A DNA stretch of 64,000 nt from Arthrobacter gandavensis (lineage in GTDB: Bacteria; Actinomycetota; Actinomycetes; Actinomycetales; Micrococcaceae): NCBI RefSeq assembly GCF_015355785.1, contig NZ_JADKYW010000005.1, forward strand, positions 589,468-653,467, written 5' to 3'. The translations under genes were made by a program, and so were the position numbers. Positions within the stretch are counted from its first letter, which is position 1, and each line of letters opens with the position of its first letter. Shown in pieces: positions 1 through 64,000 of this stretch. Below the pieces are notes generated by a model. That model did no database searches. It was not told where the DNA came from and saw only the letters and a list, made by a program, of their open reading frames with translations.

Positions 1-30
1 CCCGCACCGAGGTATGGCACGCTGGAGAGG

Positions 31-930
31 ATGGATACGCGCAATCTCCTAAACGAAAGGCAGCCCGTCCGGCGCCGGGCCGGGCATAACCCTGCACTTT
101 TCCTTTTCGCGGCACTGCTGGCGGCTGCGGGCGCGGCCGTAACCTACTTCGGCTTCGTCCGAACGACTACGGGCCAGCTGGCAGACGAGTCGGCGTGGGT
201 CGAAGCGGAGCAGGTGGCACCGGGATCCCGCCTTCCGGTGCTGAAGATTCTGGACAGCCTGCCGCTGGCTTCGGTGTTCATCGCCCTCGCTGTCATCGCC
301 GCGGTTGCCATCTACCGCCGCAGGGTCTCTCCTGCAGTCATTGCCATTGCCACCATGGCCGGCGCCAACCTGGCCACGCAGCTGCTGAAGAACCTGCTGC
401 TTGACCGGCCGGACCGCGGCGTCGTCACGCTGGCCTTCAATTCCCTGCCCTCCGGCCACACCACCATGGCTGCCTCCGCCATGGCAGCCGTGTTCCTGGT
501 CTCCTCGCCGCGCTGGCGTCCGGCCGTGGCGTCCCTGGGCGGCACCTGCGCGATGCTCGCCGGCTCCGCCACGTTCTTCAACCTCTGGCACAGGCCGGCC
601 GACGTCGTTGCCGCCTTCTTTGTGGTCTCGGCCTGCACGCTGCTGGGCGGGCTGGTGATGATGCGCACCAACCGGGAATGGAACACCCTTCCGGCGGGCA
701 GCCGCGGGGCGGGCGGGCGGCTCTGGACCGGCCTGTCCGCCGCGGCGGGGCTGGTCTTCCTGGCGCTGTGCGCGGCCCTGTATGCGTACGCCAACTGGGG
801 CACCGGGGTTGCCGGGCTGGACAGCCGTCCGCTGTTCTTCTGGTGCGGACTGAGCCTGATCCTTGGAGTGGGCTACGTGCTTGCGGCCCTCGGCTCCTGG
901 CTGTTCACCCAGCAGGCCGGAGACCGCTAG
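31..930 (+). CDS. PAP2-superfamily membrane phosphatase
   Basis: A 299-residue integral membrane protein of the type 2 phosphatidic acid phosphatase superfamily. These enzymes remove phosphate from lipid phosphates such as phosphatidate or undecaprenyl pyrophosphate at the outer face of the membrane. All three signature blocks are visible: K120...RP126-127 (KNLLLDRP), SGHTT at 141-145 and a third block with His187 and Asp191 (NLWHRPAD). Hydrophobic segments lie near 22-42, 78-95, 148-158, 170-180, 193-210 and in two C-terminal stretches. GGAGAGG lies directly before the ATG, which is closer than usual. The gene is convergent with the MFS gene behind it. The substrate cannot be read from the sequence; a role in recycling the cell-wall lipid carrier is one possibility. 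Confidence 0.85.
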   Translation: MDTRNLLNERQPVRRRAGHNPALFLFAALLAAAGAAVTYFGFVRTTTGQLADESAWVEAEQVAPGSRLPVLKILDSLPLASVFIALAVIAAVAIYRRRVSPAVIAIATMAGANLATQLLKNLLLDRPDRGVVTLAFNSLPSGHTTMAASAMAAVFLVSSPRWRPAVASLGGTCAMLAGSATFFNLWHRPADVVAAFFVVSACTLLGGLVMMRTNREWNTLPAGSRGAGGRLWTGLSAAAGLVFLALCAALYAYANWGTGVAGLDSRPLFFWCGLSLILGVGYVLAALGSWLFTQQAGDR

Positions 931-943
931 AAACCGCAGACCG

Positions 944-2170
944 CTAGGAACCGGGCCGTCGGCCCCTGGGCACGTACCGCCAGAGGACGGCCGCACCTGC
1001 CAGGCCCATGACGGCGGTCGCCGCAATCCCCGCGGACAGCGAGATAAGCGCCGTGACAAGGGACAGCAGGCCGGGCCCGCTGAGGATGCCGATATCCGAA
1101 AGCAGCCGCCACAGTCCCAGGAACTGGGGCCTGCCCGGATGCGGGGAGAAATCAGCGCCCAGCGTCATGACGATTCCGGAGCCGATGCCGTTGCCGAACC
1201 CGATCAGCAGCGCGGCGAGCAGCAGCTGCAGCGGCGTGGAGGTCAGCGGCAGCAGTCCCAGCCCGGCGGCCATGAACAGCATGCACGGTACGGCCACGGC
1301 ACGGCGGCCGCGCAGGTCCATGACCCGGCCGGCGGGATAGAAGATGAGCATGTCGATGCCGGCCGAGATGCCGTAGATCAGGGCCGTCTGGGCGGGGTCT
1401 ATCCCCAGGTGCTGGGCCCAGAGGGGGATGACGGCCTGCCGGACAGCGCGGACCGCAGCAATCAGGAGCACACCAATGCCAACCGTGCCAAAGATCCGTG
1501 AGTGGCTGCGGAGGATGGAGCCGATAGTGGGCGGAGCCACCGCGTCCTCCAGTTCCTCCTTCCGTCCTGGCCGGGCTTTCCCGGGCCGAGGCGTCCGGAC
1601 GCTCAGGTCCGGCACGGTGAGGCTCAGCAGGCCGGCAGCGAAGGCGGCTGCGGCGCCTACCCAGTAGGCGCCGGAGGTCCCGGCAAAGGACATCGCTCCG
1701 GCGGCGGCAAACGGACCGATGAACACGCCTATGCGGTTGGACCCGCCCAGTGTTGAAAGCGCCCGTGCACGAAAATGCAGGGGCACTGCTTCAGTGACGA
1801 AACTCTGCCGGGCGAGCCCAAACACTGCACCGGCCATGCCCACCATAAAGACGGATAGCGCGAAGACCCAGAGCACCGGAACGGACGCAGCCAGCACCAT
1901 CGCCAGCGCGCACCAGCCCGCCGCACCGGCCAGCGCCCATTTCTCCCCAAACCGGGTGGTGACCAGCGTGGCCGGAACGTTGGTGAGCAGGGACCCAATG
2001 CCGGTGAGCGTGACGATCGCGGCTGCGAGGGCAACGGTCGCGCCGAGGTCGCGGGCAGTCAGCGCAACGACCGGGAGGATCGCCCCGATGGCGGTGCCGT
2101 ACAGCACGGTGGGCCCAAAGGCCGGTACTGCGATGCTCCGCAGGCTGAAGGTATCTATTGCTTCAGCCAC
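944..2170 (-). CDS. MFS transporter, 12-TM drug-exporter type
   Basis: A 408-residue major facilitator superfamily transporter. About twelve hydrophobic segments alternate with short basic loops, including the loop TRFGEKW after TM2 that matches the family A motif and a charged central loop around residues 200-220 (RPGKARPGRKEE). Such proteins usually export small molecules with proton exchange at the cytoplasmic membrane. Translation probably begins at the GTG at 2170, inside the last codons of the metallo-hydrolase gene upstream (16-base overlap), so the two are likely cotranscribed and translationally coupled. That coupling suggests a shared role in tolerance or detoxification, but the substrate is unknown. 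Confidence 0.85.
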   Translation of the reverse strand: MAEAIDTFSLRSIAVPAFGPTVLYGTAIGAILPVVALTARDLGATVALAAAIVTLTGIGSLLTNVPATLVTTRFGEKWALAGAAGWCALAMVLAASVPVLWVFALSVFMVGMAGAVFGLARQSFVTEAVPLHFRARALSTLGGSNRIGVFIGPFAAAGAMSFAGTSGAYWVGAAAAFAAGLLSLTVPDLSVRTPRPGKARPGRKEELEDAVAPPTIGSILRSHSRIFGTVGIGVLLIAAVRAVRQAVIPLWAQHLGIDPAQTALIYGISAGIDMLIFYPAGRVMDLRGRRAVAVPCMLFMAAGLGLLPLTSTPLQLLLAALLIGFGNGIGSGIVMTLGADFSPHPGRPQFLGLWRLLSDIGILSGPGLLSLVTALISLSAGIAATAVMGLAGAAVLWRYVPRGRRPGS

Positions 2171-3006
2171 TTCCAGCGTGCCAGGGTGCGCAGCCTGGTC
2201 AGCAGCGTCCGGGACTGCTCCGGTCCGTAGGGAAGAATGGGGATGGCCTTGGTCATGTCAGTTGAGGCCTGGTCCATGGCACTGCGCGTCACGGCGACGG
2301 CGGTGCGCATCTTGTTCATCTGAGTGGTCACGAAGTCCATGTCCACCGGCTTGCCGTGTCCGGGCACCACCGTGCTGTACAGGTCTTCCAGCGCGGTGAT
2401 CTTTCCCAGAGTGCGGATCCAGTCCTTGGGATAGGAGTCGCCGAAGTTTGGATCGGCGCCCTGCTCCACCAGGTCCCCGGCGAAGAGCACGTCCGGCGCG
2501 CCCACCAGCAGGTCATGGTCGGTGTGGCCGCGGCCGAGGTAGAACAGGGTCACGGACATTCCGCCCAAATCCAGGTCCACCGGGGCACCTTCAACCAGCT
2601 TCTGCGGCGCCGCGACGGCGGTTCCCGGCCCGGTTCCCGCGGCCATGTCCGGTTCGACGGCGGCGACTGAGGGCCGCTGTTCCTCGCCGGTTGCGGCGAT
2701 CACCCGGGCGCACCCGCTGGTCGCCCAGATCTCTTCGACGCCGTTCTCCAGCAGGTAGGCATTGCCGAAAAAGTGGTCGTAGTGTGCGTGGGTATTCACG
2801 GCGGTCACCGGCAGGTCGGTCAGCTTCCGGATGCCGTCCAGCAGCGCTTTCGCCTGGATTGGACCGGCACCGGTGTCCACCAGCAGAGCCCGTTCCTGCC
2901 CGATGACCAGGCCGGAGTTCATTCCCCAGCCCGGACTGGACCGCACATAGGTGTGCGGCGCCAGCTCCAGCCAGTCGTCGGCGGTCTGCGGGTTGGTCTG
3001 GGTCAT
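2155..3006 (-). CDS. MBL-fold metallo-hydrolase
   Basis: A 283-residue member of the metallo-beta-lactamase fold superfamily. The zinc-binding motif HxHxDH is present as THAHYDH (H73, H75, D77, H78), followed by the further ligand regions GHTDHD and VPGHG. No signal peptide is seen, so the protein is cytosolic. The start at 3006 is chosen because GAAGG sits nine bases upstream; the in-frame ATG at 3015 directly abuts that sequence. It overlaps the downstream MFS gene. Relatives include glyoxalase II-like, quinolone-signal-hydrolase-like and subclass B lactamase-like enzymes; which reaction applies here cannot be decided from sequence alone. Confidence 0.85.
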   Translation of the reverse strand: MTQTNPQTADDWLELAPHTYVRSSPGWGMNSGLVIGQERALLVDTGAGPIQAKALLDGIRKLTDLPVTAVNTHAHYDHFFGNAYLLENGVEEIWATSGCARVIAATGEEQRPSVAAVEPDMAAGTGPGTAVAAPQKLVEGAPVDLDLGGMSVTLFYLGRGHTDHDLLVGAPDVLFAGDLVEQGADPNFGDSYPKDWIRTLGKITALEDLYSTVVPGHGKPVDMDFVTTQMNKMRTAVAVTRSAMDQASTDMTKAIPILPYGPEQSRTLLTRLRTLARWKWLKQ

Positions 3007-3057
3007 GGCATCCATCCTTCAGGTATCTGCGCTAACCAACCTACCGTGTGCCGGCGG

Positions 3058-4497
3058 TTACAGGTCAGCCAGGACGCTGCCCGGGTTCTCTATTGCGTCC
3101 GCGACGTAACGGAGGAACCCGCCTGCCGTGCCGCCGTCGCACACCCGGTGGTCGAAGACCAGGGTCAGCTCGGTCATTTTCCGCACGGCCAGCTGCCCGT
3201 CCACCACCCAGGGCTTGTCGATGATGCGCCCGATGCCCAGGATCGCCGACTCCGGATAGTTGATGATCGCGGCGCTGCCGTCTACCCCGAAGACCCCGTA
3301 GTTGTTCAGCGTGAAGGTTCCGCTGGTCAGTTCCGCCGGGGTGGCGGCGCCGGTGCGGGCCGACGCCGTCAGCCGGCGGATCTCCGCGTCAAGTTCCCGG
3401 GCACTGAGCTTCTCGGCGTGCCGGATGGAGGGGACCATCAGCCCGCGGTCGGTCTGCGCGGCGAAGCCCAGGTTCACGCCGTCGAAGGCCACCAGCTCGG
3501 CGTCCGGACCTGCACCTGCCACGTAACGGGTGTTCAGTTCCGGGAACCGGCGCAGACCGGCCAGCGTAAACCGGGCCAGGAACGCCATCAGGCCAGGGGT
3601 GTTCTCCGGGTCCCGGCGCTTGAGACCGGCACGCAGTTCCAGCAGCGCAGTGGCATCCACGTCCACCCAGACGGTGGCTTCCGGGATCTCGCTGCGGCTG
3701 GCGCTGAGGTTCGCGGCCACGGTGCGGCGCAGTCCCTTCACCGGGGTGCGGGACGTCACGGCCAGGCCGGAACGGGGATCCGTATCCCCGGCCGCGGGCG
3801 CTGCCGGGGAGGCGGGGACGGGTGCTGGTGCCTGGGCGGGAGCTGAGCCGCCGCCGATAGCCAGTTCAACGTCACGGCGCAGGATTAGGCCGTCGCGCCC
3901 GGTGCCATGCACGGAGCGCAGTGCGATGCCGGATTCACGGGCCAGGCGGCGGACCAGCGGAGAGATGCACCGCGGAGCTTCGAACGTCGCGGGAGCCGGG
4001 TCGGCGACTGCGACTGCTGCAGCTGCGGGTGCGGGTGCCGGTGCTGACGGGGTGGCCGCGGCGACGGTCTGCGCGGCCGCAGCGCGGCGCGGCGCCCGGG
4101 TGCGGCGGTTGGTGCCATGGCTGCCATGATCGGGAGTGCCGTAGCCAATCAGCACATTGCCAGACCCCGCGCGCTCCTCCTGCCGGTAGGCTTCCCCGGC
4201 AGGATCCGGGTCAGCCGGCGCAGCTGGTGCGGTCTCTCCGGGCGCCGGAGCGTCCGCCGTCGTGCGCACCGAGATCAGCGGCTTGCCGACGTCGATGCTC
4301 TCCCCCGCAGCGCCGTGCAGGGTCTGCACCACGCCCGCGAAGGGTGAGGGGACTTCCACCAGCGACTTGGCCGTTTCCACCTCGGCAACCGGCTGGTCCA
4401 CCGCTATGGTGTCCCCTTCGGCGACGAGCCAGTTCACCAGTTCCGCGTCGGTCAGGCCTTCTCCCAGGTCCGGGAGCAGGAAAGTACGCACGCTCAC
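3058..4497 (-). CDS. bkdC: Branched-chain 2-oxoacid dehydrogenase E2 (dihydrolipoamide acyltransferase)
   Basis: A 479-residue acyltransferase core of a 2-oxoacid dehydrogenase complex. Domains in order: one lipoyl domain (residues 1-80, lipoyl Lys44 in ETAKS), an Ala/Pro-rich linker, a small E1/E3-binding domain (CISPLVRRLARES onward), a second Ala/Pro linker, and the catalytic domain ending in the HxxxDG motif HRVCDG. It moves acyl groups from E1 to CoA. Start: the ORF can be extended to an ATG at 4509, but GTG at 4497 overlaps the E1 beta stop as GTGA and begins directly at SVRTFLLPDLGEG, so it is preferred. It is the last gene of the three-gene operon. No E3 gene is nearby, so E3 must be shared with other complexes. 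Confidence 0.93.
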   Translation of the reverse strand: MSVRTFLLPDLGEGLTDAELVNWLVAEGDTIAVDQPVAEVETAKSLVEVPSPFAGVVQTLHGAAGESIDVGKPLISVRTTADAPAPGETAPAAPADPDPAGEAYRQEERAGSGNVLIGYGTPDHGSHGTNRRTRAPRRAAAAQTVAAATPSAPAPAPAAAAVAVADPAPATFEAPRCISPLVRRLARESGIALRSVHGTGRDGLILRRDVELAIGGGSAPAQAPAPVPASPAAPAAGDTDPRSGLAVTSRTPVKGLRRTVAANLSASRSEIPEATVWVDVDATALLELRAGLKRRDPENTPGLMAFLARFTLAGLRRFPELNTRYVAGAGPDAELVAFDGVNLGFAAQTDRGLMVPSIRHAEKLSARELDAEIRRLTASARTGAATPAELTSGTFTLNNYGVFGVDGSAAIINYPESAILGIGRIIDKPWVVDGQLAVRKMTELTLVFDHRVCDGGTAGGFLRYVADAIENPGSVLADL

Positions 4498-5546
4498 TTG
4501 TCCTCCCACTGCAGTTCATCAACGGTGTCCAGGATCCGGTCCACGCCGGGCAGGAAGAAGTGCTCCAGCTTCGGTGCCGGGTACGGGATGTCGAAGCCGG
4601 TTACGCGCAGCACGGGCGCCGCGAGGGAATGGAAGCAGCGCTCCTGCACACGGGCCACGATTTCGGAGGCGACGGACGCGAAGCCGGGCGCTTCGGAGAT
4701 GACGACGGCCCGGCCGGTCTTGCGCACCGAAGCGCACACCGTCTCATCGTCGAAGGGAACGATGCTGCGGACGTCGATGACTTCCAGGCTGCGGCCTTCG
4801 GCAGCGGCGGCTTCCGCGGCGGACAGCGCCGTTGAAACGGAAGGCCCATAGGCGATCAGTGTGGCGTCGGTGCCTTCGCGGGCAACGGCTGCCTTGCCGA
4901 TCGCGGCGCCCGCAGCCGGAGCACTGTCCTCGAAGGGCGCCCGCAGTGCTGCGAGATCAACGTCCTCCTTGGTCCAGTAGAGCTTCTTGGGTTCAAGGAA
5001 GACCACCGGGTCCGGGAAGCGGATGGCCTCGCGCAGCATAGTGTAAGCATCCGCAACGGTGGCCGGAGCCAGGACGGTCAGGCCGGGGGTGTGGGCGTAG
5101 TAGGACTCGGAGGAGTCGCAGTGGTGCTCCACGCCGCCAATTCCGCCGGCGTACGGAATGCGGATGACCAGGGGCAGCTTCACCTTGCCGCGGGTGCGGT
5201 TGGACATCTTGGCAACGTGGCTGACCACCTGCTCAAAGGCGGGGTAGGCGAACGCGTCGAACTGCATCTCGACAACCGGACGGATCCCGTTCATCGCCAT
5301 GCCCACGGCCATGCCCATGATGCCCGATTCGGCCAGCGGCGTATCGAAGCAGCGTTCCTCGCCGAAGCGTTCGGTCAGGCCGTCGGTGATGCGGAAGACG
5401 CCGCCCAGCGGGCCGACGTCCTCACCGAACATCACCACGGTTGAATCCGCGGCCATTTCGTCGGCCAGGGCGGTATTGAGGGCCTTGGCGAAGGTCAGGC
5501 TGGCGCGGGTCTCTTCGGGCGCAGGCGCCTGTGCTGTGACTGTCAT
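4494..5546 (-). CDS. bkdB: Branched-chain 2-oxoacid dehydrogenase E1 beta subunit
   Basis: A 350-residue transketolase-like beta subunit. Conserved features are FGEDVG near the N terminus, the PLAESGIMGMAVGMA segment, EMQFDAF, the potassium/TPP-face region with RIPYAGG, HHCDSSES, and the C-terminal transketolase domain with DVRSIVPFD and VISEAP. With the alpha subunit it decarboxylates branched 2-oxoacids from Val, Leu and Ile catabolism and passes the acyl group to E2. The start at 5546 (MTVTAQAP) has AGGAGCC just upstream; the longer reading frame to 5633 runs into E1 alpha in a shadow frame. Thirteen bases separate it from E1 alpha, and its stop overlaps the E2 start. Specificity for branched-chain rather than pyruvate substrates rests on overall resemblance and the Lrp-type neighbour. 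Confidence 0.92.
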   Translation of the reverse strand: MTVTAQAPAPEETRASLTFAKALNTALADEMAADSTVVMFGEDVGPLGGVFRITDGLTERFGEERCFDTPLAESGIMGMAVGMAMNGIRPVVEMQFDAFAYPAFEQVVSHVAKMSNRTRGKVKLPLVIRIPYAGGIGGVEHHCDSSESYYAHTPGLTVLAPATVADAYTMLREAIRFPDPVVFLEPKKLYWTKEDVDLAALRAPFEDSAPAAGAAIGKAAVAREGTDATLIAYGPSVSTALSAAEAAAAEGRSLEVIDVRSIVPFDDETVCASVRKTGRAVVISEAPGFASVASEIVARVQERCFHSLAAPVLRVTGFDIPYPAPKLEHFFLPGVDRILDTVDELQWEDK

Positions 5547-5559
5547 TGGTGGCTCCTGT

Positions 5560-6708
5560 TTAGTCCTGTGCCCGGGAGAGCTCGTCTGCGAGCAGCGCGG
5601 CCTGCTCGGCGAGCTGCGGGGTGCGGGTGTCATAGACGAAGTTGAAGAGGTCCATGGGCTCGGGCACGGTGTCCGTGTTCAGGCCGTCCCGGATGCGTGC
5701 GGCGACCGTCTCGGCAGCTGCCCGCATGGTTTCCTCGGCATCGTCGTCGAGCATCCCCAGTCCCGTGAGGTAGGTGCGCAGCCGGGTCAGCGGGTCACGC
5801 GGAACCCACTTGGCAACGTCCTCGTCGGAGCGGTAGCGGGTAGCGTCGTCGGCGTTGGTATGGGCCTGCATGCGGTAGGTATGTGCCTCGACCAGGGCCG
5901 GGCCGCCGCCTTCACGGGCCCGCTCGACGGCAGCGCCCAGCACGGCCAGCAGGGCCGCGGAATCATTGCCGTCCACCCGCTCGCCGGGCATGCCGTAGCC
6001 GATGGCCTTGTGCGCCAGGGACGGGGCGACGCTCTGGTTCTTCAGCGGAACGGAGATGGCGTATTCGTTGTTCTGCACGAAGAACACCACCGGAACGTGG
6101 AACACGGCGGCGAAGTTCAGGGCCTCGTGGAAGTCGCCTTCACTGGTGGCGCCGTCGCCGCACATGGCCAGCACAACGGTGTTTTCCCCGCGCAGCTTGG
6201 CCGCGTGGGCCACGCCGACGGCGTGCAGCAGCTGGGTGGCAAGCGGAGTCGCCTGCGGTGCCACGTTGTGCTCGTACGGGTCGTATCCGGCGTGCCAGTC
6301 ACCCTTAAGCAGAGTCAGCACCTGCAGCGGATCCACCCCGCGGTGGACGACGGCGACGGTGTCGCGGTAGGTCGGGAACAGCCAGTCGCCTTCAGCGAGC
6401 ACTGCGGCAGCGGCCACCTGGCACGCTTCCTGCCCGTGGGAGGAAGGGTAGACCGCCAGGCGCCCCTGGCGGACCAGGGCATTGGCCTGGTCGTTGATGC
6501 GCCGTCCGGAGACCAGCCCTTCGAAGGCCGCCTTCAGGGCCTCGCCGTCGGGCAGCGGGTACTTTTCGCTGTGGCGGTGGGTGCCGTCGGCGTCGATCAG
6601 CTGGACGGGTTCGGCGGAGGGCAGCATGGTGGCGGTGCGGTCCTCGTTGCCCTCCGGCCGCATGCCTTCTGCGGACCCGGCGTGTGTGTTGCCGGTGGGA
6701 ATTGTCAT
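5560..6708 (-). CDS. bkdA: Branched-chain 2-oxoacid dehydrogenase E1 alpha subunit
   Basis: A 382-residue thiamine diphosphate-dependent dehydrogenase alpha subunit. The TPP/Mg motif is clear: GDGATSEGDFHEALNFA through FFVQNNEYAIS (GDG-x~26-NN). The phosphorylation-loop-like region after MQAHTNADDATRYR is typical of the E1 alpha family. Start chosen at 6708 (MTIPTGNTHAG); the frame can be extended to 6819 but that part lies in the regulatory region shared with the divergent regulator. It is the first gene of bkdA-bkdB-bkdC on the minus strand. Expression is probably controlled by the divergently encoded Lrp/AsnC protein (BkdR-like arrangement known from other bacteria). Confidence 0.92.
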   Translation of the reverse strand: MTIPTGNTHAGSAEGMRPEGNEDRTATMLPSAEPVQLIDADGTHRHSEKYPLPDGEALKAAFEGLVSGRRINDQANALVRQGRLAVYPSSHGQEACQVAAAAVLAEGDWLFPTYRDTVAVVHRGVDPLQVLTLLKGDWHAGYDPYEHNVAPQATPLATQLLHAVGVAHAAKLRGENTVVLAMCGDGATSEGDFHEALNFAAVFHVPVVFFVQNNEYAISVPLKNQSVAPSLAHKAIGYGMPGERVDGNDSAALLAVLGAAVERAREGGGPALVEAHTYRMQAHTNADDATRYRSDEDVAKWVPRDPLTRLRTYLTGLGMLDDDAEETMRAAAETVAARIRDGLNTDTVPEPMDLFNFVYDTRTPQLAEQAALLADELSRAQD

Positions 6709-6831
6709 GGGAATCTCCGTCTGCCGCGGCGGATGCCGGAGGGGTTTCCGGGCGTCCCGGACCCTCCAGCGTGGATGGAATTTCTGTAAGCCCAGTATGC
6801 GGAACTGGACGATTCGCATCTACTGCGGACG

Positions 6832-6847
6832 GAAATCCTAGATTTTC
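6832..6847. promoter_or_regulatory. Candidate Lrp/AsnC operator between bkdA and its regulator
   Basis: A short AT-rich imperfect palindrome, GAAATC-CTA-GATTTTC, lies in the 210-base divergent space between bkdA and the Lrp/AsnC gene. The words ATTTCTGTA (near 6780) and ATTTTCTGTA (near 6842) repeat in the same direction about 63 bases apart. In this GC-rich chromosome such AT-rich repeats stand out, and Lrp-family proteins bind degenerate AT-rich palindromes, often several in a row. Assignment is inference from position and composition. Confidence 0.35.
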
Positions 6848-6918
6848 TGTATCGCTCTGCGTATTGTGATGGACAAGTTGCAAAAGTGAGCTGGATTACT
6901 TTGAAGGACGTAGACACT

Positions 6919-7368
6919 ATGGCCCAGGCACAGGCGGCATTGGATGAGATCGACAAGCGGATCCTGGAGGAACTCACGAAGGACGGCCGCGCTTCAGTCA
7001 GTGCCGTGGCGGAAGCGGTCCACATTTCCCGGGCGCACGCCTACTCACGCATCTCCAAACTGACCGGATCCGGTGTCCTGACCCGGTTCACGGCACTGGT
7101 GGATCCGGTCAAGGCCGGACTGCGGTCCAGCGCGTACGTCACCATGAAGGTCCGCCAGCAGTCCTGGCGGGAGCTCAAGGAGTTCCTGCGCAGAATCCCG
7201 GAGGTCCACCACGTAGCCCTGGTCGGCGGGACCTTCGACGTGATCCTGCTGGTCCGGGCCGAGGACAACCTGCACCTGCGGCAGGTCATCTTTGACCAGC
7301 TGCAGTCCGCCCCCGGGGTCCTGGACACGCAAACCTTCCTCGTCTTCGAGGACCTCGACGTCCGCTGA
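6919..7368 (+). CDS. Lrp/AsnC-family transcriptional regulator (BkdR-like)
   Basis: A 149-residue feast/famine regulator. The N-terminal helix-turn-helix covers LDEIDKRILEELTKDGRASVS through SRAHAYSRISKLTGSGVL, and the C-terminal RAM effector/oligomerisation domain follows (residues ~75-149). It is transcribed divergently from the branched-chain 2-oxoacid dehydrogenase genes, the classic position of BkdR, an Lrp homologue that responds to branched-chain amino acids; that role is inferred. Start: ATG at 6919 has GAAGGACG eight bases upstream; an in-frame GTG at 6886 would add 11 residues but has a poorer ribosome site. Its 3' end faces a long palindrome. Confidence 0.88.
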   Translation: MAQAQAALDEIDKRILEELTKDGRASVSAVAEAVHISRAHAYSRISKLTGSGVLTRFTALVDPVKAGLRSSAYVTMKVRQQSWRELKEFLRRIPEVHHVALVGGTFDVILLVRAEDNLHLRQVIFDQLQSAPGVLDTQTFLVFEDLDVR

Positions 7369-7387
7369 CCCGCCCGTTTTCCTCTTC

Positions 7388-7447
7388 ATCGAGATGACAG
7401 AAACTGCCCGTTTGGAGCTCCAAACGGGCAGTTTCTGTCATCTCGAT
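7388..7447. repeat. Dispersed long palindrome, copy 1 (perfect, 30-bp arms)
   Basis: A perfect, loopless 60-nt palindrome centred on GAGCTC at 7417/7418. The arm begins ATCGAGATGACAGAAACTGC and continues CCGTTTGGAG. It lies between the convergent Lrp and DUF6480-like genes, 20 bases after one stop and 17 bases from the other. Four relatives occur in this window. There is no T-tract on either side, so it is not a textbook intrinsic terminator, though bidirectional termination is possible. Confidence 0.95.
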
Positions 7448-7463
7448 TGAGGTTGAGGGGACG

Positions 7464-7727
7464 CTAGTTCTCGTCGTGCCCCTGATCCATGCTCATCTGA
7501 TCCTCAGCAGGAGGGGTCTCTCCCGGCGGAACTCCGCCGCCGGGCTCAAGGCCGGTGATGTTGCCTTCAGCCGGATCAGGATTCACCCGACGGCCCTTCT
7601 CACCGCTTCCGGCGTGGTTGCCGGTACCCTCCTGGGTATCGGGCCCCTTCTGCGCGGCAGCGTGGTCAGCTTCCTTGGGCTTGTCCGGATTGGCTGGGTC
7701 ATTGTTCGGATCGTAGCTTTGCGTCAT
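7464..7727 (-). CDS. Small hydrophilic protein, DUF6480-like
   Basis: An 87-residue, very polar protein rich in Asp, Glu, Pro, Gly and Asn, with no membrane segment and probably disordered. The C-terminal stretch ITGLEPGGGVPPGETPPAE resembles the short actinobacterial DUF6480 family as I remember it. Members often carry a membrane segment after this motif, but here the protein ends at DQGHDEN without one. GAAAGG precedes the ATG at a good distance, supporting a real gene. It is convergent with the Lrp gene. No biochemical role can be assigned; a stress-related function is only a guess. Confidence 0.6.
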   Translation of the reverse strand: MTQSYDPNNDPANPDKPKEADHAAAQKGPDTQEGTGNHAGSGEKGRRVNPDPAEGNITGLEPGGGVPPGETPPAEDQMSMDQGHDEN

Positions 7728-7821
7728 CGTGGCCTTTCGGTGATGTCCCGCAAGGGAGGAAACATTTAGTCAGCATGCTGATATTTCCAACCTAGCGGGA
7801 CTACAGGCTGAGGAGCAATCC

Positions 7822-9057
7822 CTAGGTAAAGAGCCCCTCCCCCACGAATCCGCCCTCCGCTGCGCCCGGCGGAACGGCAAATACGGCCGATCCGATCGGC
7901 GTCGTCCATTCGTTGAGCAGGTCCAGCTTGTCCAGCCGCTGCTGGATCGGCACGAATTGACGGGCCACATCCGCCTGGTAGGCCACGAAGATCAGCCCGG
8001 CATTGGAGACGCCGCCGCCAGGTTCCGGAGCTGCGTCATAGTTGTAGCCGCGGCGGAAGATCCGCCGGCGCGGATCATCGGGCCGGGCACGCCGCATGTG
8101 GGCGTACTCCGGGATGACCTTGAAGCCCAGCCCTGTGACGGCGTCGAATTCCGGTTCGTCCCGTTCGGATTCACCGGTGAGCGGAGCCCCGTTGTCCAGC
8201 CGGCGGCCCACCGATTCTTCCCTGCCGCGGCGGTCGAGCTCGTCCCAGGTGTCCAGGTTCATGGCGATCCGCCGGACCACCATCGAGGTGCCGCCTTCCA
8301 GCCACGCCGGGATCTCTGCGTCTCCCCAGACCACCCGGTCGAATTCGGGGCTTCCGGGCAGCGCGTTCGCACTGCCGTCCACCTGCCCGAAATGGTTCCG
8401 CATGGTGGTGCCGGCTTTTTCGCTGCCGTAGGCGCGCCGGAAGCCCGGCTGCACCCAGCGCACGACGGCGAATGCCCGGCTGTCCTTGAGCAGCATCCGC
8501 TGGGCGTGGGCCAGCGTCATCGGATCGTCGGCGCACAGCTGGAGCACCAGGTCGCCGCCGCTCCAGCGCTCTTCCAGCCTGTCGACGCCGAAGGCGGGCA
8601 GCGGAGCCAGCCAGGCCGGGGTCTTTTCCGGGGCGGCGGCTGCCAGCAGCCCGGGCCCGAATCCGAAGGTCACCGTCAGCCGTGCCGGGTTCCGGGCCAG
8701 CTCCGGCTCGGTGTCTGCCAGCGCGGGTTCACCCTGGGTCAGCGCGGCGGCGTCATCGCTCAGCATCCGAAGCCAGGACCGGATGCGGTCCCGGCCAATG
8801 CCGTCGAGCAGGTCCAGGGCGACGAAAGCAGCGTATGCGCCGGGCTGCGTGGCTATCCCGGCCTGGTGCCGCCCGTAGAACGGAACCGTCCGGCGGCCGT
8901 TGCTGCCGGACTGATCCAAGCCCGTGCGTTCCAGCTCCGACCCACTGCTGCCGACCAGATGGCCGCCGGCAGCCGCAACCGCTCCCAGGCCCGCTGCGGC
9001 ACCGCCGAAGAGCAGCCGCCGCCGCTCCACTCCCCGAGGCGGGGTTTCAATGCCCAT
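7822..9057 (-). CDS. Tat-exported DyP-type heme peroxidase (EfeB-like)
   Basis: A 411-residue dye-decolorising peroxidase. The N terminus carries a twin-arginine signal (RRRLLFGGAAAGLGAVAAAGG), indicating export in folded form. The DyP signature GxxDG is present as GQVDGS, with the proximal heme histidine likely in EYAHMRRARPD and the distal arginine in RRIFRRGYNY. DyP/EfeB enzymes oxidise dyes, phenolics or porphyrins with peroxide, and some act in heme or ferrous iron uptake. It is the last gene of a four-gene set; its ATG overlaps the stop of the PCuAC lipoprotein gene (TGATG), so translation is coupled. The copper-chaperone neighbours suggest a cell-surface metal or redox role. No EfeU or EfeO gene is adjacent. 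Confidence 0.9.
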   Translation of the reverse strand: MGIETPPRGVERRRLLFGGAAAGLGAVAAAGGHLVGSSGSELERTGLDQSGSNGRRTVPFYGRHQAGIATQPGAYAAFVALDLLDGIGRDRIRSWLRMLSDDAAALTQGEPALADTEPELARNPARLTVTFGFGPGLLAAAAPEKTPAWLAPLPAFGVDRLEERWSGGDLVLQLCADDPMTLAHAQRMLLKDSRAFAVVRWVQPGFRRAYGSEKAGTTMRNHFGQVDGSANALPGSPEFDRVVWGDAEIPAWLEGGTSMVVRRIAMNLDTWDELDRRGREESVGRRLDNGAPLTGESERDEPEFDAVTGLGFKVIPEYAHMRRARPDDPRRRIFRRGYNYDAAPEPGGGVSNAGLIFVAYQADVARQFVPIQQRLDKLDLLNEWTTPIGSAVFAVPPGAAEGGFVGEGLFT

Positions 9058-9707
9058 CAGTGGTCCGCGGTTCCACGGGTTTCAATCCCGTGGGTTTCAG
9101 TCCCGTGGGTTTCAGTCCCGTGGGTTTCAGTCCCGTGGGTTTCAGTCCCGTGCGATTCGGATCCGTGCGATTCGGATCCGTGGCCCCCGGCGTCGTGGCC
9201 TTCACCGGATCCGTAACTTTCGTTTCCGCCGGCAAAGTCCTTGGCCACGGCGTCGACATCCAGTGTGGAGCCGTCAGCCAGCTCCAGGGTGATCGTCACG
9301 GTGTCTCCGGCGAGCAGTCCGTCCGTGAGGCCCATCAGCATCAGGTGGCTGGCTCCGGGCTCCAGGAGGTACCCGCTTCCGGCGGGGACAACGAACCCGC
9401 CTTCGATTTCGCGCATGACCATCGCGCCGGCGTCGTCCATTGCCACTTCATGCAGCTCCACCGCAGAGGCCGCGGATGAACTGGCGGAGACGACGGTGAG
9501 GTCCTCGTCGCCGGTGTTTTCGAGCGTGCCGAAGGCGCCGGTCATCCCGCCGGCTTCCGCGGCTTTGGCCCATGCTCCGGTCATGGACAGCGCGGCGGCG
9601 TCATCCGGGGCAGGGGCCGTTTCGGCAGCGGGGCTGGACGAGCCGCAGCCGGTGAGGGCTGCCGCGGAGACGGCGAGGACGGCTGCGGCAAGGGTGAACT
9701 TCTTCAT
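9057..9707 (-). CDS. PCuAC-type copper chaperone lipoprotein with His-rich repeat tail
   Basis: A 216-residue lipoprotein: signal peptide with lipobox LTGC (Cys at about 20), then a PCuAC/DUF461 domain. The copper motif is visible as H-x3-M...M...H-L-M: ELHEVAM, AMVMREI and ASHLMLMGL. Proteins of this family hand Cu(I) to the CuA site of cytochrome oxidase or to other periplasmic partners. The unusual part is the last ~40 residues: seven tandem His-Gly-Ser/Thr-Glu-Ser/Thr pentads plus one degenerate unit (RGTAD), preceded by GEGHDAGG, giving a metal-binding tail. Start at 9707 (MKKFTLAAA) gives a proper signal peptide; the longer frame to 9782 does not. It sits between copC and the DyP gene. 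Confidence 0.9.
   Translation of the reverse strand: MKKFTLAAAVLAVSAAALTGCGSSSPAAETAPAPDDAAALSMTGAWAKAAEAGGMTGAFGTLENTGDEDLTVVSASSSAASAVELHEVAMDDAGAMVMREIEGGFVVPAGSGYLLEPGASHLMLMGLTDGLLAGDTVTITLELADGSTLDVDAVAKDFAGGNESYGSGEGHDAGGHGSESHGSESHGTETHGTETHGTETHGTETHGIETRGTADH
9063..9182 (-). repeat. 15-bp tandem repeat encoding H-G-(S/T)-E-(S/T) pentads
   Basis: Eight in-frame 15-base units at the 3' end of the PCuAC gene. On the coding strand two read CACGGATCCGAATCG, four read CACGGGACTGAAACC, one encodes HGIET and the last is degenerate (RGTAD). The four identical central units suggest recent expansion by slippage, so copy number may vary between strains. It is coding and has no spacers. Confidence 0.95.
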
Positions 9708-9839
9708 GGTTTTCGGTACTCCAAAGGTACGGTCCGCGCTGTTGGGCGCGGGAAAGGGAAGGTGCGCACCGCGCCGGAGCACGGCCGCAGGAAGTGCCGC
9801 GGAAAAGCGGCGGTGTTGGTAAGGCGCCGGTTCCGCCGG

Positions 9840-10457
9840 TTAGGCGCTGGTGCCGCGGCGCTTCCTCGTCAGCGTGACGATCACGTACACCAGCACGGCA
9901 ACAACGACGACGCCGGCCGCGGTGAGGACCCAGCCCATGGGGCCGAACGAGGTCCCGTCGGACGCGGTGGCTGCCTCAGGCGACGCGGTTTCGGCGGCGG
10001 CGGCTTCGCTGGCTGCCGGGCTCGCGGCTGCAGTTTCCGGAGCGGCGGTTTCCGCGCCTTCGGATGCGTTCACGGTGAAGCTGAAGGTGCCGGTGATCGG
10101 GTGCCCGTCGCTGGAGACAGCACGCCAATTGACGTTGTAGTCCCCGGCATCCAGGGCGGGGACGGCCAGGGTCAGGGTCTCGCGCGTGAGCACCGGTTCG
10201 GACTCGGCCACGTTGTTCCCGGCGGAGTCTTCGACGATGACCTGGTTGCCCAGGTCCATGAGCTCGGAGCTGAAGACCAGTTCGATCTCGGAGGGAGCGG
10301 CGTCCAGGACGGCACCGTCGGCCGGGTTGGAGGACACAAGTTCATCGTGCGCGTGTGCCGGTGCTGCGAGGAAGAGGACCGCCGCGAAGGCGGCGAGGAG
10401 AGCTGCGGCAAGGAGCGAGGCGCGCGTACGGGCCTGGCGGTAGAAAGTGGTAGGCAT
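9840..10457 (-). CDS. copC: CopC-domain copper-binding membrane-anchored protein
   Basis: A 205-residue exported protein: basic N terminus and hydrophobic core (residues ~13-33, ending AAPAHAH), then a CopC domain of about 95 residues, an Ala/Glu/Pro/Thr-rich linker, one membrane segment (GPMGWVLTAAGVVVVAVLVYVIV) and a basic cytoplasmic tail (TRKRRG). Cleavage after AHA would give a mature protein starting HDELV, the N-terminal His that forms the CopC copper site together with the later SSDGHP motif; both are seen here. The upstream extension to 10718 has no family similarity. CopC proteins bind Cu(II) outside the membrane. It lies between the His-rich membrane protein and PCuAC genes. Confidence 0.9.
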   Translation of the reverse strand: MPTTFYRQARTRASLLAAALLAAFAAVLFLAAPAHAHDELVSSNPADGAVLDAAPSEIELVFSSELMDLGNQVIVEDSAGNNVAESEPVLTRETLTLAVPALDAGDYNVNWRAVSSDGHPITGTFSFTVNASEGAETAAPETAAASPAASEAAAAETASPEAATASDGTSFGPMGWVLTAAGVVVVAVLVYVIVTLTRKRRGTSA

Positions 10458-10512
10458 GACTGCTTTCCGTTCCGGGAAGGAACTGGGATTCGTGTGGGTG
10501 CGCGGAGTGCGC

Positions 10513-11115
10513 CTAGCTGGACACGAATGCAGCAGGTGGGCCCCGGTGACGGAACGCCAGGAGGGGAATGCCGAGGTTCCGCAGTCCAAGGGGGCGCACG
10601 GCCAGGACGGAAGCAATGGCGCGGGGAAGATGCGCGGGACGGAAGAACGGCAGCAGCGCGCCGGGCCGGACGCCAAGGGCCTCGATGAGGCGGATGAGCG
10701 TCCGCTCGCCGTGGGCAAGAATCCACACCGTGGCCACGGCAGCCAAGGCGTGGCTGAGCCACATCAGGAGACCGTGGGCCGGGGCCGTCACTGCGGCCGT
10801 TCCGGTCCCAGCCAGTGAGTGGCCTGCGTGGTGGGCGTGGGCGGAACCTGCGCCCACGGCGGCCGGGGCGGAGCCGAAGCTGAAGATGAGATGGAACAGG
10901 CCCTGGCTGAGCACCACGGCGGTGCTGAGCCTGGGGAGGGAAAGTCCGCGGCCTGCGAGCAGGCAGCTGACCATGCCGGAGACTGCGAGGCAGAAGAGGA
11001 CGAGGGCCGGTGCGGGAGCTGCCCCGCCGCCAAGCACGTGCGACGCAGCAGCGACGGCCGTGGCCGCGAATGCTCCGGCCCAGCCGCGCACCAAGCGTGC
11101 GGCACGCGCTGTCAT
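10513..11115 (-). CDS. Integral membrane protein with His-rich loop, copper-cluster associated
   Basis: A 200-residue protein with about four hydrophobic segments (around 13-27, 36-55, 65-80 and 115-135) and a C-terminal part that is amphipathic or membrane-associated. A loop after the third segment reads AHAHHAGH, a plausible external metal-binding stretch. I do not recognise a named family, but it is the first gene of the set leading into copC, PCuAC and the DyP peroxidase, about 55 bases from copC. A part in copper handling is inferred from that context and the histidines. Confidence 0.7.
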   Translation of the reverse strand: MTARAARLVRGWAGAFAATAVAAASHVLGGGAAPAPALVLFCLAVSGMVSCLLAGRGLSLPRLSTAVVLSQGLFHLIFSFGSAPAAVGAGSAHAHHAGHSLAGTGTAAVTAPAHGLLMWLSHALAAVATVWILAHGERTLIRLIEALGVRPGALLPFFRPAHLPRAIASVLAVRPLGLRNLGIPLLAFRHRGPPAAFVSS

Positions 11116-11203
11116 CGGTCCTCCTCAGGCACCGTGTACCGGGCGGGATCGCAACCGGCCCTGTAATTCTCGCAAAGTTTCGACGCCGTGTCGAATATCC
11201 ACT

Positions 11204-11280
11204 CCCCGTCACCGTCGAGATAGCAGAAACTGCACGTTACAGGGCTGTATCGTGCAGTTTCTGCTATCTCGATGACGGGG
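11204..11280. repeat. Dispersed long palindrome, copy 2 (with outer stem)
   Basis: The core is 11215-11272: 28-base arms (TCGAGATAGCAGAAACTGCA followed by CGTTACAG) with a GG loop and one mismatch. An outer stem CCCCGTCA (11204-11211) / TGACGGGG (11273-11280) extends it, leaving only CCG bulged on the left. It begins right after the paaG stop and lies 89 bases before the next gene. Compared with copies 1 and 3 it has AGCAG/CTGCT in place of GACAG/CTGTC, changed on both arms. Confidence 0.92.
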
Positions 11281-11283
11281 ACG

Positions 11284-12078
11284 CTAGCCCTTGAACACCG
11301 GCTTGCGCTTTTCCTTGAAGGCGGCGAAGCCTTCGGCGTAGTCCCCGGTGCCACACAGCACGCCCTGCGCCTTGTTCTCGTCTTCGACCGAATCCCACAG
11401 GCCCAGGCGGGCCTCGCGGATCTGCGCAACGAGTTCCTTGGACGCGCGGAACGCACCGGTGGCGCCGGAGGCAACGCGGGCAACAGTGGCACGGGTGCTG
11501 TCCAGCAGCTCATCGGCCGGGAAGACCCGGCTGAACAGGCCCGCAGCCACGGCTTCCGTGCCGCTCATCAGGTCCGCCGTGTAAATCAGGTCCAGGGTGC
11601 GGTGTGCACCCAGCCGTTCGGTGAAGAGCCAGTGCCCGCCCGAATCCAGGGTTGCCCCCAGGTTCGCGAACGGCGAGCCGATCTTCGCATTGTCCGCCAC
11701 GTAGACGACATCCGTGGCCACCAGCAGGCCCAGCCCGACGCCGAGGCAGGCGCCCTGCGCTGCGGCGAAGGTGGGTGCCTTGAAGGCTGCCATCTTCTTC
11801 AGCAGCGGGGTTACCAGGTCCCCCAGATAGGCGTACGCGTCGTCATCGGCCGGCACGACGCCGGAGATGTCGCGTCCGGCGCAGAAGGCCCGGCCTTCCC
11901 CGCGCAGCAGGAGGGCCCGCACCCCGGCGGCAGCGGCGTCGTCGTAGGCCCTGGAGAGGTCCGCGAGGGCCTGTTCATCCAGCGAGTTGAGCTTCTGCGG
12001 GGCATTGAGGACAACCTCGGCAACGCCGTCGGCAATACTGAGTTCAACCATGGATTTCGGCTGGTTCTGCTCGTTCAT
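11284..12078 (-). CDS. paaG: Enoyl-CoA hydratase/isomerase family, probable PaaG
   Basis: A 264-residue crotonase-fold enzyme. Crotonase features are GEGRAFCAGRDISG (oxyanion hole region), AAQGACLGVGLGL (second oxyanion glycine), and LGATLDSGG, where an Asp replaces the general-base Glu of true hydratases, as in ring isomerases. PaaG converts ring-1,2-epoxyphenylacetyl-CoA to the oxepin and also isomerises a later dehydroadipyl-CoA intermediate. It lies 14 bases after paaE, at the end of the paaABCDE operon, which supports PaaG over the PaaF role taken by the separate gene near 31.7 kb. The exact step is inferred. Confidence 0.8.
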   Translation of the reverse strand: MNEQNQPKSMVELSIADGVAEVVLNAPQKLNSLDEQALADLSRAYDDAAAAGVRALLLRGEGRAFCAGRDISGVVPADDDAYAYLGDLVTPLLKKMAAFKAPTFAAAQGACLGVGLGLLVATDVVYVADNAKIGSPFANLGATLDSGGHWLFTERLGAHRTLDLIYTADLMSGTEAVAAGLFSRVFPADELLDSTRATVARVASGATGAFRASKELVAQIREARLGLWDSVEDENKAQGVLCGTGDYAEGFAAFKEKRKPVFKG

Positions 12079-12092
12079 CGGTGGCTTCGCTC

Positions 12093-13253
12093 CTAAGCGT
12101 CGTAGTCGACAGTGACTTCGGGACTGGTGGGGCGGCTCTGGCAGGTCAGGATGTAACCCTTTTCGATTTCATCCGGTTCCAGCGCGTAGTTTTCTTCCAT
12201 TTCCACGGTGCCGGAGACAACCTTGGCGCGGCAGGTGCCGCAGACACCGCCGGCGCAGGCGAACGGAACATCCGGGCGGACGCGAAGCGCGGCGTTCAGG
12301 ATCGATTCGCGGGCGTGGGTGGGGCTGGCAACCTTGCCCTGCAGCCCGTCCAGCCGGAAGCTGATCTCGAAGTTGTCCGCCGACGGGTCCACCTGGACCG
12401 GGCGGCCGATCTGGCCTTCGGGCTTTCCGGGCTGGCCCGTGGTGAAGAGTTCGAAGCGGACCTTCTCCGACTCGACTCCGCGCTCGGCCAGGGTGTCCCG
12501 GCACAGCTGCACGAGTTCGAACGGACCGCAGAGGAACCACTCGTCTACGTCGCGTGTGGGCAGCACGGACTCGATGAGCGCGGAGAGCTTCTCCGCGTCG
12601 ATGCGGCCGGTGAGCAGCGGGGAAATGCGCTGTTCCCGGGAAAGCACGTGATGGACGGCGAAGCGGGCGGGGTACTTGTCCTTTAGGTCTGCCAGTTCCT
12701 CCAGGAACATCACGTCCATGGCAGCCTTGTTGGCGTAGACCAGATCAAAGCGGACGTTCTCCGACGCTGCGAGGACGGTGCGGGCAATCGAAATCACCGG
12801 GGTGATGCCGGAGCCGGCGGCGACGGCGACGAACACGTTCTCATCGGTGACGTCGATGTCTTCGGGGTGGTTCAGCGCCGTCATGGGGTGCTTGGAGATG
12901 AACCCGCCGGTGGGGCTCATGACGTCCAGGACATCTCCTGCCTTGAGGCTTTCGTTGGCCCAGGTGGAGAACCTGCCGCCGAGGTCCCGCTTGATGGCCA
13001 CCCGGATCTCTCCTGGCCGGGGCTCGGCGCAGATGGAGTAGCTGCGGCGGATCTCCGTCCCGTCCAGGGTGGTGCGCAGGGCGACGTACTGGCCGGGCAG
13101 GTAGTCGAAGGAACCGGCCAGCTCTTCGGGAACCGCGAAGGTGACTTCGATGGCGTCTTCGGTGAGCCGGCGGACAGCACTGACCGTCAGCGGGTGGAAG
13201 GCGGTGCGGCGCGAGGCGGGAGCTGCGCCTGCCTCGGTGGTGGAGGTTGTCAT
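12093..13253 (-). CDS. paaE: Phenylacetyl-CoA epoxidase reductase subunit PaaE
   Basis: A 386-residue flavin/iron-sulfur reductase. Order: FAD-binding domain (RSYSIC at about 85-90), NAD(P)-binding domain (AAGSGITPVIS), and a C-terminal plant-type 2Fe-2S domain with CAGGVCGTCRAK and a distant fourth Cys in ILTCQSRP. It moves electrons from NADPH to the diiron centre of PaaA. The final residues resemble the E. coli PaaE layout (reductase first, ferredoxin last). It follows paaD with two bases between stop and start and precedes paaG. Confidence 0.95.
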   Translation of the reverse strand: MTTSTTEAGAAPASRRTAFHPLTVSAVRRLTEDAIEVTFAVPEELAGSFDYLPGQYVALRTTLDGTEIRRSYSICAEPRPGEIRVAIKRDLGGRFSTWANESLKAGDVLDVMSPTGGFISKHPMTALNHPEDIDVTDENVFVAVAAGSGITPVISIARTVLAASENVRFDLVYANKAAMDVMFLEELADLKDKYPARFAVHHVLSREQRISPLLTGRIDAEKLSALIESVLPTRDVDEWFLCGPFELVQLCRDTLAERGVESEKVRFELFTTGQPGKPEGQIGRPVQVDPSADNFEISFRLDGLQGKVASPTHARESILNAALRVRPDVPFACAGGVCGTCRAKVVSGTVEMEENYALEPDEIEKGYILTCQSRPTSPEVTVDYDA

Positions 13254-13255
13254 GG

Positions 13256-13801
13256 TTAGAGCACCTTGAAGTAGTCGAAGGGTTCCTGGCAGTCGCGGCA
13301 GACGTACAGCGCCTTGCAGGAAGTAGAGCCAAAGCGTGTCATTTCACGCGTGTTGAGTGAGGAGCACTGGGGACACTTGACGCTCAGGCCAAGCCGCACG
13401 GGTCCGGCAGCGGCCCGGCCGGTGGGCGGGGCAATGCCGTACTCGTTGAGCTTGGCCTTGCCGGATTCGCTCATCCAGTCCGTGGTCCAGGCCGGCGCCA
13501 GGACCAGGTCCACCTGGACCGGGCCGTAGCCGGCGGCGCGGAGCGCGGCGGTGACGTCGTCGCGGATCGCGTCCATGGCGGGGCAGCCGGAGTAGGTGGG
13601 GGTGATGGCCACCCGCACCGAGTTATCCGGCTGCACCTGAACGGCCCGCAGGACACCCAGGTCCTCGATGGTCAGGACCGGAATCTCCGGGTCGCAGACT
13701 GTCGCCGCTGCATCCCACGCTGCCGCTGATGCGGGGTCCGCGGGACGCAGCTGCGTACTGGCTGCGGCGTCGACGGCGGGTGCTGCCTCAGTCTCGTTCA
13801 C
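13256..13801 (-). CDS. paaD: Phenylacetyl-CoA epoxidase assembly protein PaaD
   Basis: A 181-residue protein with a MIP18/DUF59 domain (VCDPEIPVLTIEDLGVLRAV, then TYSGCPAMDAI with the conserved Cys) followed by a C-terminal zinc-ribbon-like module with CPQCSS and CRDCQEP. PaaD family proteins help mature metal centres of the PaaABCE epoxidase and are not part of the catalytic core. It lies five bases downstream of paaC and two bases upstream of paaE. Confidence 0.93.
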   Translation of the reverse strand: MNETEAAPAVDAAASTQLRPADPASAAAWDAAATVCDPEIPVLTIEDLGVLRAVQVQPDNSVRVAITPTYSGCPAMDAIRDDVTAALRAAGYGPVQVDLVLAPAWTTDWMSESGKAKLNEYGIAPPTGRAAAGPVRLGLSVKCPQCSSLNTREMTRFGSTSCKALYVCRDCQEPFDYFKVL

Positions 13802-13806
13802 AGCTG

Positions 13807-14625
13807 TTACCAGGTTGCGCCGGGGTGCTGGCGGGCCAGGACCTGAAGCTCAGCCAGGATGTAACCAAGGTACTCGCTGTGTTCACCGCGGCGTCCGCCG
13901 CCCGGTGCAGGCTGCACCTCGGGGACTTCGAGCTCGGCCTCAGCCAGCACCGCGCCGACCTTCTCGTCGAAGGCTGCACGGAGTGTGGAGGGTGCGACGG
14001 CGATGCCGTCGAGGGAGCGGACCAGGTCATCATCCTCGAACAGCTCTCCCACGTACGGCCAGGTAAGTTCGAGCGCGCGGATCATGCGGGTGCGTGATTC
14101 CTCGGTTCCCTGTCCCAGGCGCAGCACCCACTGGGCACTGTGGTCCCGGTGGTAGTCGACTTCCTTGACGGCCTTGGCTGCAATGGCGGCCAGGGTCTCG
14201 TCCTTGGAGGAGAGCATGGCGGTGTAGAGCTCGTACTGGAAGAAGGAGACCACCAGCTGCCGGGCGATCGTCTTGGCGAAGTCACCGTTTTCCTGCTCCA
14301 CAATGTGCGCGGAACGGTATTCTTCTTCGCCGCGCCAGTAGGCGAGGTCGTCCTCGGTCTTGTCCCAGGCGGTGCCCGCATAGGTGAGGAAGGACCGGGC
14401 GTGGCCGAGCAGGTCCAGGGCGATGTTGGAGAGGGCAATGTCCTCTTCAAGTTCAGGAGCCCGGGCAACCCACCAACCCAGGCGCTGGGCCAGGATCAGT
14501 GCGTCGTCGCCGAGGCGCAGCGCGTACTCCGCGACGGCTTCGGGGGCCTTGGCGTTCGACGCGGCGATATCCTCCGGCCGGAGGGCGTTGCCCGGGGTAA
14601 TCCGGGTGGCGCTGTCCGTACTCAC
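13807..14625 (-). CDS. paaC: Phenylacetyl-CoA epoxidase structural subunit PaaC
   Basis: A 272-residue ferritin-like four-helix-bundle protein. The segment SNIALDLLGHARSFLTYAG and the following acidic YWRGEEEYRSAH are typical of PaaC, which pairs with PaaA in the epoxidase but has lost the catalytic diiron role. The GTG start overlaps the paaB stop as GTGA. The protein carries an N-terminal extension of about 30 residues before the helical core. Confidence 0.94.
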   Translation of the reverse strand: MSTDSATRITPGNALRPEDIAASNAKAPEAVAEYALRLGDDALILAQRLGWWVARAPELEEDIALSNIALDLLGHARSFLTYAGTAWDKTEDDLAYWRGEEEYRSAHIVEQENGDFAKTIARQLVVSFFQYELYTAMLSSKDETLAAIAAKAVKEVDYHRDHSAQWVLRLGQGTEESRTRMIRALELTWPYVGELFEDDDLVRSLDGIAVAPSTLRAAFDEKVGAVLAEAELEVPEVQPAPGGGRRGEHSEYLGYILAELQVLARQHPGATW

Positions 14626-14984
14626 AGGTGCTTCACCCCTTCAGACTTGCGGTAGTACGTTGCGTGCCGGTAGTCCTTGCCCTGCGGGGACTCGAAGAAC
14701 TGGCCCTTGGCGTCAGGATCACTGGAGATGATGGCCTCGGCCGGAACCACCCAGAGGGAAACTCCCTCGTTGCGGCGGGTGTAGAGGTCGCGTGCGTTGC
14801 GCAGCGCCATGTCGGCGTCGGGCGCGTGCAGCGAACCGGCGTGGACGTGGGAGAGGCCGCGGGAGGAACGGACAAACACTTCCCAGAGCGGCCAGGCCGC
14901 GTTGACGCCCGTGTCAGGCTCCACCGAACCGGACGTCGCCTCCGTCTTGGTGCCGTCGTCGCCCGTTGTCGAACCGGAAACCAT
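14622..14984 (-). CDS. paaB: Phenylacetyl-CoA epoxidase subunit PaaB
   Basis: A 120-residue subunit. The core WPLWEVFVRSSRGLSHVHAG through ARDLYTRRNEGVSLWVVPA is the PaaB family signature; PaaB bridges PaaAC heterodimers in the assembled epoxidase. An acidic N-terminal extension of about 28 residues precedes it. The start at 14984 is two bases after the paaA stop (TAAGCATG); the much longer frame to 15161 lies inside paaA and is a shadow. Confidence 0.94.
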   Translation of the reverse strand: MVSGSTTGDDGTKTEATSGSVEPDTGVNAAWPLWEVFVRSSRGLSHVHAGSLHAPDADMALRNARDLYTRRNEGVSLWVVPAEAIISSDPDAKGQFFESPQGKDYRHATYYRKSEGVKHL

Positions 14985-14986
14985 GC

Positions 14987-15970
14987 TTATGCCACCTCTG
15001 TCTTTCGTGCCTGCTTTGCCGCATAGGCGGCCGCTGCTTCGCGCACCCAGGCGCCGTCTTCGTGTGCTTCGCGGCGGCGGGCCAGCCGCTGCGAGTTGCA
15101 CGGACCGCGTCCTGCGAGGACTTCTTTGAACTCGTTCCAGTCCAGCGGGCCGTGCTCCCATTTGCCGGTCTCTTCGTTGAACCGGATCTGGTCATCGGGG
15201 AGGGTCAGGCCAAGGACCTTGACCTGCTCGTAGATCATGCCGACGAAGCGCTGGCGCAGTTCGTCGTTGGAGAAGCGCTTGATGTTCCACGCCATGGACT
15301 GGCGGGAGTTGGGGGAATCGTCATCCGGCGGGCCGAACATCATCAGGGCCGGGGCGTACCAGCGGTTGATGGCGTCCTGGGCCATCTGCTTCTGCGCCTC
15401 GGTGCCGTTGGCCAGCTCAAGCAGGATCTCGAACCCCTGGCGCTGGTGGAAGGACTCTTCCTTGCAGATGCGGACCATTGCCCGGCCGTACGGGCCGTAG
15501 GAGGCACGACACAGCGGGACCTGGTTGCAGATGGCCGCGCCGTCAACGAGCCAGCCGATGGCACCCATGTCCGCCCAGCTGCGGGTGGGGTAGTTGAAGA
15601 TGCTGGAGTAGCGCGCCTTGCCGGCGATCAGGTCTTCAGTCATCTTGTCCCGCGGCGTCCCGAGCGTCTCGGCGGCGGAGTAGAGGTACAGGCCGTGGCC
15701 CGCTTCGTCCTGGACCTTCGCCAGCAGGATGGCCTTGCGCTTCAGTGAGGGGGCGCGGGTGATCCAGTTGGCTTCGGGCTGCATGCCGATGATCTCGGAG
15801 TGCGCGTGCTGGGAAACCTGGCGGACCAGGGTCTTCCGGTAACCTTCCGGCATCCAGTCACGCGGTTCGATCCGCGAATCGTCGGCGATGACCGCATCGA
15901 ATGCTGCCTGTCCGGCTGCGTCGTCATCCTGCTGGGCCGGGACTGCGTACAACTCTGTCTGCGTAGCCAT
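14987..15970 (-). CDS. paaA: Phenylacetyl-CoA epoxidase catalytic subunit PaaA
   Basis: A 327-residue diiron monooxygenase subunit. The iron ligands are in [10 protein letters not shown] (E-x2-H) and [11 protein letters not shown] (E-E-x2-H); [13 protein letters not shown] supplies an earlier conserved Glu. PaaA inserts one oxygen atom across C1-C2 of the phenylacetyl-CoA ring. The C-terminal [18 protein letters not shown] is strongly family-like. The start at 15970 has AGGTGAC upstream; the longer frame to 16723 is a shadow of the divergent membrane-protein gene. First gene of paaABCDE-G, with a PaaR-like operator 63-84 bases upstream. Confidence 0.96.
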
Positions 15971-16032
15971 AGATGTCACCTCACTGTTTTCCACGGGGCC
16001 GCGGACAGCTCCGCGGAAGTCGTTCGGCCAAT

Positions 16033-16054
16033 AATTACCGACCGTTCGTTCAGG
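16033..16054. promoter_or_regulatory. PaaR-like operator upstream of paaA
   Basis: AATTACCGACCGTTCGTTCAGG fits the pattern ACTnACCGnnCGnnCGGTnAGT, which I recall for the TetR-family repressor PaaR of Corynebacterium glutamicum, at 12 of 16 fixed bases, including the left half-site ACCG and both central CG steps. It lies in the divergent space between paaA and a membrane-protein gene. Binding is inferred. Confidence 0.7.
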
Positions 16055-16196
16055 ATATGCGTGTGAGCGATCGCACGTCAAGGTGGATTCAGTTTTCCAC
16101 GCTGTTGACGCCGCGGCACGGAGGTGCCCTTGGAAGCGGGGTGCCCGGCCAGCGGCTACCTTTGATCTATCAGCCAAGGCAAGGAGGAAGCAGAGC

Positions 16197-16754
16197 ATGG
16201 CAGGAAGGGAAACGCCCGAACGCACGCGGCTGCGCCCCGCTGCCGAAACGGCGTCCACTCCGGGCCTGGCCGCACACCTGCTGGTGCCCATCCTGCTGGG
16301 CCTGCTGGGCTTCTGCGCCGTAGCCGCTGCCGTAGCCTCCACCGGAGGCGCCCTCGGCATCACGGTGAGCGGGCTGGGCGTGGTCCTGACACTGCTGGCA
16401 GCAGCGGCCGCCGCACCCCGGTACCTGCCCGTGGCCCTCGAGGGAAGGCCCGGCCGCCCGCTGGCTGTCCTGGCCGGCGTCGCCCTGGCGCACTTTCTGC
16501 TGTTTTGGACGGCGGGCAGCACAGTATTCCTGACCCTGCCGGCATTTCCGGTCGCCGCGGCCGGCGGCTGCCTGCTGCTGGCCACCTCCCTGTGGTCCCA
16601 GTTCCGGCGCGGACCGGCCTCGGACGAACCGGTCCGGGTGACGGGAGCCGCGGCCCGCAGACCCTTCGCCCACACCCTGGTGCTGGTGCTGGCCAACTGG
16701 GTGTTCTTCGCCGCGGCAGGCATGTTCAGTGCCTGGATCCTGCTCGGCCGCTAG
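16197..16754 (+). CDS. Four-TM hypothetical membrane protein
   Basis: A 185-residue, Ala/Leu/Val-rich integral membrane protein with four clear hydrophobic blocks (around 26-50, 53-70, 85-125 as two segments, and 160-183). The N-terminal 20 residues are basic and polar ([16 protein letters not shown]). The ATG at 16197 has AAGGAGG nine bases upstream and is preferred over the frame start at 16083, which lies in the paaA promoter space. I do not recognise the family. It is divergent from paaA and precedes oligopeptidase B by 84 bases. Confidence 0.7.
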
Positions 16755-16838
16755 GCACGCCGCCGCGACGCATAAGCCGCCAGCATAAAGGAGGCGCGGC
16801 CCGTCGCGGGCTGTCGGACGGATCGATATATTCGGGAC

Positions 16839-19022
16839 ATGACTACACCCACTCCCCCGGCCGCGAAAAAAGTCCCCGTCGAACGCACCCACCACGGTGA
16901 AACGTTCACCGATGACTACGAGTGGCTGCGCGAGAAGGAAAACCCGGAGGTGGTGGACCATCTCAACGCGGAGAATGCCTACACCGAGGCTGTCACCGCG
17001 GACCAGGAGCCCCTGCGGCAGCAGATCTTCGACGAGATCAAGGCCCGCACCGTCGAAACAGACCTGTCAGTCCCGGCGCGCAAACGCGGCTGGTGGTACT
17101 ACACCCGGACCGAGGAAGGCCAGCAGTACGCAATCCACTGCCGCACCGCGGCACGGGACACCGGAGACCTGCACGCGGACTGGACGCCTCCCGTCGTCGA
17201 ACCGGGCGTTGCAGTACCCGGCGAACAGATCCTGATTGACGGCAATGCCGAGGCCGAAGGCAAGCCCTTCTTCGCGCTCGGCGGCCTGGCCGTCACCGAG
17301 GACGGCAACCTGCTGGCCTACTCCGAGGACAATGCCGGGGACGAACGCTTCACCCTGCGGATCAAGGACCTGTGCACCGGCGAGATGCTGCCCGACGTCG
17401 TCTCCAATGTGTTCTACTCGCTGGCCTTCTCCCCGGACGGCACCCGCGTGTTCTACACTGTCGTCGACGATTCCTGGCGCCCGTACCAAATCAAGGCACA
17501 CACGCTGGGCACGGATGTCAGTGAAGACGCCGTCATTTACCAGGAAGACGACGTCGCCATGTGGACTGGCTTCGATCTCTCCGCGGACCGGAAGCAACTG
17601 CTGATCGGCGTCAGCTGCTCCGAATACAGCGAATACCGGGTGATGGATTTCGACGACGCGTCGGAGACCGTGCGCACGCTGATCCCGCGCAGCGAACGGA
17701 TCCTCTATGAAGCAGAACCGTTTACCCGGGACGGGGAACGCCAGTACCTGGTGACTCACAACAAGGACGCCCTGAACTCGATGGTCTCCCTGGTGGCCGA
17801 AGGTGAATTCGCCAAGCCGCTGGGCGAACAGCAGTGGCAGACCGTCGTGGCGCACGACGACGCCGTGCGGGTCAACGGCGTGTCCGTCACCTCCACCCAT
17901 GTCCTGGTTTCGGTCCGCAAGGACACCACTGAGCGGGTGCAGGTCCTGCCGCTGGCCGGGATCGGCACCCCGGAGCAGGCCGCCCCTGCCGAGCCCGCCT
18001 TCGACGAGGAGCTGTACACCGCCGGCCTGACCAACGCTGAATATGAGTCGCCGATCATCCGGCTGAGCTACACGTCATACCTGACCCCTCCGCGGGTCTA
18101 CGACTATGTGCTGGCCACCGGCGAGCTTCAGCTGCGCAAGGAAACAGCGGTGCGGGGGAACTACGATCCCGCGCAGTACGTAGCCGAACGCGACTGGGCA
18201 ACGGCGGCTGACGGCACCCGGATTCCGCTCTCTGTCCTGCGCCGGTCCGAGGTGGCCAGGGACGGTTCCAATCCCGCCCTGGTCTATGCCTACGGCAGCT
18301 ACGAAGTTTCAATGGACCCCGGCTTCAACATTGCCCGCCTGTCCCTGCTGGACCGCGGGGTCATCTTTGTGGTGGCGCATATCCGCGGCGGCGGCGAGAT
18401 GGGCCGCGCCTGGTACGACCAGGGCAAGAAGCTGAACAAAAAGAACACCTTCACCGACTTCGTGGCAGCCACCGACCATATGGCGGCATCGGGCTGGGTT
18501 GATCCGGCCCGGATCGCGGCCATGGGCGGCTCTGCCGGAGGACTCCTCATGGGCGCCGTCGCGAACCTGGCTCCGGAGAAATACCGGGCCATCGTGGCGC
18601 AGGTGCCGTTCGTGGATGCACTGACCACCATCCTGGATCCCAACCTGCCCCTGTCCGCACTGGAGTGGGAAGAATGGGGCAACCCGATCACCGATCCCGC
18701 GGCGTACCGCTACATGAGCGAGTACAGCCCGTATGAGAACGTGCGTGCCGTTGACTATCCGCGCATCGCCGCGGTCACCAGCTTCAACGACACCCGCGTG
18801 CTGTACGTGGAGCCGGCCAAGTGGGTGGCAAAGCTGCGTGAAACCACCACCGGTTCCGAGCCCGTGGTGCTGAAGATCGAAATGGACGGCGGACACGGCG
18901 GCGCCTCCGGCCGCTACGAGGCCTGGAAGGACCGCGCCTGGGACTACGCCTTTGTGCTCGCGGCGCTTGATGCCCGGGACCTGCTTCCGGGCATCAGCTC
19001 ACCGGCGGCTACAGCCGCGTAG
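16839..19022 (+). CDS. ptrB: Oligopeptidase B (prolyl oligopeptidase family S9)
   Basis: A 727-residue serine peptidase of clan SC, family S9A. The N-terminal ~410 residues form the beta-propeller gate; the C-terminal alpha/beta-hydrolase domain carries the triad Ser565 (GGSAGG), Asp651 (SFNDTRV) and His686 (GGHGGASG). The segment RGGGEMGRAWYDQGK is typical of this family. Oligopeptidase B cuts short peptides after Arg or Lys; overall resemblance (start PPAAKKVPVERTHHGET, DDYEWLRE) supports B over prolyl oligopeptidase. There is no signal peptide, so it is cytosolic. It ends 12 bases before a strong palindromic terminator and faces the DedA gene. Confidence 0.92.
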   Translation: MTTPTPPAAKKVPVERTHHGETFTDDYEWLREKENPEVVDHLNAENAYTEAVTADQEPLRQQIFDEIKARTVETDLSVPARKRGWWYYTRTEEGQQYAIHCRTAARDTGDLHADWTPPVVEPGVAVPGEQILIDGNAEAEGKPFFALGGLAVTEDGNLLAYSEDNAGDERFTLRIKDLCTGEMLPDVVSNVFYSLAFSPDGTRVFYTVVDDSWRPYQIKAHTLGTDVSEDAVIYQEDDVAMWTGFDLSADRKQLLIGVSCSEYSEYRVMDFDDASETVRTLIPRSERILYEAEPFTRDGERQYLVTHNKDALNSMVSLVAEGEFAKPLGEQQWQTVVAHDDAVRVNGVSVTSTHVLVSVRKDTTERVQVLPLAGIGTPEQAAPAEPAFDEELYTAGLTNAEYESPIIRLSYTSYLTPPRVYDYVLATGELQLRKETAVRGNYDPAQYVAERDWATAADGTRIPLSVLRRSEVARDGSNPALVYAYGSYEVSMDPGFNIARLSLLDRGVIFVVAHIRGGGEMGRAWYDQGKKLNKKNTFTDFVAATDHMAASGWVDPARIAAMGGSAGGLLMGAVANLAPEKYRAIVAQVPFVDALTTILDPNLPLSALEWEEWGNPITDPAAYRYMSEYSPYENVRAVDYPRIAAVTSFNDTRVLYVEPAKWVAKLRETTTGSEPVVLKIEMDGGHGGASGRYEAWKDRAWDYAFVLAALDARDLLPGISSPAATAA

Positions 19023-19034
19023 GCGGCAAGAACG

Positions 19035-19078
19035 ACGGCGCAGGCCGGGCATCCCGCGGGATGCCCGGCCTGCGCCGT
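19035..19078. terminator. Bidirectional palindromic terminator
   Basis: A perfect 44-nt palindrome centred at 19056/19057 (arm ACGGCGCAGGCCGGGCATCC then CG), followed by TTTTC on the plus strand. It lies between the convergent oligopeptidase B and DedA genes, just after one stop and two bases before the other, so it probably ends both transcripts. It is unrelated in sequence to the five dispersed palindromes. Confidence 0.8.
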
Positions 19079-19080
19079 TT

Positions 19081-19875
19081 TCAGTCCTCCCCGGCGGCTG
19101 CTTCCGGCCGGGGACGGGGCAGGGGCTTACGGACATCCTTCTGCTGCACGTTCTTCTGCTCGACGTTCTTCTGCTTCGCCGCGCCGTCCTGCTTCGCCGT
19201 ACGCTGCTTCCGGCGGCCGGGCCGGAACAGGCCCGCGAGCACGAAGACCAGCGTGAGGCCAATGACGCCCAGGAAGATCAGGTCCAGGTTGTCCCGGACA
19301 AATGGAACCCGGTCCCCCAGGATGTACCCCAGCAGCGTGACGGAGAGGGCCCAGACAGCTCCCCCGATGGCGTTGTAGGCAATGAAGGTGGCGTAGTGCA
19401 TCCGTCCCACGCCGGCCACGACCGGGGTGAACGTGCGGATTACCGGGACGAAGCGGGCCAGCACCACGGCCTTCCCGCCGTGGCGGGCAAAGAAGGCCTC
19501 TGCGCGGTCCACGTTTTCCTGGTGGAAGAACCTGGATTCAGGTCTATTGAAGACCACCGGCCCGGCCTTGCGGCCAATGAGGTACCCCATCTGGTCTCCG
19601 GCAAACGCGCTGAGCGCAATCAGCAGGATCAGCACCCAGATGTTGATTTGCACGGCACCGGTGGCAACAAGCAGTCCCGCGGTGAAGAGCAGCGAATCTC
19701 CCGGAAGGAAGAAGCCGATGAGCAGTCCGGTCTCCACGAAGACGATTCCGCAGACCAGCAGCACGACCCACGGACCAATAGCGGGATCGGCCAGGAAGAC
19801 CTGGGGGTCCAGCCACTCGGGCAATAGTGAGGACTTTGGCTGCAGCGCAGCGGAAGCAGCTGTGGCTAGGGTCAC
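19081..19875 (-). CDS. DedA family (SNARE-associated/VTT domain) membrane protein
   Basis: A 264-residue multi-pass membrane protein. Family hallmarks are the amphipathic re-entrant segment ETGLLIGFFLPGDSLLF, the GDQMGYLIGRKAG block, and the ARFVPVIRTFTPVVAG segment with conserved Arg residues. DedA proteins are now linked to flipping of polyprenyl-phosphate and phospholipids, and to envelope stress tolerance. The C-terminal 55 residues after the last membrane segment are unusual: basic and repetitive (KQKNVEQKNVQQKDV), then PLPRPRPE. Probable GTG start at 19875 with GGAGT nearby. It is convergent with oligopeptidase B. Confidence 0.9.
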   Translation of the reverse strand: MTLATAASAALQPKSSLLPEWLDPQVFLADPAIGPWVVLLVCGIVFVETGLLIGFFLPGDSLLFTAGLLVATGAVQINIWVLILLIALSAFAGDQMGYLIGRKAGPVVFNRPESRFFHQENVDRAEAFFARHGGKAVVLARFVPVIRTFTPVVAGVGRMHYATFIAYNAIGGAVWALSVTLLGYILGDRVPFVRDNLDLIFLGVIGLTLVFVLAGLFRPGRRKQRTAKQDGAAKQKNVEQKNVQQKDVRKPLPRPRPEAAAGED

Positions 19876-19998
19876 TCCAACAGGTTAGACCATGAGTCTC
19901 CACCCCGACGGGGAGAGCCCGGCCGGCACCCGCTTCGACGGGCGTCACAGATGACGGCAGGCACTCATCAACTTGACAGTGATGACGCTCACAGGATT

Positions 19999-20020
19999 AC
20001 CTAATGAACATTCGGTAAAG
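19999..20020. promoter_or_regulatory. Weak PaaR-like half-site upstream of paaI
   Basis: ACCTAATGAACATTCGGTAAAG preserves the right half CGGTnA of the PaaR pattern and parts of the left half only. It ends 16 bases before the paaI start, where a repressor could block transcription or initiation. It is the weakest of the five candidate sites. Confidence 0.45.
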
Positions 20021-20036
20021 AAAAGAGAGGGCTTCC

Positions 20037-20513
20037 ATGGCTGACTCCGCTGTCACCGCCCCGGTCCGGAAAACGGGCTCGGAGCATCCGATCCTCGAAC
20101 ATGATGCGACGTCCGAATGGCTTGGCATCTCAGTCCAGGAACTCGCCGACGGCTATGCCGCGATCACTATGGACCTTCGGCCCGAGATGCTCAACGGTTT
20201 CTCCATCGCCCACGGCGGCATGGTCTTCGCCTTTGCGGATACCGCCTTCGCGCTGGCCTGCAACCCTTCCAGCGCCGAGTCGCTGGCCAGCATGGACACC
20301 ATCACCGTGGCCTCCGGCGCAGACATCAATTTCATCTCCTCCGCCCGTGCCGGCGACAGGCTCCGGGCAGAAGCCAGCCGCCGCGCTGCGGCCGGCCGCA
20401 GCGGCGTCTTCGACATTGAAGTCACTGCCCAGTCCCCCGACGGCACCACCCGCGTCATCGCCGAGTTCAGGGGCCGTTCCCGAACCATTCCCAATCCTGC
20501 ACGCCGAAGCTAG
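20037..20513 (+). CDS. paaI: Hydroxyphenylacetyl-CoA thioesterase PaaI
   Basis: A 158-residue hotdog-fold thioesterase. The conserved block NGFSIAHGGMVFAFADTAFALACN contains the HGG motif and catalytic Asp typical of PaaI, and FISSARAGDRLRAEA follows. PaaI hydrolyses stalled CoA esters and releases CoA when the pathway backs up. GAGAGG precedes the ATG. It is 86 bases upstream of paaK in the same direction and is probably cotranscribed with it. Confidence 0.92.
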   Translation: MADSAVTAPVRKTGSEHPILEHDATSEWLGISVQELADGYAAITMDLRPEMLNGFSIAHGGMVFAFADTAFALACNPSSAESLASMDTITVASGADINFISSARAGDRLRAEASRRAAAGRSGVFDIEVTAQSPDGTTRVIAEFRGRSRTIPNPARRS

Positions 20514-20599
20514 GCTCCGGGCCGGCGAATCCCGCTCTTTCGTTTGCATCCCCCACACTGCACAATCAAGCCCCACCCCTCTCCCAAAGGTTCTACGCA

Positions 20600-21943
20600 A
20601 TGAATACCGCCTCCGCCATCAAGGCCACCGCAGCAGATCCCGCCACCCTCGACGCCGAGGAGCTCATGAGCCGGGACCAGATCGAGGCCCTGCAGCTCAC
20701 CCGCCTCAAGGAGACGGTCCGCTACGCCTACGAGCGGGTTCCGCTGTACACGAAGAAGTTTGACGACGCCGGTGTCCGCCCCGACGATCTCAGGGAACTC
20801 TCCGACCTCGCCAAGTTCCCGTACACCACCAAGGAGGACCTGCGCCAGAGCTACCCGTTTGGCATGTTCGCCGTGCCGATGGACCAGGTCTCCCGCATCC
20901 ACGCCTCCTCCGGAACCACCGGCCGCCCCACTGTGGTCGGCTACACCAAGGGCGACCTTGACCGCTGGGGAACCCTGGTGGCCCGTTCACTGCGTGCCTC
21001 GGGCGTGAAGTCCAGCTACAAGGTGCACAACGCCTACGGCTATGGCCTCTTCACCGGCGGCCTGGGCGCGCACTTCGGTGCCGAGAAGCTGGGCTGCACG
21101 GTCATTCCAATGTCCGGCGGGCAGACCGAACGGCAGATCCAGATGATCCAGGACTTCCAGCCGGACACCATCCTGGCCACCCCGACGTACCTGCTGACCA
21201 TTGCCGACGCCATGAAGCGTGCCGGCATTGATCCGCGCTCCACCTCGCTGAAGAACGCGGTGCTGGGCGCCGAGCCGTGGACCGAGGAAATGCGGCATGA
21301 GCTTGAGCAGATGATGGACATTGACGCCTGCGACATCTACGGCCTCTCCGAGGTCATGGGTCCCGGCGTAGCCGGGGAATGCGTTGAGACCAAGGACGGC
21401 GCCCACATTTGGGAGGACCACTTCCGTCCCGAAATCATCGACCCGTTTGATGAGACCCGGGTCCTGGGCGACGGCGAGCACGGGGAACTGGTCTTCACGT
21501 CCCTCACCAAGGAAGCACTGCCGATCATCCGCTACCGCACGCACGACCTGACCCGTCTGCTGCCGGGCACCGCACGTCCGGGCATGCGCCGGATGGGCCG
21601 TATCACGGGCCGCAACGATGACATGATCATCCTGCGCGGCGTGAACCTCTTTCCGAGCCAGATCGAGGAAATCGCACTGCGGATTCCGGCCCTGAGCCCG
21701 CACTTCCAGCTCGAAATCACCCGCCCGGACCGCATGGACGAGCTGGCCGTGAAGATCGAGCGCCGCGCCGAATCGTCCGCTGAGGAATGCACCAGGGCGG
21801 CCGCGGAGCTGAAGAACCAGATCAAGATCCACATCGGTTCCTCCTGCGCCATCCACGTCGTGGAACCCGGCTCCCTGGCACGCTCCAGCGGCAAGCTGCG
21901 CCGCATCTATGACCTGCGCAAGCAGGAGAACAAGCCGGCCTAG
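20600..21943 (+). CDS. paaK: Phenylacetate-CoA ligase PaaK
   Basis: A 447-residue adenylate-forming ligase. The ATP-binding loop is SSGTTGRPTVVGYTKGD, followed by HNAYGYGLFTGGLGAHFGAE (aryl-binding region), YGLSEVMGPGVAGEC, and the hinge/C-terminal subdomain with RITGRNDDMIILRGVNLFPS and the lysine-containing GKLRRIYDLR. It activates phenylacetate to phenylacetyl-CoA, the entry step of the pathway. N-terminal YERVPLYTKKFDDAG is characteristic. A hairpin lies 17 bases after its stop, before paaR. Confidence 0.95.
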   Translation: MNTASAIKATAADPATLDAEELMSRDQIEALQLTRLKETVRYAYERVPLYTKKFDDAGVRPDDLRELSDLAKFPYTTKEDLRQSYPFGMFAVPMDQVSRIHASSGTTGRPTVVGYTKGDLDRWGTLVARSLRASGVKSSYKVHNAYGYGLFTGGLGAHFGAEKLGCTVIPMSGGQTERQIQMIQDFQPDTILATPTYLLTIADAMKRAGIDPRSTSLKNAVLGAEPWTEEMRHELEQMMDIDACDIYGLSEVMGPGVAGECVETKDGAHIWEDHFRPEIIDPFDETRVLGDGEHGELVFTSLTKEALPIIRYRTHDLTRLLPGTARPGMRRMGRITGRNDDMIILRGVNLFPSQIEEIALRIPALSPHFQLEITRPDRMDELAVKIERRAESSAEECTRAAAELKNQIKIHIGSSCAIHVVEPGSLARSSGKLRRIYDLRKQENKPA

Positions 21944-21960
21944 CAGCCGATAGAATCAAT

Positions 21961-21988
21961 CGGTTGGCCGGGCTGTCCCGGCCAACCG
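21961..21988. terminator. Hairpin between paaK and paaR
   Basis: CGGTTGGCCGGG-CTGT-CCCGGCCAACCG forms a perfect 12-bp stem with a four-base loop, 17 bases after the paaK stop. There is no downstream T-tract. The right arm overlaps the PaaR-like site at 21981-22002, so this stretch may both end the paaK transcript and take part in paaR control. Confidence 0.65.
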
Positions 21989-22002
21989 AACGTTCATGCG
22001 AA
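21981..22002. promoter_or_regulatory. PaaR-like site upstream of paaR (autoregulation)
   Basis: GCCAACCGAACGTTCATGCGAA matches the left half and centre of the PaaR pattern (ACCGnnCGnnC), with a poor right half. It lies 9 bases before the paaR start, as expected for an autoregulated TetR-family gene, and overlaps the paaK hairpin. Confidence 0.5.
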
Positions 22003-22011
22003 AATATCCAG

Positions 22012-22650
22012 ATGCCTAGTCCCTCGAGTTCCGCGACATCCCCGTCCTCAGCAGCCGGCAACGGTTCCCGCCGCGGACGCCCTGGCTATGACCAGCAGAC
22101 CGTGCTGAACATCGCCGTCGACGTCTTTAACCGCCACGGCTACGAAGCGACCTCCATGGGCATCCTGGCGGAGAATCTGGGCATCACGAAGTCCGCCATC
22201 TACCACCACGTCCCGTCGAAGGGCGACCTGCTGCGCCTTGCCCTGGAGAACGCGCTGGGCGGACTCGAAGGCGTGCTCGATGATCCCCGGGCTTCCACCG
22301 GGCCGGCCGACGCACGGCTCGAATTCGTGCTGCGCGGAACGATCAGCGTCCTGACCGAGCGCCTGCCCTTCGTCACGCTGCTGCTGCGGCTGCGCGGGAA
22401 CACCGACGTCGAGCGCGATGCCCTTGAACGCCGCCGCCAGTTCGACCGGCGGGTCGCCCGCCTTGTGGACGCCGCGCGCTCCGAAGGTTCGCTGCGCAGC
22501 GACATCGATCCGCGCACCACTACCCGGCTGCTCTTCGGCACCATCAACTCGATTGTCGAGTGGTACAAGCCGGGCGGCCCCATCGGTGCGGAGAAGCTCG
22601 CCGATGACATCATTTCAATGATGTTCGACGGTCTGCACGGCAAACCGTGA
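22012..22650 (+). CDS. paaR: TetR-family repressor of the phenylacetate regulon (PaaR)
   Basis: A 212-residue TetR-family regulator. A Ser/Pro-rich N-terminal tail of ~25 residues precedes the helix-turn-helix (QTVLNIAVDVFNRHGYEATS ... LGITKSAIYHHVPSKGDLL). The C-terminal ligand domain is that of the actinobacterial PaaR type, whose effector is phenylacetyl-CoA. The ATG at 22012 is chosen because the longer frame to 21964 would put a probable operator inside the coding region. It lies right after paaK and is convergent with paaZ across palindrome copy 3. Matching operators precede paaA, paaZ and paaJ. Confidence 0.88.
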   Translation: MPSPSSSATSPSSAAGNGSRRGRPGYDQQTVLNIAVDVFNRHGYEATSMGILAENLGITKSAIYHHVPSKGDLLRLALENALGGLEGVLDDPRASTGPADARLEFVLRGTISVLTERLPFVTLLLRLRGNTDVERDALERRRQFDRRVARLVDAARSEGSLRSDIDPRTTTRLLFGTINSIVEWYKPGGPIGAEKLADDIISMMFDGLHGKP

Positions 22651-22674
22651 TCCCGTTCTCGGAACTTCCCCCTA

Positions 22675-22736
22675 CATCGAGATGACAGAAACTGCCCGTT
22701 AGAAGCTTCTAACGGGCAGTTTCTGTCATCTCGATG
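22675..22736. repeat. Dispersed long palindrome, copy 3 (perfect, 31-bp arms)
   Basis: A perfect, loopless 62-nt palindrome centred on AAGCTT (22705/22706). Its arm begins CATCGAGATGACAGAAACTG and continues CCCGTTAGAAG; only the innermost bases differ from copy 1, and they differ symmetrically on both arms. It lies between convergent paaR and paaZ, 24 bases from one stop and 12 from the other. Confidence 0.95.
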
Positions 22737-22748
22737 GGGTGAAGTTGG

Positions 22749-24833
22749 CTAGGCGCGCTTCTTCTCCACGAGGGTCAGCACGTCGTACGTCGCCACGATC
22801 TCATCGTTCTGGTTGTGCAGGACGGCATCCCAGGCAACCTCGCCGTACTCGTCGGTCTCACGCGGGGTGATCTTCTTGGCGGTCAGGGTCACGCGGATCG
22901 AATCGCCTGCGGCAACCGGCGTGATGAAGCGCAGGTTCTCCAGTCCGTAGTTGGCCAGTACGGGCCCCGGAGCCGGCTCCACAAAGAGACCTGCACCCCA
23001 GGAAAGCAGCAGGTAGCCGTGCGCCACGATGCCCGGGAAGAACGGGTTCGCCTCGGCAGCTTCCTGGTTGGTGTGGGCGTAGAACGTGTCGCCGGTGCTG
23101 TTCGCGAACGCGGTGATGTCCTCGAGGGTGACCTCGCGCAGCTCGGAGGCCATCGCGTCGCCGATCTTCAGCGTGGCCAGGTCCTTGCGGAACGGGTGCG
23201 TCTCGTCGAAGTTCTGGTCCGCCCCGGTGTGCCAGACGCCGGTGATGGCGGTCAGCATATTCGGCGAACCCTGGATGGCGGTGCGCTGCATGTGGTGCTT
23301 GACGGCGCGGATGCCGCCGAGCTCCTCGCCGCCGCCGGCGCGGCCGGGGCCGCCGTGGACGAGGTGCGGCACGGGCGAGCCGTGGCCGGTGGAGCTGCGG
23401 GCGGTTTCCCGGTTCAGCACGTGCACGCGGCCGTGGTGGCCCGCGATGCCGGTAACAACCCCGCGGACGGTCTCCGGGTCGTTGCTGCAGACGGTGGCAA
23501 CCAGCGAGCCGCCGCCCAGCGCAGCCAGCCGCACGGCGTCGGCCGTATCTTCGTAGCCGACCACCGAGGACACCGGACCGAAAGCCTCCACGGAGTGCAG
23601 TGCCTCAGCCTCGGCGTTGTCCCAGGTCAACAGGATGGGCGCCAGGAAGGCACCCTCTTCGACGACGCCGCGGCTGCCGTCAGCCTGCACGGTTTCCGGG
23701 GCATCCAGGCTGCCGAAGGCGATTCTCGCGCCGGCGTCCAGGAGAGTCTGCACCGAAGAGCGGACGCCGTCGCGCTGCTCTACCGAGGCCAGCGCACCCA
23801 TGGTGACGCCTTCGGCGCGGGGGTCGCCGAGCACCACGCGCTCTTCGATGCGCTTGGCAGCGGCAGCAACGACGTCGTCCACCAGCGCCTTGGGCACAAT
23901 GGCCCGGCGGATGGAAGTGCACTTCTGGCCGGCCTTGACAGTCATTTCGGTGACCAGTGACTTCACGTACGCGTCGAATTCGGGCGTGCCGGGAACAGCG
24001 TCCGGGCCCAGGATGGAGGCGTTGAGCGAGTCGGTCTCGCTGGTGAAGCGCACACCTCCTTCAATGACGTTGGTGTGGTTCTTCAGCTTGTTGGCGGTCG
24101 ACGCCGATCCGGTGAAGGAGACCATGTCCCGGTAGTCGAGGTGGTCCAGCAGGTCCCGGGCGGAGCCGGAGATCAGCTGCAGCGAACCGGCGGGCAGGAT
24201 CCCGGATTCGATCATCATGCGCACCGCGGCTTCGGTGAGGTAGCCGGTGGGAGTTGCGGGCTTCACGATGGTCGGAACGCCGGCGAGGAAGGCCGGGGCG
24301 AACTTCTCCAGCATGCCCCAGACCGGGAAGTTGAAGGCGTTGATCTGCACGGCGACGCCGGGAATGGACGTGTAGACGTGCTCGCCGATGAATGAACCGT
24401 CCTTGGAGAGGACCTCGGGGGTTCCGTCGATCACCACGGTGGAGTTCGGCAGTTCGCGCCGGCCCTTGGAGCCGAAGGTGAACAGCACGCCGATGCCGCC
24501 GTCGATGTCCACGAGGGAGTCGATCTTGGTGGCGCCGGTGCGGGCGGAGATTTCGTAGAGCTCCTTGCGGCGGCCGTTGAGGTACTGGGCCAGCTCCTTC
24601 AGTTTCAGGGCGCGCTGGTGGAACGTGAGCCCGGCCAGTCCGCGGTGGCCCACGGCGCGGGCGTGCTCGATGGCTGCGGCGGTGTCCAGGCCGTCGGTGC
24701 TGACCAGGGCGAGCAGCTCGCCGGTAGAGGCATCCCGGACTTCGGCGGAGCTGGCGGAGGTGTTCTCCGGGGTCCACCATTCGTCCTGGACGAAACTGGG
24801 GACGACTTGCACGTCTATGGCGGTTGAGGTCAT
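22749..24833 (-). CDS. paaZ: Bifunctional oxepin-CoA hydrolase / aldehyde dehydrogenase PaaZ
   Basis: A 694-residue fusion. Residues ~1-530 are an aldehyde dehydrogenase (NFPVWGMLEKFAPAFLAG, FTGSASTANKL, catalytic Cys in GQKCTSIRR); residues ~545-694 are a MaoC-like hotdog hydratase with the catalytic Asp/His in TGDTFYAH and FPGIVAHGYLL. PaaZ opens the oxepin-CoA ring hydrolytically and oxidises the resulting aldehyde to 3-oxo-5,6-dehydrosuberyl-CoA, avoiding a reactive dead end. Start at 24833 (MTSTAIDVQ); the frame extends to 25025 through the operator, which argues against that start. It is a single-gene unit with the best PaaR-like site in the window. Confidence 0.95.
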   Translation of the reverse strand: MTSTAIDVQVVPSFVQDEWWTPENTSASSAEVRDASTGELLALVSTDGLDTAAAIEHARAVGHRGLAGLTFHQRALKLKELAQYLNGRRKELYEISARTGATKIDSLVDIDGGIGVLFTFGSKGRRELPNSTVVIDGTPEVLSKDGSFIGEHVYTSIPGVAVQINAFNFPVWGMLEKFAPAFLAGVPTIVKPATPTGYLTEAAVRMMIESGILPAGSLQLISGSARDLLDHLDYRDMVSFTGSASTANKLKNHTNVIEGGVRFTSETDSLNASILGPDAVPGTPEFDAYVKSLVTEMTVKAGQKCTSIRRAIVPKALVDDVVAAAAKRIEERVVLGDPRAEGVTMGALASVEQRDGVRSSVQTLLDAGARIAFGSLDAPETVQADGSRGVVEEGAFLAPILLTWDNAEAEALHSVEAFGPVSSVVGYEDTADAVRLAALGGGSLVATVCSNDPETVRGVVTGIAGHHGRVHVLNRETARSSTGHGSPVPHLVHGGPGRAGGGEELGGIRAVKHHMQRTAIQGSPNMLTAITGVWHTGADQNFDETHPFRKDLATLKIGDAMASELREVTLEDITAFANSTGDTFYAHTNQEAAEANPFFPGIVAHGYLLLSWGAGLFVEPAPGPVLANYGLENLRFITPVAAGDSIRVTLTAKKITPRETDEYGEVAWDAVLHNQNDEIVATYDVLTLVEKKRA

Positions 24834-24912
24834 CTTTGACGGACCCTTTCGATACTGGACGTTCATTTGCCAGTCCGGGCCGGGCTGGCCGCAGCTGCGG
24901 CGCAAACCGATA

Positions 24913-24934
24913 ACTGACCGGACGGTCGGTAATG
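24913..24934. promoter_or_regulatory. PaaR-like operator upstream of paaZ (best match)
   Basis: ACTGACCGGACGGTCGGTAATG agrees with ACTnACCGnnCGnnCGGTnAGT at every fixed base except the last two. The two half-sites ACCG and CGGT form a proper inverted repeat. It lies 80 bases upstream of the paaZ start. Confidence 0.8.
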
Positions 24935-25107
24935 AATCCAGCCTACATGAGAGTGCCGTGCGGCACATCACCCGTGGCGGATCCGTGCCCACATTTCGCC
25001 CGCGGGCACCTTCGGACACCGCCATGGTTCCGCCGCCGCGGCAGGGCCGTTACCGTGTTCCGTTACGCGGCACTGAGCTGCGGACAACGACGGCGGAAGG
25101 CAAGTAC

Positions 25108-26079
25108 ATGTTCACGTTGCGCAAGTGGGGGCGGGCGGCGGCGCTGCTGTCCGCAGGGTGCCTTCTTACGGCAGGCTCCGCGGCACTGCCGGCGGCCGGT
25201 GCCGCCGCTGATGCTCCGCAGGGGCGGAGCACTGCCGGTGCCGACCGGGACCGGGGCCACCACGGCCCCTCCAAGGGCTGGGACCGCGGGCCGCAGAGGA
25301 CGGTCGACTACGTAGCGCTCGGGGATTCCTACGCAGCCGGGTACGGCGGCGGAGCGGTGCTCGATTCCTGCGGGCGAACCGCTGAAGGCTACCCCGCCCT
25401 GCTGGACGCCCTGCGGAAGGTTGAGCTGGATGCCGATGTGACCTGTGCCGGCGCCACGGCGTCGAGCACTCCCCCGCCGGCGCCGTCGGGCCCGGTGGAC
25501 CTGCCGGAACAAATCGCCTCGCTGCAGGCTGCGGGCAGCATCGACCGGAACACAGACCTGGTCACCCTGACCATCGGCGGCAACGATGTCCGCTTCACGG
25601 AGGTCGTTGCCTCCTGCGCCGGGCCCGAGATCCCGGCTACATGCGCACCTGCCCTCGCAGCAGCACAGGCCTATGCCGAGACAACGCTGGCACCCCAGGT
25701 CCGCCAGTCATTGGAGCAGCTGCGGGCCCTGGCTCCCAGGGCCGAGCTGGTGCTGGCGGGGTATCCGCATCTCTTCGACGGGGCCGGAGTTCCGGGACTG
25801 CTGAGTCCCGAAGCCGCGGCCGCATTCAATGCGGGCACCGATGCGCTGAACGCAGTGCTGGCCGCCCAGCTTCCCGACCGGCGGTCCACCTACGTGGACG
25901 TCGTCGACGAATTCGCCGGGCACGGCATCGGGTCCGCGGATCCATGGATTATTTTCGAGCAGGGGCCTTTCGACCTGCATCCGGATGCCACCGGATACCG
26001 CGAGGGCTACCTGGCGGCCATCACTGCCGACGTCGACCTGCATCCGGGCGGCGGCCAGCCCTGCCGCGGGCGCCGCTGA
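25108..26079 (+). CDS. Secreted SGNH/GDSL hydrolase
   Basis: A 323-residue exported esterase/lipase-type protein. A Sec signal occupies residues ~1-35 (RKWGRAAALLSAGCLLTAG ...), then a charged His/Gly/Arg-rich linker (~40-65). SGNH blocks: GDSYAAGYGG (nucleophile Ser), the Gly block near DLPEQIASLQAAG, TIGGNDVRF (Asn of the oxyanion hole) and DLHPDATGY (catalytic Asp/His). Six Cys residues in the mature part could form disulfides, as in actinobacterial secreted lipases. The ATG at 25108 gives the signal peptide; the longer frame overlaps paaZ. It is convergent with the alcohol dehydrogenase gene, only seven bases apart. Confidence 0.9.
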   Translation: MFTLRKWGRAAALLSAGCLLTAGSAALPAAGAAADAPQGRSTAGADRDRGHHGPSKGWDRGPQRTVDYVALGDSYAAGYGGGAVLDSCGRTAEGYPALLDALRKVELDADVTCAGATASSTPPPAPSGPVDLPEQIASLQAAGSIDRNTDLVTLTIGGNDVRFTEVVASCAGPEIPATCAPALAAAQAYAETTLAPQVRQSLEQLRALAPRAELVLAGYPHLFDGAGVPGLLSPEAAAAFNAGTDALNAVLAAQLPDRRSTYVDVVDEFAGHGIGSADPWIIFEQGPFDLHPDATGYREGYLAAITADVDLHPGGGQPCRGRR

Positions 26080-26086
26080 CCCGCAT

Positions 26087-27127
26087 TCATTCCCCAAATA
26101 CGACGGCGCGTCCGGTGAGCTCTCCGGCCTCCAGCTTGCGGTACGCCTCCGGTGCATTGTCCATGCTGTAGAGCTCCACCTCGGGCTTGATCTGGCCGGC
26201 ACGGTACATGGCAACCACTTCGTGCAGGTCCTCGATGGTGCCCCAGTAGGTGTTGCTGATGGTGGACTCGTACGGCGTGGTGAAGAAGCTCCACTCGTAG
26301 GTTCCCCCGGCAATGCCCACCACGGTGAACCGTGACTGCGGGGCCATTGATGCGGCGGCCGTCTTAATGGTCGGTCCGGCGCCCACGAAGTCGAATGCCG
26401 CATCCACGCCGCGGCCTCCGGTGATCTCCCGGATGCGCTCCACCTGGCCTTCGCCGCCGGGCACCACCACGGCACCGGCAGCCTCGGCCCGTTCCATGGC
26501 GTCTTCCTTCATGTCCGTGGCGATCACGGTGGCGCCGGTCAGGGCCTTCAGGATCTGCACGGCCATCTGGCCGAGTCCGCCCAGCCCAATGACCAGGGCG
26601 TACTTGCCGCCGCCGGCCAGGTTCGGCAGCGAGTTCTTGATCGCGTGGTAGGGCGTCAGGGCAGCATCGGAGAGCGGTGCGGCTGCTACCGGATCGGCAT
26701 CGCCCAGCGGCACGAGGTTGCGCACCGGGGCGACCATGTACTCGGCCATGCCGCCGTCGCGGCCCAGGCCCATGCCGAGGGAGGGCATCTCGGCCGCGTT
26801 TTCGCAGTACGTGTCCTGTCCGCGGGAACAGGCTTTGCATCGTCCGCAGCCCACGGGGCCGTAGACCAGGTACGCACCCCCGACGTCCACGCCGGTCACG
26901 CCTTCGCCAACTTCTTCGACCCAGCCCGAATTTTCATGGCCCAGGACGAAGGCCGGCGGAATCGATCCCGGGGCGCCTTCCTCGAAGTCCTTGTAGAGGG
27001 CGACGTCGGAATGGCAGGCTCCGGCGCCGGCCACCTTCAGCAGGACCTCTCCCGGGCCCGGCTTGGGCCGCTCGATGTCCGTCAGGGACGGGAAAGTCTG
27101 CCACTTCTCAAATACAACTGCACGCAT
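26087..27127 (-). CDS. Zinc-dependent NAD(P) alcohol dehydrogenase
   Basis: A 346-residue medium-chain dehydrogenase. The catalytic zinc site is formed by C38-H39 in GACHSD, HE in LGHENSGWVEEVG and the later Cys/Asp; structural zinc ligands are CGRCKACSRGQDTYC. The Rossmann motif is GLGGLGQ (residues ~180). The N-terminal ALYKDFEEGAPG loop resembles aryl or medium-chain alcohol dehydrogenases of actinobacteria. It oxidises alcohols or reduces aldehydes in the cytosol; substrate unknown. AAGAAGG precedes the start, and an AT-rich inverted repeat lies about 55 bases upstream. Confidence 0.9.
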   Translation of the reverse strand: MRAVVFEKWQTFPSLTDIERPKPGPGEVLLKVAGAGACHSDVALYKDFEEGAPGSIPPAFVLGHENSGWVEEVGEGVTGVDVGGAYLVYGPVGCGRCKACSRGQDTYCENAAEMPSLGMGLGRDGGMAEYMVAPVRNLVPLGDADPVAAAPLSDAALTPYHAIKNSLPNLAGGGKYALVIGLGGLGQMAVQILKALTGATVIATDMKEDAMERAEAAGAVVVPGGEGQVERIREITGGRGVDAAFDFVGAGPTIKTAAASMAPQSRFTVVGIAGGTYEWSFFTTPYESTISNTYWGTIEDLHEVVAMYRAGQIKPEVELYSMDNAPEAYRKLEAGELTGRAVVFGE

Positions 27128-27179
27128 GATGCCTTCTTCTTTGAATCGGTTGGGTGGAGGTTATCCACCTTTCTCACCA

Positions 27180-27197
27180 TACATGCATTTACATGTA
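27180..27197. promoter_or_regulatory. AT-rich inverted repeat upstream of the alcohol dehydrogenase
   Basis: TACATG-CATTTA-CATGTA, a 6-bp inverted repeat that also contains direct ACATG-type words, lies 53 bases before the dehydrogenase start in otherwise GC-rich DNA. It is a plausible operator or promoter element; no regulator gene adjoins it. Confidence 0.35.
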
Positions 27198-27418
27198 CCC
27201 AAGCCAGCGGCGCCGGCACGCGCGGGAGGATGTACCAGTGTCCCTGCCACCTGCTAACGTGATCAGTGCTTCACGAGACATGGCCTCCGCACCCGTCAGG
27301 GTACGGAAAAGCTCCGACTGGCCATGCACCAACCCCAATGTTCGGCGGGTGGTTCGGATGACGAAGCGGCCCGCGTCCAACCGGAGCGGGCAAGGACACT
27401 CATCTCGAAGGACACGCT

Positions 27419-27805
27419 GTGATTCCCTCCAGTGACCCGCGCTGCACCGCTTTCTACCCCGGCCATAAGATCCACTGGATCCACGGCGGCCGCCTCATGA
27501 GGTACGACGACTGGACCGACGTCGAGGTCCACGCCGACCCGGAACTGGACCTGATCTGCCTGGTGCTGGACGGGCGGCAGCAGATCATGTGGCACCATGA
27601 TGTTCCGCTGGTGGCCGAGGCGCTTGGCGCAACGCAGGAACAGCCCCAGTGGTGCACCCGGTATTCATCGCTGATGGTTCCCGGCGCCTATGAGGGGCGG
27701 AACCGGAGCTCTTTTTTCTACTTAGCCACCCCTGAGCGGGTGGTTCCCTGCCGCGGCCGGGTTCCGCGGAATGACGTCACCATGCAGGATCACGGTTCTG
27801 CCTGA
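27419..27805 (+). CDS. Small hypothetical protein, unrecognised
   Basis: A 128-residue soluble protein starting at GTG, with GAAGGA six bases upstream. It is rich in aromatic residues and His/Cys (FYPGHKIHWIHGGRLM, MWHHDV, PQWCTRYSS) and ends in a basic segment (CRGRVPRN). No signal peptide or membrane segment. I do not recognise the family. The good ribosome site and balanced composition make it likely real. The histidine and tryptophan content could suit a small metal- or nucleotide-binding protein, but that is speculation. It is convergent with the tyrosine phosphatase gene across palindrome copy 4. Confidence 0.6.
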   Translation: MIPSSDPRCTAFYPGHKIHWIHGGRLMRYDDWTDVEVHADPELDLICLVLDGRQQIMWHHDVPLVAEALGATQEQPQWCTRYSSLMVPGAYEGRNRSSFFYLATPERVVPCRGRVPRNDVTMQDHGSA

Positions 27806-27816
27806 GTCCCGGCCGC

Positions 27817-27872
27817 CGAGATGGCAGAAACTGCCCGTATGAGCGCTGTAACGTGCAGTTTCTGTCATCTCG
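27817..27872. repeat. Dispersed long palindrome, copy 4 (imperfect)
   Basis: 56 nt centred on AGCGCT (27844/27845). The left arm (CGAGATGGCAGAAACTGCCC...) resembles copies 1 and 3; the right inner arm (TGTAACGTGCAG) resembles copy 2. The arms differ at five positions, so it looks like a decayed or recombined copy. Its right arm contains the stop codon of the phosphatase gene at 27865-27867. Confidence 0.88.
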
Positions 27873-28611
27873 ACGGGGAGTCGAGGAGCCGGGACCGGAG
27901 CCGGGCTAGGGATTCCGCCCCGGCCCCGGCCCGGCGCAGGTAGGCAGCGGCGTCGAGGTCCTGCAGGAAACCGAGCAGCTCGGCTTCGGCAGCGCCGGCA
28001 CGGACTGCCAGCTCGGCGTCGTCCAGCGGACGTTCACGGGGTTGCTGCTGCCTCCGGTGCCAGTCATTGATGCCCGTCAGGGCTGCCCGGTAGTCCGCGG
28101 CGATCTCCTCCTGCGGAACACCGGCCAGGTCCAGCAGCAGTGCCGCCACCAGGCCGGTGCGGTCCCGTCCGGCGGAACAGTGAAGAACGACGCCGCCGGG
28201 CGGGGCATCAGCGACGGCCTGCGCGATCGCCGCGAACTTCTCCGGCCAGCGGCGCAGGTTCTCCGTATAGAACCGCGGCGAGCTCATGTAGGGGCCGGTC
28301 AGTGCGGTGAAGTCCGGATCGTCGGGTTCCTGGGTGGGCAGGTTCAGGAAGCGGATCCCTCGGACTGCCGACGGCGCCACCAAGGGATCAGTATCCCGCC
28401 GGCCAATCTCCGCTGCGTTGCGCAGGTCGACGACGGTACGGACACCGGCGTGGTGCGCCTGCTGCCAGCCGCGGGCAGTCAGCCATTCGGAGCGCCCCAT
28501 TCGGTAAACCCGCCCGGGCTGAATGGGTGCGGTGGCTGCCGGAATTCCGCCGAGGTCCCGCGCATTCGCGGCACCCTCCCAGTCCAGCGTGCGGTTCGGC
28601 CGGTTTCCCAT
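27865..28611 (-). CDS. Tyrosine/dual-specificity protein phosphatase (PtpB-like)
   Basis: A 248-residue phosphatase with the CX5R loop in HCSAGRDRTGLVAAL (Cys nucleophile, Arg) and the N-terminal NARDLGGIP motif typical of the bacterial Y_phosphatase3 family that includes mycobacterial PtpB. It is cytosolic, without a signal peptide. Relatives remove phosphate from tyrosine, serine/threonine or phosphoinositides. The start at 28611 (MGNRPNRTLDWEGA) fits the family; the frame can be extended to 28683. The last codons, including the stop, are supplied by the arm of palindrome copy 4. Confidence 0.88.
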   Translation of the reverse strand: MGNRPNRTLDWEGAANARDLGGIPAATAPIQPGRVYRMGRSEWLTARGWQQAHHAGVRTVVDLRNAAEIGRRDTDPLVAPSAVRGIRFLNLPTQEPDDPDFTALTGPYMSSPRFYTENLRRWPEKFAAIAQAVADAPPGGVVLHCSAGRDRTGLVAALLLDLAGVPQEEIAADYRAALTGINDWHRRQQQPRERPLDDAELAVRAGAAEAELLGFLQDLDAAAYLRRAGAGAESLARLRSRLLDSPSR

Positions 28612-28707
28612 GCCTCCAGCGTAGGCGGTTCTGCACCGCGGGCGTCCCGGAAGGCATTCCGGGGCGATACTTGACCCTGACACAGTGGAAGGCAGGAGAA
28701 CTGAGGC

Positions 28708-29526
28708 ATGTTATCCATTGGAGCGTTCGCGCAGATCGGGCAGGTAACCCACCGCATGCTGCGGCACTGGGACACCGCCGGACTGCTTGTTCCCGCCCAC
28801 GTGGATGAGTTCAGCGGCTACCGTTCCTACGACCCCTCCCAGCTTGAGCGGCTGCACCGGATCGTGGCACTGCGTTCGCTTGGCTTCGGCCTGGAGGATA
28901 TTTCCGCGATGCTCGCTGCCGGGGTGGACTCAGGCCGCATCGCCGGCCTGCTTCGCATTCGGCAAGCGGAAGTCGCGGAAGAGGCACGGACGGCGGCGGC
29001 ACGGCTCATTGACGTCGAGCGCAGGCTCCACCTTATTGAAAAGGAAAATGCCATGGCCCAGATTGAAATCATTGAAGAGCCCCTCCCTGCCGTTCGGCTC
29101 GCTGCCCGCAGCGCCGTTGTGGCCGAACAGCCTGAGGTCCCCGGCGTCGTCGGGCCGCTCTTTGACGCCGTCGGCGCGCTGCTGGCCCCGTCGGGCACGC
29201 CGGGCGGGGTGCCGGTGGCGGAATACGACATGGGAGAGGACGGCCTGCGGATCACCGCCGGATTCGCCCACCCAGGACCGGTGCCCGACGGCGCCGAGAC
29301 CGTTGAGCTGCCGGCTGTTCCGTTGGCTGTCTGCGGAGTCCACCTCGGTCCGATGGAGCACATCGGCGAGAGCTGGCAGGCGGTGCACGCCGGAATCATC
29401 GCCCGGGGCCTGACCCTGTCCGGTCCGTGCCGCGAGGTCTACCTCCGGTCGGAGTCAGCGGACCAGGCCGACTGGGTGACTGAGCTGCAGCAGCCGGTCA
29501 CCAGGGTGCAGCCGGCCCTCGGATAG
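28708..29526 (+). CDS. MerR-family regulator with GyrI-like effector domain
   Basis: A 272-residue transcription factor. The N-terminal MerR helix-turn-helix and wing run over SIGAFAQIGQVTHRMLRHWD through GYRSYDPSQLERL; a coiled-coil dimerisation helix follows (residues ~75-110, RIRQAEVAEEARTAAARL). The C-terminal ~160 residues, from AQIEIIEEPLPAVRLAA on, form a GyrI-like/SOUL-type small-molecule-binding domain, as in BmrR-like multidrug sensors. AGGAG lies upstream of the ATG at a good distance. It is divergent from the phosphatase gene, with only 96 bases between. The target is unknown. Confidence 0.88.
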   Translation: MLSIGAFAQIGQVTHRMLRHWDTAGLLVPAHVDEFSGYRSYDPSQLERLHRIVALRSLGFGLEDISAMLAAGVDSGRIAGLLRIRQAEVAEEARTAAARLIDVERRLHLIEKENAMAQIEIIEEPLPAVRLAARSAVVAEQPEVPGVVGPLFDAVGALLAPSGTPGGVPVAEYDMGEDGLRITAGFAHPGPVPDGAETVELPAVPLAVCGVHLGPMEHIGESWQAVHAGIIARGLTLSGPCREVYLRSESADQADWVTELQQPVTRVQPALG

Positions 29527-29542
29527 CCAGTGGCAGCAAGAG

Positions 29543-29986
29543 GTGCAGGCCCAGGTCCGCCTGTGGTGGCTGCCCGTCGGCGCCGGCGGGCACGTCGTCA
29601 TTCACACCAGCCGCTGGTGGGAGCTCTGGCGGGCGCGCCGGGAAAGGCGGAACCCCCGGCCGCACTTCCATGCCGGGTTGGAAGTCCTGGCCCCGGACGG
29701 GCGCTACGCCGTCGAAATGGCGCCGGCCTGGGGCCGGGGGGCCGCGGGTCCCGGCGTCGTGGCCACCGGCGCAGTCGGCCTGCGCCCCCTGGGACGGTTC
29801 CGGTTCTTCCGGTATGAGGTGCGGTGCCGCCGCAACGGCGTCATTCCGGATCTTGCCGGGCTGGCGGGCGGGGATTGTGGCTACCCGGTGAGGGGCGTCT
29901 GCCTTCCGGGGACCTCTGGACTCCGGCGCGGAACCCGGCCAACAATGAGGTCATTGAATTCGGGCCGTCCCGAGGAGGAGCCATGA
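29543..29986 (+). pseudogene. Probably truncated and frameshifted conserved actinobacterial protein
   Basis: The first ~105 residues (VRLWWLPVGAGGHVV, FHAGLEVLAPDG, EMAPAWGRGAAGPGVVATG, GLRPLGRFRFFRYEVRC..GVIPDL) resemble an actinobacterial hypothetical family whose full members, as I remember them, continue for about 80-100 more residues with a motif like GDMWNSNSLIAWLL. Here the frame instead runs through CGYPVRGVCLPGTSGLRRG and overlaps the next start. The other plus-strand frame (from about 29824) contains GDLWTPARNPANN, a possible remnant of that motif. The pattern suggests a deletion plus frameshift. It begins at a GTG 16 bases after the MerR stop. If the short protein is made, its function is unknown. 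Confidence 0.5.
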
Positions 29987-30441
29987 TCCGCGTCCTGCTG
30001 CTGGTCCTGACCGCTTTCTCAGCCTTTTGGACGGTTATGGGCTTTGTCTATCTGGGACCAGGCGGAGCGGCCGGCTGGAGCACTGAATATCTGGTCGGCT
30101 CAATGTTCACTTCCTACTTCTGGCCCGCCGTCATCCTCCTGCTGGCGGTCGGCGGGCCGCAGGCGGTGGCTTTCGTCCAGCTGCTGCGACGCAGCGGCAG
30201 CGGCCTTTTCTGGACCGCTGCGGCCGGATTCTCAATGACCATCTGGATCATCGCGGAGCAAATGCTCTTCCGCGTGCCGGACTACGGCGGCGAATGGATC
30301 GTGCTTCCGGTGCTGCAGGCCGTGTTCGCCGGCATTGGCCTGGCCGAACTCGGATGTGCCCTGGTGCTGCTGGGACTGTTCCGCCCCGGCGTCGTCCGTG
30401 CAGCGCTCGGCGCCCGTGCCAACATGACCAATCACCCTTAG
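29983..30441 (+). CDS. Four-TM hypothetical membrane protein
   Basis: A 152-residue integral membrane protein. Hydrophobic segments are near 2-25, 45-63, 75-95 and 105-130. Acidic and aromatic residues sit in the external loops (FRVPDYGGEW). CGAGGAGG precedes the ATG, so translation is well supported. Its start overlaps the end of the preceding degenerate frame by four bases. I do not recognise the family. It is convergent with paaH across a hairpin terminator. Confidence 0.75.
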   Translation: MIRVLLLVLTAFSAFWTVMGFVYLGPGGAAGWSTEYLVGSMFTSYFWPAVILLLAVGGPQAVAFVQLLRRSGSGLFWTAAAGFSMTIWIIAEQMLFRVPDYGGEWIVLPVLQAVFAGIGLAELGCALVLLGLFRPGVVRAALGARANMTNHP

Positions 30442-30443
30442 AC

Positions 30444-30482
30444 GCCGATGCCCGCATCCCTCTTTTGAATGCGGGTATCGGC
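30444..30482. terminator. Bidirectional terminator hairpin
   Basis: Arms GCCGATGCCCGCAT and ATGCGGGTATCGGC (14 bp, one G-T pair) enclose an 11-base loop, CCCTCTTTTGA. It lies between the convergent membrane-protein gene and paaH, two bases after one stop and 13 bases from the other. Confidence 0.75.
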
Positions 30483-30495
30483 AAAGCACAGTGAA

Positions 30496-31344
30496 CTAAC
30501 TCCAGTCGAAGAAACCCTTGCCGGTCTTGCGGCCGAGTTCGCCGCGGGCCACCTTGTCCCGCAAAATCTGCGGCGGCTCGAAGCGCGGGCCGAGGGTCGA
30601 CGCGAGGTACTCGGCGATGCCAAGCCGCACATCCAGTCCCACAATGTCCGTGGTCTTCAGCGGTCCGGTCGGGTGCTTGTAGCCCAGGACCATGGCGGCG
30701 TCGATGTCCTCGGCGGACGCCACGCCTTCCTCGACCATGCGCATCGCTTCGAGGGCGATAGCCACGCCCAGCCGGGAGCTGGCGAAGCCGGGAGCGTCAT
30801 TGACGACGACGGGCGTCTTGCCCAGGTCAGTGACCCAGGTCCGGGCAGCCTCGGCAAGTTCGTCCGAGGTCTGCTTGCCCAGGACCACCTCGATCAGGGT
30901 GGAGGCCGGAACCGGGTTGAAGAAGTGCAGTCCGCAAAACCGCTCCGGGCGCTGCAGTTTCCCGGCGAGTTCCGACACGGACAGGGAGGAGGTGTTGGAC
31001 GCGAGCCAGGCATCGGCGTCGAGCTGTTCCTCCACCGCCTGCAGGGCCGTGGCCTTCAGCTCGAAGTCTTCCGGCACTGCTTCAACAACCAGGCCGGAGC
31101 CGGCGAAGTCCGCATAGTTCGTGGAAACGCTGAGCCGGGCCACCAGGGCGTCGAGGGTCTCATCCGTGGTGCCGCGCTCAACGCTCTTGGCCAGGTTGGA
31201 GGCTACGCGCTCGTACGCAGCGTTGGCTGCCTGCTGGTCACGCTCAACGACGACGACGGAGGCGCCGGCGGTGCAGAAGGCGTGGGCGATGCCTGCACCC
31301 ATGCGGCCGCCGCCGAGGACACCCACCTTGGAGGGAACTGTCAT
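30496..31344 (-). CDS. paaH: 3-Hydroxyacyl-CoA dehydrogenase (PaaH-type)
   Basis: A 282-residue short-form 3-hydroxyacyl-CoA dehydrogenase. The NAD motif is GVLGGGRMGAGIAHAF near the N terminus; ASNTSSLSVSELA and LHFFNPVPASTLIEVV (catalytic His/Glu) follow; the C-terminal 3HCDH domain has HPTGPLKTTDIVGLDVR. In the phenylacetate pathway PaaH oxidises 3-hydroxyadipyl-CoA to 3-oxoadipyl-CoA. It is the last gene of paaJ-paaF-paaH and overlaps the paaF stop by four bases. The short form resembles butyryl-type dehydrogenases, so broader substrate use is possible. Confidence 0.88.
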   Translation of the reverse strand: MTVPSKVGVLGGGRMGAGIAHAFCTAGASVVVVERDQQAANAAYERVASNLAKSVERGTTDETLDALVARLSVSTNYADFAGSGLVVEAVPEDFELKATALQAVEEQLDADAWLASNTSSLSVSELAGKLQRPERFCGLHFFNPVPASTLIEVVLGKQTSDELAEAARTWVTDLGKTPVVVNDAPGFASSRLGVAIALEAMRMVEEGVASAEDIDAAMVLGYKHPTGPLKTTDIVGLDVRLGIAEYLASTLGPRFEPPQILRDKVARGELGRKTGKGFFDWS

Positions 31345-32108
31345 TTCTTTTTCTTCCTTTCCAGGAATGCCTGCATGCGGTCGAACTTCGCCTCGGACTC
31401 GAAGAGGATGCCCTGGGCGAGGGTGTCGATCACGGGGTGTGCCTCGGCGGGCGCGGAGAACACGGACTTGGTGATGCGTACGGCCAGCGGGTCCTGCTTC
31501 GCGATCCGGTCGGCCAAGGCGTCGGCTGCGGCCAGCAGCTCGTCAGCCTCGTGGATCTCGGTGACCAGGCGGGCCGCGAGGGCTTCCTCTGCGTTGAGGA
31601 TGCGCCCGGCCAGGAGGATTTCTTTGGCCAGGGGTTCGCCAACCAGTTCCTTCAGCCGCCAGGTTGCTCCGGCGGCAGCCATAATGCCGAGCGAGGTTTC
31701 CGGGTTGCCGATCTTGACCGTCGGGGTAGCAATGCGGAAATCGGCGGCGAAGGCCAGCTCCGCTCCCCCGCCGAGCGCGTAGCCGTCCAGCGCGGCGATG
31801 ACGGGCATGGGGAGCTTAGCAATGCGGTGGAAGATCGTGGAGTTGATTCCACGCAGGGCATCTTCCCGGCGGCGTTCGCGCAGCTGGGCGATGTCCGCCC
31901 CGGAGGCGAAGATCCCGTTGGTGCCGGAGAGGATGAGGATCTTCGGGTTGGTTTCGAGTTCGGCGCAGAGCGCGTGCAGTTCATCAACCATGGCCTGGTC
32001 AATGGCGTTGCGGACCTGGGGCCGGTTCAGGACTGCGGAAATACGGTCCTCGCCAACGGTGACCTTCAGCGTGGTGAAGTGCGCGGAGAGCTCCGCGAAG
32101 TCCGCCAC
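31341..32108 (-). CDS. paaF: Enoyl-CoA hydratase (PaaF-type)
   Basis: A 255-residue crotonase. Signature elements are GTNGIFASGADIAQL, ALDGYALGGGAELAFAADFR (oxyanion glycines, first catalytic Glu region) and NPETSLGIMAAAGATWRL (second Glu). PaaF hydrates 2,3-dehydroadipyl-CoA. The C terminus is basic (ERKKKK). The preferred start is the GTG at 32108, whose G is shared with the paaJ stop (TAGTG); the longer frame to 32156 is inside paaJ. It lies between paaJ and paaH with overlapping ends, so the three are translationally coupled. Confidence 0.88.
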   Translation of the reverse strand: MADFAELSAHFTTLKVTVGEDRISAVLNRPQVRNAIDQAMVDELHALCAELETNPKILILSGTNGIFASGADIAQLRERRREDALRGINSTIFHRIAKLPMPVIAALDGYALGGGAELAFAADFRIATPTVKIGNPETSLGIMAAAGATWRLKELVGEPLAKEILLAGRILNAEEALAARLVTEIHEADELLAAADALADRIAKQDPLAVRITKSVFSAPAEAHPVIDTLAQGILFESEAKFDRMQAFLERKKKK

Positions 32109-33319
32109 TACACGGCCTCGATCAGCATGGCGGTGCCCTGCCCGACGCCCACGCACATAGTCGCGACGCCGTGGGAGGCGCCCTCACGTTCCATGCGGCC
32201 CAGCAGGGTGATGGCGATGCGGGAGCCGGAGGAGCCGAGCGGGTGGCCCAGGGCAATGGCGCCGCCGTCGTTGTTTACGATTGCCTCATCGACGCCGAGG
32301 CGGCGGATGCAGGCGAGGGACTGGGTGGCGAAGGCTTCGTTGAGTTCGAAGGCTCCCACCTGGTCCAGGCGAATGCCGCTGCGCTGCAGGACCTTCCGGG
32401 TGGCTGGAACCGGGCCGATGCCCATGATTTCCGGCGGCACACCGGCGGAGGCGCCGTCGACGATCCGGGCGCGGGCGGTGAGACCGTATTCCTTGATGGC
32501 GCGCTCGGAGGCGATGATGATCGCCGAGGCTCCGTCATTCAGGGAGCTCGCGTTGCCTGCGGTGACGATTCCGCCGGGCTTGACCACGGGGCGGAGCTTG
32601 CCGAGTACGTCCAGGGTGGTGCCTTCGCGGGGACCTTCGTCGGTGTCCACGACGGTGTCTCCCTTGCGGCCCTTGATGGTGACCGGAACAATCTCATCCT
32701 TGAAGCGTCCGGCAGCGATAGCGGCCAGGGCGTTTTCGTGGGAGCGGACGGCAAATGAGTCGGCGTCTTCGCGGGAAATGCTGTCCGTTGAGGCCAGCTC
32801 CTCGGCGGTTTCCGGCATGGAGTAGGTCATCTTGCCGTCGCGGGAGAGGTCGCCGGAGACGAAGCGTTCGTTGGCGAAGCGCCAGCCGATCGAGGTGTCG
32901 AAGGTGTCGCCGGGCTTGGCGAAGGCCTTTGTGGGCTTTTCGGTGACCCAGGGGGCGCGGGACATTGATTCGGTGCCGCCGGCAATAACGATGTCCGCAG
33001 CACCGGCCTTGATCATGTGCGAGGCCATGATGATCGCGGACAGCCCGGAGGCGCAGAGGCGGTTCACGGTGATGCCCGGAACGGTGTCCGGGAACTCTGC
33101 GAGCAGGGCGGCCATGCGGGCCACATTGCGGTTTTCCTCGCCGGCACCGTTGGCGTTGCCAAGAATGACTTCGTCCACGACGGCGGGATCGAGGCCCTCG
33201 CGGGCGACCAGTTCGCGCAGCGTCAGTGCAGCGAGGTCATCGGGACGGACGCTGGACAGCGCACCTCCGTAGCGGCCCACCGGGGTCCGCACTCCGCCAA
33301 CGAGAAAAGCCTCAGCCAT
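32108..33319 (-). CDS. paaJ: 3-Oxoadipyl-CoA / acetyl-CoA acyltransferase thiolase PaaJ
   Basis: A 403-residue thiolase. The acyl-accepting Cys is in NRLCASGLSAI, the N-terminal PVGRYGGALSSVRPDDLAA is typical, and the C-terminal catalytic blocks are GGAIALGHPLGSSG (His) and ATMCVGVGQG (second Cys). PaaJ cleaves 3-oxoadipyl-CoA to succinyl-CoA and acetyl-CoA and also handles the earlier C8 intermediate. The start at 33319 has GGGAGCAG upstream. It is the first gene of paaJ-paaF-paaH, with a PaaR-like operator 60-81 bases upstream. Confidence 0.9.
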   Translation of the reverse strand: MAEAFLVGGVRTPVGRYGGALSSVRPDDLAALTLRELVAREGLDPAVVDEVILGNANGAGEENRNVARMAALLAEFPDTVPGITVNRLCASGLSAIIMASHMIKAGAADIVIAGGTESMSRAPWVTEKPTKAFAKPGDTFDTSIGWRFANERFVSGDLSRDGKMTYSMPETAEELASTDSISREDADSFAVRSHENALAAIAAGRFKDEIVPVTIKGRKGDTVVDTDEGPREGTTLDVLGKLRPVVKPGGIVTAGNASSLNDGASAIIIASERAIKEYGLTARARIVDGASAGVPPEIMGIGPVPATRKVLQRSGIRLDQVGAFELNEAFATQSLACIRRLGVDEAIVNNDGGAIALGHPLGSSGSRIAITLLGRMEREGASHGVATMCVGVGQGTAMLIEAV

Positions 33320-33378
33320 GTCTGCTCCCAAAGAGTTGCCAGTTCACCGCCGGGCTTCGCTGCCCGTCCGGCCGCCGG

Positions 33379-33400
33379 ATTTACCGACCAATCGTTCTAT
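33379..33400. promoter_or_regulatory. PaaR-like operator upstream of paaJ
   Basis: ATTTACCGACCAATCGTTCTAT keeps the left half ACCG and most of the right half of the PaaR pattern. It lies in the short space between the end of the MDR gene and paaJ, which indicates that paaJFH has its own promoter rather than being read only from the upstream cluster. Confidence 0.65.
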
Positions 33401-33456
33401 AAACAATCGCAGAACGGGGCGGGGCGGTCAAACAGGTGACGCCCGCCACTCATCCA

Positions 33457-34497
33457 CTATGTCTGCGCGGGTCGACCCGAACGCAGAACTACCTTTCCGC
33501 TGCGTCCGGGATCGGCCTGGGCGTCCTGCGCAGCGCGCGCGTCATCGAATGCGTAGGAGGATTGGACGACTGGCAGTGCCTGCGGATTCTGGTCCAGGAA
33601 ACGCACAACAGCACGCATGTCCGACGGGTCACCGATCCATGTTCCCGCAACCGTAAGTTGCTTCCCGAAAATCTGCCGCAGATCCATCTCTGCGCGGTGC
33701 CCTGTGGTGACCCCGCAGAAGGCTAGGTGTCCCCGTACCGCCAACATCCGCAGGCTGCTGTTGACCGCCGCGGCGCCGACGTGGTCCAGGACCATATCTA
33801 CGCCTCGTCCGCCAGTGAGGGACCGAACTCTGGAGGCCACGTCCTCTCCTCTGACAACGATGTCCCCGGACCATCCTGTGGCGGCCAGCCAGGAGGCTTT
33901 TTCCTCGGAACCGACGATCGGCAGTGGGATGGCACCCATGGCCTCTGCCAGGCGGAGCGCGGCGTTGCCCAAACCTCCCGCAGCTCCCCATACCGCGACC
34001 GTCTTTCCCTTCTCCAGCCCGCCCTTGGTTATCAGGGCGTTCCAAGCCGTCACGTAGGCCACGGGCACCGCGGCCCAGGCCGGGTCCGGGTCATCGCCCA
34101 GCACCATTGCTGATTCAGCAGGTACGACAACCTTCTCGGCGTATCCGCCGTCGAAGGAATATCCCATGATCCCGAACCCCCGGCAGGCGCTGAGCTGCCC
34201 GGATGAGCACCAGTCACAGCTACCGCAGCCTCTACCCGGGTAGATGACCACGTTCTTCCCGGCCAGCGAGGGATCAACGCCCGCCCCCAGCTCAGTGACG
34301 CGACCAACGACGTCACTCCCTGGAACCCGCGGCAGTCTGAGGTCATCGCCAGTGGAACCCTGTTTCAGCCACAGGTCCAGATGGTTCAGGCCGCAGCTGG
34401 CCACGGATACCACGATCTCTCCGTTCTGCGGAGAAGGATCGGGCATTTGGACAGCCTCTACGGGCTGACCGTGCTCCTGCTGAACGTACGCCTTCAC
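33457..34497 (-). CDS. MDR-family zinc-binding oxidoreductase (quinone/enoyl reductase-like)
   Basis: A 346-residue medium-chain reductase. The GroES-like N-terminal domain contains ASCGLNHLDLWLKQG, typical of quinone-reductase and acryloyl-CoA reductase-like MDRs, plus a structural zinc loop CGSCDWCSSGQLSAC. The nucleotide motif is WGAAGGLGNAALRLA (AAGGLG). VTTGHRAEMDLRQIFGKQ is typical of the AcuI/quinone-reductase side of the family. It is the last gene of the atoE-like-ligase-MDR set, overlapping the ligase stop by four bases (ATGA). It may reduce an enoyl-CoA or quinoid intermediate of that pathway; this is inference. Confidence 0.85.
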   Translation of the reverse strand: MKAYVQQEHGQPVEAVQMPDPSPQNGEIVVSVASCGLNHLDLWLKQGSTGDDLRLPRVPGSDVVGRVTELGAGVDPSLAGKNVVIYPGRGCGSCDWCSSGQLSACRGFGIMGYSFDGGYAEKVVVPAESAMVLGDDPDPAWAAVPVAYVTAWNALITKGGLEKGKTVAVWGAAGGLGNAALRLAEAMGAIPLPIVGSEEKASWLAATGWSGDIVVRGEDVASRVRSLTGGRGVDMVLDHVGAAAVNSSLRMLAVRGHLAFCGVTTGHRAEMDLRQIFGKQLTVAGTWIGDPSDMRAVVRFLDQNPQALPVVQSSYAFDDARAAQDAQADPGRSGKVVLRSGRPAQT

Positions 34498-35921
34498 CTG
34501 TTCACCGTCCGCTGGTCCTCGAACCGCTTGAGCTTGGCCCGTTCTCCGTGCCCGGTGAGGCCGCGAAGCGAATCACGCCCGACGAGTTCCACGTCGATCT
34601 GGACTCCGACTTTCTGCTTGAGCAGTTTCTCCAGTTCCGCGCGCAGTTGGACCGAGTCCTCCGCTCCTTCCACTGTTTCGACCATGATCCTCATGGCGTC
34701 CCGAGCCGGCTTGCCCTCAGGCTGAACTCGCTGGGCAATGCAGAAGTATTCACCGCTCACCCCCGGGTGGTCACGGACGATCCTGCCGCATGCCTCCGGC
34801 CAAACGTTGACACCGCGCAGTTTAACCATGGTGTCGCTGCGTCCCTGAAAGTAGTCCAATTTTCGATGCCGGCTCCCGCACGCACACTCGACATCCTCAT
34901 ACGCGGCAGAAATATCCTGGATGTTGTAGCGGAGCTGAGATGTTCCAGTCTTGTACAGCGCTGTAACCACGAGGTTGCCCCGGTGGCCGGGCGGCAGCGG
35001 TTGACCTGTTTCAAAATCGACGACCTCGACAATAAAGGCATCCTCGAAGACGTGCAGTCCGTCTTTTGCGTGGCACTCCGCGGCCACGTACTGGACTTCG
35101 TGGAAGGCGTACGAGTCGTATGTGGGCACCCCGAAGGCTTCTTCTACGGCCGCTGTGTCCCCAAATGAAAGCAGGGTTTTCAGGGAGAGGTCGCGTTTCG
35201 GGTCGAGGCCCATCTTTCGTGCAGTGTCCGCGATGTGAAGAAGATAGTCGGACGTGGCTGTGATGGAGGATGCCTCGAAAAGGTGTGCCAGCTCCACCTG
35301 CTTCTCCGTCGGCGTGACATTTCCGGTACTCGTGGTCAGCGGGGTCGCCCCCAACCAGTGCCAAAGCGCGTGGTCCATGATCCATGCCGCATTGTGGGTC
35401 GAGTATGCCCACGCATTCATCACGACGTCGCCAGGGCGGACCCCCTGCATGTAGAAGGTCCGCGCACTGAGGATGGCGCCCACCTCCCGGTCCCACTGGC
35501 TGTAGATGGTCGGACGGGGAGCCCCGGTGGTACCGCCGCTGGTGTAAAGGCGCAAAGGTGTGGCTGCACCGTCTTCGAAGCCCAGGCCCTGATAGTCGCC
35601 CAACGGCGGCTGGCGTTCAATGCTGTCCCGGATGTCATCGATCGTGTAAAGGGGCATCCGGGAGAGGTCCTCAAGCGAACGCACGTCCTCCGGATGGAAG
35701 CCTGCCTCCCCCCACAGCCGCTGGTAGAACGGAACCCTGGCGGCACGGGACATAGCACCCCGCAGGCGTTTGAGCTGCTCCTCAGCAATCTGGTCCCGGG
35801 ACCACAGACGGGCGCCTGTCATGAACTCGAAGGGCGGCTCGTACTCCTTGACGAGTCCTGCCCAGTCCAGGGACTCGTAGTAGTAGGGCGGGCGGACGGC
35901 AGGGCGGTGGGGAGTGGTCAT
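34494..35921 (-). CDS. PaaK-like aryl/acyl-CoA ligase (second copy, divergent)
   Basis: A 475-residue adenylate-forming ligase related to phenylacetate-CoA ligase but clearly different from PaaK at 20.6 kb. The ATP loop is YTSGGTTGAPRPTIYS; NAWAYSTHNAAWIMDHALWHW replaces the PaaK substrate region and is unusually rich in aromatic residues. YDSYAFHEVQYVAAEC and the hinge GRSDTMVKLRGVNVWPEA follow. The cytosolic enzyme should convert a carboxylic acid to its CoA ester, presumably the acid imported by the neighbouring AtoE-like transporter. Substrate unknown; the altered pocket argues against phenylacetate. Confidence 0.85.
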   Translation of the reverse strand: MTTPHRPAVRPPYYYESLDWAGLVKEYEPPFEFMTGARLWSRDQIAEEQLKRLRGAMSRAARVPFYQRLWGEAGFHPEDVRSLEDLSRMPLYTIDDIRDSIERQPPLGDYQGLGFEDGAATPLRLYTSGGTTGAPRPTIYSQWDREVGAILSARTFYMQGVRPGDVVMNAWAYSTHNAAWIMDHALWHWLGATPLTTSTGNVTPTEKQVELAHLFEASSITATSDYLLHIADTARKMGLDPKRDLSLKTLLSFGDTAAVEEAFGVPTYDSYAFHEVQYVAAECHAKDGLHVFEDAFIVEVVDFETGQPLPPGHRGNLVVTALYKTGTSQLRYNIQDISAAYEDVECACGSRHRKLDYFQGRSDTMVKLRGVNVWPEACGRIVRDHPGVSGEYFCIAQRVQPEGKPARDAMRIMVETVEGAEDSVQLRAELEKLLKQKVGVQIDVELVGRDSLRGLTGHGERAKLKRFEDQRTVNR

Positions 35922-35971
35922 GCTTATGGCCTCACGTACGTTGTTTCAGGGTTAATTTGGATTGTTCTCAG

Positions 35972-37366
35972 TCACAGATGCAGCGGAATGAAGTTCAGGG
36001 CGATGATCCAGATGATGCCCACCACCACCAGTATGGGGAGGCAGTACCCCAGAAAGTCCCGAACCCTCAGGCGAGTACCAGCGGCAAGGATTGGAAAGTA
36101 CAGCAGCGCCCAAAACGGCTGAACCAAGTTGGTCCAGATGTCACCATAGGTGATAGCCATCACTGTCAGGGTGTTGTCGATTCCAAAGCTCTCACCCGCC
36201 GGAATGAAGAAGGGTGCCGTCGCGACGAACTGCGATCCCGCTGAGGGGACGAAGAGGTTCAGCACCCCCGTGATGAGGAAGGTGATGGTCAGGTAGGTGT
36301 ACTCGTTAGAGATGCTCACCAGACCCTCAGTGAGCACGCCGGCCAGACCCGTCACGGCGAAAATTGAGGCTATCCCCCCGTAAATGGGGAACTGCAGCAT
36401 AATTGAGCCGGTCGAAACGAGGTTACGGGCGAAGGACGCTGAGTACGTCACTGCGTTTCGCTGGACCAGCAGTCCCATGACCAGGGCAATGAAGGCTACG
36501 GTGTTCAGGTCCAGGCCGCTGAGGCCGTTCTGGACAAAATAGAAGACCAAGTAGCCAAGGCCCAGCAGGCCGATGACGAGGATCGGCAGCCGGCTTCGGT
36601 TGACCCGGGAGGCGAAGCTGTCACCGTCCGCGAGGTCGGCGCTCTCTTCGTCCTCAACACGATCTGTCCGATCGTCGGCTGCACCAACGGCGAGGTCAGC
36701 GAAGGACACCACATGCTTCTTGTTACGGGCAATGAAGTAAAACGTGGCCGTCGTGGCTAGGACAATCATGGCGGCTGAGGCCAGGTTCATGACGGAAAAC
36801 GTAGTGTCCTGAAGTCCGATGAGCCCACCCAACGTTTCGGTCAGCGGGCCTTCGGACGCCACGAACAGCGGAATCGTTCCGGAAATACCAGTCAGGGAAA
36901 TAACGAAGGACGAATATGCGATGGCCGAGATGAGGCGGTAATCAACCCCCTTCAATTCCTTGGCCACGGCCCGGGCGAAAATGGCGGTGACTACTGGACC
37001 GATGTACCACCCGACGAATGAGGTCAGCGCACCGAAGATTCCGGTGTAAATGTAGGCCGCCTGCGGCGTACGCACCAGCTGCGCTAGACGTCGGATGAGC
37101 TGCTGGATTCGGGGAGTGTCTACGAGGACAAGGGCTGCGGCGTAAGTGAACGCCAGCTGGAACGCGAAGGTGAAGAGCATTGGAATACCCACGAACCAGG
37201 CGTCCATCACCTCTCCTACCCCGGAGTCGGTGTAGATCAGCGCCAGAATCATGGCTATGACGGTGAGCACAAGCGCAAATATCAAAGAATCAGGAAAATA
37301 ACGGGAGTAACCGGTTGCGACTTTTTCTGAGAGGGAGAGCTTTCGGCGCGCAGTCGTCATTGACAT
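35972..37366 (-). CDS. AtoE-type short-chain carboxylate transporter
   Basis: A 464-residue membrane protein with about twelve hydrophobic segments. It resembles the AtoE/TIGR00366 short-chain fatty acid transporter family: SEKVATGYSRYFPDSLIFAL at the start, FGALTSFVGWYIGPVV, FPIYGGIASIFAVTG, and FVPSAGSQFVATAPF followed by the conserved C-terminal GDIWTNLVQPFWALLYFPIL. An acidic cytoplasmic loop lies near 215-245 (DDRTDRVEDEESADLADG). It probably imports the growth substrate of this cluster. It is divergent from the IclR regulator across a 153-base control region and 50 bases upstream of the ligase gene. Confidence 0.88.
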   Translation of the reverse strand: MSMTTARRKLSLSEKVATGYSRYFPDSLIFALVLTVIAMILALIYTDSGVGEVMDAWFVGIPMLFTFAFQLAFTYAAALVLVDTPRIQQLIRRLAQLVRTPQAAYIYTGIFGALTSFVGWYIGPVVTAIFARAVAKELKGVDYRLISAIAYSSFVISLTGISGTIPLFVASEGPLTETLGGLIGLQDTTFSVMNLASAAMIVLATTATFYFIARNKKHVVSFADLAVGAADDRTDRVEDEESADLADGDSFASRVNRSRLPILVIGLLGLGYLVFYFVQNGLSGLDLNTVAFIALVMGLLVQRNAVTYSASFARNLVSTGSIMLQFPIYGGIASIFAVTGLAGVLTEGLVSISNEYTYLTITFLITGVLNLFVPSAGSQFVATAPFFIPAGESFGIDNTLTVMAITYGDIWTNLVQPFWALLYFPILAAGTRLRVRDFLGYCLPILVVVGIIWIIALNFIPLHL

Positions 37367-37465
37367 GGACAGCTCGACTTTCGTTTCGGAGTGGATACGG
37401 GGTTCTCGGCATTGCCCGTCCCATCACGCTAATGAGGCACTGTCATAGGCTTCAATGGAAATTGC

Positions 37466-37490
37466 CGGAAGCTATTTCCGCCTGTCGGAA
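37466..37490. promoter_or_regulatory. IclR-type operator, site 1 (between atoE-like and iclR genes)
   Basis: CGGAA-GCTAT-TTCCG-CCTGT-CGGAA: three alternating half-sites with exactly five bases between each. IclR-family activators bind pseudo-palindromes of this style. The same arrangement with different spacers occurs at 41572-41596. It ends 29 bases before the regulator start. Confidence 0.75.
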
Positions 37491-37519
37491 CGAGCGTCCG
37501 GTTTCAGCCCGAGGAGCTG

Positions 37520-38281
37520 TTGATCGCTACGATCAGATATGTGAGCTCCCCTACCCGACCCATAGAGGCCCTCGCCCGCGGGCTAAAGATCCTTGAAGTC
37601 CTCTCCCGTGCAACAGGTTCCATGGGCAACGGACAGCTGTCACGTGCCACTGGACTCCCGCCATCCACTGTTTCCCGGCTCACGGACAGCCTGGTCCAGT
37701 TGGGGTATCTCAGGGTCAGTTCTGATTCCGGCGCCTACTATCTGACTCCGAAAAACCTGCGTCTTGGCTACCCGGTCCTGGCGAACCTTCCGATCGCAGG
37801 TCGGGCGCGCCGGGCATTGGACAGCCTTGCCGATACCACCGGGCTCACTGCTGCCCTGGCGACCCGGGATGGCCTGCACATGACATTTATGAGCGTTACG
37901 CGGCCGCGTAGTTCCAGCAGTGTCAACCTCGCAGTCGGGGGACGGTTACCCATCTCGGTTTCGGCGGCAGGGCTGGCATTTGTTACGGCGTCGGAGGAAC
38001 CGGAGAAGAGCCGCCTGACGTCGGCCATCCGCTATGACCTGGAACGCCGGGGCCAGCCCGTCAAGCCGTTCGAGGAGCGTCTGGCGGCGGCGTCGGGCCG
38101 GTACGTGTCCAGCATTGGAGGCTGGAACACGGACCTCGGCGGAGTAGCTGTTCCCGTACGGTGCAGCGGCGAACTGTATGCCCTGACCCTTATCGCCCGG
38201 ACCAGTCAGCTTGAAGCGGCTGATATCTCCGCCGAATTGGTCCCGCCCCTGCTCCAGTCCGCGGACTACCTCGCCGACTAG
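37520..38281 (+). CDS. IclR-family transcriptional regulator
   Basis: A 253-residue IclR/PobR/PcaR-type regulator. The winged helix-turn-helix is EALARGLKILEVLSRATG through LPPSTVSRLTDSLVQLGYL; the C-terminal effector domain spans residues ~90-253. Start uncertain: TTG at 37520 has GAGGAG only three bases away; GTG at 37541 (VSSPTRPIEALARG) matches the usual domain beginning but lacks a ribosome site. It lies between the two halves of the catabolic cluster, both of which carry matching operator sites, so it very likely controls both. Its effector is probably the imported acid or its CoA ester. Confidence 0.88.
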   Translation: MIATIRYVSSPTRPIEALARGLKILEVLSRATGSMGNGQLSRATGLPPSTVSRLTDSLVQLGYLRVSSDSGAYYLTPKNLRLGYPVLANLPIAGRARRALDSLADTTGLTAALATRDGLHMTFMSVTRPRSSSSVNLAVGGRLPISVSAAGLAFVTASEEPEKSRLTSAIRYDLERRGQPVKPFEERLAAASGRYVSSIGGWNTDLGGVAVPVRCSGELYALTLIARTSQLEAADISAELVPPLLQSADYLAD

Positions 38282-38286
38282 CCGAA

Positions 38287-38330
38287 AATGATTGCGGGGC
38301 AGCTGCTACAGCAGCTGCCCCGCAATCATT
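38287..38330. terminator. Bidirectional terminator between iclR and hydratase genes
   Basis: Perfect 20-bp arms, AATGATTGCGGGGCAGCTGC and its complement, with a TACA loop. It lies five bases after the IclR stop and one base from the stop of the convergent hydratase gene. The minus-strand stem is flanked by A-rich sequence giving a short T run. Confidence 0.85.
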
Positions 38331-38331
38331 G

Positions 38332-39126
38332 TTACCTGCCCTTGAAGTTCGGAGGGCGTTTTTGGGTGAAAGCGACCAGACCTTCTTCCTTGTCCTCGCT
38401 GGCGAATAGCAGCTGCAGCGCCTTGCGCTCCAGTGCCATGGCTGCCTCCAGCGGCGCATCTGCACCCAAAGTGATCACTTCCTTGATCTGTTCCACCGCC
38501 ACTGCCGGAAGGGCAGCGATATCCCGGGCCATCCGTACCGCGGTCTCTTCCACCTCGCCAGCCGGGACCACCATCGAGACGAGTCCCATGTCCCGTGCCT
38601 CAGTAGCGGTGATGGTCTCACCCGTCAGGCACAGCCGCATCGTATGGAATTTTCCAACTGCCCGCAGCAGCCGTTGGGTCCCCCCGGCTCCGGGCATAAT
38701 ACCCAGGCGCACCTCGGGCTGACCGAGCTTCGCTGAGTCGGCGGCAATGATGATGTCAGTGTTCATCGCCAGTTCAAGTCCGCCGCCGAGAGCATGTCCG
38801 TTAACGGCGGCGATTACCGGTCGGCCGAAGGACCCCACTGCCCCCCAAAGCCGCTCCGTATGACGCTGGTACATCTCGATGGGCCCAACCCCGACCATGC
38901 TCCTGACGTCCGCGCCAGCTGCAAAGAACCCATCTGTCCCGGTCAGGACCACTGCCCGGACGGCAGAGTCGGCTTCCAGTGCGTGAAAGACGTCGGCAAG
39001 TTCCTCACGCAGTGCCATGGAGAGGGCATTGCGTGCTTCCGGACGGCAGATGCGGACCAGCGCGACTCCCGGGGCAGGCGCCTCGACGAGGATTCGTCCC
39101 TCGACTCCGGCTTCCCTGGCAACCAT
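38332..39126 (-). CDS. Enoyl-CoA hydratase/isomerase
   Basis: A 264-residue crotonase-fold enzyme with [33 protein letters not shown] (oxyanion hole, first Glu) and [20 protein letters not shown] (second Glu), the pattern of a true hydratase. It is the last of three genes (dehydrogenase, hydratase A, this gene) and starts two bases after the upstream hydratase stop. In the cluster it most likely hydrates an enoyl-CoA made after ligation by the PaaK-like enzyme. The substrate is unknown. Confidence 0.87.
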
Positions 39127-39128
39127 AG

Positions 39129-39938
39129 TCAGCGCGTCTCTGCCGGAGCACCGAACTGCGGACGGCGCTTCTCCAATACGGAGGCCCGGCCTTCCCTGAT
39201 ATCCGGTCCGTTGAAGCCCATGAATTCCAGGGCGAGACTGGCGTCAAAGGTTGGTCCGGCCATCCGCAGCCAGTTGTTGAGTGCATACTTGGTCCAGCGG
39301 AGTGCCGTCTTGGAGCCCCGGTTGAGTTTCCTGGCCACGTCAAGCGCCCGGTCCTGAACTTCACCGGCGTCGACGGTCAGCGAGACGAGACCCATGCGTT
39401 CAGCTTCCTCACCCGTCACCTGTTCACAAAGCATGAGGTGGTACTTTGACTTGGCCATGCCGCAGAGCAAGGGCCAAACGATGGCCGCATGGTCCCCCGC
39501 TGCCACGCCCAGCCGGGTGTGTCCGTCTATGATCCGCGCATCCTTCGCGGCGATGGAAATGTCAGCAAGGAGCCCGGCCGCCAGCCCCGCACCTACCGCT
39601 GGACCTTCCATCGCGGAGACAATGGGCTTGGAACAGTTGATGACGTTGTAGACAAGGTCGCGAGCCTCCTTCCAGACCCGCGTCAGGACATCGAAGTTTT
39701 CCGACATGTCCTTGACCAGGTCGAGGTCACCGCCTGCTGAAAAGACGCCCCCGGATCCGGTCAGGATGGCCACGTTGACGTTCGGGTCCTCATCGATGTC
39801 TTTCCAGATGCGGGCCAGCTCGGTGTGCATTCCTGCGTGAGCGGCATTAAGCCGTCCGGGACTGTGCATGGTGACTTTGAGAATGCCCTCCTCTACTTCC
39901 TCTATCAGCAGGTGCTCGTACGCGTCATATACCGACAT
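39129..39938 (-). CDS. Enoyl-CoA hydratase/isomerase family protein, atypical active site
   Basis: A 269-residue crotonase-fold protein. [17 protein letters not shown] and [20 protein letters not shown] provide the oxyanion elements, but the usual second glutamate region reads [20 protein letters not shown], with Asp-His in place of the hydratase glutamate and a conserved-looking WP. This fits isomerase, decarboxylase or hydrolase subgroups better than a plain hydratase. Start at 39938 ([11 protein letters not shown]), with AAGGA upstream; the frame to 39983 is less likely. It lies between the dehydrogenase and hydratase genes. Confidence 0.85.
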
Positions 39939-39979
39939 CTGGTCATTCCTTCGTGTTGTAACGGTTGTTGCTGTTGGGT

Positions 39980-41494
39980 TCAAAGCCGGGAAAGAGGAGT
40001 CCCGGGCTCATAGTCAGGTTCGAGGCAGGAAAGGCCGGCCGCTGCTCGGCGGCGCAGCCAGGGACTGCAGCGGTACCGCGGGTCCCGGGTCGCCTCGAAC
40101 ATGCCGTCGAGAATACGGACGATCCTCTTAGGCCCCACATGATCGGCCCAGGCGAGGGGGCCGCGGGGATAGCCAAGTCCGAGTCTGACGGCGGTGTCGA
40201 TGTCAGCCGGCGCCGCGATCTTCCGCTGGGCGATGTCGCACGCCAGATTGATGACTGCGGCCAGCAGACGCTGGCCGATGAACCCGGGGGTGTCGGCGAT
40301 CACCTCCACGTCCTGGTGGCGTCGCAGATGCTCAGCCAGCGCTCCCACGGCCTCGGAGGAGACACCGGGCGGAACCATGAGGACCGTAATGGGCCCCTCG
40401 GGGTCCAAGAGATCAAGGGCGACGGTCCGCCTCGGATCAGTCCCCAGGACAGCAGCCGTTCGGGAGGCATCAAGGCCTTCGGCTGCCACCAGGCAAAGCT
40501 CCGCGTCCGCCACGGAATTTGTGACAGGCACTTCTCGTTCCGAAAGCCACCCCCTCAGCAGCTTGGCGAATTCTCCCGCAACCGCTACCGCAGGCACGAC
40601 GGTGCCGGATGGTTCCGGTACGTCCTGAGCAGATGGCCCAGTCTTCCGCTCGGGGTACTCGTAGTATCCCTGACCCGTCTTCCTGCCCAGCATGCCAGCT
40701 TCGAACAACCAACGGTGATACCAGGTCGACCGCAGTCTGTCATCGGCGAAATTGTGTTCGAAGAGGTTGGCTGTCACCGGATAGTTCACGTCCATACCGG
40801 TGAGGTCCATGAGCTCGAAGGGCCCCAGTGGGAAACCAAGGTTCCTCCGGGCAACAGTGTCCACTTGCCGGAAACTGGCCGCACCGTCCTGGACGATGTG
40901 CAGGGCTTCCGTGGCGAGTGCGCGGCCAGCTAGGTTCACCAGGAAACCTGGGCTGTCCCTGACCACGACATCAGTCTTGCCCAGGCTTCGGACGAAGGCC
41001 TGGGCACCGGCGAGTATCGCGGATCCCGTGGCTGGACCGGGGATAATCTCAACGAGGTCCATGGCGCTGACGGGGTTGAAGAAGTGCATTCCCAGGAAGC
41101 GTTCCGGATGCGCTGTTCCGCGGGCGATGGCTGCCACGGACAGGGACGAGGTGTTGGTGGCCAGGATGGCATCCGTGCCGACATTGTCCTCAAGGACGGC
41201 AAAAACCTGCTGTTTGGCCTCAAGCGACTCGACGACTGCTTCGACGACGATGTTGCAGAGGCTGAGCTCAGTCAATGCACCGGCTGCCCGGAGCCGGCCA
41301 CGGGCGAGGACAGCCTCCGCCTCCGTGATCCTGCCCTTGCTCGCCCAGCGCGCCAGGCCCTGTTCAATCTCGTCCAGGGCAGTCTGTGCAGCGCCTGGAA
41401 TGACGTCGTAAAGCAGAACTTCATGTCCTGCGACTGCTGAGGCGGCAGCTATGCCCCGCCCCATGACCCCTGCCCCTACGACCCCAACCCGCAC
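39980..41494 (-). CDS. 3-Hydroxyacyl-CoA dehydrogenase, two-domain long form
   Basis: A 504-residue dehydrogenase of the long PaaH/PaaC-like type. NAD motif [11 protein letters not shown] at residues ~4-14, then [12 protein letters not shown] and [16 protein letters not shown] (catalytic His), a first 3HCDH domain (ANLAG.. region as [19 protein letters not shown]), a linker of ~70 residues, and a second 3HCDH domain from [19 protein letters not shown] to the C terminus. It oxidises a 3-hydroxyacyl-CoA with NAD. The GTG start at 41494 has GGGAG upstream; the frame runs to 41632 through an operator. First gene of this three-gene unit. Confidence 0.88.
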
Positions 41495-41571
41495 GTCTGT
41501 ACTCCCTGCAGCTATACTCCAATGTGCTTTCAGCCTAGGAAGCGTGCCGGACCGGCCACAATGAAAATGCC

Positions 41572-41596
41572 CGGAACCCCTTTCCGCAGAGCGGAA
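41572..41596. promoter_or_regulatory. IclR-type operator, site 2 (upstream of the dehydrogenase gene)
   Basis: CGGAA-CCCCT-TTCCG-CAGAG-CGGAA has the same three half-sites and identical 5-base spacing as site 1 at 37466-37490, with unrelated spacer bases. It lies 78 bases before the dehydrogenase start. The inner pair TTCCGC-AGA-GCGGAA is itself a perfect inverted repeat. Confidence 0.75.
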
Positions 41597-41790
41597 CCAT
41601 GCTGGACTGGCGTCAACCGACTGCCCTGTCACTGACCATCATTCTCTCAACAGGCCTAAACCGTTCAAGAGATGACGTGCACGACGCAGTCGGCGGTGGT
41701 TCAGCCGCCCTCGGCCGTATTACGGCCTGCGGGGGTGTCGTCCTCATCTGACGGAATTCGCAGAACAGGGGCTGCCTCCCCAGCAGCCAC

Positions 41791-41812
41791 AGTTTCACGT
41801 CGTCGTGAAACT
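41791..41812. promoter_or_regulatory. Inverted repeat, possible operator or hairpin
   Basis: AGTTTCACG-TCGT-CGTGAAACT, perfect 9-bp arms with a four-base loop, 135 bases before the VOC gene. It could be an operator for an unlinked regulator or an RNA hairpin. No T-tract follows it. Confidence 0.4.
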
Positions 41813-41946
41813 CCTGCATCTTTCCCCGTTGGCTTGTTTAGCCGCTCAGTCCGCCCAGTCCGGGGATAACTGAAACCTCCGACTGCGGACGGCACTTGTC
41901 CGCATGACGCAGGACGCACAGCCGCGGCTGGCCTAGGTTTGCCCCC

Positions 41947-42387
41947 ATGGCTTACAACATCCAGATCTGCATCGACTGCGAAAACGCCCATGACCAGGCC
42001 GACTGGTGGTCAGAAACCCTCGGCTGGCCGGTTGAGGAAACCAACCAGGACTTCATTGACGAGATGCTCGCGAAGGGCTTCGCCTCCCCCGGGGACGTTC
42101 TTGACCATAACGGCACCCGAATGTGGGCAGCCGGATCAGCTGTCCTGCAGCCGGTGCCGCCCGGATCCCCGGTGGCACCGATGCGCCTCCTGTTCCAACC
42201 GGTTCCGGAGCCCAAGACCGTCAAGGACCGGATCCACCTGGACATCCGGCTCGCCGGGGATGACATCAACGCCACCCGCGCCGCCCTCGAGGCCCGCGGC
42301 GCCAAGTTCCTCTGGGAAGCCAGCCAGGGCCCGCATCTCTGGTACACGATGGCAGACCCGGAAGGCAATGAGTTCTGCATCAGCTAG
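41947..42387 (+). CDS. VOC/glyoxalase-fold protein
   Basis: A 146-residue vicinal-oxygen-chelate superfamily protein. Two beta-alpha-beta-beta-beta modules are seen: residues ~4-75 (IQICIDCENAHDQADWWSETL) and ~85-146 (DRIHLDIRLAGDDINATRAAL ... DPEGNEFCIS). The final DPEGNEFC motif is common in the glyoxalase/bleomycin-resistance-like subgroup. Metal ligands are not certain from sequence. These small proteins bind or modify drugs or act as dioxygenases and lyases; function here unknown. It is convergent with the CPBP gene. Confidence 0.85.
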   Translation: MAYNIQICIDCENAHDQADWWSETLGWPVEETNQDFIDEMLAKGFASPGDVLDHNGTRMWAAGSAVLQPVPPGSPVAPMRLLFQPVPEPKTVKDRIHLDIRLAGDDINATRAALEARGAKFLWEASQGPHLWYTMADPEGNEFCIS

Positions 42388-42403
42388 GGGCGCCGGCGGC
42401 GGG

Positions 42404-43162
42404 TTACTGCTGCAGCAGCTCCGCCGGGACGGCATAGGTGAGAACCACGGCCAGCAGGTTCTTCGCGGCGTGCACGAAATAGGACAGCATGAAGTTGTTG
42501 CCTGCCCAGACGTACACGCCCACCAGCACAGCTCCCATGGCCAGGTACGGCACGAGCACCGCGAGGGAGAACTCAGCTTCCCCCAGGACATGGATGCCGG
42601 AGAAGACGAGCACGGAGAGCAGGGCACACACCCAAATATTCACCCGCTGCGACAGCTTGCCGATCAGCAGATGGCGGTAGATGTACTCCTCCACGAACGG
42701 GGCGAGCACCACGAAAAGCGGCACGATCAACCACGGGGACACCGAGGTCATGAGGTCCTGGGCTGCAACCTGGTTCACCGCTGTTTCCGGCGGGCCGGTC
42801 AGGAGTACCAGGATCATCGTGGCGACCAGCATCGCGATGATGGCAAGCGGGATCACACCTAGCGTGAGCCAGGGCCGCGTCGCCAGGATCCGGGTTTCGC
42901 GCACCACGTACTGGCGGGCGGCCGCGAGGGCGAGGATTCCCGCGATGAGGTAGAACGTGAAGTTCACCGCGTACGACGCCGTCACCGGGTCCTTAATTAC
43001 GGCAGTCACCGCAAGTGCCGCCGGCGTCAGTGTCAGCAGCAGCATCGCTCCGACATAAAAGGCCAGGGCGGCGCCGTCGCTCCTGGTGAAGTGGTAGGAC
43101 AGCGGCGCTTCCTGCAGGACAGTGCGGCGTGATCGGGCCGGGAGGTCAGGTGTTGCCATCAA
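42404..43162 (-). CDS. CPBP-family intramembrane metalloprotease (Abi/Rce1-like)
   Basis: A 252-residue protein with about seven or eight membrane segments. The CPBP/Abi motifs are clear: FVEEYIYRHLLIG (EExxxR), FSGIHVL (His near a membrane segment) and SYFVHAAKNLLA (late His/Asn). These proteases cut substrates within the membrane; bacterial ones serve in peptide maturation, immunity to bacteriocins or unknown signalling. It stands alone, without an adjacent peptide gene that I can identify. Confidence 0.88.
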   Translation of the reverse strand: MMATPDLPARSRRTVLQEAPLSYHFTRSDGAALAFYVGAMLLLTLTPAALAVTAVIKDPVTASYAVNFTFYLIAGILALAAARQYVVRETRILATRPWLTLGVIPLAIIAMLVATMILVLLTGPPETAVNQVAAQDLMTSVSPWLIVPLFVVLAPFVEEYIYRHLLIGKLSQRVNIWVCALLSVLVFSGIHVLGEAEFSLAVLVPYLAMGAVLVGVYVWAGNNFMLSYFVHAAKNLLAVVLTYAVPAELLQQ

Positions 43163-43207
43163 TCCACAGTATCGGCCCAGGGCCGCGCAGGCACTAACGC
43201 GCAGGCA

Positions 43208-44077
43208 TTAGACGGTCAGTTCCGTCAGCACCTGCGGCATGGCTTCGAGCAGTTCGCTGGCCAGGAAGCTCAGCGGCCCCTTCGAGGATGAAAGCCTGTC
43301 CCCGGCGGCAGCATGGAGGTAGGTGCCCCAGCAGGCCGCCTGGTCCGGTGTTGCCCCGCGGGCCAGGAATCCGGCCACGGCACCGGCCAGGACGTCTCCG
43401 CTTCCGGAAGTGGCCAATCCGGGGTTGCCGGCCGGAACCTCCCAGGCACGCCCGTCCGGGGCGGTGATCCGTCCTCTGCTGGTGACCACGGCACCGTACA
43501 GGCGCGCTATTTCCAGGGCAGCGGCGTCGGCGTCGGCGACTTCATCCGTGTCCAGCAACCGTGCGGCTTCTGTGCGGTTCGGAGTCAGCACCAGTCTGCC
43601 GGAGAGCACTTCCCGAAGCTCCGGCAGGCCCGGGAGCACGCCCAGGGCGTAGGCGTCCAGAACCACGGATGTGTCCTCCGGGATGCCGGAGCGGATGCCG
43701 CGCAGCAGGTCCGCGGTGTCCGCGGCGTTGTCCAGGCCCGGACCCACCACCAGCACGTCCGCGGTTTTAAGGTCTGCACCGAGTGCGTTGGCGGCAGCGC
43801 TCCCGTCGATGCGCAGGCCTTTCTCCGGAAGGCCCACGGTGCCGCACTCAGGCAGTGAGACGGCCGAGGCTACGGCAGCGCCTTCGGCCACGGCGAGGGT
43901 GAGCCGGCCGGCGCCGGCACGCAGCGCCGTCCGGCCGGTGAGGATTGCGGCACCGGGCGTCCGCCGCGCTCCGCCCACTACCAGCACGGTGCCCCTGTCG
44001 TCCTTGCCGTCGGCGTCACGGGAGACCTGCCAGGAGCGCAGCAGTGCCGGGGTGACCAGGTCAGCGCGGATGGACAT
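43208..44077 (-). CDS. nnrD: ADP/ATP-dependent (S)-NAD(P)H-hydrate dehydratase
   Basis: A 289-residue ribokinase-like fold enzyme of the carbohydrate-kinase-related YjeF C-terminal family. Features: GTVLVVGGARRTPGAAILTGRTALRAGAG near the N terminus, VVGPGL (residues ~110), LTPNRTEAARL, and the ATP/Mg loop ATSGSGDVLAG followed by ACWGTYLHAAAGD. It repairs hydrated NAD(P)H. The epimerase half (YjeF_N) is absent here and must be elsewhere. Start at 44077 (MSIRADLV), with AGGAG upstream; this overlaps the histidine-phosphatase stop by 17 bases. Confidence 0.88.
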   Translation of the reverse strand: MSIRADLVTPALLRSWQVSRDADGKDDRGTVLVVGGARRTPGAAILTGRTALRAGAGRLTLAVAEGAAVASAVSLPECGTVGLPEKGLRIDGSAAANALGADLKTADVLVVGPGLDNAADTADLLRGIRSGIPEDTSVVLDAYALGVLPGLPELREVLSGRLVLTPNRTEAARLLDTDEVADADAAALEIARLYGAVVTSRGRITAPDGRAWEVPAGNPGLATSGSGDVLAGAVAGFLARGATPDQAACWGTYLHAAAGDRLSSSKGPLSFLASELLEAMPQVLTELTV

Positions 44078-44786
44078 TTTCATCTCCTGCATGCTCGGTG
44101 ACCGGGGCGCCGCCCGCGGCGAGGTGGTCCACCCCGTTGAAGTCCGCAACGGTCCAGAAACCGGTACCCGAGGGACGCACCAGCCGGGTGATTGAACCGT
44201 TCCGGACGCTGGCGGAGAAGGCGATGTCCAGCAGTTCCGCTTCCAGGAGTCCTTCACAGACGTAACGCAGGAGCAGGATCACGGCGTCGTGGCAGACCAC
44301 TGCCACCCGGCGACCGTCTTCGACGTCGTCCAGGTCCCGCAGCAGCGAGCGCAGCCGGAGGGCCACGTCTGCCCAGGATTCACCGCCCGGCGGACGGTAG
44401 GCGAACTTGCCCAGCCACTGCTTGCGTTCGGCTTCGGCGGGATACCGGGCAGCGACTCCGCGGGGGGTCAGCAGGTCCAGGATCCCCAGTTCACGGTCCC
44501 GCAGGCGTTCATCCACCCGGAAGGGGGACATCCCGGCGAGTTCGGCAGTCTGCCGGGCCCGCAAATACGGCGAACACCAGACTGACTCCGGCCGCTCCCC
44601 AGCGGGCAGGGACGCCAGCCAGGCGCCCAGAGCCACCGCCTGCCGCTCACCGTCGGAGCTCAGCGGCACGTCCGGGTCCCGGAGCCCGACGTCGATCACC
44701 TCGGCTCCGGTTTCCTGGGCCCGGGTCGCCGCGACGTTGCCGGCGCTCTCGCCGTGGCGGATGAGGATCAGCTCGATTGCACCCAT
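44061..44786 (-). CDS. Histidine phosphatase family protein (phosphoglycerate mutase-like)
   Basis: A 241-residue branch-1 histidine phosphatase. The phosphohistidine motif is LIRHGESAGN at the N terminus; SPYLRARQTAEL supplies the second Arg, and VVCHDAVI the second catalytic His with ESWADVALRLRSLL before it. The substrate cannot be inferred from sequence. It overlaps the NAD(P)H-hydrate dehydratase gene downstream and may share a transcript with it. Confidence 0.88.
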   Translation of the reverse strand: MGAIELILIRHGESAGNVAATRAQETGAEVIDVGLRDPDVPLSSDGERQAVALGAWLASLPAGERPESVWCSPYLRARQTAELAGMSPFRVDERLRDRELGILDLLTPRGVAARYPAEAERKQWLGKFAYRPPGGESWADVALRLRSLLRDLDDVEDGRRVAVVCHDAVILLLRYVCEGLLEAELLDIAFSASVRNGSITRLVRPSGTGFWTVADFNGVDHLAAGGAPVTEHAGDENVHPR

Positions 44787-44816
44787 CGTCCGACTCTACT
44801 CCCGCCCCTGCCGGGC

Positions 44817-46061
44817 CTAGGCATGCGACGACGGCGCCGCGGCCCGTTCGTCGGCTTTCCCGCCGTTGCGTACCGTGAACGTGAGCAGCAGGGCCAGTGC
44901 GGCGAAGACGGCGAGCAGGGTCAGGCCCACAAAGTAGCTTGAATTCTCGGCGTCGTAGGTTGCTCCCATGACCAGCGGCGGGAAGTATCCGCCCAGTCCG
45001 CCGGCGGCGGCGATGATCCCGCCGACGGTACCCACGTCCTTCGGAGGGGTCACCCGTCCCACCCAGGCGAAAACGCCGCCGGTCCCCAGCCCCAGGAACA
45101 CGGCCATCAGCAGGAACGCCGTGCCGTACACCCGCTCCTGGCTGGGCTGGAAGGCCACCACCATGGCCAGCACCACGGTCCCCGCGAATGACACGAGGGT
45201 AACGATCCGGGGCCCGATTTTGTCCGCTATCGTGCCGCCGACGGGCCGGGCAATCACCGCGGCGACGGCGAAGCCTGCGGTGCGCGTTCCGGCGTCGGTG
45301 GCATCCCAGTCATAGACGTTGCCGAGATAGGTGGGCAGGTAGTTGGAGAACGCGACGAACGCGCCGAAGACAATACCGTAGAGGAAACACAGCTGCCAGG
45401 TTGCCTTATGGGTGAACGCGTGCCGAATCTTGGGCAGCGTCGGCTCGGTGGGCCGGCTCCAGGCCGGTGACTCCCGCAGTACCAGCCAGCTGATTCCGGC
45501 CATCAGGGCAACCACTCCGGCAATGATCAGGTGCGCATTGAAATACCCGACGCCGGCAACCAGCCGGGGCGTGAAGAACGCGGACACGGCGGTGCCGACC
45601 ATTCCGGCACCGAAGACGCCCGTGGCGAAGCCCTTGCGGCTGCGGTCGTACCAGGCGGAGCAGAACGGAATGCCAATCGCGAAGACCGTACCGGCAATGC
45701 CAAGGAAAAACGCGACGATGATGAGCAGCGCGTAGCTTCCCGATTCACCCGCCAGTGCGGTCAGCAGGACCAGCGGCGCCGTGGTGCCCAGGACCAGCGT
45801 GAACATGCGTCTGCCGCCGTAGCGGTCGGTCCAGGCACCCACGGGAATCCGGGCCAGGGAACCCACCAGGATGGGCATGGCCACCAGGATGGAAGCCTGG
45901 GAAGGATTCAGGTCCAGTGTCTGGGTATAGCGGGCAGAGAGCGGACCGATGACGGTCCATGCCCAGAAGCCCACGGTGGAGGCCGCGGTGGCCGTGATCA
46001 GGTTCAGCAGCTGCCCGGATTTCAGCTCCGGGACGGCCGGTGCGGATGGTGCCGATGCCAT
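44817..46061 (-). CDS. narK: Nitrate/nitrite transporter NarK
   Basis: A 414-residue MFS protein of the nitrate/nitrite porter type. Twelve hydrophobic segments; the TM1 Arg region, the A-motif loop RIPVGAWTDRYGGRR, the nitrate-signature-like GIAGTVFAIGIPFCSAWY (TM5) and LGTGGVFAWVGRVTPPKDVGTVGG (TM10-11) are typical. It imports nitrate and/or exports nitrite. It lies directly behind narI (22 bases), ending the narGHJIK set. Confidence 0.92.
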   Translation of the reverse strand: MASAPSAPAVPELKSGQLLNLITATAASTVGFWAWTVIGPLSARYTQTLDLNPSQASILVAMPILVGSLARIPVGAWTDRYGGRRMFTLVLGTTAPLVLLTALAGESGSYALLIIVAFFLGIAGTVFAIGIPFCSAWYDRSRKGFATGVFGAGMVGTAVSAFFTPRLVAGVGYFNAHLIIAGVVALMAGISWLVLRESPAWSRPTEPTLPKIRHAFTHKATWQLCFLYGIVFGAFVAFSNYLPTYLGNVYDWDATDAGTRTAGFAVAAVIARPVGGTIADKIGPRIVTLVSFAGTVVLAMVVAFQPSQERVYGTAFLLMAVFLGLGTGGVFAWVGRVTPPKDVGTVGGIIAAAGGLGGYFPPLVMGATYDAENSSYFVGLTLLAVFAALALLLTFTVRNGGKADERAAAPSSHA

Positions 46062-46083
46062 GGCTGTCCTCTCGCGGAGTCCT

Positions 46084-46908
46084 TTATTGCCGGGGAATTC
46101 CCCTGCGGTCCCGGTCCGGCGTGCCGACCGGCGCCCAACCGCGGCGCGGCGGCACGGACCCCGGTGCCTTCCGCTTACCGCGGGAGCGGTAGACGATGTA
46201 CGGGCGGAAGATGTACTGCAGCGGAGCGGTGAAGGCGTGCACCAGCCTGGTGAACGGCCAGATCGCGAACAGGGCCAGGCCCCACAGGGTATGGATCTTG
46301 AAAGACAGGCTCGCGGCGGTCATCTCGGCGATGTCCGGCTGGAAGATGAAGATGGACCGGAACCAGGGCGAAACGGTCTCACGGTAGTCAGTGATATTCC
46401 GGTCAAACACGGAGATGAGGGTTGTGGCCAGCCCGGCGAACAGGGCGGCTACCAGCACGATGTACATCAGCTTGTCATTCCGGGTGGTGGCCATGAACAC
46501 CGGCCCCGTGGTCCGGCGCCGGTAGATCAGCATCACGATCCCCACCATGGTGCCGATCCCGGCGACGAGCCCGATCCCCAGCGCCATCGCATGGTACAGC
46601 CCCTCGGAGATCCCAACGTCCTTTGTCCAGGCCTGGGGAATCACCAGTCCGATGAAATGCCCGGCGACAACTGCCAGGATCCCAAAGTGGAACAACGGAG
46701 AAGCAATGCGCAGGATCCGGGCCTCATAGAGCTGCGAGGACCGGGTGGTCCAGCCGAACTGGTCGTACCGGTACCGCCAGACGGAACCCAGTACCAGTAC
46801 GGCGATGACCACGTAGGGCAGCACTCCCCAGAGCATGACGTCCCCCAGAGTGACCTGCACGTTCTCCGGCGGTGCCACGTCCCGGGGCATAACGGCCTGG
46901 ATCATCAC
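46084..46908 (-). CDS. narI: Respiratory nitrate reductase gamma subunit (cytochrome b)
   Basis: A 274-residue di-heme membrane subunit. Five membrane segments; heme ligands appear as the His pair in LFHFGILAVVAGHFIG and the pair HTLWGLALFAIWPFTRLVHAF (shown in part: HTLW and LVHAF). It oxidises menaquinol and passes electrons to NarH. There is a basic/Pro-rich C-terminal tail of ~35 residues (RGKRKAPGSVPPRRG). It overlaps narJ by four bases. Confidence 0.93.
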   Translation of the reverse strand: MMIQAVMPRDVAPPENVQVTLGDVMLWGVLPYVVIAVLVLGSVWRYRYDQFGWTTRSSQLYEARILRIASPLFHFGILAVVAGHFIGLVIPQAWTKDVGISEGLYHAMALGIGLVAGIGTMVGIVMLIYRRRTTGPVFMATTRNDKLMYIVLVAALFAGLATTLISVFDRNITDYRETVSPWFRSIFIFQPDIAEMTAASLSFKIHTLWGLALFAIWPFTRLVHAFTAPLQYIFRPYIVYRSRGKRKAPGSVPPRRGWAPVGTPDRDRRGIPRQ

Positions 46909-47600
46909 GGGTTCCTCTCAGAGAGCGGCAGCAGCCGGGAACTGTAAGGTTCCAGGCCCACGCTTTCGGTGGGCGGGCCGTAACCGGCCGTGCGCATCAC
47001 CGTCTGCGCGTCCTCGGGCGAGACACCGGGCAGGGTGGAACAGACCAGGGCCAGGGCATGGTGCCAGGGCAGGCCGGCGTCGCGCAGCGCCAGCCGCAGC
47101 AGTTCCACGGAGGGACGGTAGCGCTGCAGCAGTTCATAGCCGTCGGCAGGTGAGACCCTGGCCGCGAACTCCAGGACCAGCGGAAGGTAGTCCGGCAGTT
47201 CCGTTCCCTCGGGCAGCAGTCCGTGTTCCCGGTAGACCTCCTTGAAGGCGGCGAGCGCTTCGCCGCGGCGGCGGGTATCGCCGTCGGTCCAGTAGGTCAG
47301 GTGCAGGCTGTGGCGTTTGGACAGGTCGAATTCCTGGACGTATTCGCTTTGGACCTCCGTCAGCGGCCGGTCCGTGAACCACGCCAGGAACTCCTCCATG
47401 CCTTCGGTAAGCGCACCCTCCTCAGCCAGCGCCGCGCGCAGCAGAGGCAGGGATGCCAGCAGGTCCTCGTCCGGGTACTGGAGCAGCAGCGAGGCGACCT
47501 GGCGCACGACGGCGCTGCGCCGGGGGTTGCTGTCCGCATACGCTTCGGGGGCCAGGGTGCCCTTGCCGGGTTTGCCCAGCAGCTTCTCCAGCAGGCTCAT
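46905..47600 (-). CDS. narJ: Nitrate reductase molybdenum cofactor assembly chaperone NarJ
   Basis: A 231-residue all-helical TorD/NarJ-type chaperone that binds NarG until its molybdenum cofactor is inserted. Typical features are VRQVASLLLQYPDEDLL near the N terminus, YVQEFDLSKRHSLHLTYW, and the Pro-containing LPDYLPLVLEFAA. It sits between narH and narI with four-base overlaps on both sides, giving tight coupling in the operon. Confidence 0.93.
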   Translation of the reverse strand: MSLLEKLLGKPGKGTLAPEAYADSNPRRSAVVRQVASLLLQYPDEDLLASLPLLRAALAEEGALTEGMEEFLAWFTDRPLTEVQSEYVQEFDLSKRHSLHLTYWTDGDTRRRGEALAAFKEVYREHGLLPEGTELPDYLPLVLEFAARVSPADGYELLQRYRPSVELLRLALRDAGLPWHHALALVCSTLPGVSPEDAQTVMRTAGYGPPTESVGLEPYSSRLLPLSERNP

Positions 47601-49273
47601 GTCCGTTCACCGCCGCCGGTTTGGCCGGGCGGGAAGAGTCCCTGCGGCGAACCCCGTCCGTCCCAGTTGAGCAGGTTGACCCGGCCCGCCATGTCCCGGT
47701 TTCCGGCCGGGTCGTCGCCGCGCTGCCGTGCCTCCAGCGCGGCGAAGTTCTCCACGGCCACGGGCATCGGCCGTCCGGACGCTTCACCGAACACTCCCGT
47801 CTGGCCCATGCCCGGACCGCCGTCGGTGTCCAGGGAACAGCCGATTTCCTCCAGGTTGTGCGCGTCCTCGAGGTGGGCGCTGGGAATCACGTACCGTTCC
47901 TCGTATTTCGCCACTGCCATCAGCCGGTACATCCGCACGATGGACTCCCCGGTCATCCCGACGCCGGCGGCGATCGATTCGTCCGGCGCGTCGCCCAGGG
48001 TGATGGCCCGCATGTAGGCACGCATCGCTGCGAGCTTGCGCAGCACTGCGGTCACCAGGTCCGTGTCCCCGGCGGTGAAGAGTTCCGCAAGGTACTCAAC
48101 CGGAATGCGCAGGGCCTCAATGGCGCCGAACAGGTTCCGGGCGTCCTCGCCGTCGTGCCCCTGGTCCTTGAGCACGTCCACAATCGGGGACAGCGGCGGC
48201 ACATACCAGACCATCGGCATGGTCCGGTACTCAGGGTGCAGCGGCAGCGCCACCCGCAGCTCCTTCGCCAGCGCGTACACCGGTGACCGGCGTGCCGCGT
48301 CCAGCCAGTCCTCCGGGATGCCCTCTGCCCGGGCGGCGGCAATAACCTCCGGATCATTCGGATCCATCATCAGGTCCAGCTGCGCTTCGTAGAGGTCCTG
48401 CTCGTTGGGGGTGGCCGCTGCCTCGGTGACGCGGTCGGCGTCGTACAGGAAGATCCCGATGTACCGCAGCCGGCCCACACAGGTTTCAGCGCACACGGTG
48501 GGCAGACCAACCTCGATCCGCGGATAACAGAACGTGCACTTCTCCGCCTTGCCGGAGCGGTGGTTGAAGTACATCTTCTTGTATGGGCAGCCGGTGACGC
48601 ATTGCCGCCAACCGCGGCAGCGGTCCTGGTCCACCAGGACAATTCCGTCTTCCTCCCGCTTGTAGATTGCGCCGGAGGGGCAGGAGGCCATGCAGGACGG
48701 GTTGAGGCAGTGCTCGCAGATCCGCGGCAGGTAGAACATGAAGGTCTGGTCGAACTCGAACTTCACCTTGTCCTCGGCATCGCGGCGAAGCTTCTCCACC
48801 ACGGGATCCTGCCTCGCGGTTTCCGGAGCACCGCCCAGGCTGTCATCCCAGTTGGCCGACCACTGGATCTTCATGTTGTCCCCGGTGATCAGGGACTTGG
48901 GCCGCGCCACCGGGAAATCGTTGCCGGCCGGTGCCTGGATCAGGTTCTCGTAATCGTAGGTCCAGGGCTCGTAGTAGTCGCTGAGCTCAGGCTGCACCGG
49001 AGAGGCAAACAGGCCAAAGAGCTTTGCTGCCCGCCCGCCGGACTTCAGTTTCAGGTTGCCGCGCCGGTTCAGTTCCCACCCGCCGCGCCATTGCTCCTGG
49101 TCCTCCCAGCGCCGGGGATATCCCTGCCCCGGCCGGGTTTCAACGTTGTTGAACCACACGTATTCGGTGCCGGCCCGGTTGGTCCAGGCCTGTTTGCACG
49201 TGACCGAACAGGTGTGGCAGCCAATGCACTTGTCCAGCGCCATGACCATCGCCGTCTGCGCCATGATCCTCAT
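47597..49273 (-). CDS. narH: Respiratory nitrate reductase beta subunit (iron-sulfur)
   Basis: A 558-residue electron-transfer subunit. Four Cys clusters are seen: CIGCHTCSVTCK, CEHCLNPSCMASCP, CRGWRQCVTGCP (Trp in place of one Cys, the 3Fe-4S site typical of NarH) and CTFC...CAETC. It links NarI hemes to the NarG active site on the cytoplasmic face. The ATG at 49273 overlaps the narG stop (TGATG), with GAGGTGAG upstream; the frame extending to 49693 is inside narG. It overlaps narJ by four bases. Confidence 0.95.
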   Translation of the reverse strand: MRIMAQTAMVMALDKCIGCHTCSVTCKQAWTNRAGTEYVWFNNVETRPGQGYPRRWEDQEQWRGGWELNRRGNLKLKSGGRAAKLFGLFASPVQPELSDYYEPWTYDYENLIQAPAGNDFPVARPKSLITGDNMKIQWSANWDDSLGGAPETARQDPVVEKLRRDAEDKVKFEFDQTFMFYLPRICEHCLNPSCMASCPSGAIYKREEDGIVLVDQDRCRGWRQCVTGCPYKKMYFNHRSGKAEKCTFCYPRIEVGLPTVCAETCVGRLRYIGIFLYDADRVTEAAATPNEQDLYEAQLDLMMDPNDPEVIAAARAEGIPEDWLDAARRSPVYALAKELRVALPLHPEYRTMPMVWYVPPLSPIVDVLKDQGHDGEDARNLFGAIEALRIPVEYLAELFTAGDTDLVTAVLRKLAAMRAYMRAITLGDAPDESIAAGVGMTGESIVRMYRLMAVAKYEERYVIPSAHLEDAHNLEEIGCSLDTDGGPGMGQTGVFGEASGRPMPVAVENFAALEARQRGDDPAGNRDMAGRVNLLNWDGRGSPQGLFPPGQTGGGERT

Positions 49274-52200
49274 CAGTAGCTCACCTCCTGCGAGCGCCGG
49301 CGGACCACGGAAACAATGTCCCGCTGGTTGCCCGTGGGGCCCAGGTAGTTGAAGGCCCAGGACAGCTGGGCATAGCCGCCGACCATGTGGCTGGGTTTGA
49401 CCAGGATCCGCGTGACCGAGTTGTGGATGCCGCCGCGCCGCCCGGTGGCCTCGGACTTCGGGGTATCGATGATGCGTTCCTGGGCGTGGTGCACGTAGAC
49501 CACCCCGGCGGGCATGCGGCTGGAGACGATGGCCCGGCCAACAAGCACGCCGTTGGTGTTTACGCACTCCACCCAGTCGTTGTCCGCCACCTGGATCAGC
49601 TCCGCGTCCTGCGGACTCATCCACACCGCGGTGCCGCCCCGGGAAAGTGAGAGCATGAACAGGTTGTCCTGGTACTCGGAATGGATGGACCACTTGTTGT
49701 GCGGAGTCAGGTACCGCACTGCAACGGACAGTTCGCCCCGGGTGCCCAGCTTGGGCTCACCGAAGAGCCGGTGCATGTCAAGCGGCGGCCGGAACACCGG
49801 CAGCGCCTCGCCCATGTCCCGGATCCAGTCATGATCCAGGAAGAAATGCATCCGCCCAGTGAGCGTATGGAACGGCTTGAGCCGTTCAATGTTGATGGTG
49901 AACGGGGCGTAGCGCCGGCCGCCGGACTCCGAACCGGACCACTCCGGGGAGGTGATCACCGGCGTCGGACGGTCCTGGGTGTCGCGGAAGGTGATGAGCT
50001 TGTCCTCGGCGCCGGCGGCCAGGTCTGCCAGCGACGTGCCCGTGCGCTGTTCCAGGGTCTCGAAACCCTGGACGGCCAGTTCGCCGTTGGTGGTGCCGGA
50101 GAAGAGCAGGATGGCCTCCGCCATCCGGGCGTCGGTGTCCACTGCGGGCCTGCCGCGGGCAGCACCGGAGTCGAACACCCCGTGTTTCTGCGCCAGCTGC
50201 CGCACCTGTTTATCCACCCTGTAGGTGACGTGCTTGGTGGTGAATCCCAGCTTTTCGGCCAGCGGGCCCAGGGCAACAAACTTGTCTCCCACGGCCGGAT
50301 AGTCGCGCTCGACGACGGCGAGGGTTGGCATGTTCTTCCCCGGCACCGCCGGGATGTCCGTGTTCTTCCAATCCGGGGCATGGCCGCCGGGCTGCGCGAT
50401 TTCCCCCGGGGTGTCGTGGGTGAGCGCGGTTGCCACCAGGTCCTTGCGGACCCCCAGGTGCACCGCGGCCTGGCGGGAGAACTCCGCGGAGAGCAGGCGG
50501 AACAGTTCGAAGTCCGACTTCGACTCCCACGGCGGCGCAATGGCAGGGGTGAACGCGTGGACGTAGGGATGCATGTCGGTGGAGGAGAGGTCGTATTTTT
50601 CGTACCAGGTGGCGGCCGGGAAAACGACGTCGGAGAGCAGGGTGGAGCTGGTCATCCGGAAGTCCGCGGAGACCAGCAGGTCGAGTTTGCCCTGGGGTGC
50701 TTCCTCGCGCCACACCACGTCTTTGGGCCGGGCATCGCCGTGGTCGGTGCCCAGCACGTTGTTCAGCGTGCCCAGCAGGTGCTTCTGGAAGTACTCCTCG
50801 CCCTTCGCGGAGGAGCCCAGCAGGTTGGAACGCCACAGGATGAGGGTCCGCGGCCAGTTCTCCGGTGCGTCAATGTCCTCCACCGCGAAGCGCAGCCGAC
50901 CGTCCTTCAGGCGGTCTGCCACCCAGCGTGCCGGGGTGCCGGCTTCGCCGCGTTCGACGCCGGCCGCGGCCTCATCTGCAACGTCCAGGGAATTCTTCGC
51001 ATCAAACTGCGGGAAGAACGGCATCCAGCCCATCCGGGTGGACTTGGCAATCACGTCAGCGGAGTGCATGCCGCGCAGGTGGCCTTCCGCCAGCGGGGAC
51101 TGCACCCCGTCCGTGGAGTAGCCGTCGGACCGGAACTGGTCCGTGTGCATGTACCAGAACGCGGTGCCGATCATGAAGCGCGGCGGCCGGTTCCAGTCCC
51201 CGGCGGAGGCCATGGCGGCCCACCCCGTGATGGGGCGGCATTTCTCCTGCCCCACATAGTGCGCCCAGCCGCCGCCGTTGCGTCCCTCGCACCCGGTGAG
51301 CATCAGCATTGCCAGGATGGCCCGGTAGGTGACGTCCCCGTGGTACCACTGGCAGATCCCGGCGCCCAGGATGATCATGGACCGGCCTCGGGACTTCTCC
51401 GCGTTCGCCGCGAAGTCCCGGGCGGTGCGGATCACCGCGGAGGGTTGAACGGAAGTCAGTTCCTCCTGCCACGCCGGAGTGCAGGCGGTGGCGGCGTCGT
51501 CGTATCCGGCCGCCCAGTCCCCCGGCAGGCCGTCCCGTCCCACCCCGTACTGCGCCAGCATCAGGTCGAAGACCGTGGTGACCTTCCATCCGGCTACGTC
51601 CGCGGCCGGAACGCCGCGGTGCACCACGCTGCCGGTGCCGGAGGGATCCGAAAACACGGGCAGGTCAACACCCGATGTTTCTCCCGCCCATCCGGCAGTG
51701 TCCGCAAGCGACAGCGAGGGCACTACCCCCTGCAGGTCGAGGTTCCACTTGCCGGCGTCGTCGTCGTTGTAGCGGAAGCCCAGGGAACCGTTCGGCACCA
51801 CCGGAGCTCCGCTGAACCGGTCCACCAGGACGGTCTTGAAGGCGGCGTCCGCCGCCTGCGCGCTCTCTCCGCCAAGGTCCCGTGCGGTCAGGAACTTGCC
51901 CGGAACGGTGGTGCCGCCCGGCCCGTCCACCAGGGTGACGAGGAACGGCAGGTCCGTGTACTGCAGCACGTAGTCCTCAAATAACGGCACGCGCCGGTCC
52001 ACGAAGTTCTCCTTCAGGATCACGTGCCCCATGGCCATCGCCATCGCCGCATCGGACCCGGCCTGGACCGGCAGCCACTCGTCGGCGAACTTGGTGTTGT
52101 CCGCATAGTCCGGGCTCACGGAGACCACCTTGGTGCCGCGGTAGCGCCCTTCCACCATCCAGTGCGCGTCCGGCGTGCGGGTCACCGGTATGTTGGAGCC

Positions 52201-52998
52201 CCACATCATCAGGTAGGTCGCGTCCCACCAGTCCCCTGACTCCGGTACATCCGTCTGGTCGCCGAAGACCTGCGGGGAGGCCACCGGAAGGTCCGCGTAC
52301 CAGTCGTAGAAGCTGTTCATCACCCCGCCGATCAGGTTGATGAACCGGGCCCCGGCAGCATGGGAAACCATGGACATGGCCGGGATCGGGGAGAACCCGG
52401 TGCAGCGGTCCGGGCCAAAGTTCTTGATCGTGCAAACGTGCGCCGCCGCCGTCATCTCCAGTGCTTCCTGCCAGCTGGAGCGCACGAGCCCGCCCTTGCC
52501 CCGCGCCTGCTGCCAGGTGCGGCGCTTCGCGGGATCGTCCACCAGCGCTTCCCAGGCCAGCACCGGATCTCCGCCGGACGAACGTTTGGCTTCCCGGTAC
52601 ATTTCCAGCAGCACCCCCCTGATGTAGGGGTAGCGCACCCGGGTGGGCGAATAGGTGTACCAGGAGAACGCGGCGCCGCGCGGGCAGCCGCGGGGTTCGT
52701 ACTCGGGCCGGTCCGGGCCCACCGTGGGGTAGTCGGTTTCCTGCGCTTCCCAGGTGATGATCCCGTCCTTGACGTAGACCTTCCAGGAGCAGGAACCGGT
52801 GCAGTTCACCCCGTGGGTGGAGCGGACCACCTTGTCATGGCTCCACCGGTTCCGGTAGAACGCATCACCTTTCCGCCCGCCTTCACGGAAGACTGCACGG
52901 CGGTCGGCCGTCTCATCCCAGCGGGTGAAGAACCTGCCGAGTTTTAGGAGTGCGTCGGAAGCGGGGCCGTCTGTCCCCGTCACGGAGCTGGAAGCCAT
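49273..52998 (-). CDS. narG: Respiratory nitrate reductase alpha subunit (molybdoenzyme)
   Basis: A 1241-residue catalytic subunit carrying bis-MGD and an FS0 iron-sulfur cluster. The N-terminal FS0 motif is HGVNCTGSCSWKVYVK (His ligand plus Cys), followed by WEAQETDYP and YEPRGCPRGAAFSWY. GGVMNSFYDWYADLP contains the Asp region that ligates Mo, and GADVFPAATWYEKYDLSSTDMHP-type elements occur further on (VVFPAATWYEKYDLSS). It reduces nitrate to nitrite with menaquinol electrons. No Tat signal is seen, consistent with cytoplasmic NarG. First gene of narGHJIK; divergent from menB. Confidence 0.96.
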   Translation of the reverse strand: MASSSVTGTDGPASDALLKLGRFFTRWDETADRRAVFREGGRKGDAFYRNRWSHDKVVRSTHGVNCTGSCSWKVYVKDGIITWEAQETDYPTVGPDRPEYEPRGCPRGAAFSWYTYSPTRVRYPYIRGVLLEMYREAKRSSGGDPVLAWEALVDDPAKRRTWQQARGKGGLVRSSWQEALEMTAAAHVCTIKNFGPDRCTGFSPIPAMSMVSHAAGARFINLIGGVMNSFYDWYADLPVASPQVFGDQTDVPESGDWWDATYLMMWGSNIPVTRTPDAHWMVEGRYRGTKVVSVSPDYADNTKFADEWLPVQAGSDAAMAMAMGHVILKENFVDRRVPLFEDYVLQYTDLPFLVTLVDGPGGTTVPGKFLTARDLGGESAQAADAAFKTVLVDRFSGAPVVPNGSLGFRYNDDDAGKWNLDLQGVVPSLSLADTAGWAGETSGVDLPVFSDPSGTGSVVHRGVPAADVAGWKVTTVFDLMLAQYGVGRDGLPGDWAAGYDDAATACTPAWQEELTSVQPSAVIRTARDFAANAEKSRGRSMIILGAGICQWYHGDVTYRAILAMLMLTGCEGRNGGGWAHYVGQEKCRPITGWAAMASAGDWNRPPRFMIGTAFWYMHTDQFRSDGYSTDGVQSPLAEGHLRGMHSADVIAKSTRMGWMPFFPQFDAKNSLDVADEAAAGVERGEAGTPARWVADRLKDGRLRFAVEDIDAPENWPRTLILWRSNLLGSSAKGEEYFQKHLLGTLNNVLGTDHGDARPKDVVWREEAPQGKLDLLVSADFRMTSSTLLSDVVFPAATWYEKYDLSSTDMHPYVHAFTPAIAPPWESKSDFELFRLLSAEFSRQAAVHLGVRKDLVATALTHDTPGEIAQPGGHAPDWKNTDIPAVPGKNMPTLAVVERDYPAVGDKFVALGPLAEKLGFTTKHVTYRVDKQVRQLAQKHGVFDSGAARGRPAVDTDARMAEAILLFSGTTNGELAVQGFETLEQRTGTSLADLAAGAEDKLITFRDTQDRPTPVITSPEWSGSESGGRRYAPFTINIERLKPFHTLTGRMHFFLDHDWIRDMGEALPVFRPPLDMHRLFGEPKLGTRGELSVAVRYLTPHNKWSIHSEYQDNLFMLSLSRGGTAVWMSPQDAELIQVADNDWVECVNTNGVLVGRAIVSSRMPAGVVYVHHAQERIIDTPKSEATGRRGGIHNSVTRILVKPSHMVGGYAQLSWAFNYLGPTGNQRDIVSVVRRRSQEVSY

Positions 52999-53124
52999 TT
53001 ACTCAAGCTACGCGCCGCCTCCCGGGGCGGACAGCATGCTGATGGATTCCCGTTCCGGGCGGGCGAAGAAGCCGCCCCCGGCGTCCCCTCGGACCGGGTT
53101 TTACTGCCGCGATAAACTCGATGC

Positions 53125-54078
53125 GTGAGCACACAACTTCCCGAGCAGGTCTCTGACATCTTCGATCCCATGCAGTGGAGGGTGGTTGGCGGCTTCGACG
53201 ACTTCACTGACATGACCTACCACCGCCAGGTGGAGCGCGACGCCGACGGCGCCGTCGTGCGCGACCTGCCCACGGTACGGATCGCCTTCAACCGCCCCGA
53301 GGTTCGCAACGCGTTCCGTCCGGGCACCGTGGACGAGCTCTACCGCGCCATGGACCATGCGCGGATGACCCCGGACGTTGCCACCGTCCTGCTCACCGGA
53401 AACGGCCCCTCGCCCAAGGACGGCGGGCATTCGTTCTGTTCCGGTGGAGACCAGCGGATCCGCGGCCGGGACGGGTACCGGTACGCCGATGGGGAGACCC
53501 GGGAAACCATTGATCCGGCACGCGCCGGCCGGCTGCACATCCTGGAAGTACAGCGGCTGATGCGGACCATGCCCAAGGTGGTCATCGCCGTCGTGAACGG
53601 CTGGGCTGCCGGCGGCGGGCACAGCCTGCACGTGGTCTCGGACCTGACCATCGCCTCCCGCCAGCACGGAAAGTTCAAGCAGACCGACGCCACCGTGGGC
53701 AGCTTCGACGCAGGCTACGGCTCAGCCCTGCTGGCCCGTCAGATCGGCCAGAAGCGGGCGCGGGAGATCTTCTTCCTGGCCCGCGAATACTCTGCCGAGG
53801 ACATGGTGGCCATGGGCGCCGTCAACGAAGCGGTGGACCATGACAACCTGGAGAAGACGGCCCTCGAATATGCCGCGGACATCGCCCGGCAGTCCCCGCA
53901 GGCCATCCGCATGCTCAAGTTCGCCTTCAACCTGGCCGACGACGGCCTGGCCGGCCAGCAGGTCTTCGCCGGTGAAGCCACCCGGCTGGCGTACATGACG
54001 GATGAGGCGGTGGAAGGCAAGGAAGCGTTCCTGGCGAAACGGGACCCGGACTGGTCCAACTTCCCCTACTACTTCTAG
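53125..54078 (+). CDS. menB: 1,4-Dihydroxy-2-naphthoyl-CoA synthase
   Basis: A 317-residue crotonase-fold enzyme of menaquinone synthesis. MenB hallmarks are FNRPEVRNAFRPGTVDELY, SFCSGGDQRIRGRDGY, VVNGWAAGGGHSLHVV and the Asp/Tyr-rich TVGSFDAGYGSALLARQ; the C terminus AKRDPDWSNFPYYF is very typical. It closes the second ring from O-succinylbenzoyl-CoA. Starts at GTG 53125 and is divergent from narG with 126 bases between. Followed by menE seven bases later. Confidence 0.95.
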   Translation: MSTQLPEQVSDIFDPMQWRVVGGFDDFTDMTYHRQVERDADGAVVRDLPTVRIAFNRPEVRNAFRPGTVDELYRAMDHARMTPDVATVLLTGNGPSPKDGGHSFCSGGDQRIRGRDGYRYADGETRETIDPARAGRLHILEVQRLMRTMPKVVIAVVNGWAAGGGHSLHVVSDLTIASRQHGKFKQTDATVGSFDAGYGSALLARQIGQKRAREIFFLAREYSAEDMVAMGAVNEAVDHDNLEKTALEYAADIARQSPQAIRMLKFAFNLADDGLAGQQVFAGEATRLAYMTDEAVEGKEAFLAKRDPDWSNFPYYF

Positions 54079-54084
54079 GACGTC

Positions 54085-55221
54085 ATGGAACTGCTGCCCG
54101 TCCACACGCCGTCCGGTTTCAACGCCGGGGACCTGCTGCCTCCGCTTGCCGCGGCGCTGGCCGGGGAAGGCCCCGCCGTTGCCCCGCATGCGGATCCCGC
54201 GCAGACCTTCACCGGCGAACTGCCCAATGACGACGTCGCACTGGTGATCAGCACCTCCGGGTCCACCGGGACACCCAAGCAGACCATGCTCAGCACCGAT
54301 GCCCTGGCGGCCTCCTCCATGGCCACCGCCATGCACCTGGGCCAGGACGGCCAGTGGCTGCTGGCCCTGCCGGTGCACTACATTGCCGGCGTGCAGGTGC
54401 TGGTGAGGTCGCTCTACGCCGGAACCGAACCGGTGCTTCTGGATACAAGCGGGCCCTTCAGCCCCGAAGCGTTCACCTCCGCCGCGCAGGCCATGACCGA
54501 CCGGACCCGGCTCACCTCCCTGGTTCCCACCCAGCTGCATCGCCTGCTCACCGATCCGGCACCGGACACACTGTCGGTGCTGCGGAGGTTCGACACCATC
54601 CTGCTCGGCGGCGCGGCTGCCAGTCCGGCCCTGTTGGCGCAGGCGAAGGACTCCGGCCTTCAGGTGGTGCGCACCTACGGCATGAGCGAGACCGCCGGAG
54701 GCTGCGTGTACGACGGCGTTCCGCTTCCCGGCGTCGAGGTGCAGGAGGACCAGGGCCGGCTCTGGATCGCCGGCGACATGCTGGCCGAAGGCTACCTTGG
54801 CGCTCCCGAACTGAGCGCCGAGAGGTTTCCCTTCCGTTCCGGGAAGCGCTGGTTCCGCACTGATGACACCGGTTCGGTGTCCGGGGACGGCACCGTCTCG
54901 GTGACAGGCCGGCTCGACGACGTGATCGTCACCGGAGGCGTGAAGGTCTCTGGCGCGGCAGTAGCGGCTGCCGCCGAACAGCTTCCCGAGGTGCACCAGG
55001 CGGTGGCCATGGGACTCGATGACCTGGAGTGGGGCGCTGTCGTGGGAATCGTCGTCGTCGGTTCCGTGGACACGGGCCGGCTGCGCAGCGCTGTCCGCTC
55101 CGCACTCGGAGCCCCCGCAGTACCCAAGGTAGTGGTTGAGCTGGAGCGGCTGCCCCTGCTGCCGGGCGGCAAGACCGACCGGCTGGCCGTACGCCAGCTG
55201 CTGGCCGCCGCCCGCGGTTAG
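54085..55221 (+). CDS. menE: O-succinylbenzoate-CoA ligase, short form
   Basis: A 378-residue adenylate-forming ligase. The ATP loop is ISTSGSTGTPKQTML; ALPVHYIAGVQVLVRSL, YGMSETAGGCVYDG and the C-terminal GRLDDVIVTGGVKVSG with the catalytic Lys in LPGGKTDRL follow. It is shorter at the N terminus than typical acyl-CoA synthetases, which is usual for actinobacterial MenE. It activates O-succinylbenzoate for MenB. Only six bases separate it from menB. Confidence 0.93.
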   Translation: MELLPVHTPSGFNAGDLLPPLAAALAGEGPAVAPHADPAQTFTGELPNDDVALVISTSGSTGTPKQTMLSTDALAASSMATAMHLGQDGQWLLALPVHYIAGVQVLVRSLYAGTEPVLLDTSGPFSPEAFTSAAQAMTDRTRLTSLVPTQLHRLLTDPAPDTLSVLRRFDTILLGGAAASPALLAQAKDSGLQVVRTYGMSETAGGCVYDGVPLPGVEVQEDQGRLWIAGDMLAEGYLGAPELSAERFPFRSGKRWFRTDDTGSVSGDGTVSVTGRLDDVIVTGGVKVSGAAVAAAAEQLPEVHQAVAMGLDDLEWGAVVGIVVVGSVDTGRLRSAVRSALGAPAVPKVVVELERLPLLPGGKTDRLAVRQLLAAARG

Positions 55222-55243
55222 GCCACCTCCCCCTCTCCCCCAT

Positions 55244-55299
55244 CGAGATAGCAGAAAGTGCACGTCTCAGCGCTGAGACGTGCAGTTTCTGCTATCTCG
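55244..55299. repeat. Dispersed long palindrome, copy 5
   Basis: 56 nt centred on AGCGCT-type bases (55271/55272), with 28-bp arms (CGAGATAGCAGAAAGTGCAC then GTCTCAGC) and a single mismatch. It shares the AGCAG/CTGCT and CACG/CGTG variants of copy 2 but has its own inner bases. It lies 22 bases after the menE stop and 109 bases before the menA start, in tandem rather than convergent genes. Confidence 0.93.
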
Positions 55300-55408
55300 G
55301 CGCGCGGCGGACGGCGTTTTCGCGCTCCCGGCGGCGGTGCGGGAGAATGAAGCTGGTGCCGGCAGGAAGACCTCCTGGCGGTGAGCATCAGCCCAAGATA
55401 GCCAAACG

Positions 55409-56308
55409 ATGAAGGAATTGACTGTGGCCACAGCGGCGCAATGGTTCGAGGGGGCACGCCCCCGGACACTTCCGATGGCGGTTGCTCCGGTGATTATCGG
55501 CTCCGCTGCGGCGTTCGACCTGGGCGGCTTCCGCTGGCTCAATGCAGTTCTCGCCGCTGTGGTGGCAGTCCTGCTGCAGGTGGGCGTCAACTACGCCAAC
55601 GACTACTCCGACGGCGTGCGCGGCACCGATGACAACCGCGTTGGCCCGCTGCGGCTCACCGGTTCCGGTGCGGCACCGGCCAAATCGGTGAAGTACGCCG
55701 CGTTCCTGGCCTTCGGCCTGGCCATGGCGGCCGGACTCGCCCTGGTGGTCCTCTCCCAGGCATGGTTCCTGCTGCTTGTCGGAGTGGGCTGTATTGCCGC
55801 TGCCTGGGGTTATACCGGCGGCCGCAACCCGTACGGGTACCTCGGCCTCGGCGACGTTTTTGTCTTTGTGTTCTTCGGCCTCGTGGCGACGCTGGGCACC
55901 ACCTACACACAGGCCGGCACCGTCAACGGCGCCGCCTGGGTGGGCGCCGTCTCCACCGGTCTGATTGCCACGGCGCTGCTGATGGCCAACAACGTGCGGG
56001 ACATTCCCACAGACCGGGAGTCCGGCAAACGAACCCTTGCGGTCCGCCTCGGCGACGAAGCCGCCCGGATCAGCTACGTGATGATGCTGGCGCTGGCCCT
56101 GCTTCTGCCGCTGCTGCTGGTGGGCGATTACCCGTGGGTGCTGCTCGTCCTGCTGCTGCTCCCCGCCTGCCTGATGCCGGGCTGGCTGATGCTCAAGGGC
56201 AAGAAGCGCCGCAGCCTGATTCCGGTGCTCAAGCAGACCGGGCTGATCAACCTCGGCTTCAGCATTGTGTACGGGCTGTCCCTGGTACTGACGCGGGTGC
56301 TGGCCTAG
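55409..56308 (+). CDS. menA: 1,4-Dihydroxy-2-naphthoate polyprenyltransferase
   Basis: A 299-residue UbiA-superfamily membrane prenyltransferase with about eight or nine membrane segments. The first Asp-rich motif is NYANDYSDGVRGTDD, followed by NRVGPLRLTGSG; the second is NNVRDIPTDRESGKRT. It attaches the polyprenyl tail to dihydroxynaphthoate, giving demethylmenaquinone. The start chosen (MKELTVATAAQW) is 187 bases after menE, across palindrome copy 5, so menA may have its own promoter. Confidence 0.95.
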   Translation: MKELTVATAAQWFEGARPRTLPMAVAPVIIGSAAAFDLGGFRWLNAVLAAVVAVLLQVGVNYANDYSDGVRGTDDNRVGPLRLTGSGAAPAKSVKYAAFLAFGLAMAAGLALVVLSQAWFLLLVGVGCIAAAWGYTGGRNPYGYLGLGDVFVFVFFGLVATLGTTYTQAGTVNGAAWVGAVSTGLIATALLMANNVRDIPTDRESGKRTLAVRLGDEAARISYVMMLALALLLPLLLVGDYPWVLLVLLLLPACLMPGWLMLKGKKRRSLIPVLKQTGLINLGFSIVYGLSLVLTRVLA

Positions 56309-56726
56309 CTTCAGCCGAGGCATGAGAGACCTGGAAACACACCGGGGTCCATTGATGAACGCCCCTGCCGAGCGGACTCTCCCTGCAGCACCCGTGCCTG
56401 CTTTCGCAGTGCCCGCCCCTCCCTCCTTCTACTCCAACTTTCCTCCCCCCGCAGACGGTGCACAGCGTTGGCCCTCCTCAGCCATGCCCTCGACCCGGAT
56501 GATGCACCGCAGTGCGTACCTACCCGTGAGTAGAACCTGGGGCACCCCCACGTAGATCCTGTTGGAAGGCCCGTAGCTGCTACGCATGCCTCCAGTGCAC
56601 GCGGATTCTTAGCCTGATCCAGCCGCAGCCGGAAGCATCCGTTTCTTCCGACCTGACTGGGGGCATACGCCAGCTCGGGGCTGTCGGTCTGCGCACATAC
56701 CATCCGACAGGACAGGGGGTCTCACC
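56309..56726. other. Gene-free leader between menA and the polysaccharide cluster
   Basis: A 418-base region without a convincing gene. It contains a pyrimidine-rich stretch (near 56411-56450) and a potential 7-bp hairpin, CTGTCGG (56681-56687) / CCGACAG (56704-56710), shortly before the dehydrogenase start. A 77-residue frame at 56322-56555 is low-complexity and has a badly placed ribosome site. It probably holds the promoter and a long untranslated leader of the polysaccharide operon; I recognise no riboswitch class. Confidence 0.5.
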
Positions 56727-58079
56727 ATGACTCTGCAACATTCTCTTCGCCGTAAAACCCATCAACAGCTTCACCCGGTCAGTACCGCAAGCCCGGAACT
56801 GCCCGTCAGCCCCGCGGAATCAACCTCTGAATTCGACGTGGCGGTTGTCGGCATGGGCTACGTGGGCCTGCCAACGTCCCTCGCGCTCCGCGAGGCCGGT
56901 TACCGGGTGCTCGGTGTGGACGTCAGCGAAGAGCGGCTGCAGACCATCCGCGAACTGCGCGCGGACCTGCTCGCCGAAGACCGCGGACGCCTTTCCCGTG
57001 CCCTGGCCGACCCCGACTTCGCGCTCACCGCCGATTCCGCCCTCCTGGCCCGGGCCTCGGCTGTGATTATCGCCGTCCCGACCCCGGTGGATGAATACCT
57101 CGTGCCCGAACTGGGCATACTTCGCGGCGCCTGCAGAACCGTGGTGGAACACGCGGTAGCCGGCCAGCTGCTGATCCTGACCTCTACCACCTATGTGGGC
57201 AGCACTTTCGACATGCTGGCTGCTCCATTGCGGGCACGCGGACTTGAACCGGGCACGGATGTGTATGTCGCCTTTAGCCCCGAGCGGATTAATCCGGGTG
57301 TAAGCGACTTCAGCCAGGAGCAGGTCCCCCGCGTCGTGGGCGGCGTCACTGAAGCCTGCGGCCGGCGCGCCGAGGCGCTGCTCGGCAAGTACGTGCCAAA
57401 GGTCCACGCCGTTCCGACGGCAGAGGCCGCTGAAATGACCAAACTGCTGGAGAACACCTTTCGGGCAGTGAATATTGCCCTCGCCAACGAGTTCTCCACT
57501 ATCTGCACCACGCTGGGCATATCCGTCATGGATGTCATCGACGCTGCGGACACTAAGCCCTTCGGCTTCATGCGCTTCGTGCCCGGGCCCGGCGTCGGCG
57601 GCCACTGCATCCCGTGCGATCCGCATTACCTGCTGTGGCAGCTGCGGAGCAAAAGAATAACGGCTCCCGTCATTGAACAGGCGATGCAGAACATTGCGTC
57701 CCGTCCGCGCGAGGTGGTGGGCCGTGCCCGCAAGATCCTGTCCGACAGGTTCCGGGGACTCGCCGGTGCCCGGGTGCTGCTCGCCGGGGTGGCCTATAAG
57801 CCCGACGTCGAGGACGTCCGTGAATCCCCCGCCTTGGAAATCCTGGCTGGCCTGGAAGCCGAGGGCGCAACGGTCGGCTACGTTGACCCGCTGATCGGCA
57901 GCATCCGTGTCAACGGAGCAACCCTGGAAGCGCTCAAGGATCCGGGAACCTTTGAACCGGACCTCGTCATCGTGCACACCGCGCATACCCAGTTCAACCT
58001 CGATTGGCTGGCCGCCGTACCGGCCGTTCTCGACACGACCTACAAACTCCCGGCAGCCGCAAACACGATCCAGCTCTAG
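56727..58079 (+). CDS. Nucleotide-sugar dehydrogenase (UDP-ManNAc/UDP-Glc type)
   Basis: A 450-residue UDP-sugar 6-dehydrogenase. NAD motif VVGMGYVGLPTSLALREAG; AVIIAVPTPVDEYLVPE; STTYVGSTFDMLAAPL; FSPERINPG; the catalytic Cys in VGGHCIPCDPHYL; and the C-terminal domain with GVAYKPDVEDVRESPALEI. It oxidises a UDP-hexose or UDP-N-acetylhexosamine to the uronic acid. The FSPERINPG and GGHCIPCDPHYL motifs resemble the WecC/TviB branch (amino-uronic acids) more than plain UDP-glucose dehydrogenase. First gene of the polysaccharide cluster. Confidence 0.9.
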   Translation: MTLQHSLRRKTHQQLHPVSTASPELPVSPAESTSEFDVAVVGMGYVGLPTSLALREAGYRVLGVDVSEERLQTIRELRADLLAEDRGRLSRALADPDFALTADSALLARASAVIIAVPTPVDEYLVPELGILRGACRTVVEHAVAGQLLILTSTTYVGSTFDMLAAPLRARGLEPGTDVYVAFSPERINPGVSDFSQEQVPRVVGGVTEACGRRAEALLGKYVPKVHAVPTAEAAEMTKLLENTFRAVNIALANEFSTICTTLGISVMDVIDAADTKPFGFMRFVPGPGVGGHCIPCDPHYLLWQLRSKRITAPVIEQAMQNIASRPREVVGRARKILSDRFRGLAGARVLLAGVAYKPDVEDVRESPALEILAGLEAEGATVGYVDPLIGSIRVNGATLEALKDPGTFEPDLVIVHTAHTQFNLDWLAAVPAVLDTTYKLPAAANTIQL

Positions 58080-58117
58080 CCCGCACCCAACGCTTAAACC
58101 CCTAAGGACTCGATTAC

Positions 58118-59119
58118 ATGAAGACCGCTATCACCGGAGGCGCCGGGTTCATCGGCAGCCACCTCACTGAGTATCTGCTCGCAGCCGGAGATGACGTTGT
58201 TGTCCTGGATGACCTTTCCACCGGCTCCCTGAACAACCTCCGCGGGGCCTTGGACAGTCCGCGGTTCCGGTTTGTCGAGGGGAGCATCCTGGACCGGGGC
58301 GCCGTTGACAGCGTGATCTCCGGTTCTGACCGTGTGTTCCACCTGGCCGCTGCCGTCGGCGTGAAGCTCATCGTGGAAGATCCGCTGACCAGCCTGCGCA
58401 CCAACATCCACGGCACGGAAGTGGTGCTGGACTCTACGCTGGCCGCCGGCGCCGTCCTGGTCCTGGCCTCTACCTCCGAGGTGTACGGCAAAAACACCTC
58501 CGATGCCCTCACGGAGGAGTCCGACCGCGTCCTCGGGTCGCCGCTGAAGTCGCGGTGGACCTATGCGGCGGCCAAGGGCATCGATGAGGCCTTCGCCTAT
58601 GCCTACTGGAAGGAATACGGCATGGAAGCTGCGATTGTCCGCCTGTTCAACACGGTGGGCCCGCGGCAGACCGGCCGGTATGGCATGGTAGTTCCCAATC
58701 TGGTGGGCCAGGCGCTGCGGGGCGAACCGCTCACAGTTTTCGGCGACGGACGCCAGACCCGCTGCTTCTCCTACGTTGGGGACATCGTGCCCGCGCTGGT
58801 GCGTATCGCCGAGACTCCCGCTGCCTACGGTCAGGCGTTCAACCTCGGCGGCACCCAGGAAGTGTCGATCCTTGACTTCGCCCATCGCGTAGTGGAACTG
58901 CTGGAGAGCAAAAGCAGCATTACCCTCATCCCCTACGACCAGGCGTACGCCCCCGGGTATGAGGATATGCGGCGCCGGGTTCCCGACAACACCAAGGCCC
59001 GCGAGCTGGTTGGGTTCAACCCGGCCACGACCATAGACGAAATCATCGCCAATGTGGCCGAGGGCGGTCAGCAGCTGCCCGCCTACCTGCCTGCCTCCTC
59101 GGAATTGGCTGGAGCCTAG
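58118..59119 (+). CDS. NAD-dependent nucleotide-sugar epimerase/dehydratase
   Basis: A 333-residue extended short-chain dehydrogenase. NAD motif TGGAGFIGSHLTEYL; catalytic Ser in ASTSEVYGK and the YxxxK pair in TYAAAKGIDE; RLFNTVGPRQTGRYGMVVP is typical of UDP-sugar epimerases and UDP-glucuronate decarboxylase-like enzymes. It probably remodels the sugar nucleotide made by the dehydrogenase before it (39 bases upstream). Which sugar results cannot be told from sequence. Confidence 0.88.
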   Translation: MKTAITGGAGFIGSHLTEYLLAAGDDVVVLDDLSTGSLNNLRGALDSPRFRFVEGSILDRGAVDSVISGSDRVFHLAAAVGVKLIVEDPLTSLRTNIHGTEVVLDSTLAAGAVLVLASTSEVYGKNTSDALTEESDRVLGSPLKSRWTYAAAKGIDEAFAYAYWKEYGMEAAIVRLFNTVGPRQTGRYGMVVPNLVGQALRGEPLTVFGDGRQTRCFSYVGDIVPALVRIAETPAAYGQAFNLGGTQEVSILDFAHRVVELLESKSSITLIPYDQAYAPGYEDMRRRVPDNTKARELVGFNPATTIDEIIANVAEGGQQLPAYLPASSELAGA

Positions 59120-59162
59120 GCCCGCAGCCAGGCTTCGCCGGCCTTCCCAAGGAGAGTTGATC

Positions 59163-60785
59163 ATGGGCACCACGCGCCATACCCCATCCGGCGGGGAGCG
59201 GAACACTCCCCCCCGCCGGGCCACACGAAAACACAAGCGGTCCCTCCAGGTGTTCACCGCGCTCATCGTTCTGGCACTGCCTGCGTCCTTCCTGGCATTC
59301 GGCAGCGCCTGGCTGGCGGACATAGGGCTGGGACCGTCAGACAACAGAGCCTCCACCGTGTCACCCGCCGCCGAGGCGACAGCTCCGCCTTCAGCGTCCG
59401 CCTCACCGTCCGCCGCTGACAAGGCTGCGGCTGAGTTCGCGGCGGCGGCGGCCATTGATGTACCGGATTACGTTCCGTCCGGGCCCATGGAGGTGGCTCC
59501 GGGCCAAACGGTGGTCAGCCTGACCTTCGACGACGGTTTCAGCGGTGCCGGGCGGGCAGCGGAGATCATGACTGAGTTCGAATTCCCGGGAACCTTCTAC
59601 CTGAACTCGGGCCTGTTGGATGACGCCGGGTCCCTGACCGTCCGGAAGGCGAAGGAGATGGCCCTCGCCGGGCACGAAATAGGCGGACACACCTTCTCAC
59701 ATCCGGATGTTGAGACCATCGGGCCGGAAGAAGCGCAGCGCGAAATCTGCCAGGACCGGCAGAACCTGCTCGATCTGGGGTTCGAGGTAACCAACTTCGC
59801 CTACCCCTTCGCCAGCAGTGAGGGAGTCACTTCCCTGGTTGAAGCGTGCGGCTACAACAGCGCCCGCGGACTGGGCGGGACGGCAGGCCCCTCCTGCGAA
59901 GGCTGCCCCACCGCCGAATCATTCCAGCCGGAGGAACCGTACCTCCTCAAAGCCCCCTCCCAGGTGGAATGGAACTGGACGCTGGCCGATTTGCAGAACA
60001 GGGTGGAAGCGGCGTCCGGCGGCTGGGTCATTCTGACGTTCCATGGTCTCTGCCCCTACCAGTGCGATTCGATCGATATTGACGAAGAGCTCTTCCAGGA
60101 ATTCACCGAATGGCTTTCCACCCGCACTCAGGACGGCAGCACCGTTGTACGAACCGTGCAGCAGGTAATCGGTGGTCCGAAACACCCGGCCGTCGCCGCG
60201 CCCGCCCCGGCGCCGGCACCGCCCGGGGTGAACGCGCTCCACAATGCGGACCTTGAACAGTGGGCCGGGGAGGAGCCATTGTGCTGGGCTAATGCCCGCT
60301 TTGGCTCCAACGAGGCCACCTCCGGCAAGGCCACGGGCAGGAACGGAAGCACGGGTGCCGGAATAACGATGCACCGGCTGGACACCGGCGACGCCAAATT
60401 GGTGCAGCGCCAGGACCTGGGTGCCTGCGCCCCCGCCGTGCGGGAAGGTGAACGCTACTCACTCCGCCTCTGGTACACCTCAGACGCACCCACCCAGTTC
60501 AGCGTGTACTACCGGGACAGCTTTGGCAGGTGGACCTACTGGCTGCCGAGCCCGGAACTGGCGCCCAGCGCCGCCTTTCGGGAAGCCGAATGGACGACTC
60601 CGCCCGTACCGGCCGAAGCGACAGCGCTCAGTTTCGGCTTGTCGCTGACCTCTGAAGGGTATCTGGTCACGGACGACTATGGGATGTACAGCTCCGCCGG
60701 GGCCCCGCCGCTGTCGGATAAAGCCATCTCGCTCTCCCGTGCGGAAGACGGCTCGCCCGCACCCACCGCGGGCCAGACCCAATGA
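59163..60785 (+). CDS. Membrane-anchored polysaccharide deacetylase with C-terminal carbohydrate-binding-like domain
   Basis: A 540-residue exported protein. A basic N terminus (RRATRKHKRS) and one hydrophobic segment (residues ~30-50) anchor or export it. A NodB-homology domain covers ~115-340: TFDDGFSGAG (metal Asp), GHEIGGHTFSHPDV (two metal His), YPFASSEG and VILTFHGLC (late His). A Pro/Ala linker (PAPAPAPPG) leads to a ~165-residue beta-rich domain (residues ~375-540; LHNADLEQWAGEEPLCW on) that looks like a carbohydrate-binding module. It should remove acetyl groups from an N-acetylated polymer. Cys residues flank the active region (CEGCPT). Start at 59163 by family layout. Overlaps the next gene by four bases. 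Confidence 0.88.
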   Translation: MGTTRHTPSGGERNTPPRRATRKHKRSLQVFTALIVLALPASFLAFGSAWLADIGLGPSDNRASTVSPAAEATAPPSASASPSAADKAAAEFAAAAAIDVPDYVPSGPMEVAPGQTVVSLTFDDGFSGAGRAAEIMTEFEFPGTFYLNSGLLDDAGSLTVRKAKEMALAGHEIGGHTFSHPDVETIGPEEAQREICQDRQNLLDLGFEVTNFAYPFASSEGVTSLVEACGYNSARGLGGTAGPSCEGCPTAESFQPEEPYLLKAPSQVEWNWTLADLQNRVEAASGGWVILTFHGLCPYQCDSIDIDEELFQEFTEWLSTRTQDGSTVVRTVQQVIGGPKHPAVAAPAPAPAPPGVNALHNADLEQWAGEEPLCWANARFGSNEATSGKATGRNGSTGAGITMHRLDTGDAKLVQRQDLGACAPAVREGERYSLRLWYTSDAPTQFSVYYRDSFGRWTYWLPSPELAPSAAFREAEWTTPPVPAEATALSFGLSLTSEGYLVTDDYGMYSSAGAPPLSDKAISLSRAEDGSPAPTAGQTQ

Positions 60786-61549
60786 GGGGACGGATAACGA
60801 TCATGCCCGCCGCTGTCGTCACCGGACTGCTGGGGGCCGGGTGCGCGGTACTGCCGCCGGAGGAGGCATCTTACGGCGATGATGAATACCCATTGCACAC
60901 CGGCATCGTGGCAACCACCTTCTGGGTGGGGGAAATCCATGATCCTGAGGCCGCGGACGGCAGCCAGGTGCGGTCCGCGTACGACCTGTACTGGATGGAG
61001 AGCTACGGCGGCTGCGACGGGCGAGTGGTGGAGGGCAGTTGTGAAACGGAAAAGCGGACCGCGGACAACGGCTATTTCCCCACGGAACTGACTCCGTTGG
61101 AGAACCCTTTCTACCTGGACCTGCCGTTCGACGACGTCAATAATCCAGTGGCCTTCGGCATGCGCGGAGACGTCATTCCCTGGGCCGATGATCCGGGATA
61201 CGCCGGCCGGGAGACTGACAAATCCTTCAGCTACATGAAGAACCGGTGGGTCCGCCTGTCCAAGGATGGCCGTGAATGCTACGGCCAAATCCAAGATGCA
61301 GGTCCGTCGGTCTATGACGACGCCGATTACGTCTTTGGCGATGACGACCGCCGTCCGGCCAATACCCGATACAACGGTGCCGGGCTTGACGTCTCGCCGG
61401 CGCTAAATGGCTGCTTGGGTTTCGCTGACCTCAACGGAGCATCGGACCTCGTCGATTGGCAGTTCGTGGAGGCTGACGACGTGCCCGATGGTCCCTGGCG
61501 GGAAATCGTCACCAGCAGCCAGGTGCAGCTGACACCTGTCGGCCCCTGA
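60782..61549 (+). CDS. Exported lipoprotein of unknown function, polysaccharide-cluster linked
   Basis: A 255-residue protein. A short signal peptide ends in a lipobox-like LGAGC (Cys ~20), predicting a lipid-anchored surface protein. The body is rich in Tyr, Trp, Asp and Gly, with Cys in pairs (GGCDGRVVEGSCE; ECYGQ ... LNGCLGF). The stretch CYGQIQDAGPSVYDD, then YNGAGLDVSPALNGCLGF is reminiscent of double-psi-beta-barrel folds found in RlpA, expansin and GH45-like proteins, which bind or cut polysaccharide; this is a visual resemblance only. Its ATGA overlap with the deacetylase gene implies they act together. I cannot name a family. Confidence 0.7.
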   Translation: MRGRITIMPAAVVTGLLGAGCAVLPPEEASYGDDEYPLHTGIVATTFWVGEIHDPEAADGSQVRSAYDLYWMESYGGCDGRVVEGSCETEKRTADNGYFPTELTPLENPFYLDLPFDDVNNPVAFGMRGDVIPWADDPGYAGRETDKSFSYMKNRWVRLSKDGRECYGQIQDAGPSVYDDADYVFGDDDRRPANTRYNGAGLDVSPALNGCLGFADLNGASDLVDWQFVEADDVPDGPWREIVTSSQVQLTPVGP

Positions 61550-61579
61550 TATTTCACTTCGACCTTTTGGGAGTAGGTT

Positions 61580-62809
61580 ATGGAACCCTGGACAATACTG
61601 GTGATTGCTCTCCTCGTTCTCGGCATCAGCACGCCGTTCTGGGGCGTTGCGGGACTACTGCGGAGGGTTGGGGAATGGCAGAACCGGTCCTCACCCCGGC
61701 AGCTGGCCGCTTCACAGGAGCTCCCCATAAGCCCCGGCCAGGTGGCTGTGCTCATCGCTGCGCACAATGAGGAACTGGTAATCACTGAGACCATCGCGTC
61801 TGCTCTGACCCTGGTCCCGGCGAAGAATATTCATGTAATTTCCGATGGATCCACGGATTCCACAGCCGTAAAGGCCGAGGCAGCCGGAGTGAACTGTCTA
61901 GAGCTGTCACCAAACCGGGGCAAAGCCGGCGCCCTGAGCGCGGGAATTGAGTACTTCGACATGGCAGACAGGTTCGAGGTCGTGCTGCTGCTGGATGCCG
62001 ATACCCGGCTGTCTCCGGACTACCTGCAGACCGGGCTGCAGCTGTTCCGGGACCCTGAGGTAGTTGCCGTGGCCGGCCGGGCGAAGTCGCTGCCCGAGAG
62101 CGGCAGGCACGGATTGGCAGCACGGATACTGCTCGGCTACCGGGAACGCCTGTATGCGGCCGTTCAGCTGTTGCTCAAATACGGTCAGGCCTCCCGTCCC
62201 GCCAATGTAGTGAACATTGTTCCGGGGTTCGCCAGCATGTATCGGGCCCGCGTCCTTCCGTCCATTGACGTGGAGGCCCGGGGGCTGCTGATCGAGGATT
62301 TCAACATGACCTTCGAAGTGCATGCCAAACGGCTGGGCAGGGTGGAGTTCCATCCGCAGGCGGCGGTGGCGTACACCCAGGACCCGGACAATTTGGCGGA
62401 GTACACCCGGCAGGTACGGCGATGGACGCTGGGGTTCTGGCAAACCGTTCGCAGGCACGGTCTTCATATGGGTCGATTCTGGGCGGTGCTGGCGCTGCAC
62501 ATCGTGGAGCTCGTGTCCGCGAGCATCGTCCTGCTCCTCTGCCTGCCCATACTGCTGATTTCAGAAATGACAGAGGTGGCACTGCTGCGTCCGGTGGATA
62601 TCCTGATCGGCGTCCTTCTGCCTGACTATCTCCTGACGGTCTTTGTTGCCTGCAGCCTGCGGCGTCCCGGCCTGCTTCTGGTAGGACTCTTCTTCCCGCT
62701 GGTCCGGCTGCTGGACGCCGGCCTCTGTCTGGTTACTCTCGTTCAGTCCTGGACACAGAAGACGAGCGGGGTGTGGGTCAGCCCGACGCGCAGGCTGCAG
62801 CCAACATAG
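61580..62809 (+). CDS. Processive family-2 glycosyltransferase (PgaC/IcaA-like)
   Basis: A 409-residue membrane glycosyltransferase. One N-terminal membrane segment (residues ~5-25), a cytosolic GT-A domain with VAVLIAAHNEE, SDGSTDST, DADTRL (DxD), EDFNMTFEV (ED base) and the processivity motif QVRRW (residues ~278-282), and three or four C-terminal membrane segments. The order resembles poly-N-acetylglucosamine, hyaluronan and cellulose synthases. It probably polymerises and exports the polymer made from the sugar nucleotides of this cluster; the linked deacetylase suggests N-acetylated sugars. Confidence 0.9.
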   Translation: MEPWTILVIALLVLGISTPFWGVAGLLRRVGEWQNRSSPRQLAASQELPISPGQVAVLIAAHNEELVITETIASALTLVPAKNIHVISDGSTDSTAVKAEAAGVNCLELSPNRGKAGALSAGIEYFDMADRFEVVLLLDADTRLSPDYLQTGLQLFRDPEVVAVAGRAKSLPESGRHGLAARILLGYRERLYAAVQLLLKYGQASRPANVVNIVPGFASMYRARVLPSIDVEARGLLIEDFNMTFEVHAKRLGRVEFHPQAAVAYTQDPDNLAEYTRQVRRWTLGFWQTVRRHGLHMGRFWAVLALHIVELVSASIVLLLCLPILLISEMTEVALLRPVDILIGVLLPDYLLTVFVACSLRRPGLLLVGLFFPLVRLLDAGLCLVTLVQSWTQKTSGVWVSPTRRLQPT

Positions 62810-62871
62810 ACCCGGCAGATGACCGAACATGGGAGACCGGATGACGGCACTGGCCGCAGGCCCGAGCCGTA

Positions 62872-63921
62872 TCAGTCTCCGCCGGATTCGCTGCCCGCGC
62901 CGTACGCGTTCACCAGGGCACATGCGCGGGCAGCCGTCCCGGCGTCGGGCATTGAAATCACGAACCGCGGCCCGGACCCAGTGGACAGCACCAGGGCCGG
63001 ACCGCTGCGCATGACGAATCCGGTGCCGGCGGCGCTGATCCGGTACCCCCAGCCGCCGAAGTCCAGTGCCTGGATGTCCCGCACGGACGCATTGGTGATC
63101 TCCCGATGTGCCAGCGGCATAACCTTCCAGAACCCGCCCGCCAATACCCGCACACCGGCGTCGTCGATGACTGCCCTGCCGGAGCAGAAGATCCGCAGCA
63201 GCATGGCGGCGGGAAGCCCCAGCAGTGCCAGCGCCGGATGGACAAACACCAGGCTTAGGGCAACTACAGCTCCGGTGCCCAGGCTGAGCAGCCAGCTGAC
63301 CATGCCCATGGACAACTCAATGGCCAGGCTTTGCCGGCTGCCGGCCGCACGGCGTGCCTCGGCCGCCAGGGATGAGTCCGCGTTCGCTGCGGCCGCGGCG
63401 GCGTCGACAGTCTCCGGAGCGGGTGTGCGGTCCACCTCCGAAGGGCGGTACAGCCAGGCGCAGAGACCGCCGGCCACACAGCCGGCTGCGGCCGAACTCC
63501 AGATCACCGCCCCGTCAATCACGGCCTGGGAAGCGTCGTCGAGCCCAATCTGACCGGCGACAACTGCGGCGGCCAGCCCCGTCATCAGGGTTCCGAACGC
63601 GATGCCGAAGCCTACTCCGCTGCGGGCAGTCAGCGCCGAGTGGCCGCGGAGCAGGACGGACAAACCCGCGAGGAGTGCCCCGCTTCCTCCGCCGGCGAGG
63701 ACAGCGATGGCCGCCAGGGTCCACAGGGAAGAGTAGCCGTCGACGCCGTCGGACCCCCAGTGGCTGGCAAGCCGGCTGGGAAGACTGCCGGAAACCGTGG
63801 CCATCCATGCTGCCGCAGCCAGCCCAAGGGCCAGCGGGCCAGCAGTTGCACCGATGAGCCAGCGCCGGTTGTAGGCACTCTCGCTGTGCTCCGGACGGTT
63901 CCTAAGTTCTGTCTTTTCCAT
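62872..63921 (-). CDS. DUF1648-like membrane protein
   Basis: A 349-residue membrane protein. The N-terminal region (PLALGLAAAAWMATVSGSLP then HWGSDGVDGYSS) matches the DUF1648 pattern, in which a conserved HWG-x-G-x(n)-Y motif follows the first membrane segment. About six membrane segments are followed by a beta-rich C-terminal domain of ~100 residues (RIFCSGRAVIDDAGVRVLAGG onward) that resembles a PH-like module. The function of this family is unknown. It is convergent with the glycosyltransferase gene and its start is 79 bases from the window end. Confidence 0.8.
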   Translation of the reverse strand: MEKTELRNRPEHSESAYNRRWLIGATAGPLALGLAAAAWMATVSGSLPSRLASHWGSDGVDGYSSLWTLAAIAVLAGGGSGALLAGLSVLLRGHSALTARSGVGFGIAFGTLMTGLAAAVVAGQIGLDDASQAVIDGAVIWSSAAAGCVAGGLCAWLYRPSEVDRTPAPETVDAAAAAANADSSLAAEARRAAGSRQSLAIELSMGMVSWLLSLGTGAVVALSLVFVHPALALLGLPAAMLLRIFCSGRAVIDDAGVRVLAGGFWKVMPLAHREITNASVRDIQALDFGGWGYRISAAGTGFVMRSGPALVLSTGSGPRFVISMPDAGTAARACALVNAYGAGSESGGD

Positions 63922-64000
63922 GCACTCCCCCGCTGCCTGTCCGGTACGTGGCGGACAGGACTGTCCGTCGACCCTAACAGGGACGAAGAGCGGGGGCCGG

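Follow-up and report, generated by a model that had tools for sequence, protein, structure and literature searches.

Bidirectional intrinsic terminators lie between convergent genes and form a strong, symmetric hairpin, and MITEs are non-coding inverted repeats that occur in many copies. REP and REPIN sequences, in the sections of the reports drawn on here, are described as short, palindromic and extragenic, as present in many copies mostly in convergent or co-directional gaps, and as restricted to some species (PMC3116915; PMC3733652), whilst hairpins maintained by template switching have been described for RNA genes, again in the part of the report used (PMC8794818). The five long palindromes in the window, which is the whole stretch of 64,000 nucleotides analyzed, belong to a large family of 56-bp palindromes dispersed in Arthrobacter; on the evidence of sequence we favor, with some reserve, the reading that this is a REP-like repeat serving as a two-way mRNA 3′-end hairpin.

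The common unit of the five copies is a 56-bp palindromic core, of which three subfamilies were distinguished (T1, T2 and T3, with inner arms CAGAAACTGC, CAGTTACGGC and CAGAAAGTGC). Copies 1 (7388–7447, core 7390–7445) and 3 (22675–22736, core 22678–22733), both T1, are perfect palindromes of 60 and 62 nt, as the preliminary description had claimed, and lie in convergent gaps between genes 6919–7368(+) and 7822–9057(−), and 22102–22650(+) and 22749–24833(−), with gene calls throughout made by our own simple gene caller. Copy 4 (27817–27872, T1), imperfect with 23 of 28 pairs, also sits in a convergent gap, between genes 27419–27805(+) and 27865–28611(−), and reaches 8 nt into the called end of the latter gene. 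Copy 2 (11204–11280, core 11216–11271, T1) pairs at 27 of its 28 stem positions, with a loop of 2 nt, at 11215–11272, the stem continuing outward with a small bulge, and is found in a co-directional position 3′ of gene 11284–12078(−). Copy 5 (55244–55299), with 27 of 28 pairs, one T3-like arm and one T1 arm, is likewise co-directional, 3′ of gene 54085–55221(+). These five are the longest of 12 inverted repeats with arms of at least 16 nt and a spacing of up to 60 nt, and folding of both strands gave energies of −40.5 to −61.8 kcal/mol (z −5.3 to −13.4) that were matched by none of 200 shuffles, which together with the pair counts confirms that the palindromes exist. The paired differences between copies (GA/TC versus AG/CT) were seen again, as was the placement at gene ends, with three copies convergent, two 3′ of a co-directional gene and none divergent. 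At the gathering threshold, the only Rfam family matched in the window was the SAM-IV riboswitch, and the palindromes had no match.

A finding of only a few copies had been named as the outcome that would speak against a family, and this did not occur: a large family stands behind the five, with at least 148 matches on both strands, or roughly at least 74 sites, in their own 3.37 Mb genome (per-genome figures count both strands and are lower bounds). Among 29 genomes of the genus, the family is rich in five, intermediate in three, and sparse or absent in 21. Fifty-five copies of the three subfamilies align over 56 columns without a gap, which rules out a set of separately arisen single terminators. 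When 1.664 Mb from four species was scanned in a length-tolerant way, with a scoring matrix trained on this alignment and stretches partly chosen at known copies, 39 copies were obtained, 36 of them exactly 56 bp long. A chance origin was rejected as well, as the reversed-sequence control never scored above 0 and the lowest real copy scored 25, and so was a widespread order-level element, with matches in two of 361 genomes outside the taxonomic family, neither with the 20-nt spacing. A larger set holds 173 copies at a lower scan threshold (172 at the first), in which T2 and T3 are under-represented, and the conservation of positions 9–18 and 20–22 and the 93% core identity are inflated because loci were partly fetched by exact T1 words.

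No scanned copy lies within a gene. Of the 39, 22 are convergent, 15 co-directional and two divergent, versus a background of 90, 412 and 200 such intergenic gaps of at least 70 nt in the same scan, giving an excess in convergent gaps (Fisher test, p = 8e-10) and a depletion in divergent ones (p = 7e-4). The larger set, which was partly pattern-selected, gave counts of 83, 53 and eight (n = 144, with 29 of the 173 copies left out for flanks that were too short). For convergent copies, the stop codon is 5–30 nt away on 131 of 166 sides, and for co-directional ones in 32 of 53; a hairpin that is stable and closely follows the stop codon, as expected of an intrinsic terminator, is present. Of the gaps of 20–600 nt, 34 of the 70 convergent, 33 of the 263 co-directional and one of the 90 divergent ones hold a hairpin that scores at least 14, with the family included. 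The copies called divergent in the two sets count against a 3′-end hairpin, and no tRNA genes were found at 10 loci of divergent copies.

Working in both directions, the hairpin of a copy may mark message ends from either side. RNA arriving from either side would form the same hairpin of roughly 26 bp soon after the stop codon, so that one element would close both messages and limit run-through into the opposing gene. No clear U-tract was seen after the hairpin on 219 family sides: the next 8 nt are 49% G and 22% T, at least four T follow on 22 of 219 family sides versus 19 of 66 for other hairpins, and at least five T are equally rare in both (8/219 and 2/66). It is for this reason that polymerase stalling or an exonuclease block is proposed. 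NusG and Rho assist in polymerase stalling, and stems at 3′ ends block exonucleases. The hairpin would probably stall RNA polymerase with the help of NusG, Rho or similar factors, and the C-rich, G-poor stretch ahead of the hairpin on both sides would suit Rho; alternatively, the 3′-end stem may shield the message from exonucleases. The earlier view that C-rich and G-rich flanks extend the stem was not borne out, as these are mainly a compositional skew: in-register pairing barely exceeds that of shuffled flanks (inverted 3-mers in 40 of 173 copies versus 32.8 expected), and folding of the window copies paired some flank bases, with bulges.

At the slot of copy 3, after gene 22749–24833, where hairpins were sought in the first 300 nt, five of 28 genomes carry the family element, seven carry an unrelated hairpin scoring at least 13, and 16 have neither, the gap being just 19–33 nt in nine of these. 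The element is present in four of 28 readable genus genomes at the slot of copy 2 and in four of 29 at that of copy 5; element-free genomes have no strong hairpin in the first 150 nt of these co-directional slots (best scores 9 and 11), so these genes manage without one. The suggestion of a bidirectional terminator without a T-tract gains from the position of the copies and from their alternation with unrelated hairpins at one slot, and such a two-way hairpin is putative.

Two-sided changes were found at 20 of 28 stem pairs in the 55-copy alignment (again 20 with one row left out), with a covariation of 0.377 for true partners versus 0.030–0.094 for slid partners. At orthologous loci, where ortholog pairs are mutually non-independent, there were 107 two-sided changes, 62 of them paired in both species, versus a permutation mean of 47.1 and maximum of 67 (2000 permutations), but also 307 one-sided changes. 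The earlier claim of maintained or regenerated pairing gains support from the former and is weakened by the latter. An orthologous site is in some cases occupied by another subfamily in another species, the switch affecting both arms, and one locus (L031/L106/L123) shows a multi-base arm replacement. Among orthologous copies, those with hybrid arms (L031, L123) and those whose two arms agree (L103, L106) resemble steps of such a correction. Our best reading is that the arms are kept alike by selection and/or arm-to-arm copying. Family copies would have spread, and their arms may be re-equalized via template switching or conversion from other copies, which would explain the two-armed subfamily changes at orthologous sites. 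Position-specific conservation exceeds what a plain hairpin needs.

It is possible, but unlikely, that the family is selfish, a mobile REPIN- or MITE-like miniature palindrome that is moved in trans by a transposase and has no role at gene ends, these being only the places where its insertion is tolerated. The uneven spread over the genus, the rarity in divergent gaps, the absence from genes, and the filling of the two co-directional slots in a few genomes whose relatives lack a strong hairpin there would all agree with this. In 400 kb of genome G010, three of the 12 copies are also absent at the orthologous place in G000, though the junctions are not clean, and all nine copies in 400 kb of G000 have a G010 counterpart. 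The mostly 5–30 nt stop-codon spacing, however, is tight for random tolerated insertion, and the TnpA-REP-type transposase that was to be sought in the same genome did not appear: a Y1 transposase (PF01797, E 0.001) was found neither there nor in any of the 29 genus genomes, by a search that was positive in five of 14 control genomes. Near 346 ends, GTAG does not occur and its complement occurs five times, and CGTC occurs 12 times and its complement three times. No target duplication of at least 3 nt was seen at 173 copies; 2-nt direct repeats numbered 62 versus 44.6 in shuffled sequence, and as AT/AT is self-complementary, a 2-nt duplication cannot be judged. Every one of the 70 exact matches of the 18-nt T1 arm in the own genome falls within a palindrome, a test that covers T1 arms, and no insertion sequence with exact T1 ends is therefore seen there. 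One T1 composite had no match in plasmid and phage collections at E 0.01, nor did two exact patterns in viral contigs. The earlier notion of a REP-like mobile palindrome gains support from the dispersed, uneven distribution, but neither a RAYT nor a GTAG/CGTC tag nor a target duplication of at least 3 nt was found.

We consider it rather improbable that the palindrome is a candidate double-stranded DNA site for a protein, composed of two 22-nt half-sites a fixed distance apart and functioning as a two-way roadblock, an insulator or a nucleoid-organizing site. The constant 56-bp length points that way, as do arm positions 9, 10, 14, 17 and 18, invariant in all 78 arms of the length-tolerant scan and across subfamilies, with variable positions 7, 8 and 19 beside them. 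G.U is not favored on the transcribed strand (40 G.U versus 34 A.C in 53 co-directional copies, p = 0.56), and the C-rich/G-rich skew is found on both sides whatever the direction of transcription, also downstream of co-directional copies, which goes beyond what an RNA function of one strand requires. Against such a site, the variable central 12 nt also tend toward pairing and two-sided change, which is needless where the center is free, and T1 and T2 are present in one genome despite several core-position differences. More doubtful again is a dedicated system in which a protein would recognize the two-fold symmetric 56-bp site, turn it into a transcription boundary that works both ways where genes converge, and couple recognition to the copying and homogenizing of sites, so that both arms switch type at many loci as lineages diverge. 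Paired words like DNA uptake signals, which are reported in the part of the source used here to form terminators as pairs (PMC2267715), would fit the 10-nt word that is conserved and paired in inverted orientation at gene ends, but are very improbable and largely refuted by the lack of solitary words, none of the 70 exact T1 arms in the own genome being alone and all nine exact GCAGTTTCTG matches in the window lying within the elements.

The family is a natural set of dozens of hairpins of close kinship at gene ends, and because a given slot may be empty, filled or switched in type from one relative to the next, it makes a natural test system. The ending of convergent transcripts without an obvious U-tract in bacteria becomes testable with it, as does template switching as the keeper of long stem pairing in nature.

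Like MITEs, the family is non-coding, an inverted repeat and present in many copies, but no parental insertion sequence with exact T1 ends was seen in its own genome, nor any target duplication of at least 3 nt at 173 copies. It shares its position, the strong symmetric hairpin and the alternation with other hairpins at one slot with bidirectional terminators, but differs in having no clear U-tract, in the G-rich sequence downstream and in being one sequence repeated genome-wide. Two-sided stem changes and the arm replacement at L031/L106/L123 recall the template-switch hairpins, which in the part of that report used here belong to RNA genes, whereas the family consists of dispersed palindromes (PMC8794818). 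As a dispersed extragenic palindrome in tens or more copies, lying in convergent and co-directional gaps and restricted to some species, the family resembles REP and REPIN sequences as the cited sections present them. By the same sections, REPs are 20–40 bp long, whereas the core here is 56 bp without an unpaired loop; the family also differs in having neither a RAYT nor a GTAG or systematic CGTC end tag, and in showing two-armed subfamily changes at orthologous loci.

An inverted-repeat check of the window bore out the coordinates claimed in the preliminary description for the five palindromes, namely 7388-7447 (copy 1), 11204-11280 (copy 2), 22675-22736 (copy 3), 27817-27872 (copy 4) and 55244-55299 (copy 5), as well as its claim of perfect 60- and 62-nt palindromes, two copies being perfect past the 56-bp core. 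This core, CGAGATNNCAGAAACTGCNCGT-N12-ACGNGCAGTTTCTGNNATCTCG, is common to all five with few departures, and in copy 4, 23 of the 28 stem pairs are formed. RNA folding of the five copies gave -40.5 to -61.8 kcal/mol, with 0/200 shuffles equally good for each. Copy 4 stands at the 3' end of a small called gene (27419-27805), directly 5' of which is a SAM-IV riboswitch (27269-27402, + strand; Rfam RF00634, 49.6 bits), and ∼370 nt without a called gene (7448-7821) lie between copy 1 and the next gene. The window also holds two near-loopless hairpins of unrelated sequence between convergent genes (19035-19078 and 38287-38330; stems of 22 and 21 bp).

Searching for an exact 18-nt arm in the Arthrobacter gandavensis genome (3.37 Mb) gave 70 matches, all within palindromes, and among those with exact arms there are at least 43 palindromes, 41 of 56 nt and 2 of 57 nt. 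Besides this first subfamily (T1), a survey and pattern search recovered a second (T2, inner arm CAGTTACGGC), whose pattern, at up to 3 mismatches, has 40 matches in this genome, perhaps with some T1 among them, since T1 matches appear among those of G001 and G004. A third (T3, inner arm CAGAAAGTGC) is the usual type in stretches of G018, G003 and G002. With a covariance model built from 55 copies, counted on both strands with no more than 150 candidates scored per genome, the palindromes proved far more numerous than the five first described, with 148 matches in the A. gandavensis genome and 122 to 150 in each of the other rich genomes (G001, G004, G010 and G014). G018, G003 and G002 had 73, 59 and 32, and the other 21 genus genomes 0–18 each, so that 25 of 29 have at least one match. 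The four other rich genomes are also the best matches of A. gandavensis for all three query proteins, by match rank only. Among the matches listed in a pattern scan (at least 90 stretches), 80 titles name Arthrobacter koreensis, A. citreus, A. sp. Edens01 and A. pullicola. The pattern CAGAAANTGC-N14..26-GCANTTTCTG was matched in 18 of 395 family genomes, eight of them outside the genus with one candidate copy each (20-nt spacing in 6/8), and in 2 of 361 order genomes beyond the family, neither at 20-nt spacing. Two single palindromes from other genera of the family (L214:10067 in G065 and L215:10704 in G036) differ in their outer arms and retain CAGAAAGTGC at the same spacing inside a 56-nt palindrome.

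The 55 copies align without gaps across 56 columns, with two-sided changes in 20 of 28 stem pairs and 90.5% of cells pairing (again 20 pairs, and 90.7%, without one faulty row); covariation is 0.377 for true partners vs 0.030–0.094 for slid partners. When 1.664 Mb of G000, G010, G001 and G018 were scanned with tolerance for length, 39 copies were found, 36 of them 56 nt long and the others 57, 60 and 64 nt, the lowest scoring 25 and the reversed-sequence control never exceeding 0. One T2 copy (G000:C8:86539, in locus L160) has 64 nt with an asymmetrically expanded centre, its G010 ortholog having 56 nt. Across the 78 scanned arms, positions 9, 10, 14, 17 and 18 are invariant and 1, 11 and 22 almost so, 7, 8 and 19 are variable, and 6, 12, 13 and 16 depend on subfamily. 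Such position-specific constraint exceeds the needs of a bare hairpin. Recognition by a binding protein or by a copying enzyme could account for it, as could a recent shared origin. The palindrome may alternatively be a protein-binding site.

Between convergent genes lie 22 of the 39 scanned copies, with 15 between co-directional and 2 between divergent genes, and none inside genes. The same scan had 90, 412 and 200 gaps of these three classes measuring 70 nt or more, and Fisher tests gave p 8e-10 for the convergent class and 7e-4 for depletion from the divergent one. The corresponding counts are 83, 53 and 8 in a larger set of 144, selected partly by pattern (173 copies less 29 with short flanks). 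A stop codon stands at 5–30 nt on 131/166 sides of the convergent copies and for 32/53 co-directional ones. No tRNA genes were found at the loci of the eight divergent copies, and short open frames end close to the palindrome in three. Over the 10–20 nt outside the palindrome, C is abundant to the left and G to the right, and co-directional copies too show this at both ends. No clear U-tract was found in the 8 nt after the hairpin (T 22%, G 49%); at least four T occur there on 22/219 sides vs 19/66 for other hairpins, and at least five are equally rare (8/219 and 2/66). In the 53 co-directional copies, the transcribed strand showed no preference for G.U (40) over A.C (34). The palindromes are a dispersed repeat of nearly fixed length, with symmetric, type-switching arms, at gene ends, and their role is most likely that of a two-way 3'-end hairpin.

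Similarity of both flanks defined 44 clusters of orthologous copies. Pairing had been proposed to be maintained or regenerated, and this is upheld in part: in 135 comparisons (≥75% identity), 107 stem positions were altered on both sides, 62 of them paired in both species, vs 47.1 expected by permutation (maximum 67 in 2000), but 307 changes were one-sided. Identity in 134 comparisons was 93% for the core (inflated, as loci were fetched by exact T1 words), 72% for the 20-nt flanks vs 59% for unrelated flanks, and 86% for farther, mostly coding DNA. A further 17 comparisons (7 clusters) fell below 75%, comprising 11 T1 vs T3 (e.g., loci L011/L141 vs L198/L203/L206), 2 T1 vs T2 (e.g., L173 vs L195) and 4 others. 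In 173 copies, a T1 arm was never opposite T2, but just 9 copies have two T2 arms; T1 faced T3, from which it differs at one position used for classing, in five, and a T2 or T3 arm faced an unclassed one in three.

Orthologous places are occupied in some relatives and empty in others. After gene 22749-24833 (-), beside copy 3, the palindrome is present in 5/28 genomes (a 29th, with a weak paralog only, was left out), as T1 in four and T2 in G001; an unrelated hairpin (score ≥13) is present in 7/28, that of G007 lying 117 nt off with a different neighbour gene, and neither kind in 16, nine of which have a gap of just 19–33 nt. After gene 54085-55221 (+), beside copy 5, it occurs in 4/29 genomes, as T2 in G001 and absent from the rich G014, and no hairpin within 150 nt scored above 9 in palindrome-free genomes. 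After gene 11284-12078 (-), beside copy 2, it occurs in 4/28 (G022, a partial match only, was left out) and is absent from the rich G001, with no hairpin above 11 within 150 nt in palindrome-free genomes. The palindrome thus occupies a site where other genomes have a hairpin at one place, but not at the other two. In 400 kb of each genome, 3 of 12 G010 copies are missing in G000, whereas each of the nine copies in G000 has its counterpart in G010; junctions at the absences are not clean insertions, the extra DNA holding the C-rich or G-rich flank. The family may alternatively be a mobile element, as first suggested, but no Y1 (TnpA-REP-type) transposase was found in the 29 genus genomes, that of A. 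gandavensis included, and no target duplication of at least 3 nt in 173 copies. The T1 composite had no match in plasmids and phages, nor two exact patterns in viral contigs.

Searches of openly accessible literature listed no account of this 56-bp family, subscription journals being outside their scope. The word Arthrobacter, sought in PMC12306157, PMC3733652 and PMC2267715 (not PMC3116915), is present in the first only, where A. livingstonensis stands in one table row of counts. The symmetry of the putative 3'-end hairpins does have a described parallel. At one locus both arms are consensus in L103, both are CGAACATAC in L106, and L031 and L123 have one of each, a pattern that would be expected if one arm were copied onto the other or if conversion affected a single arm. 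PMC8794818 describes template switching by which the arms of hairpins are made equal.
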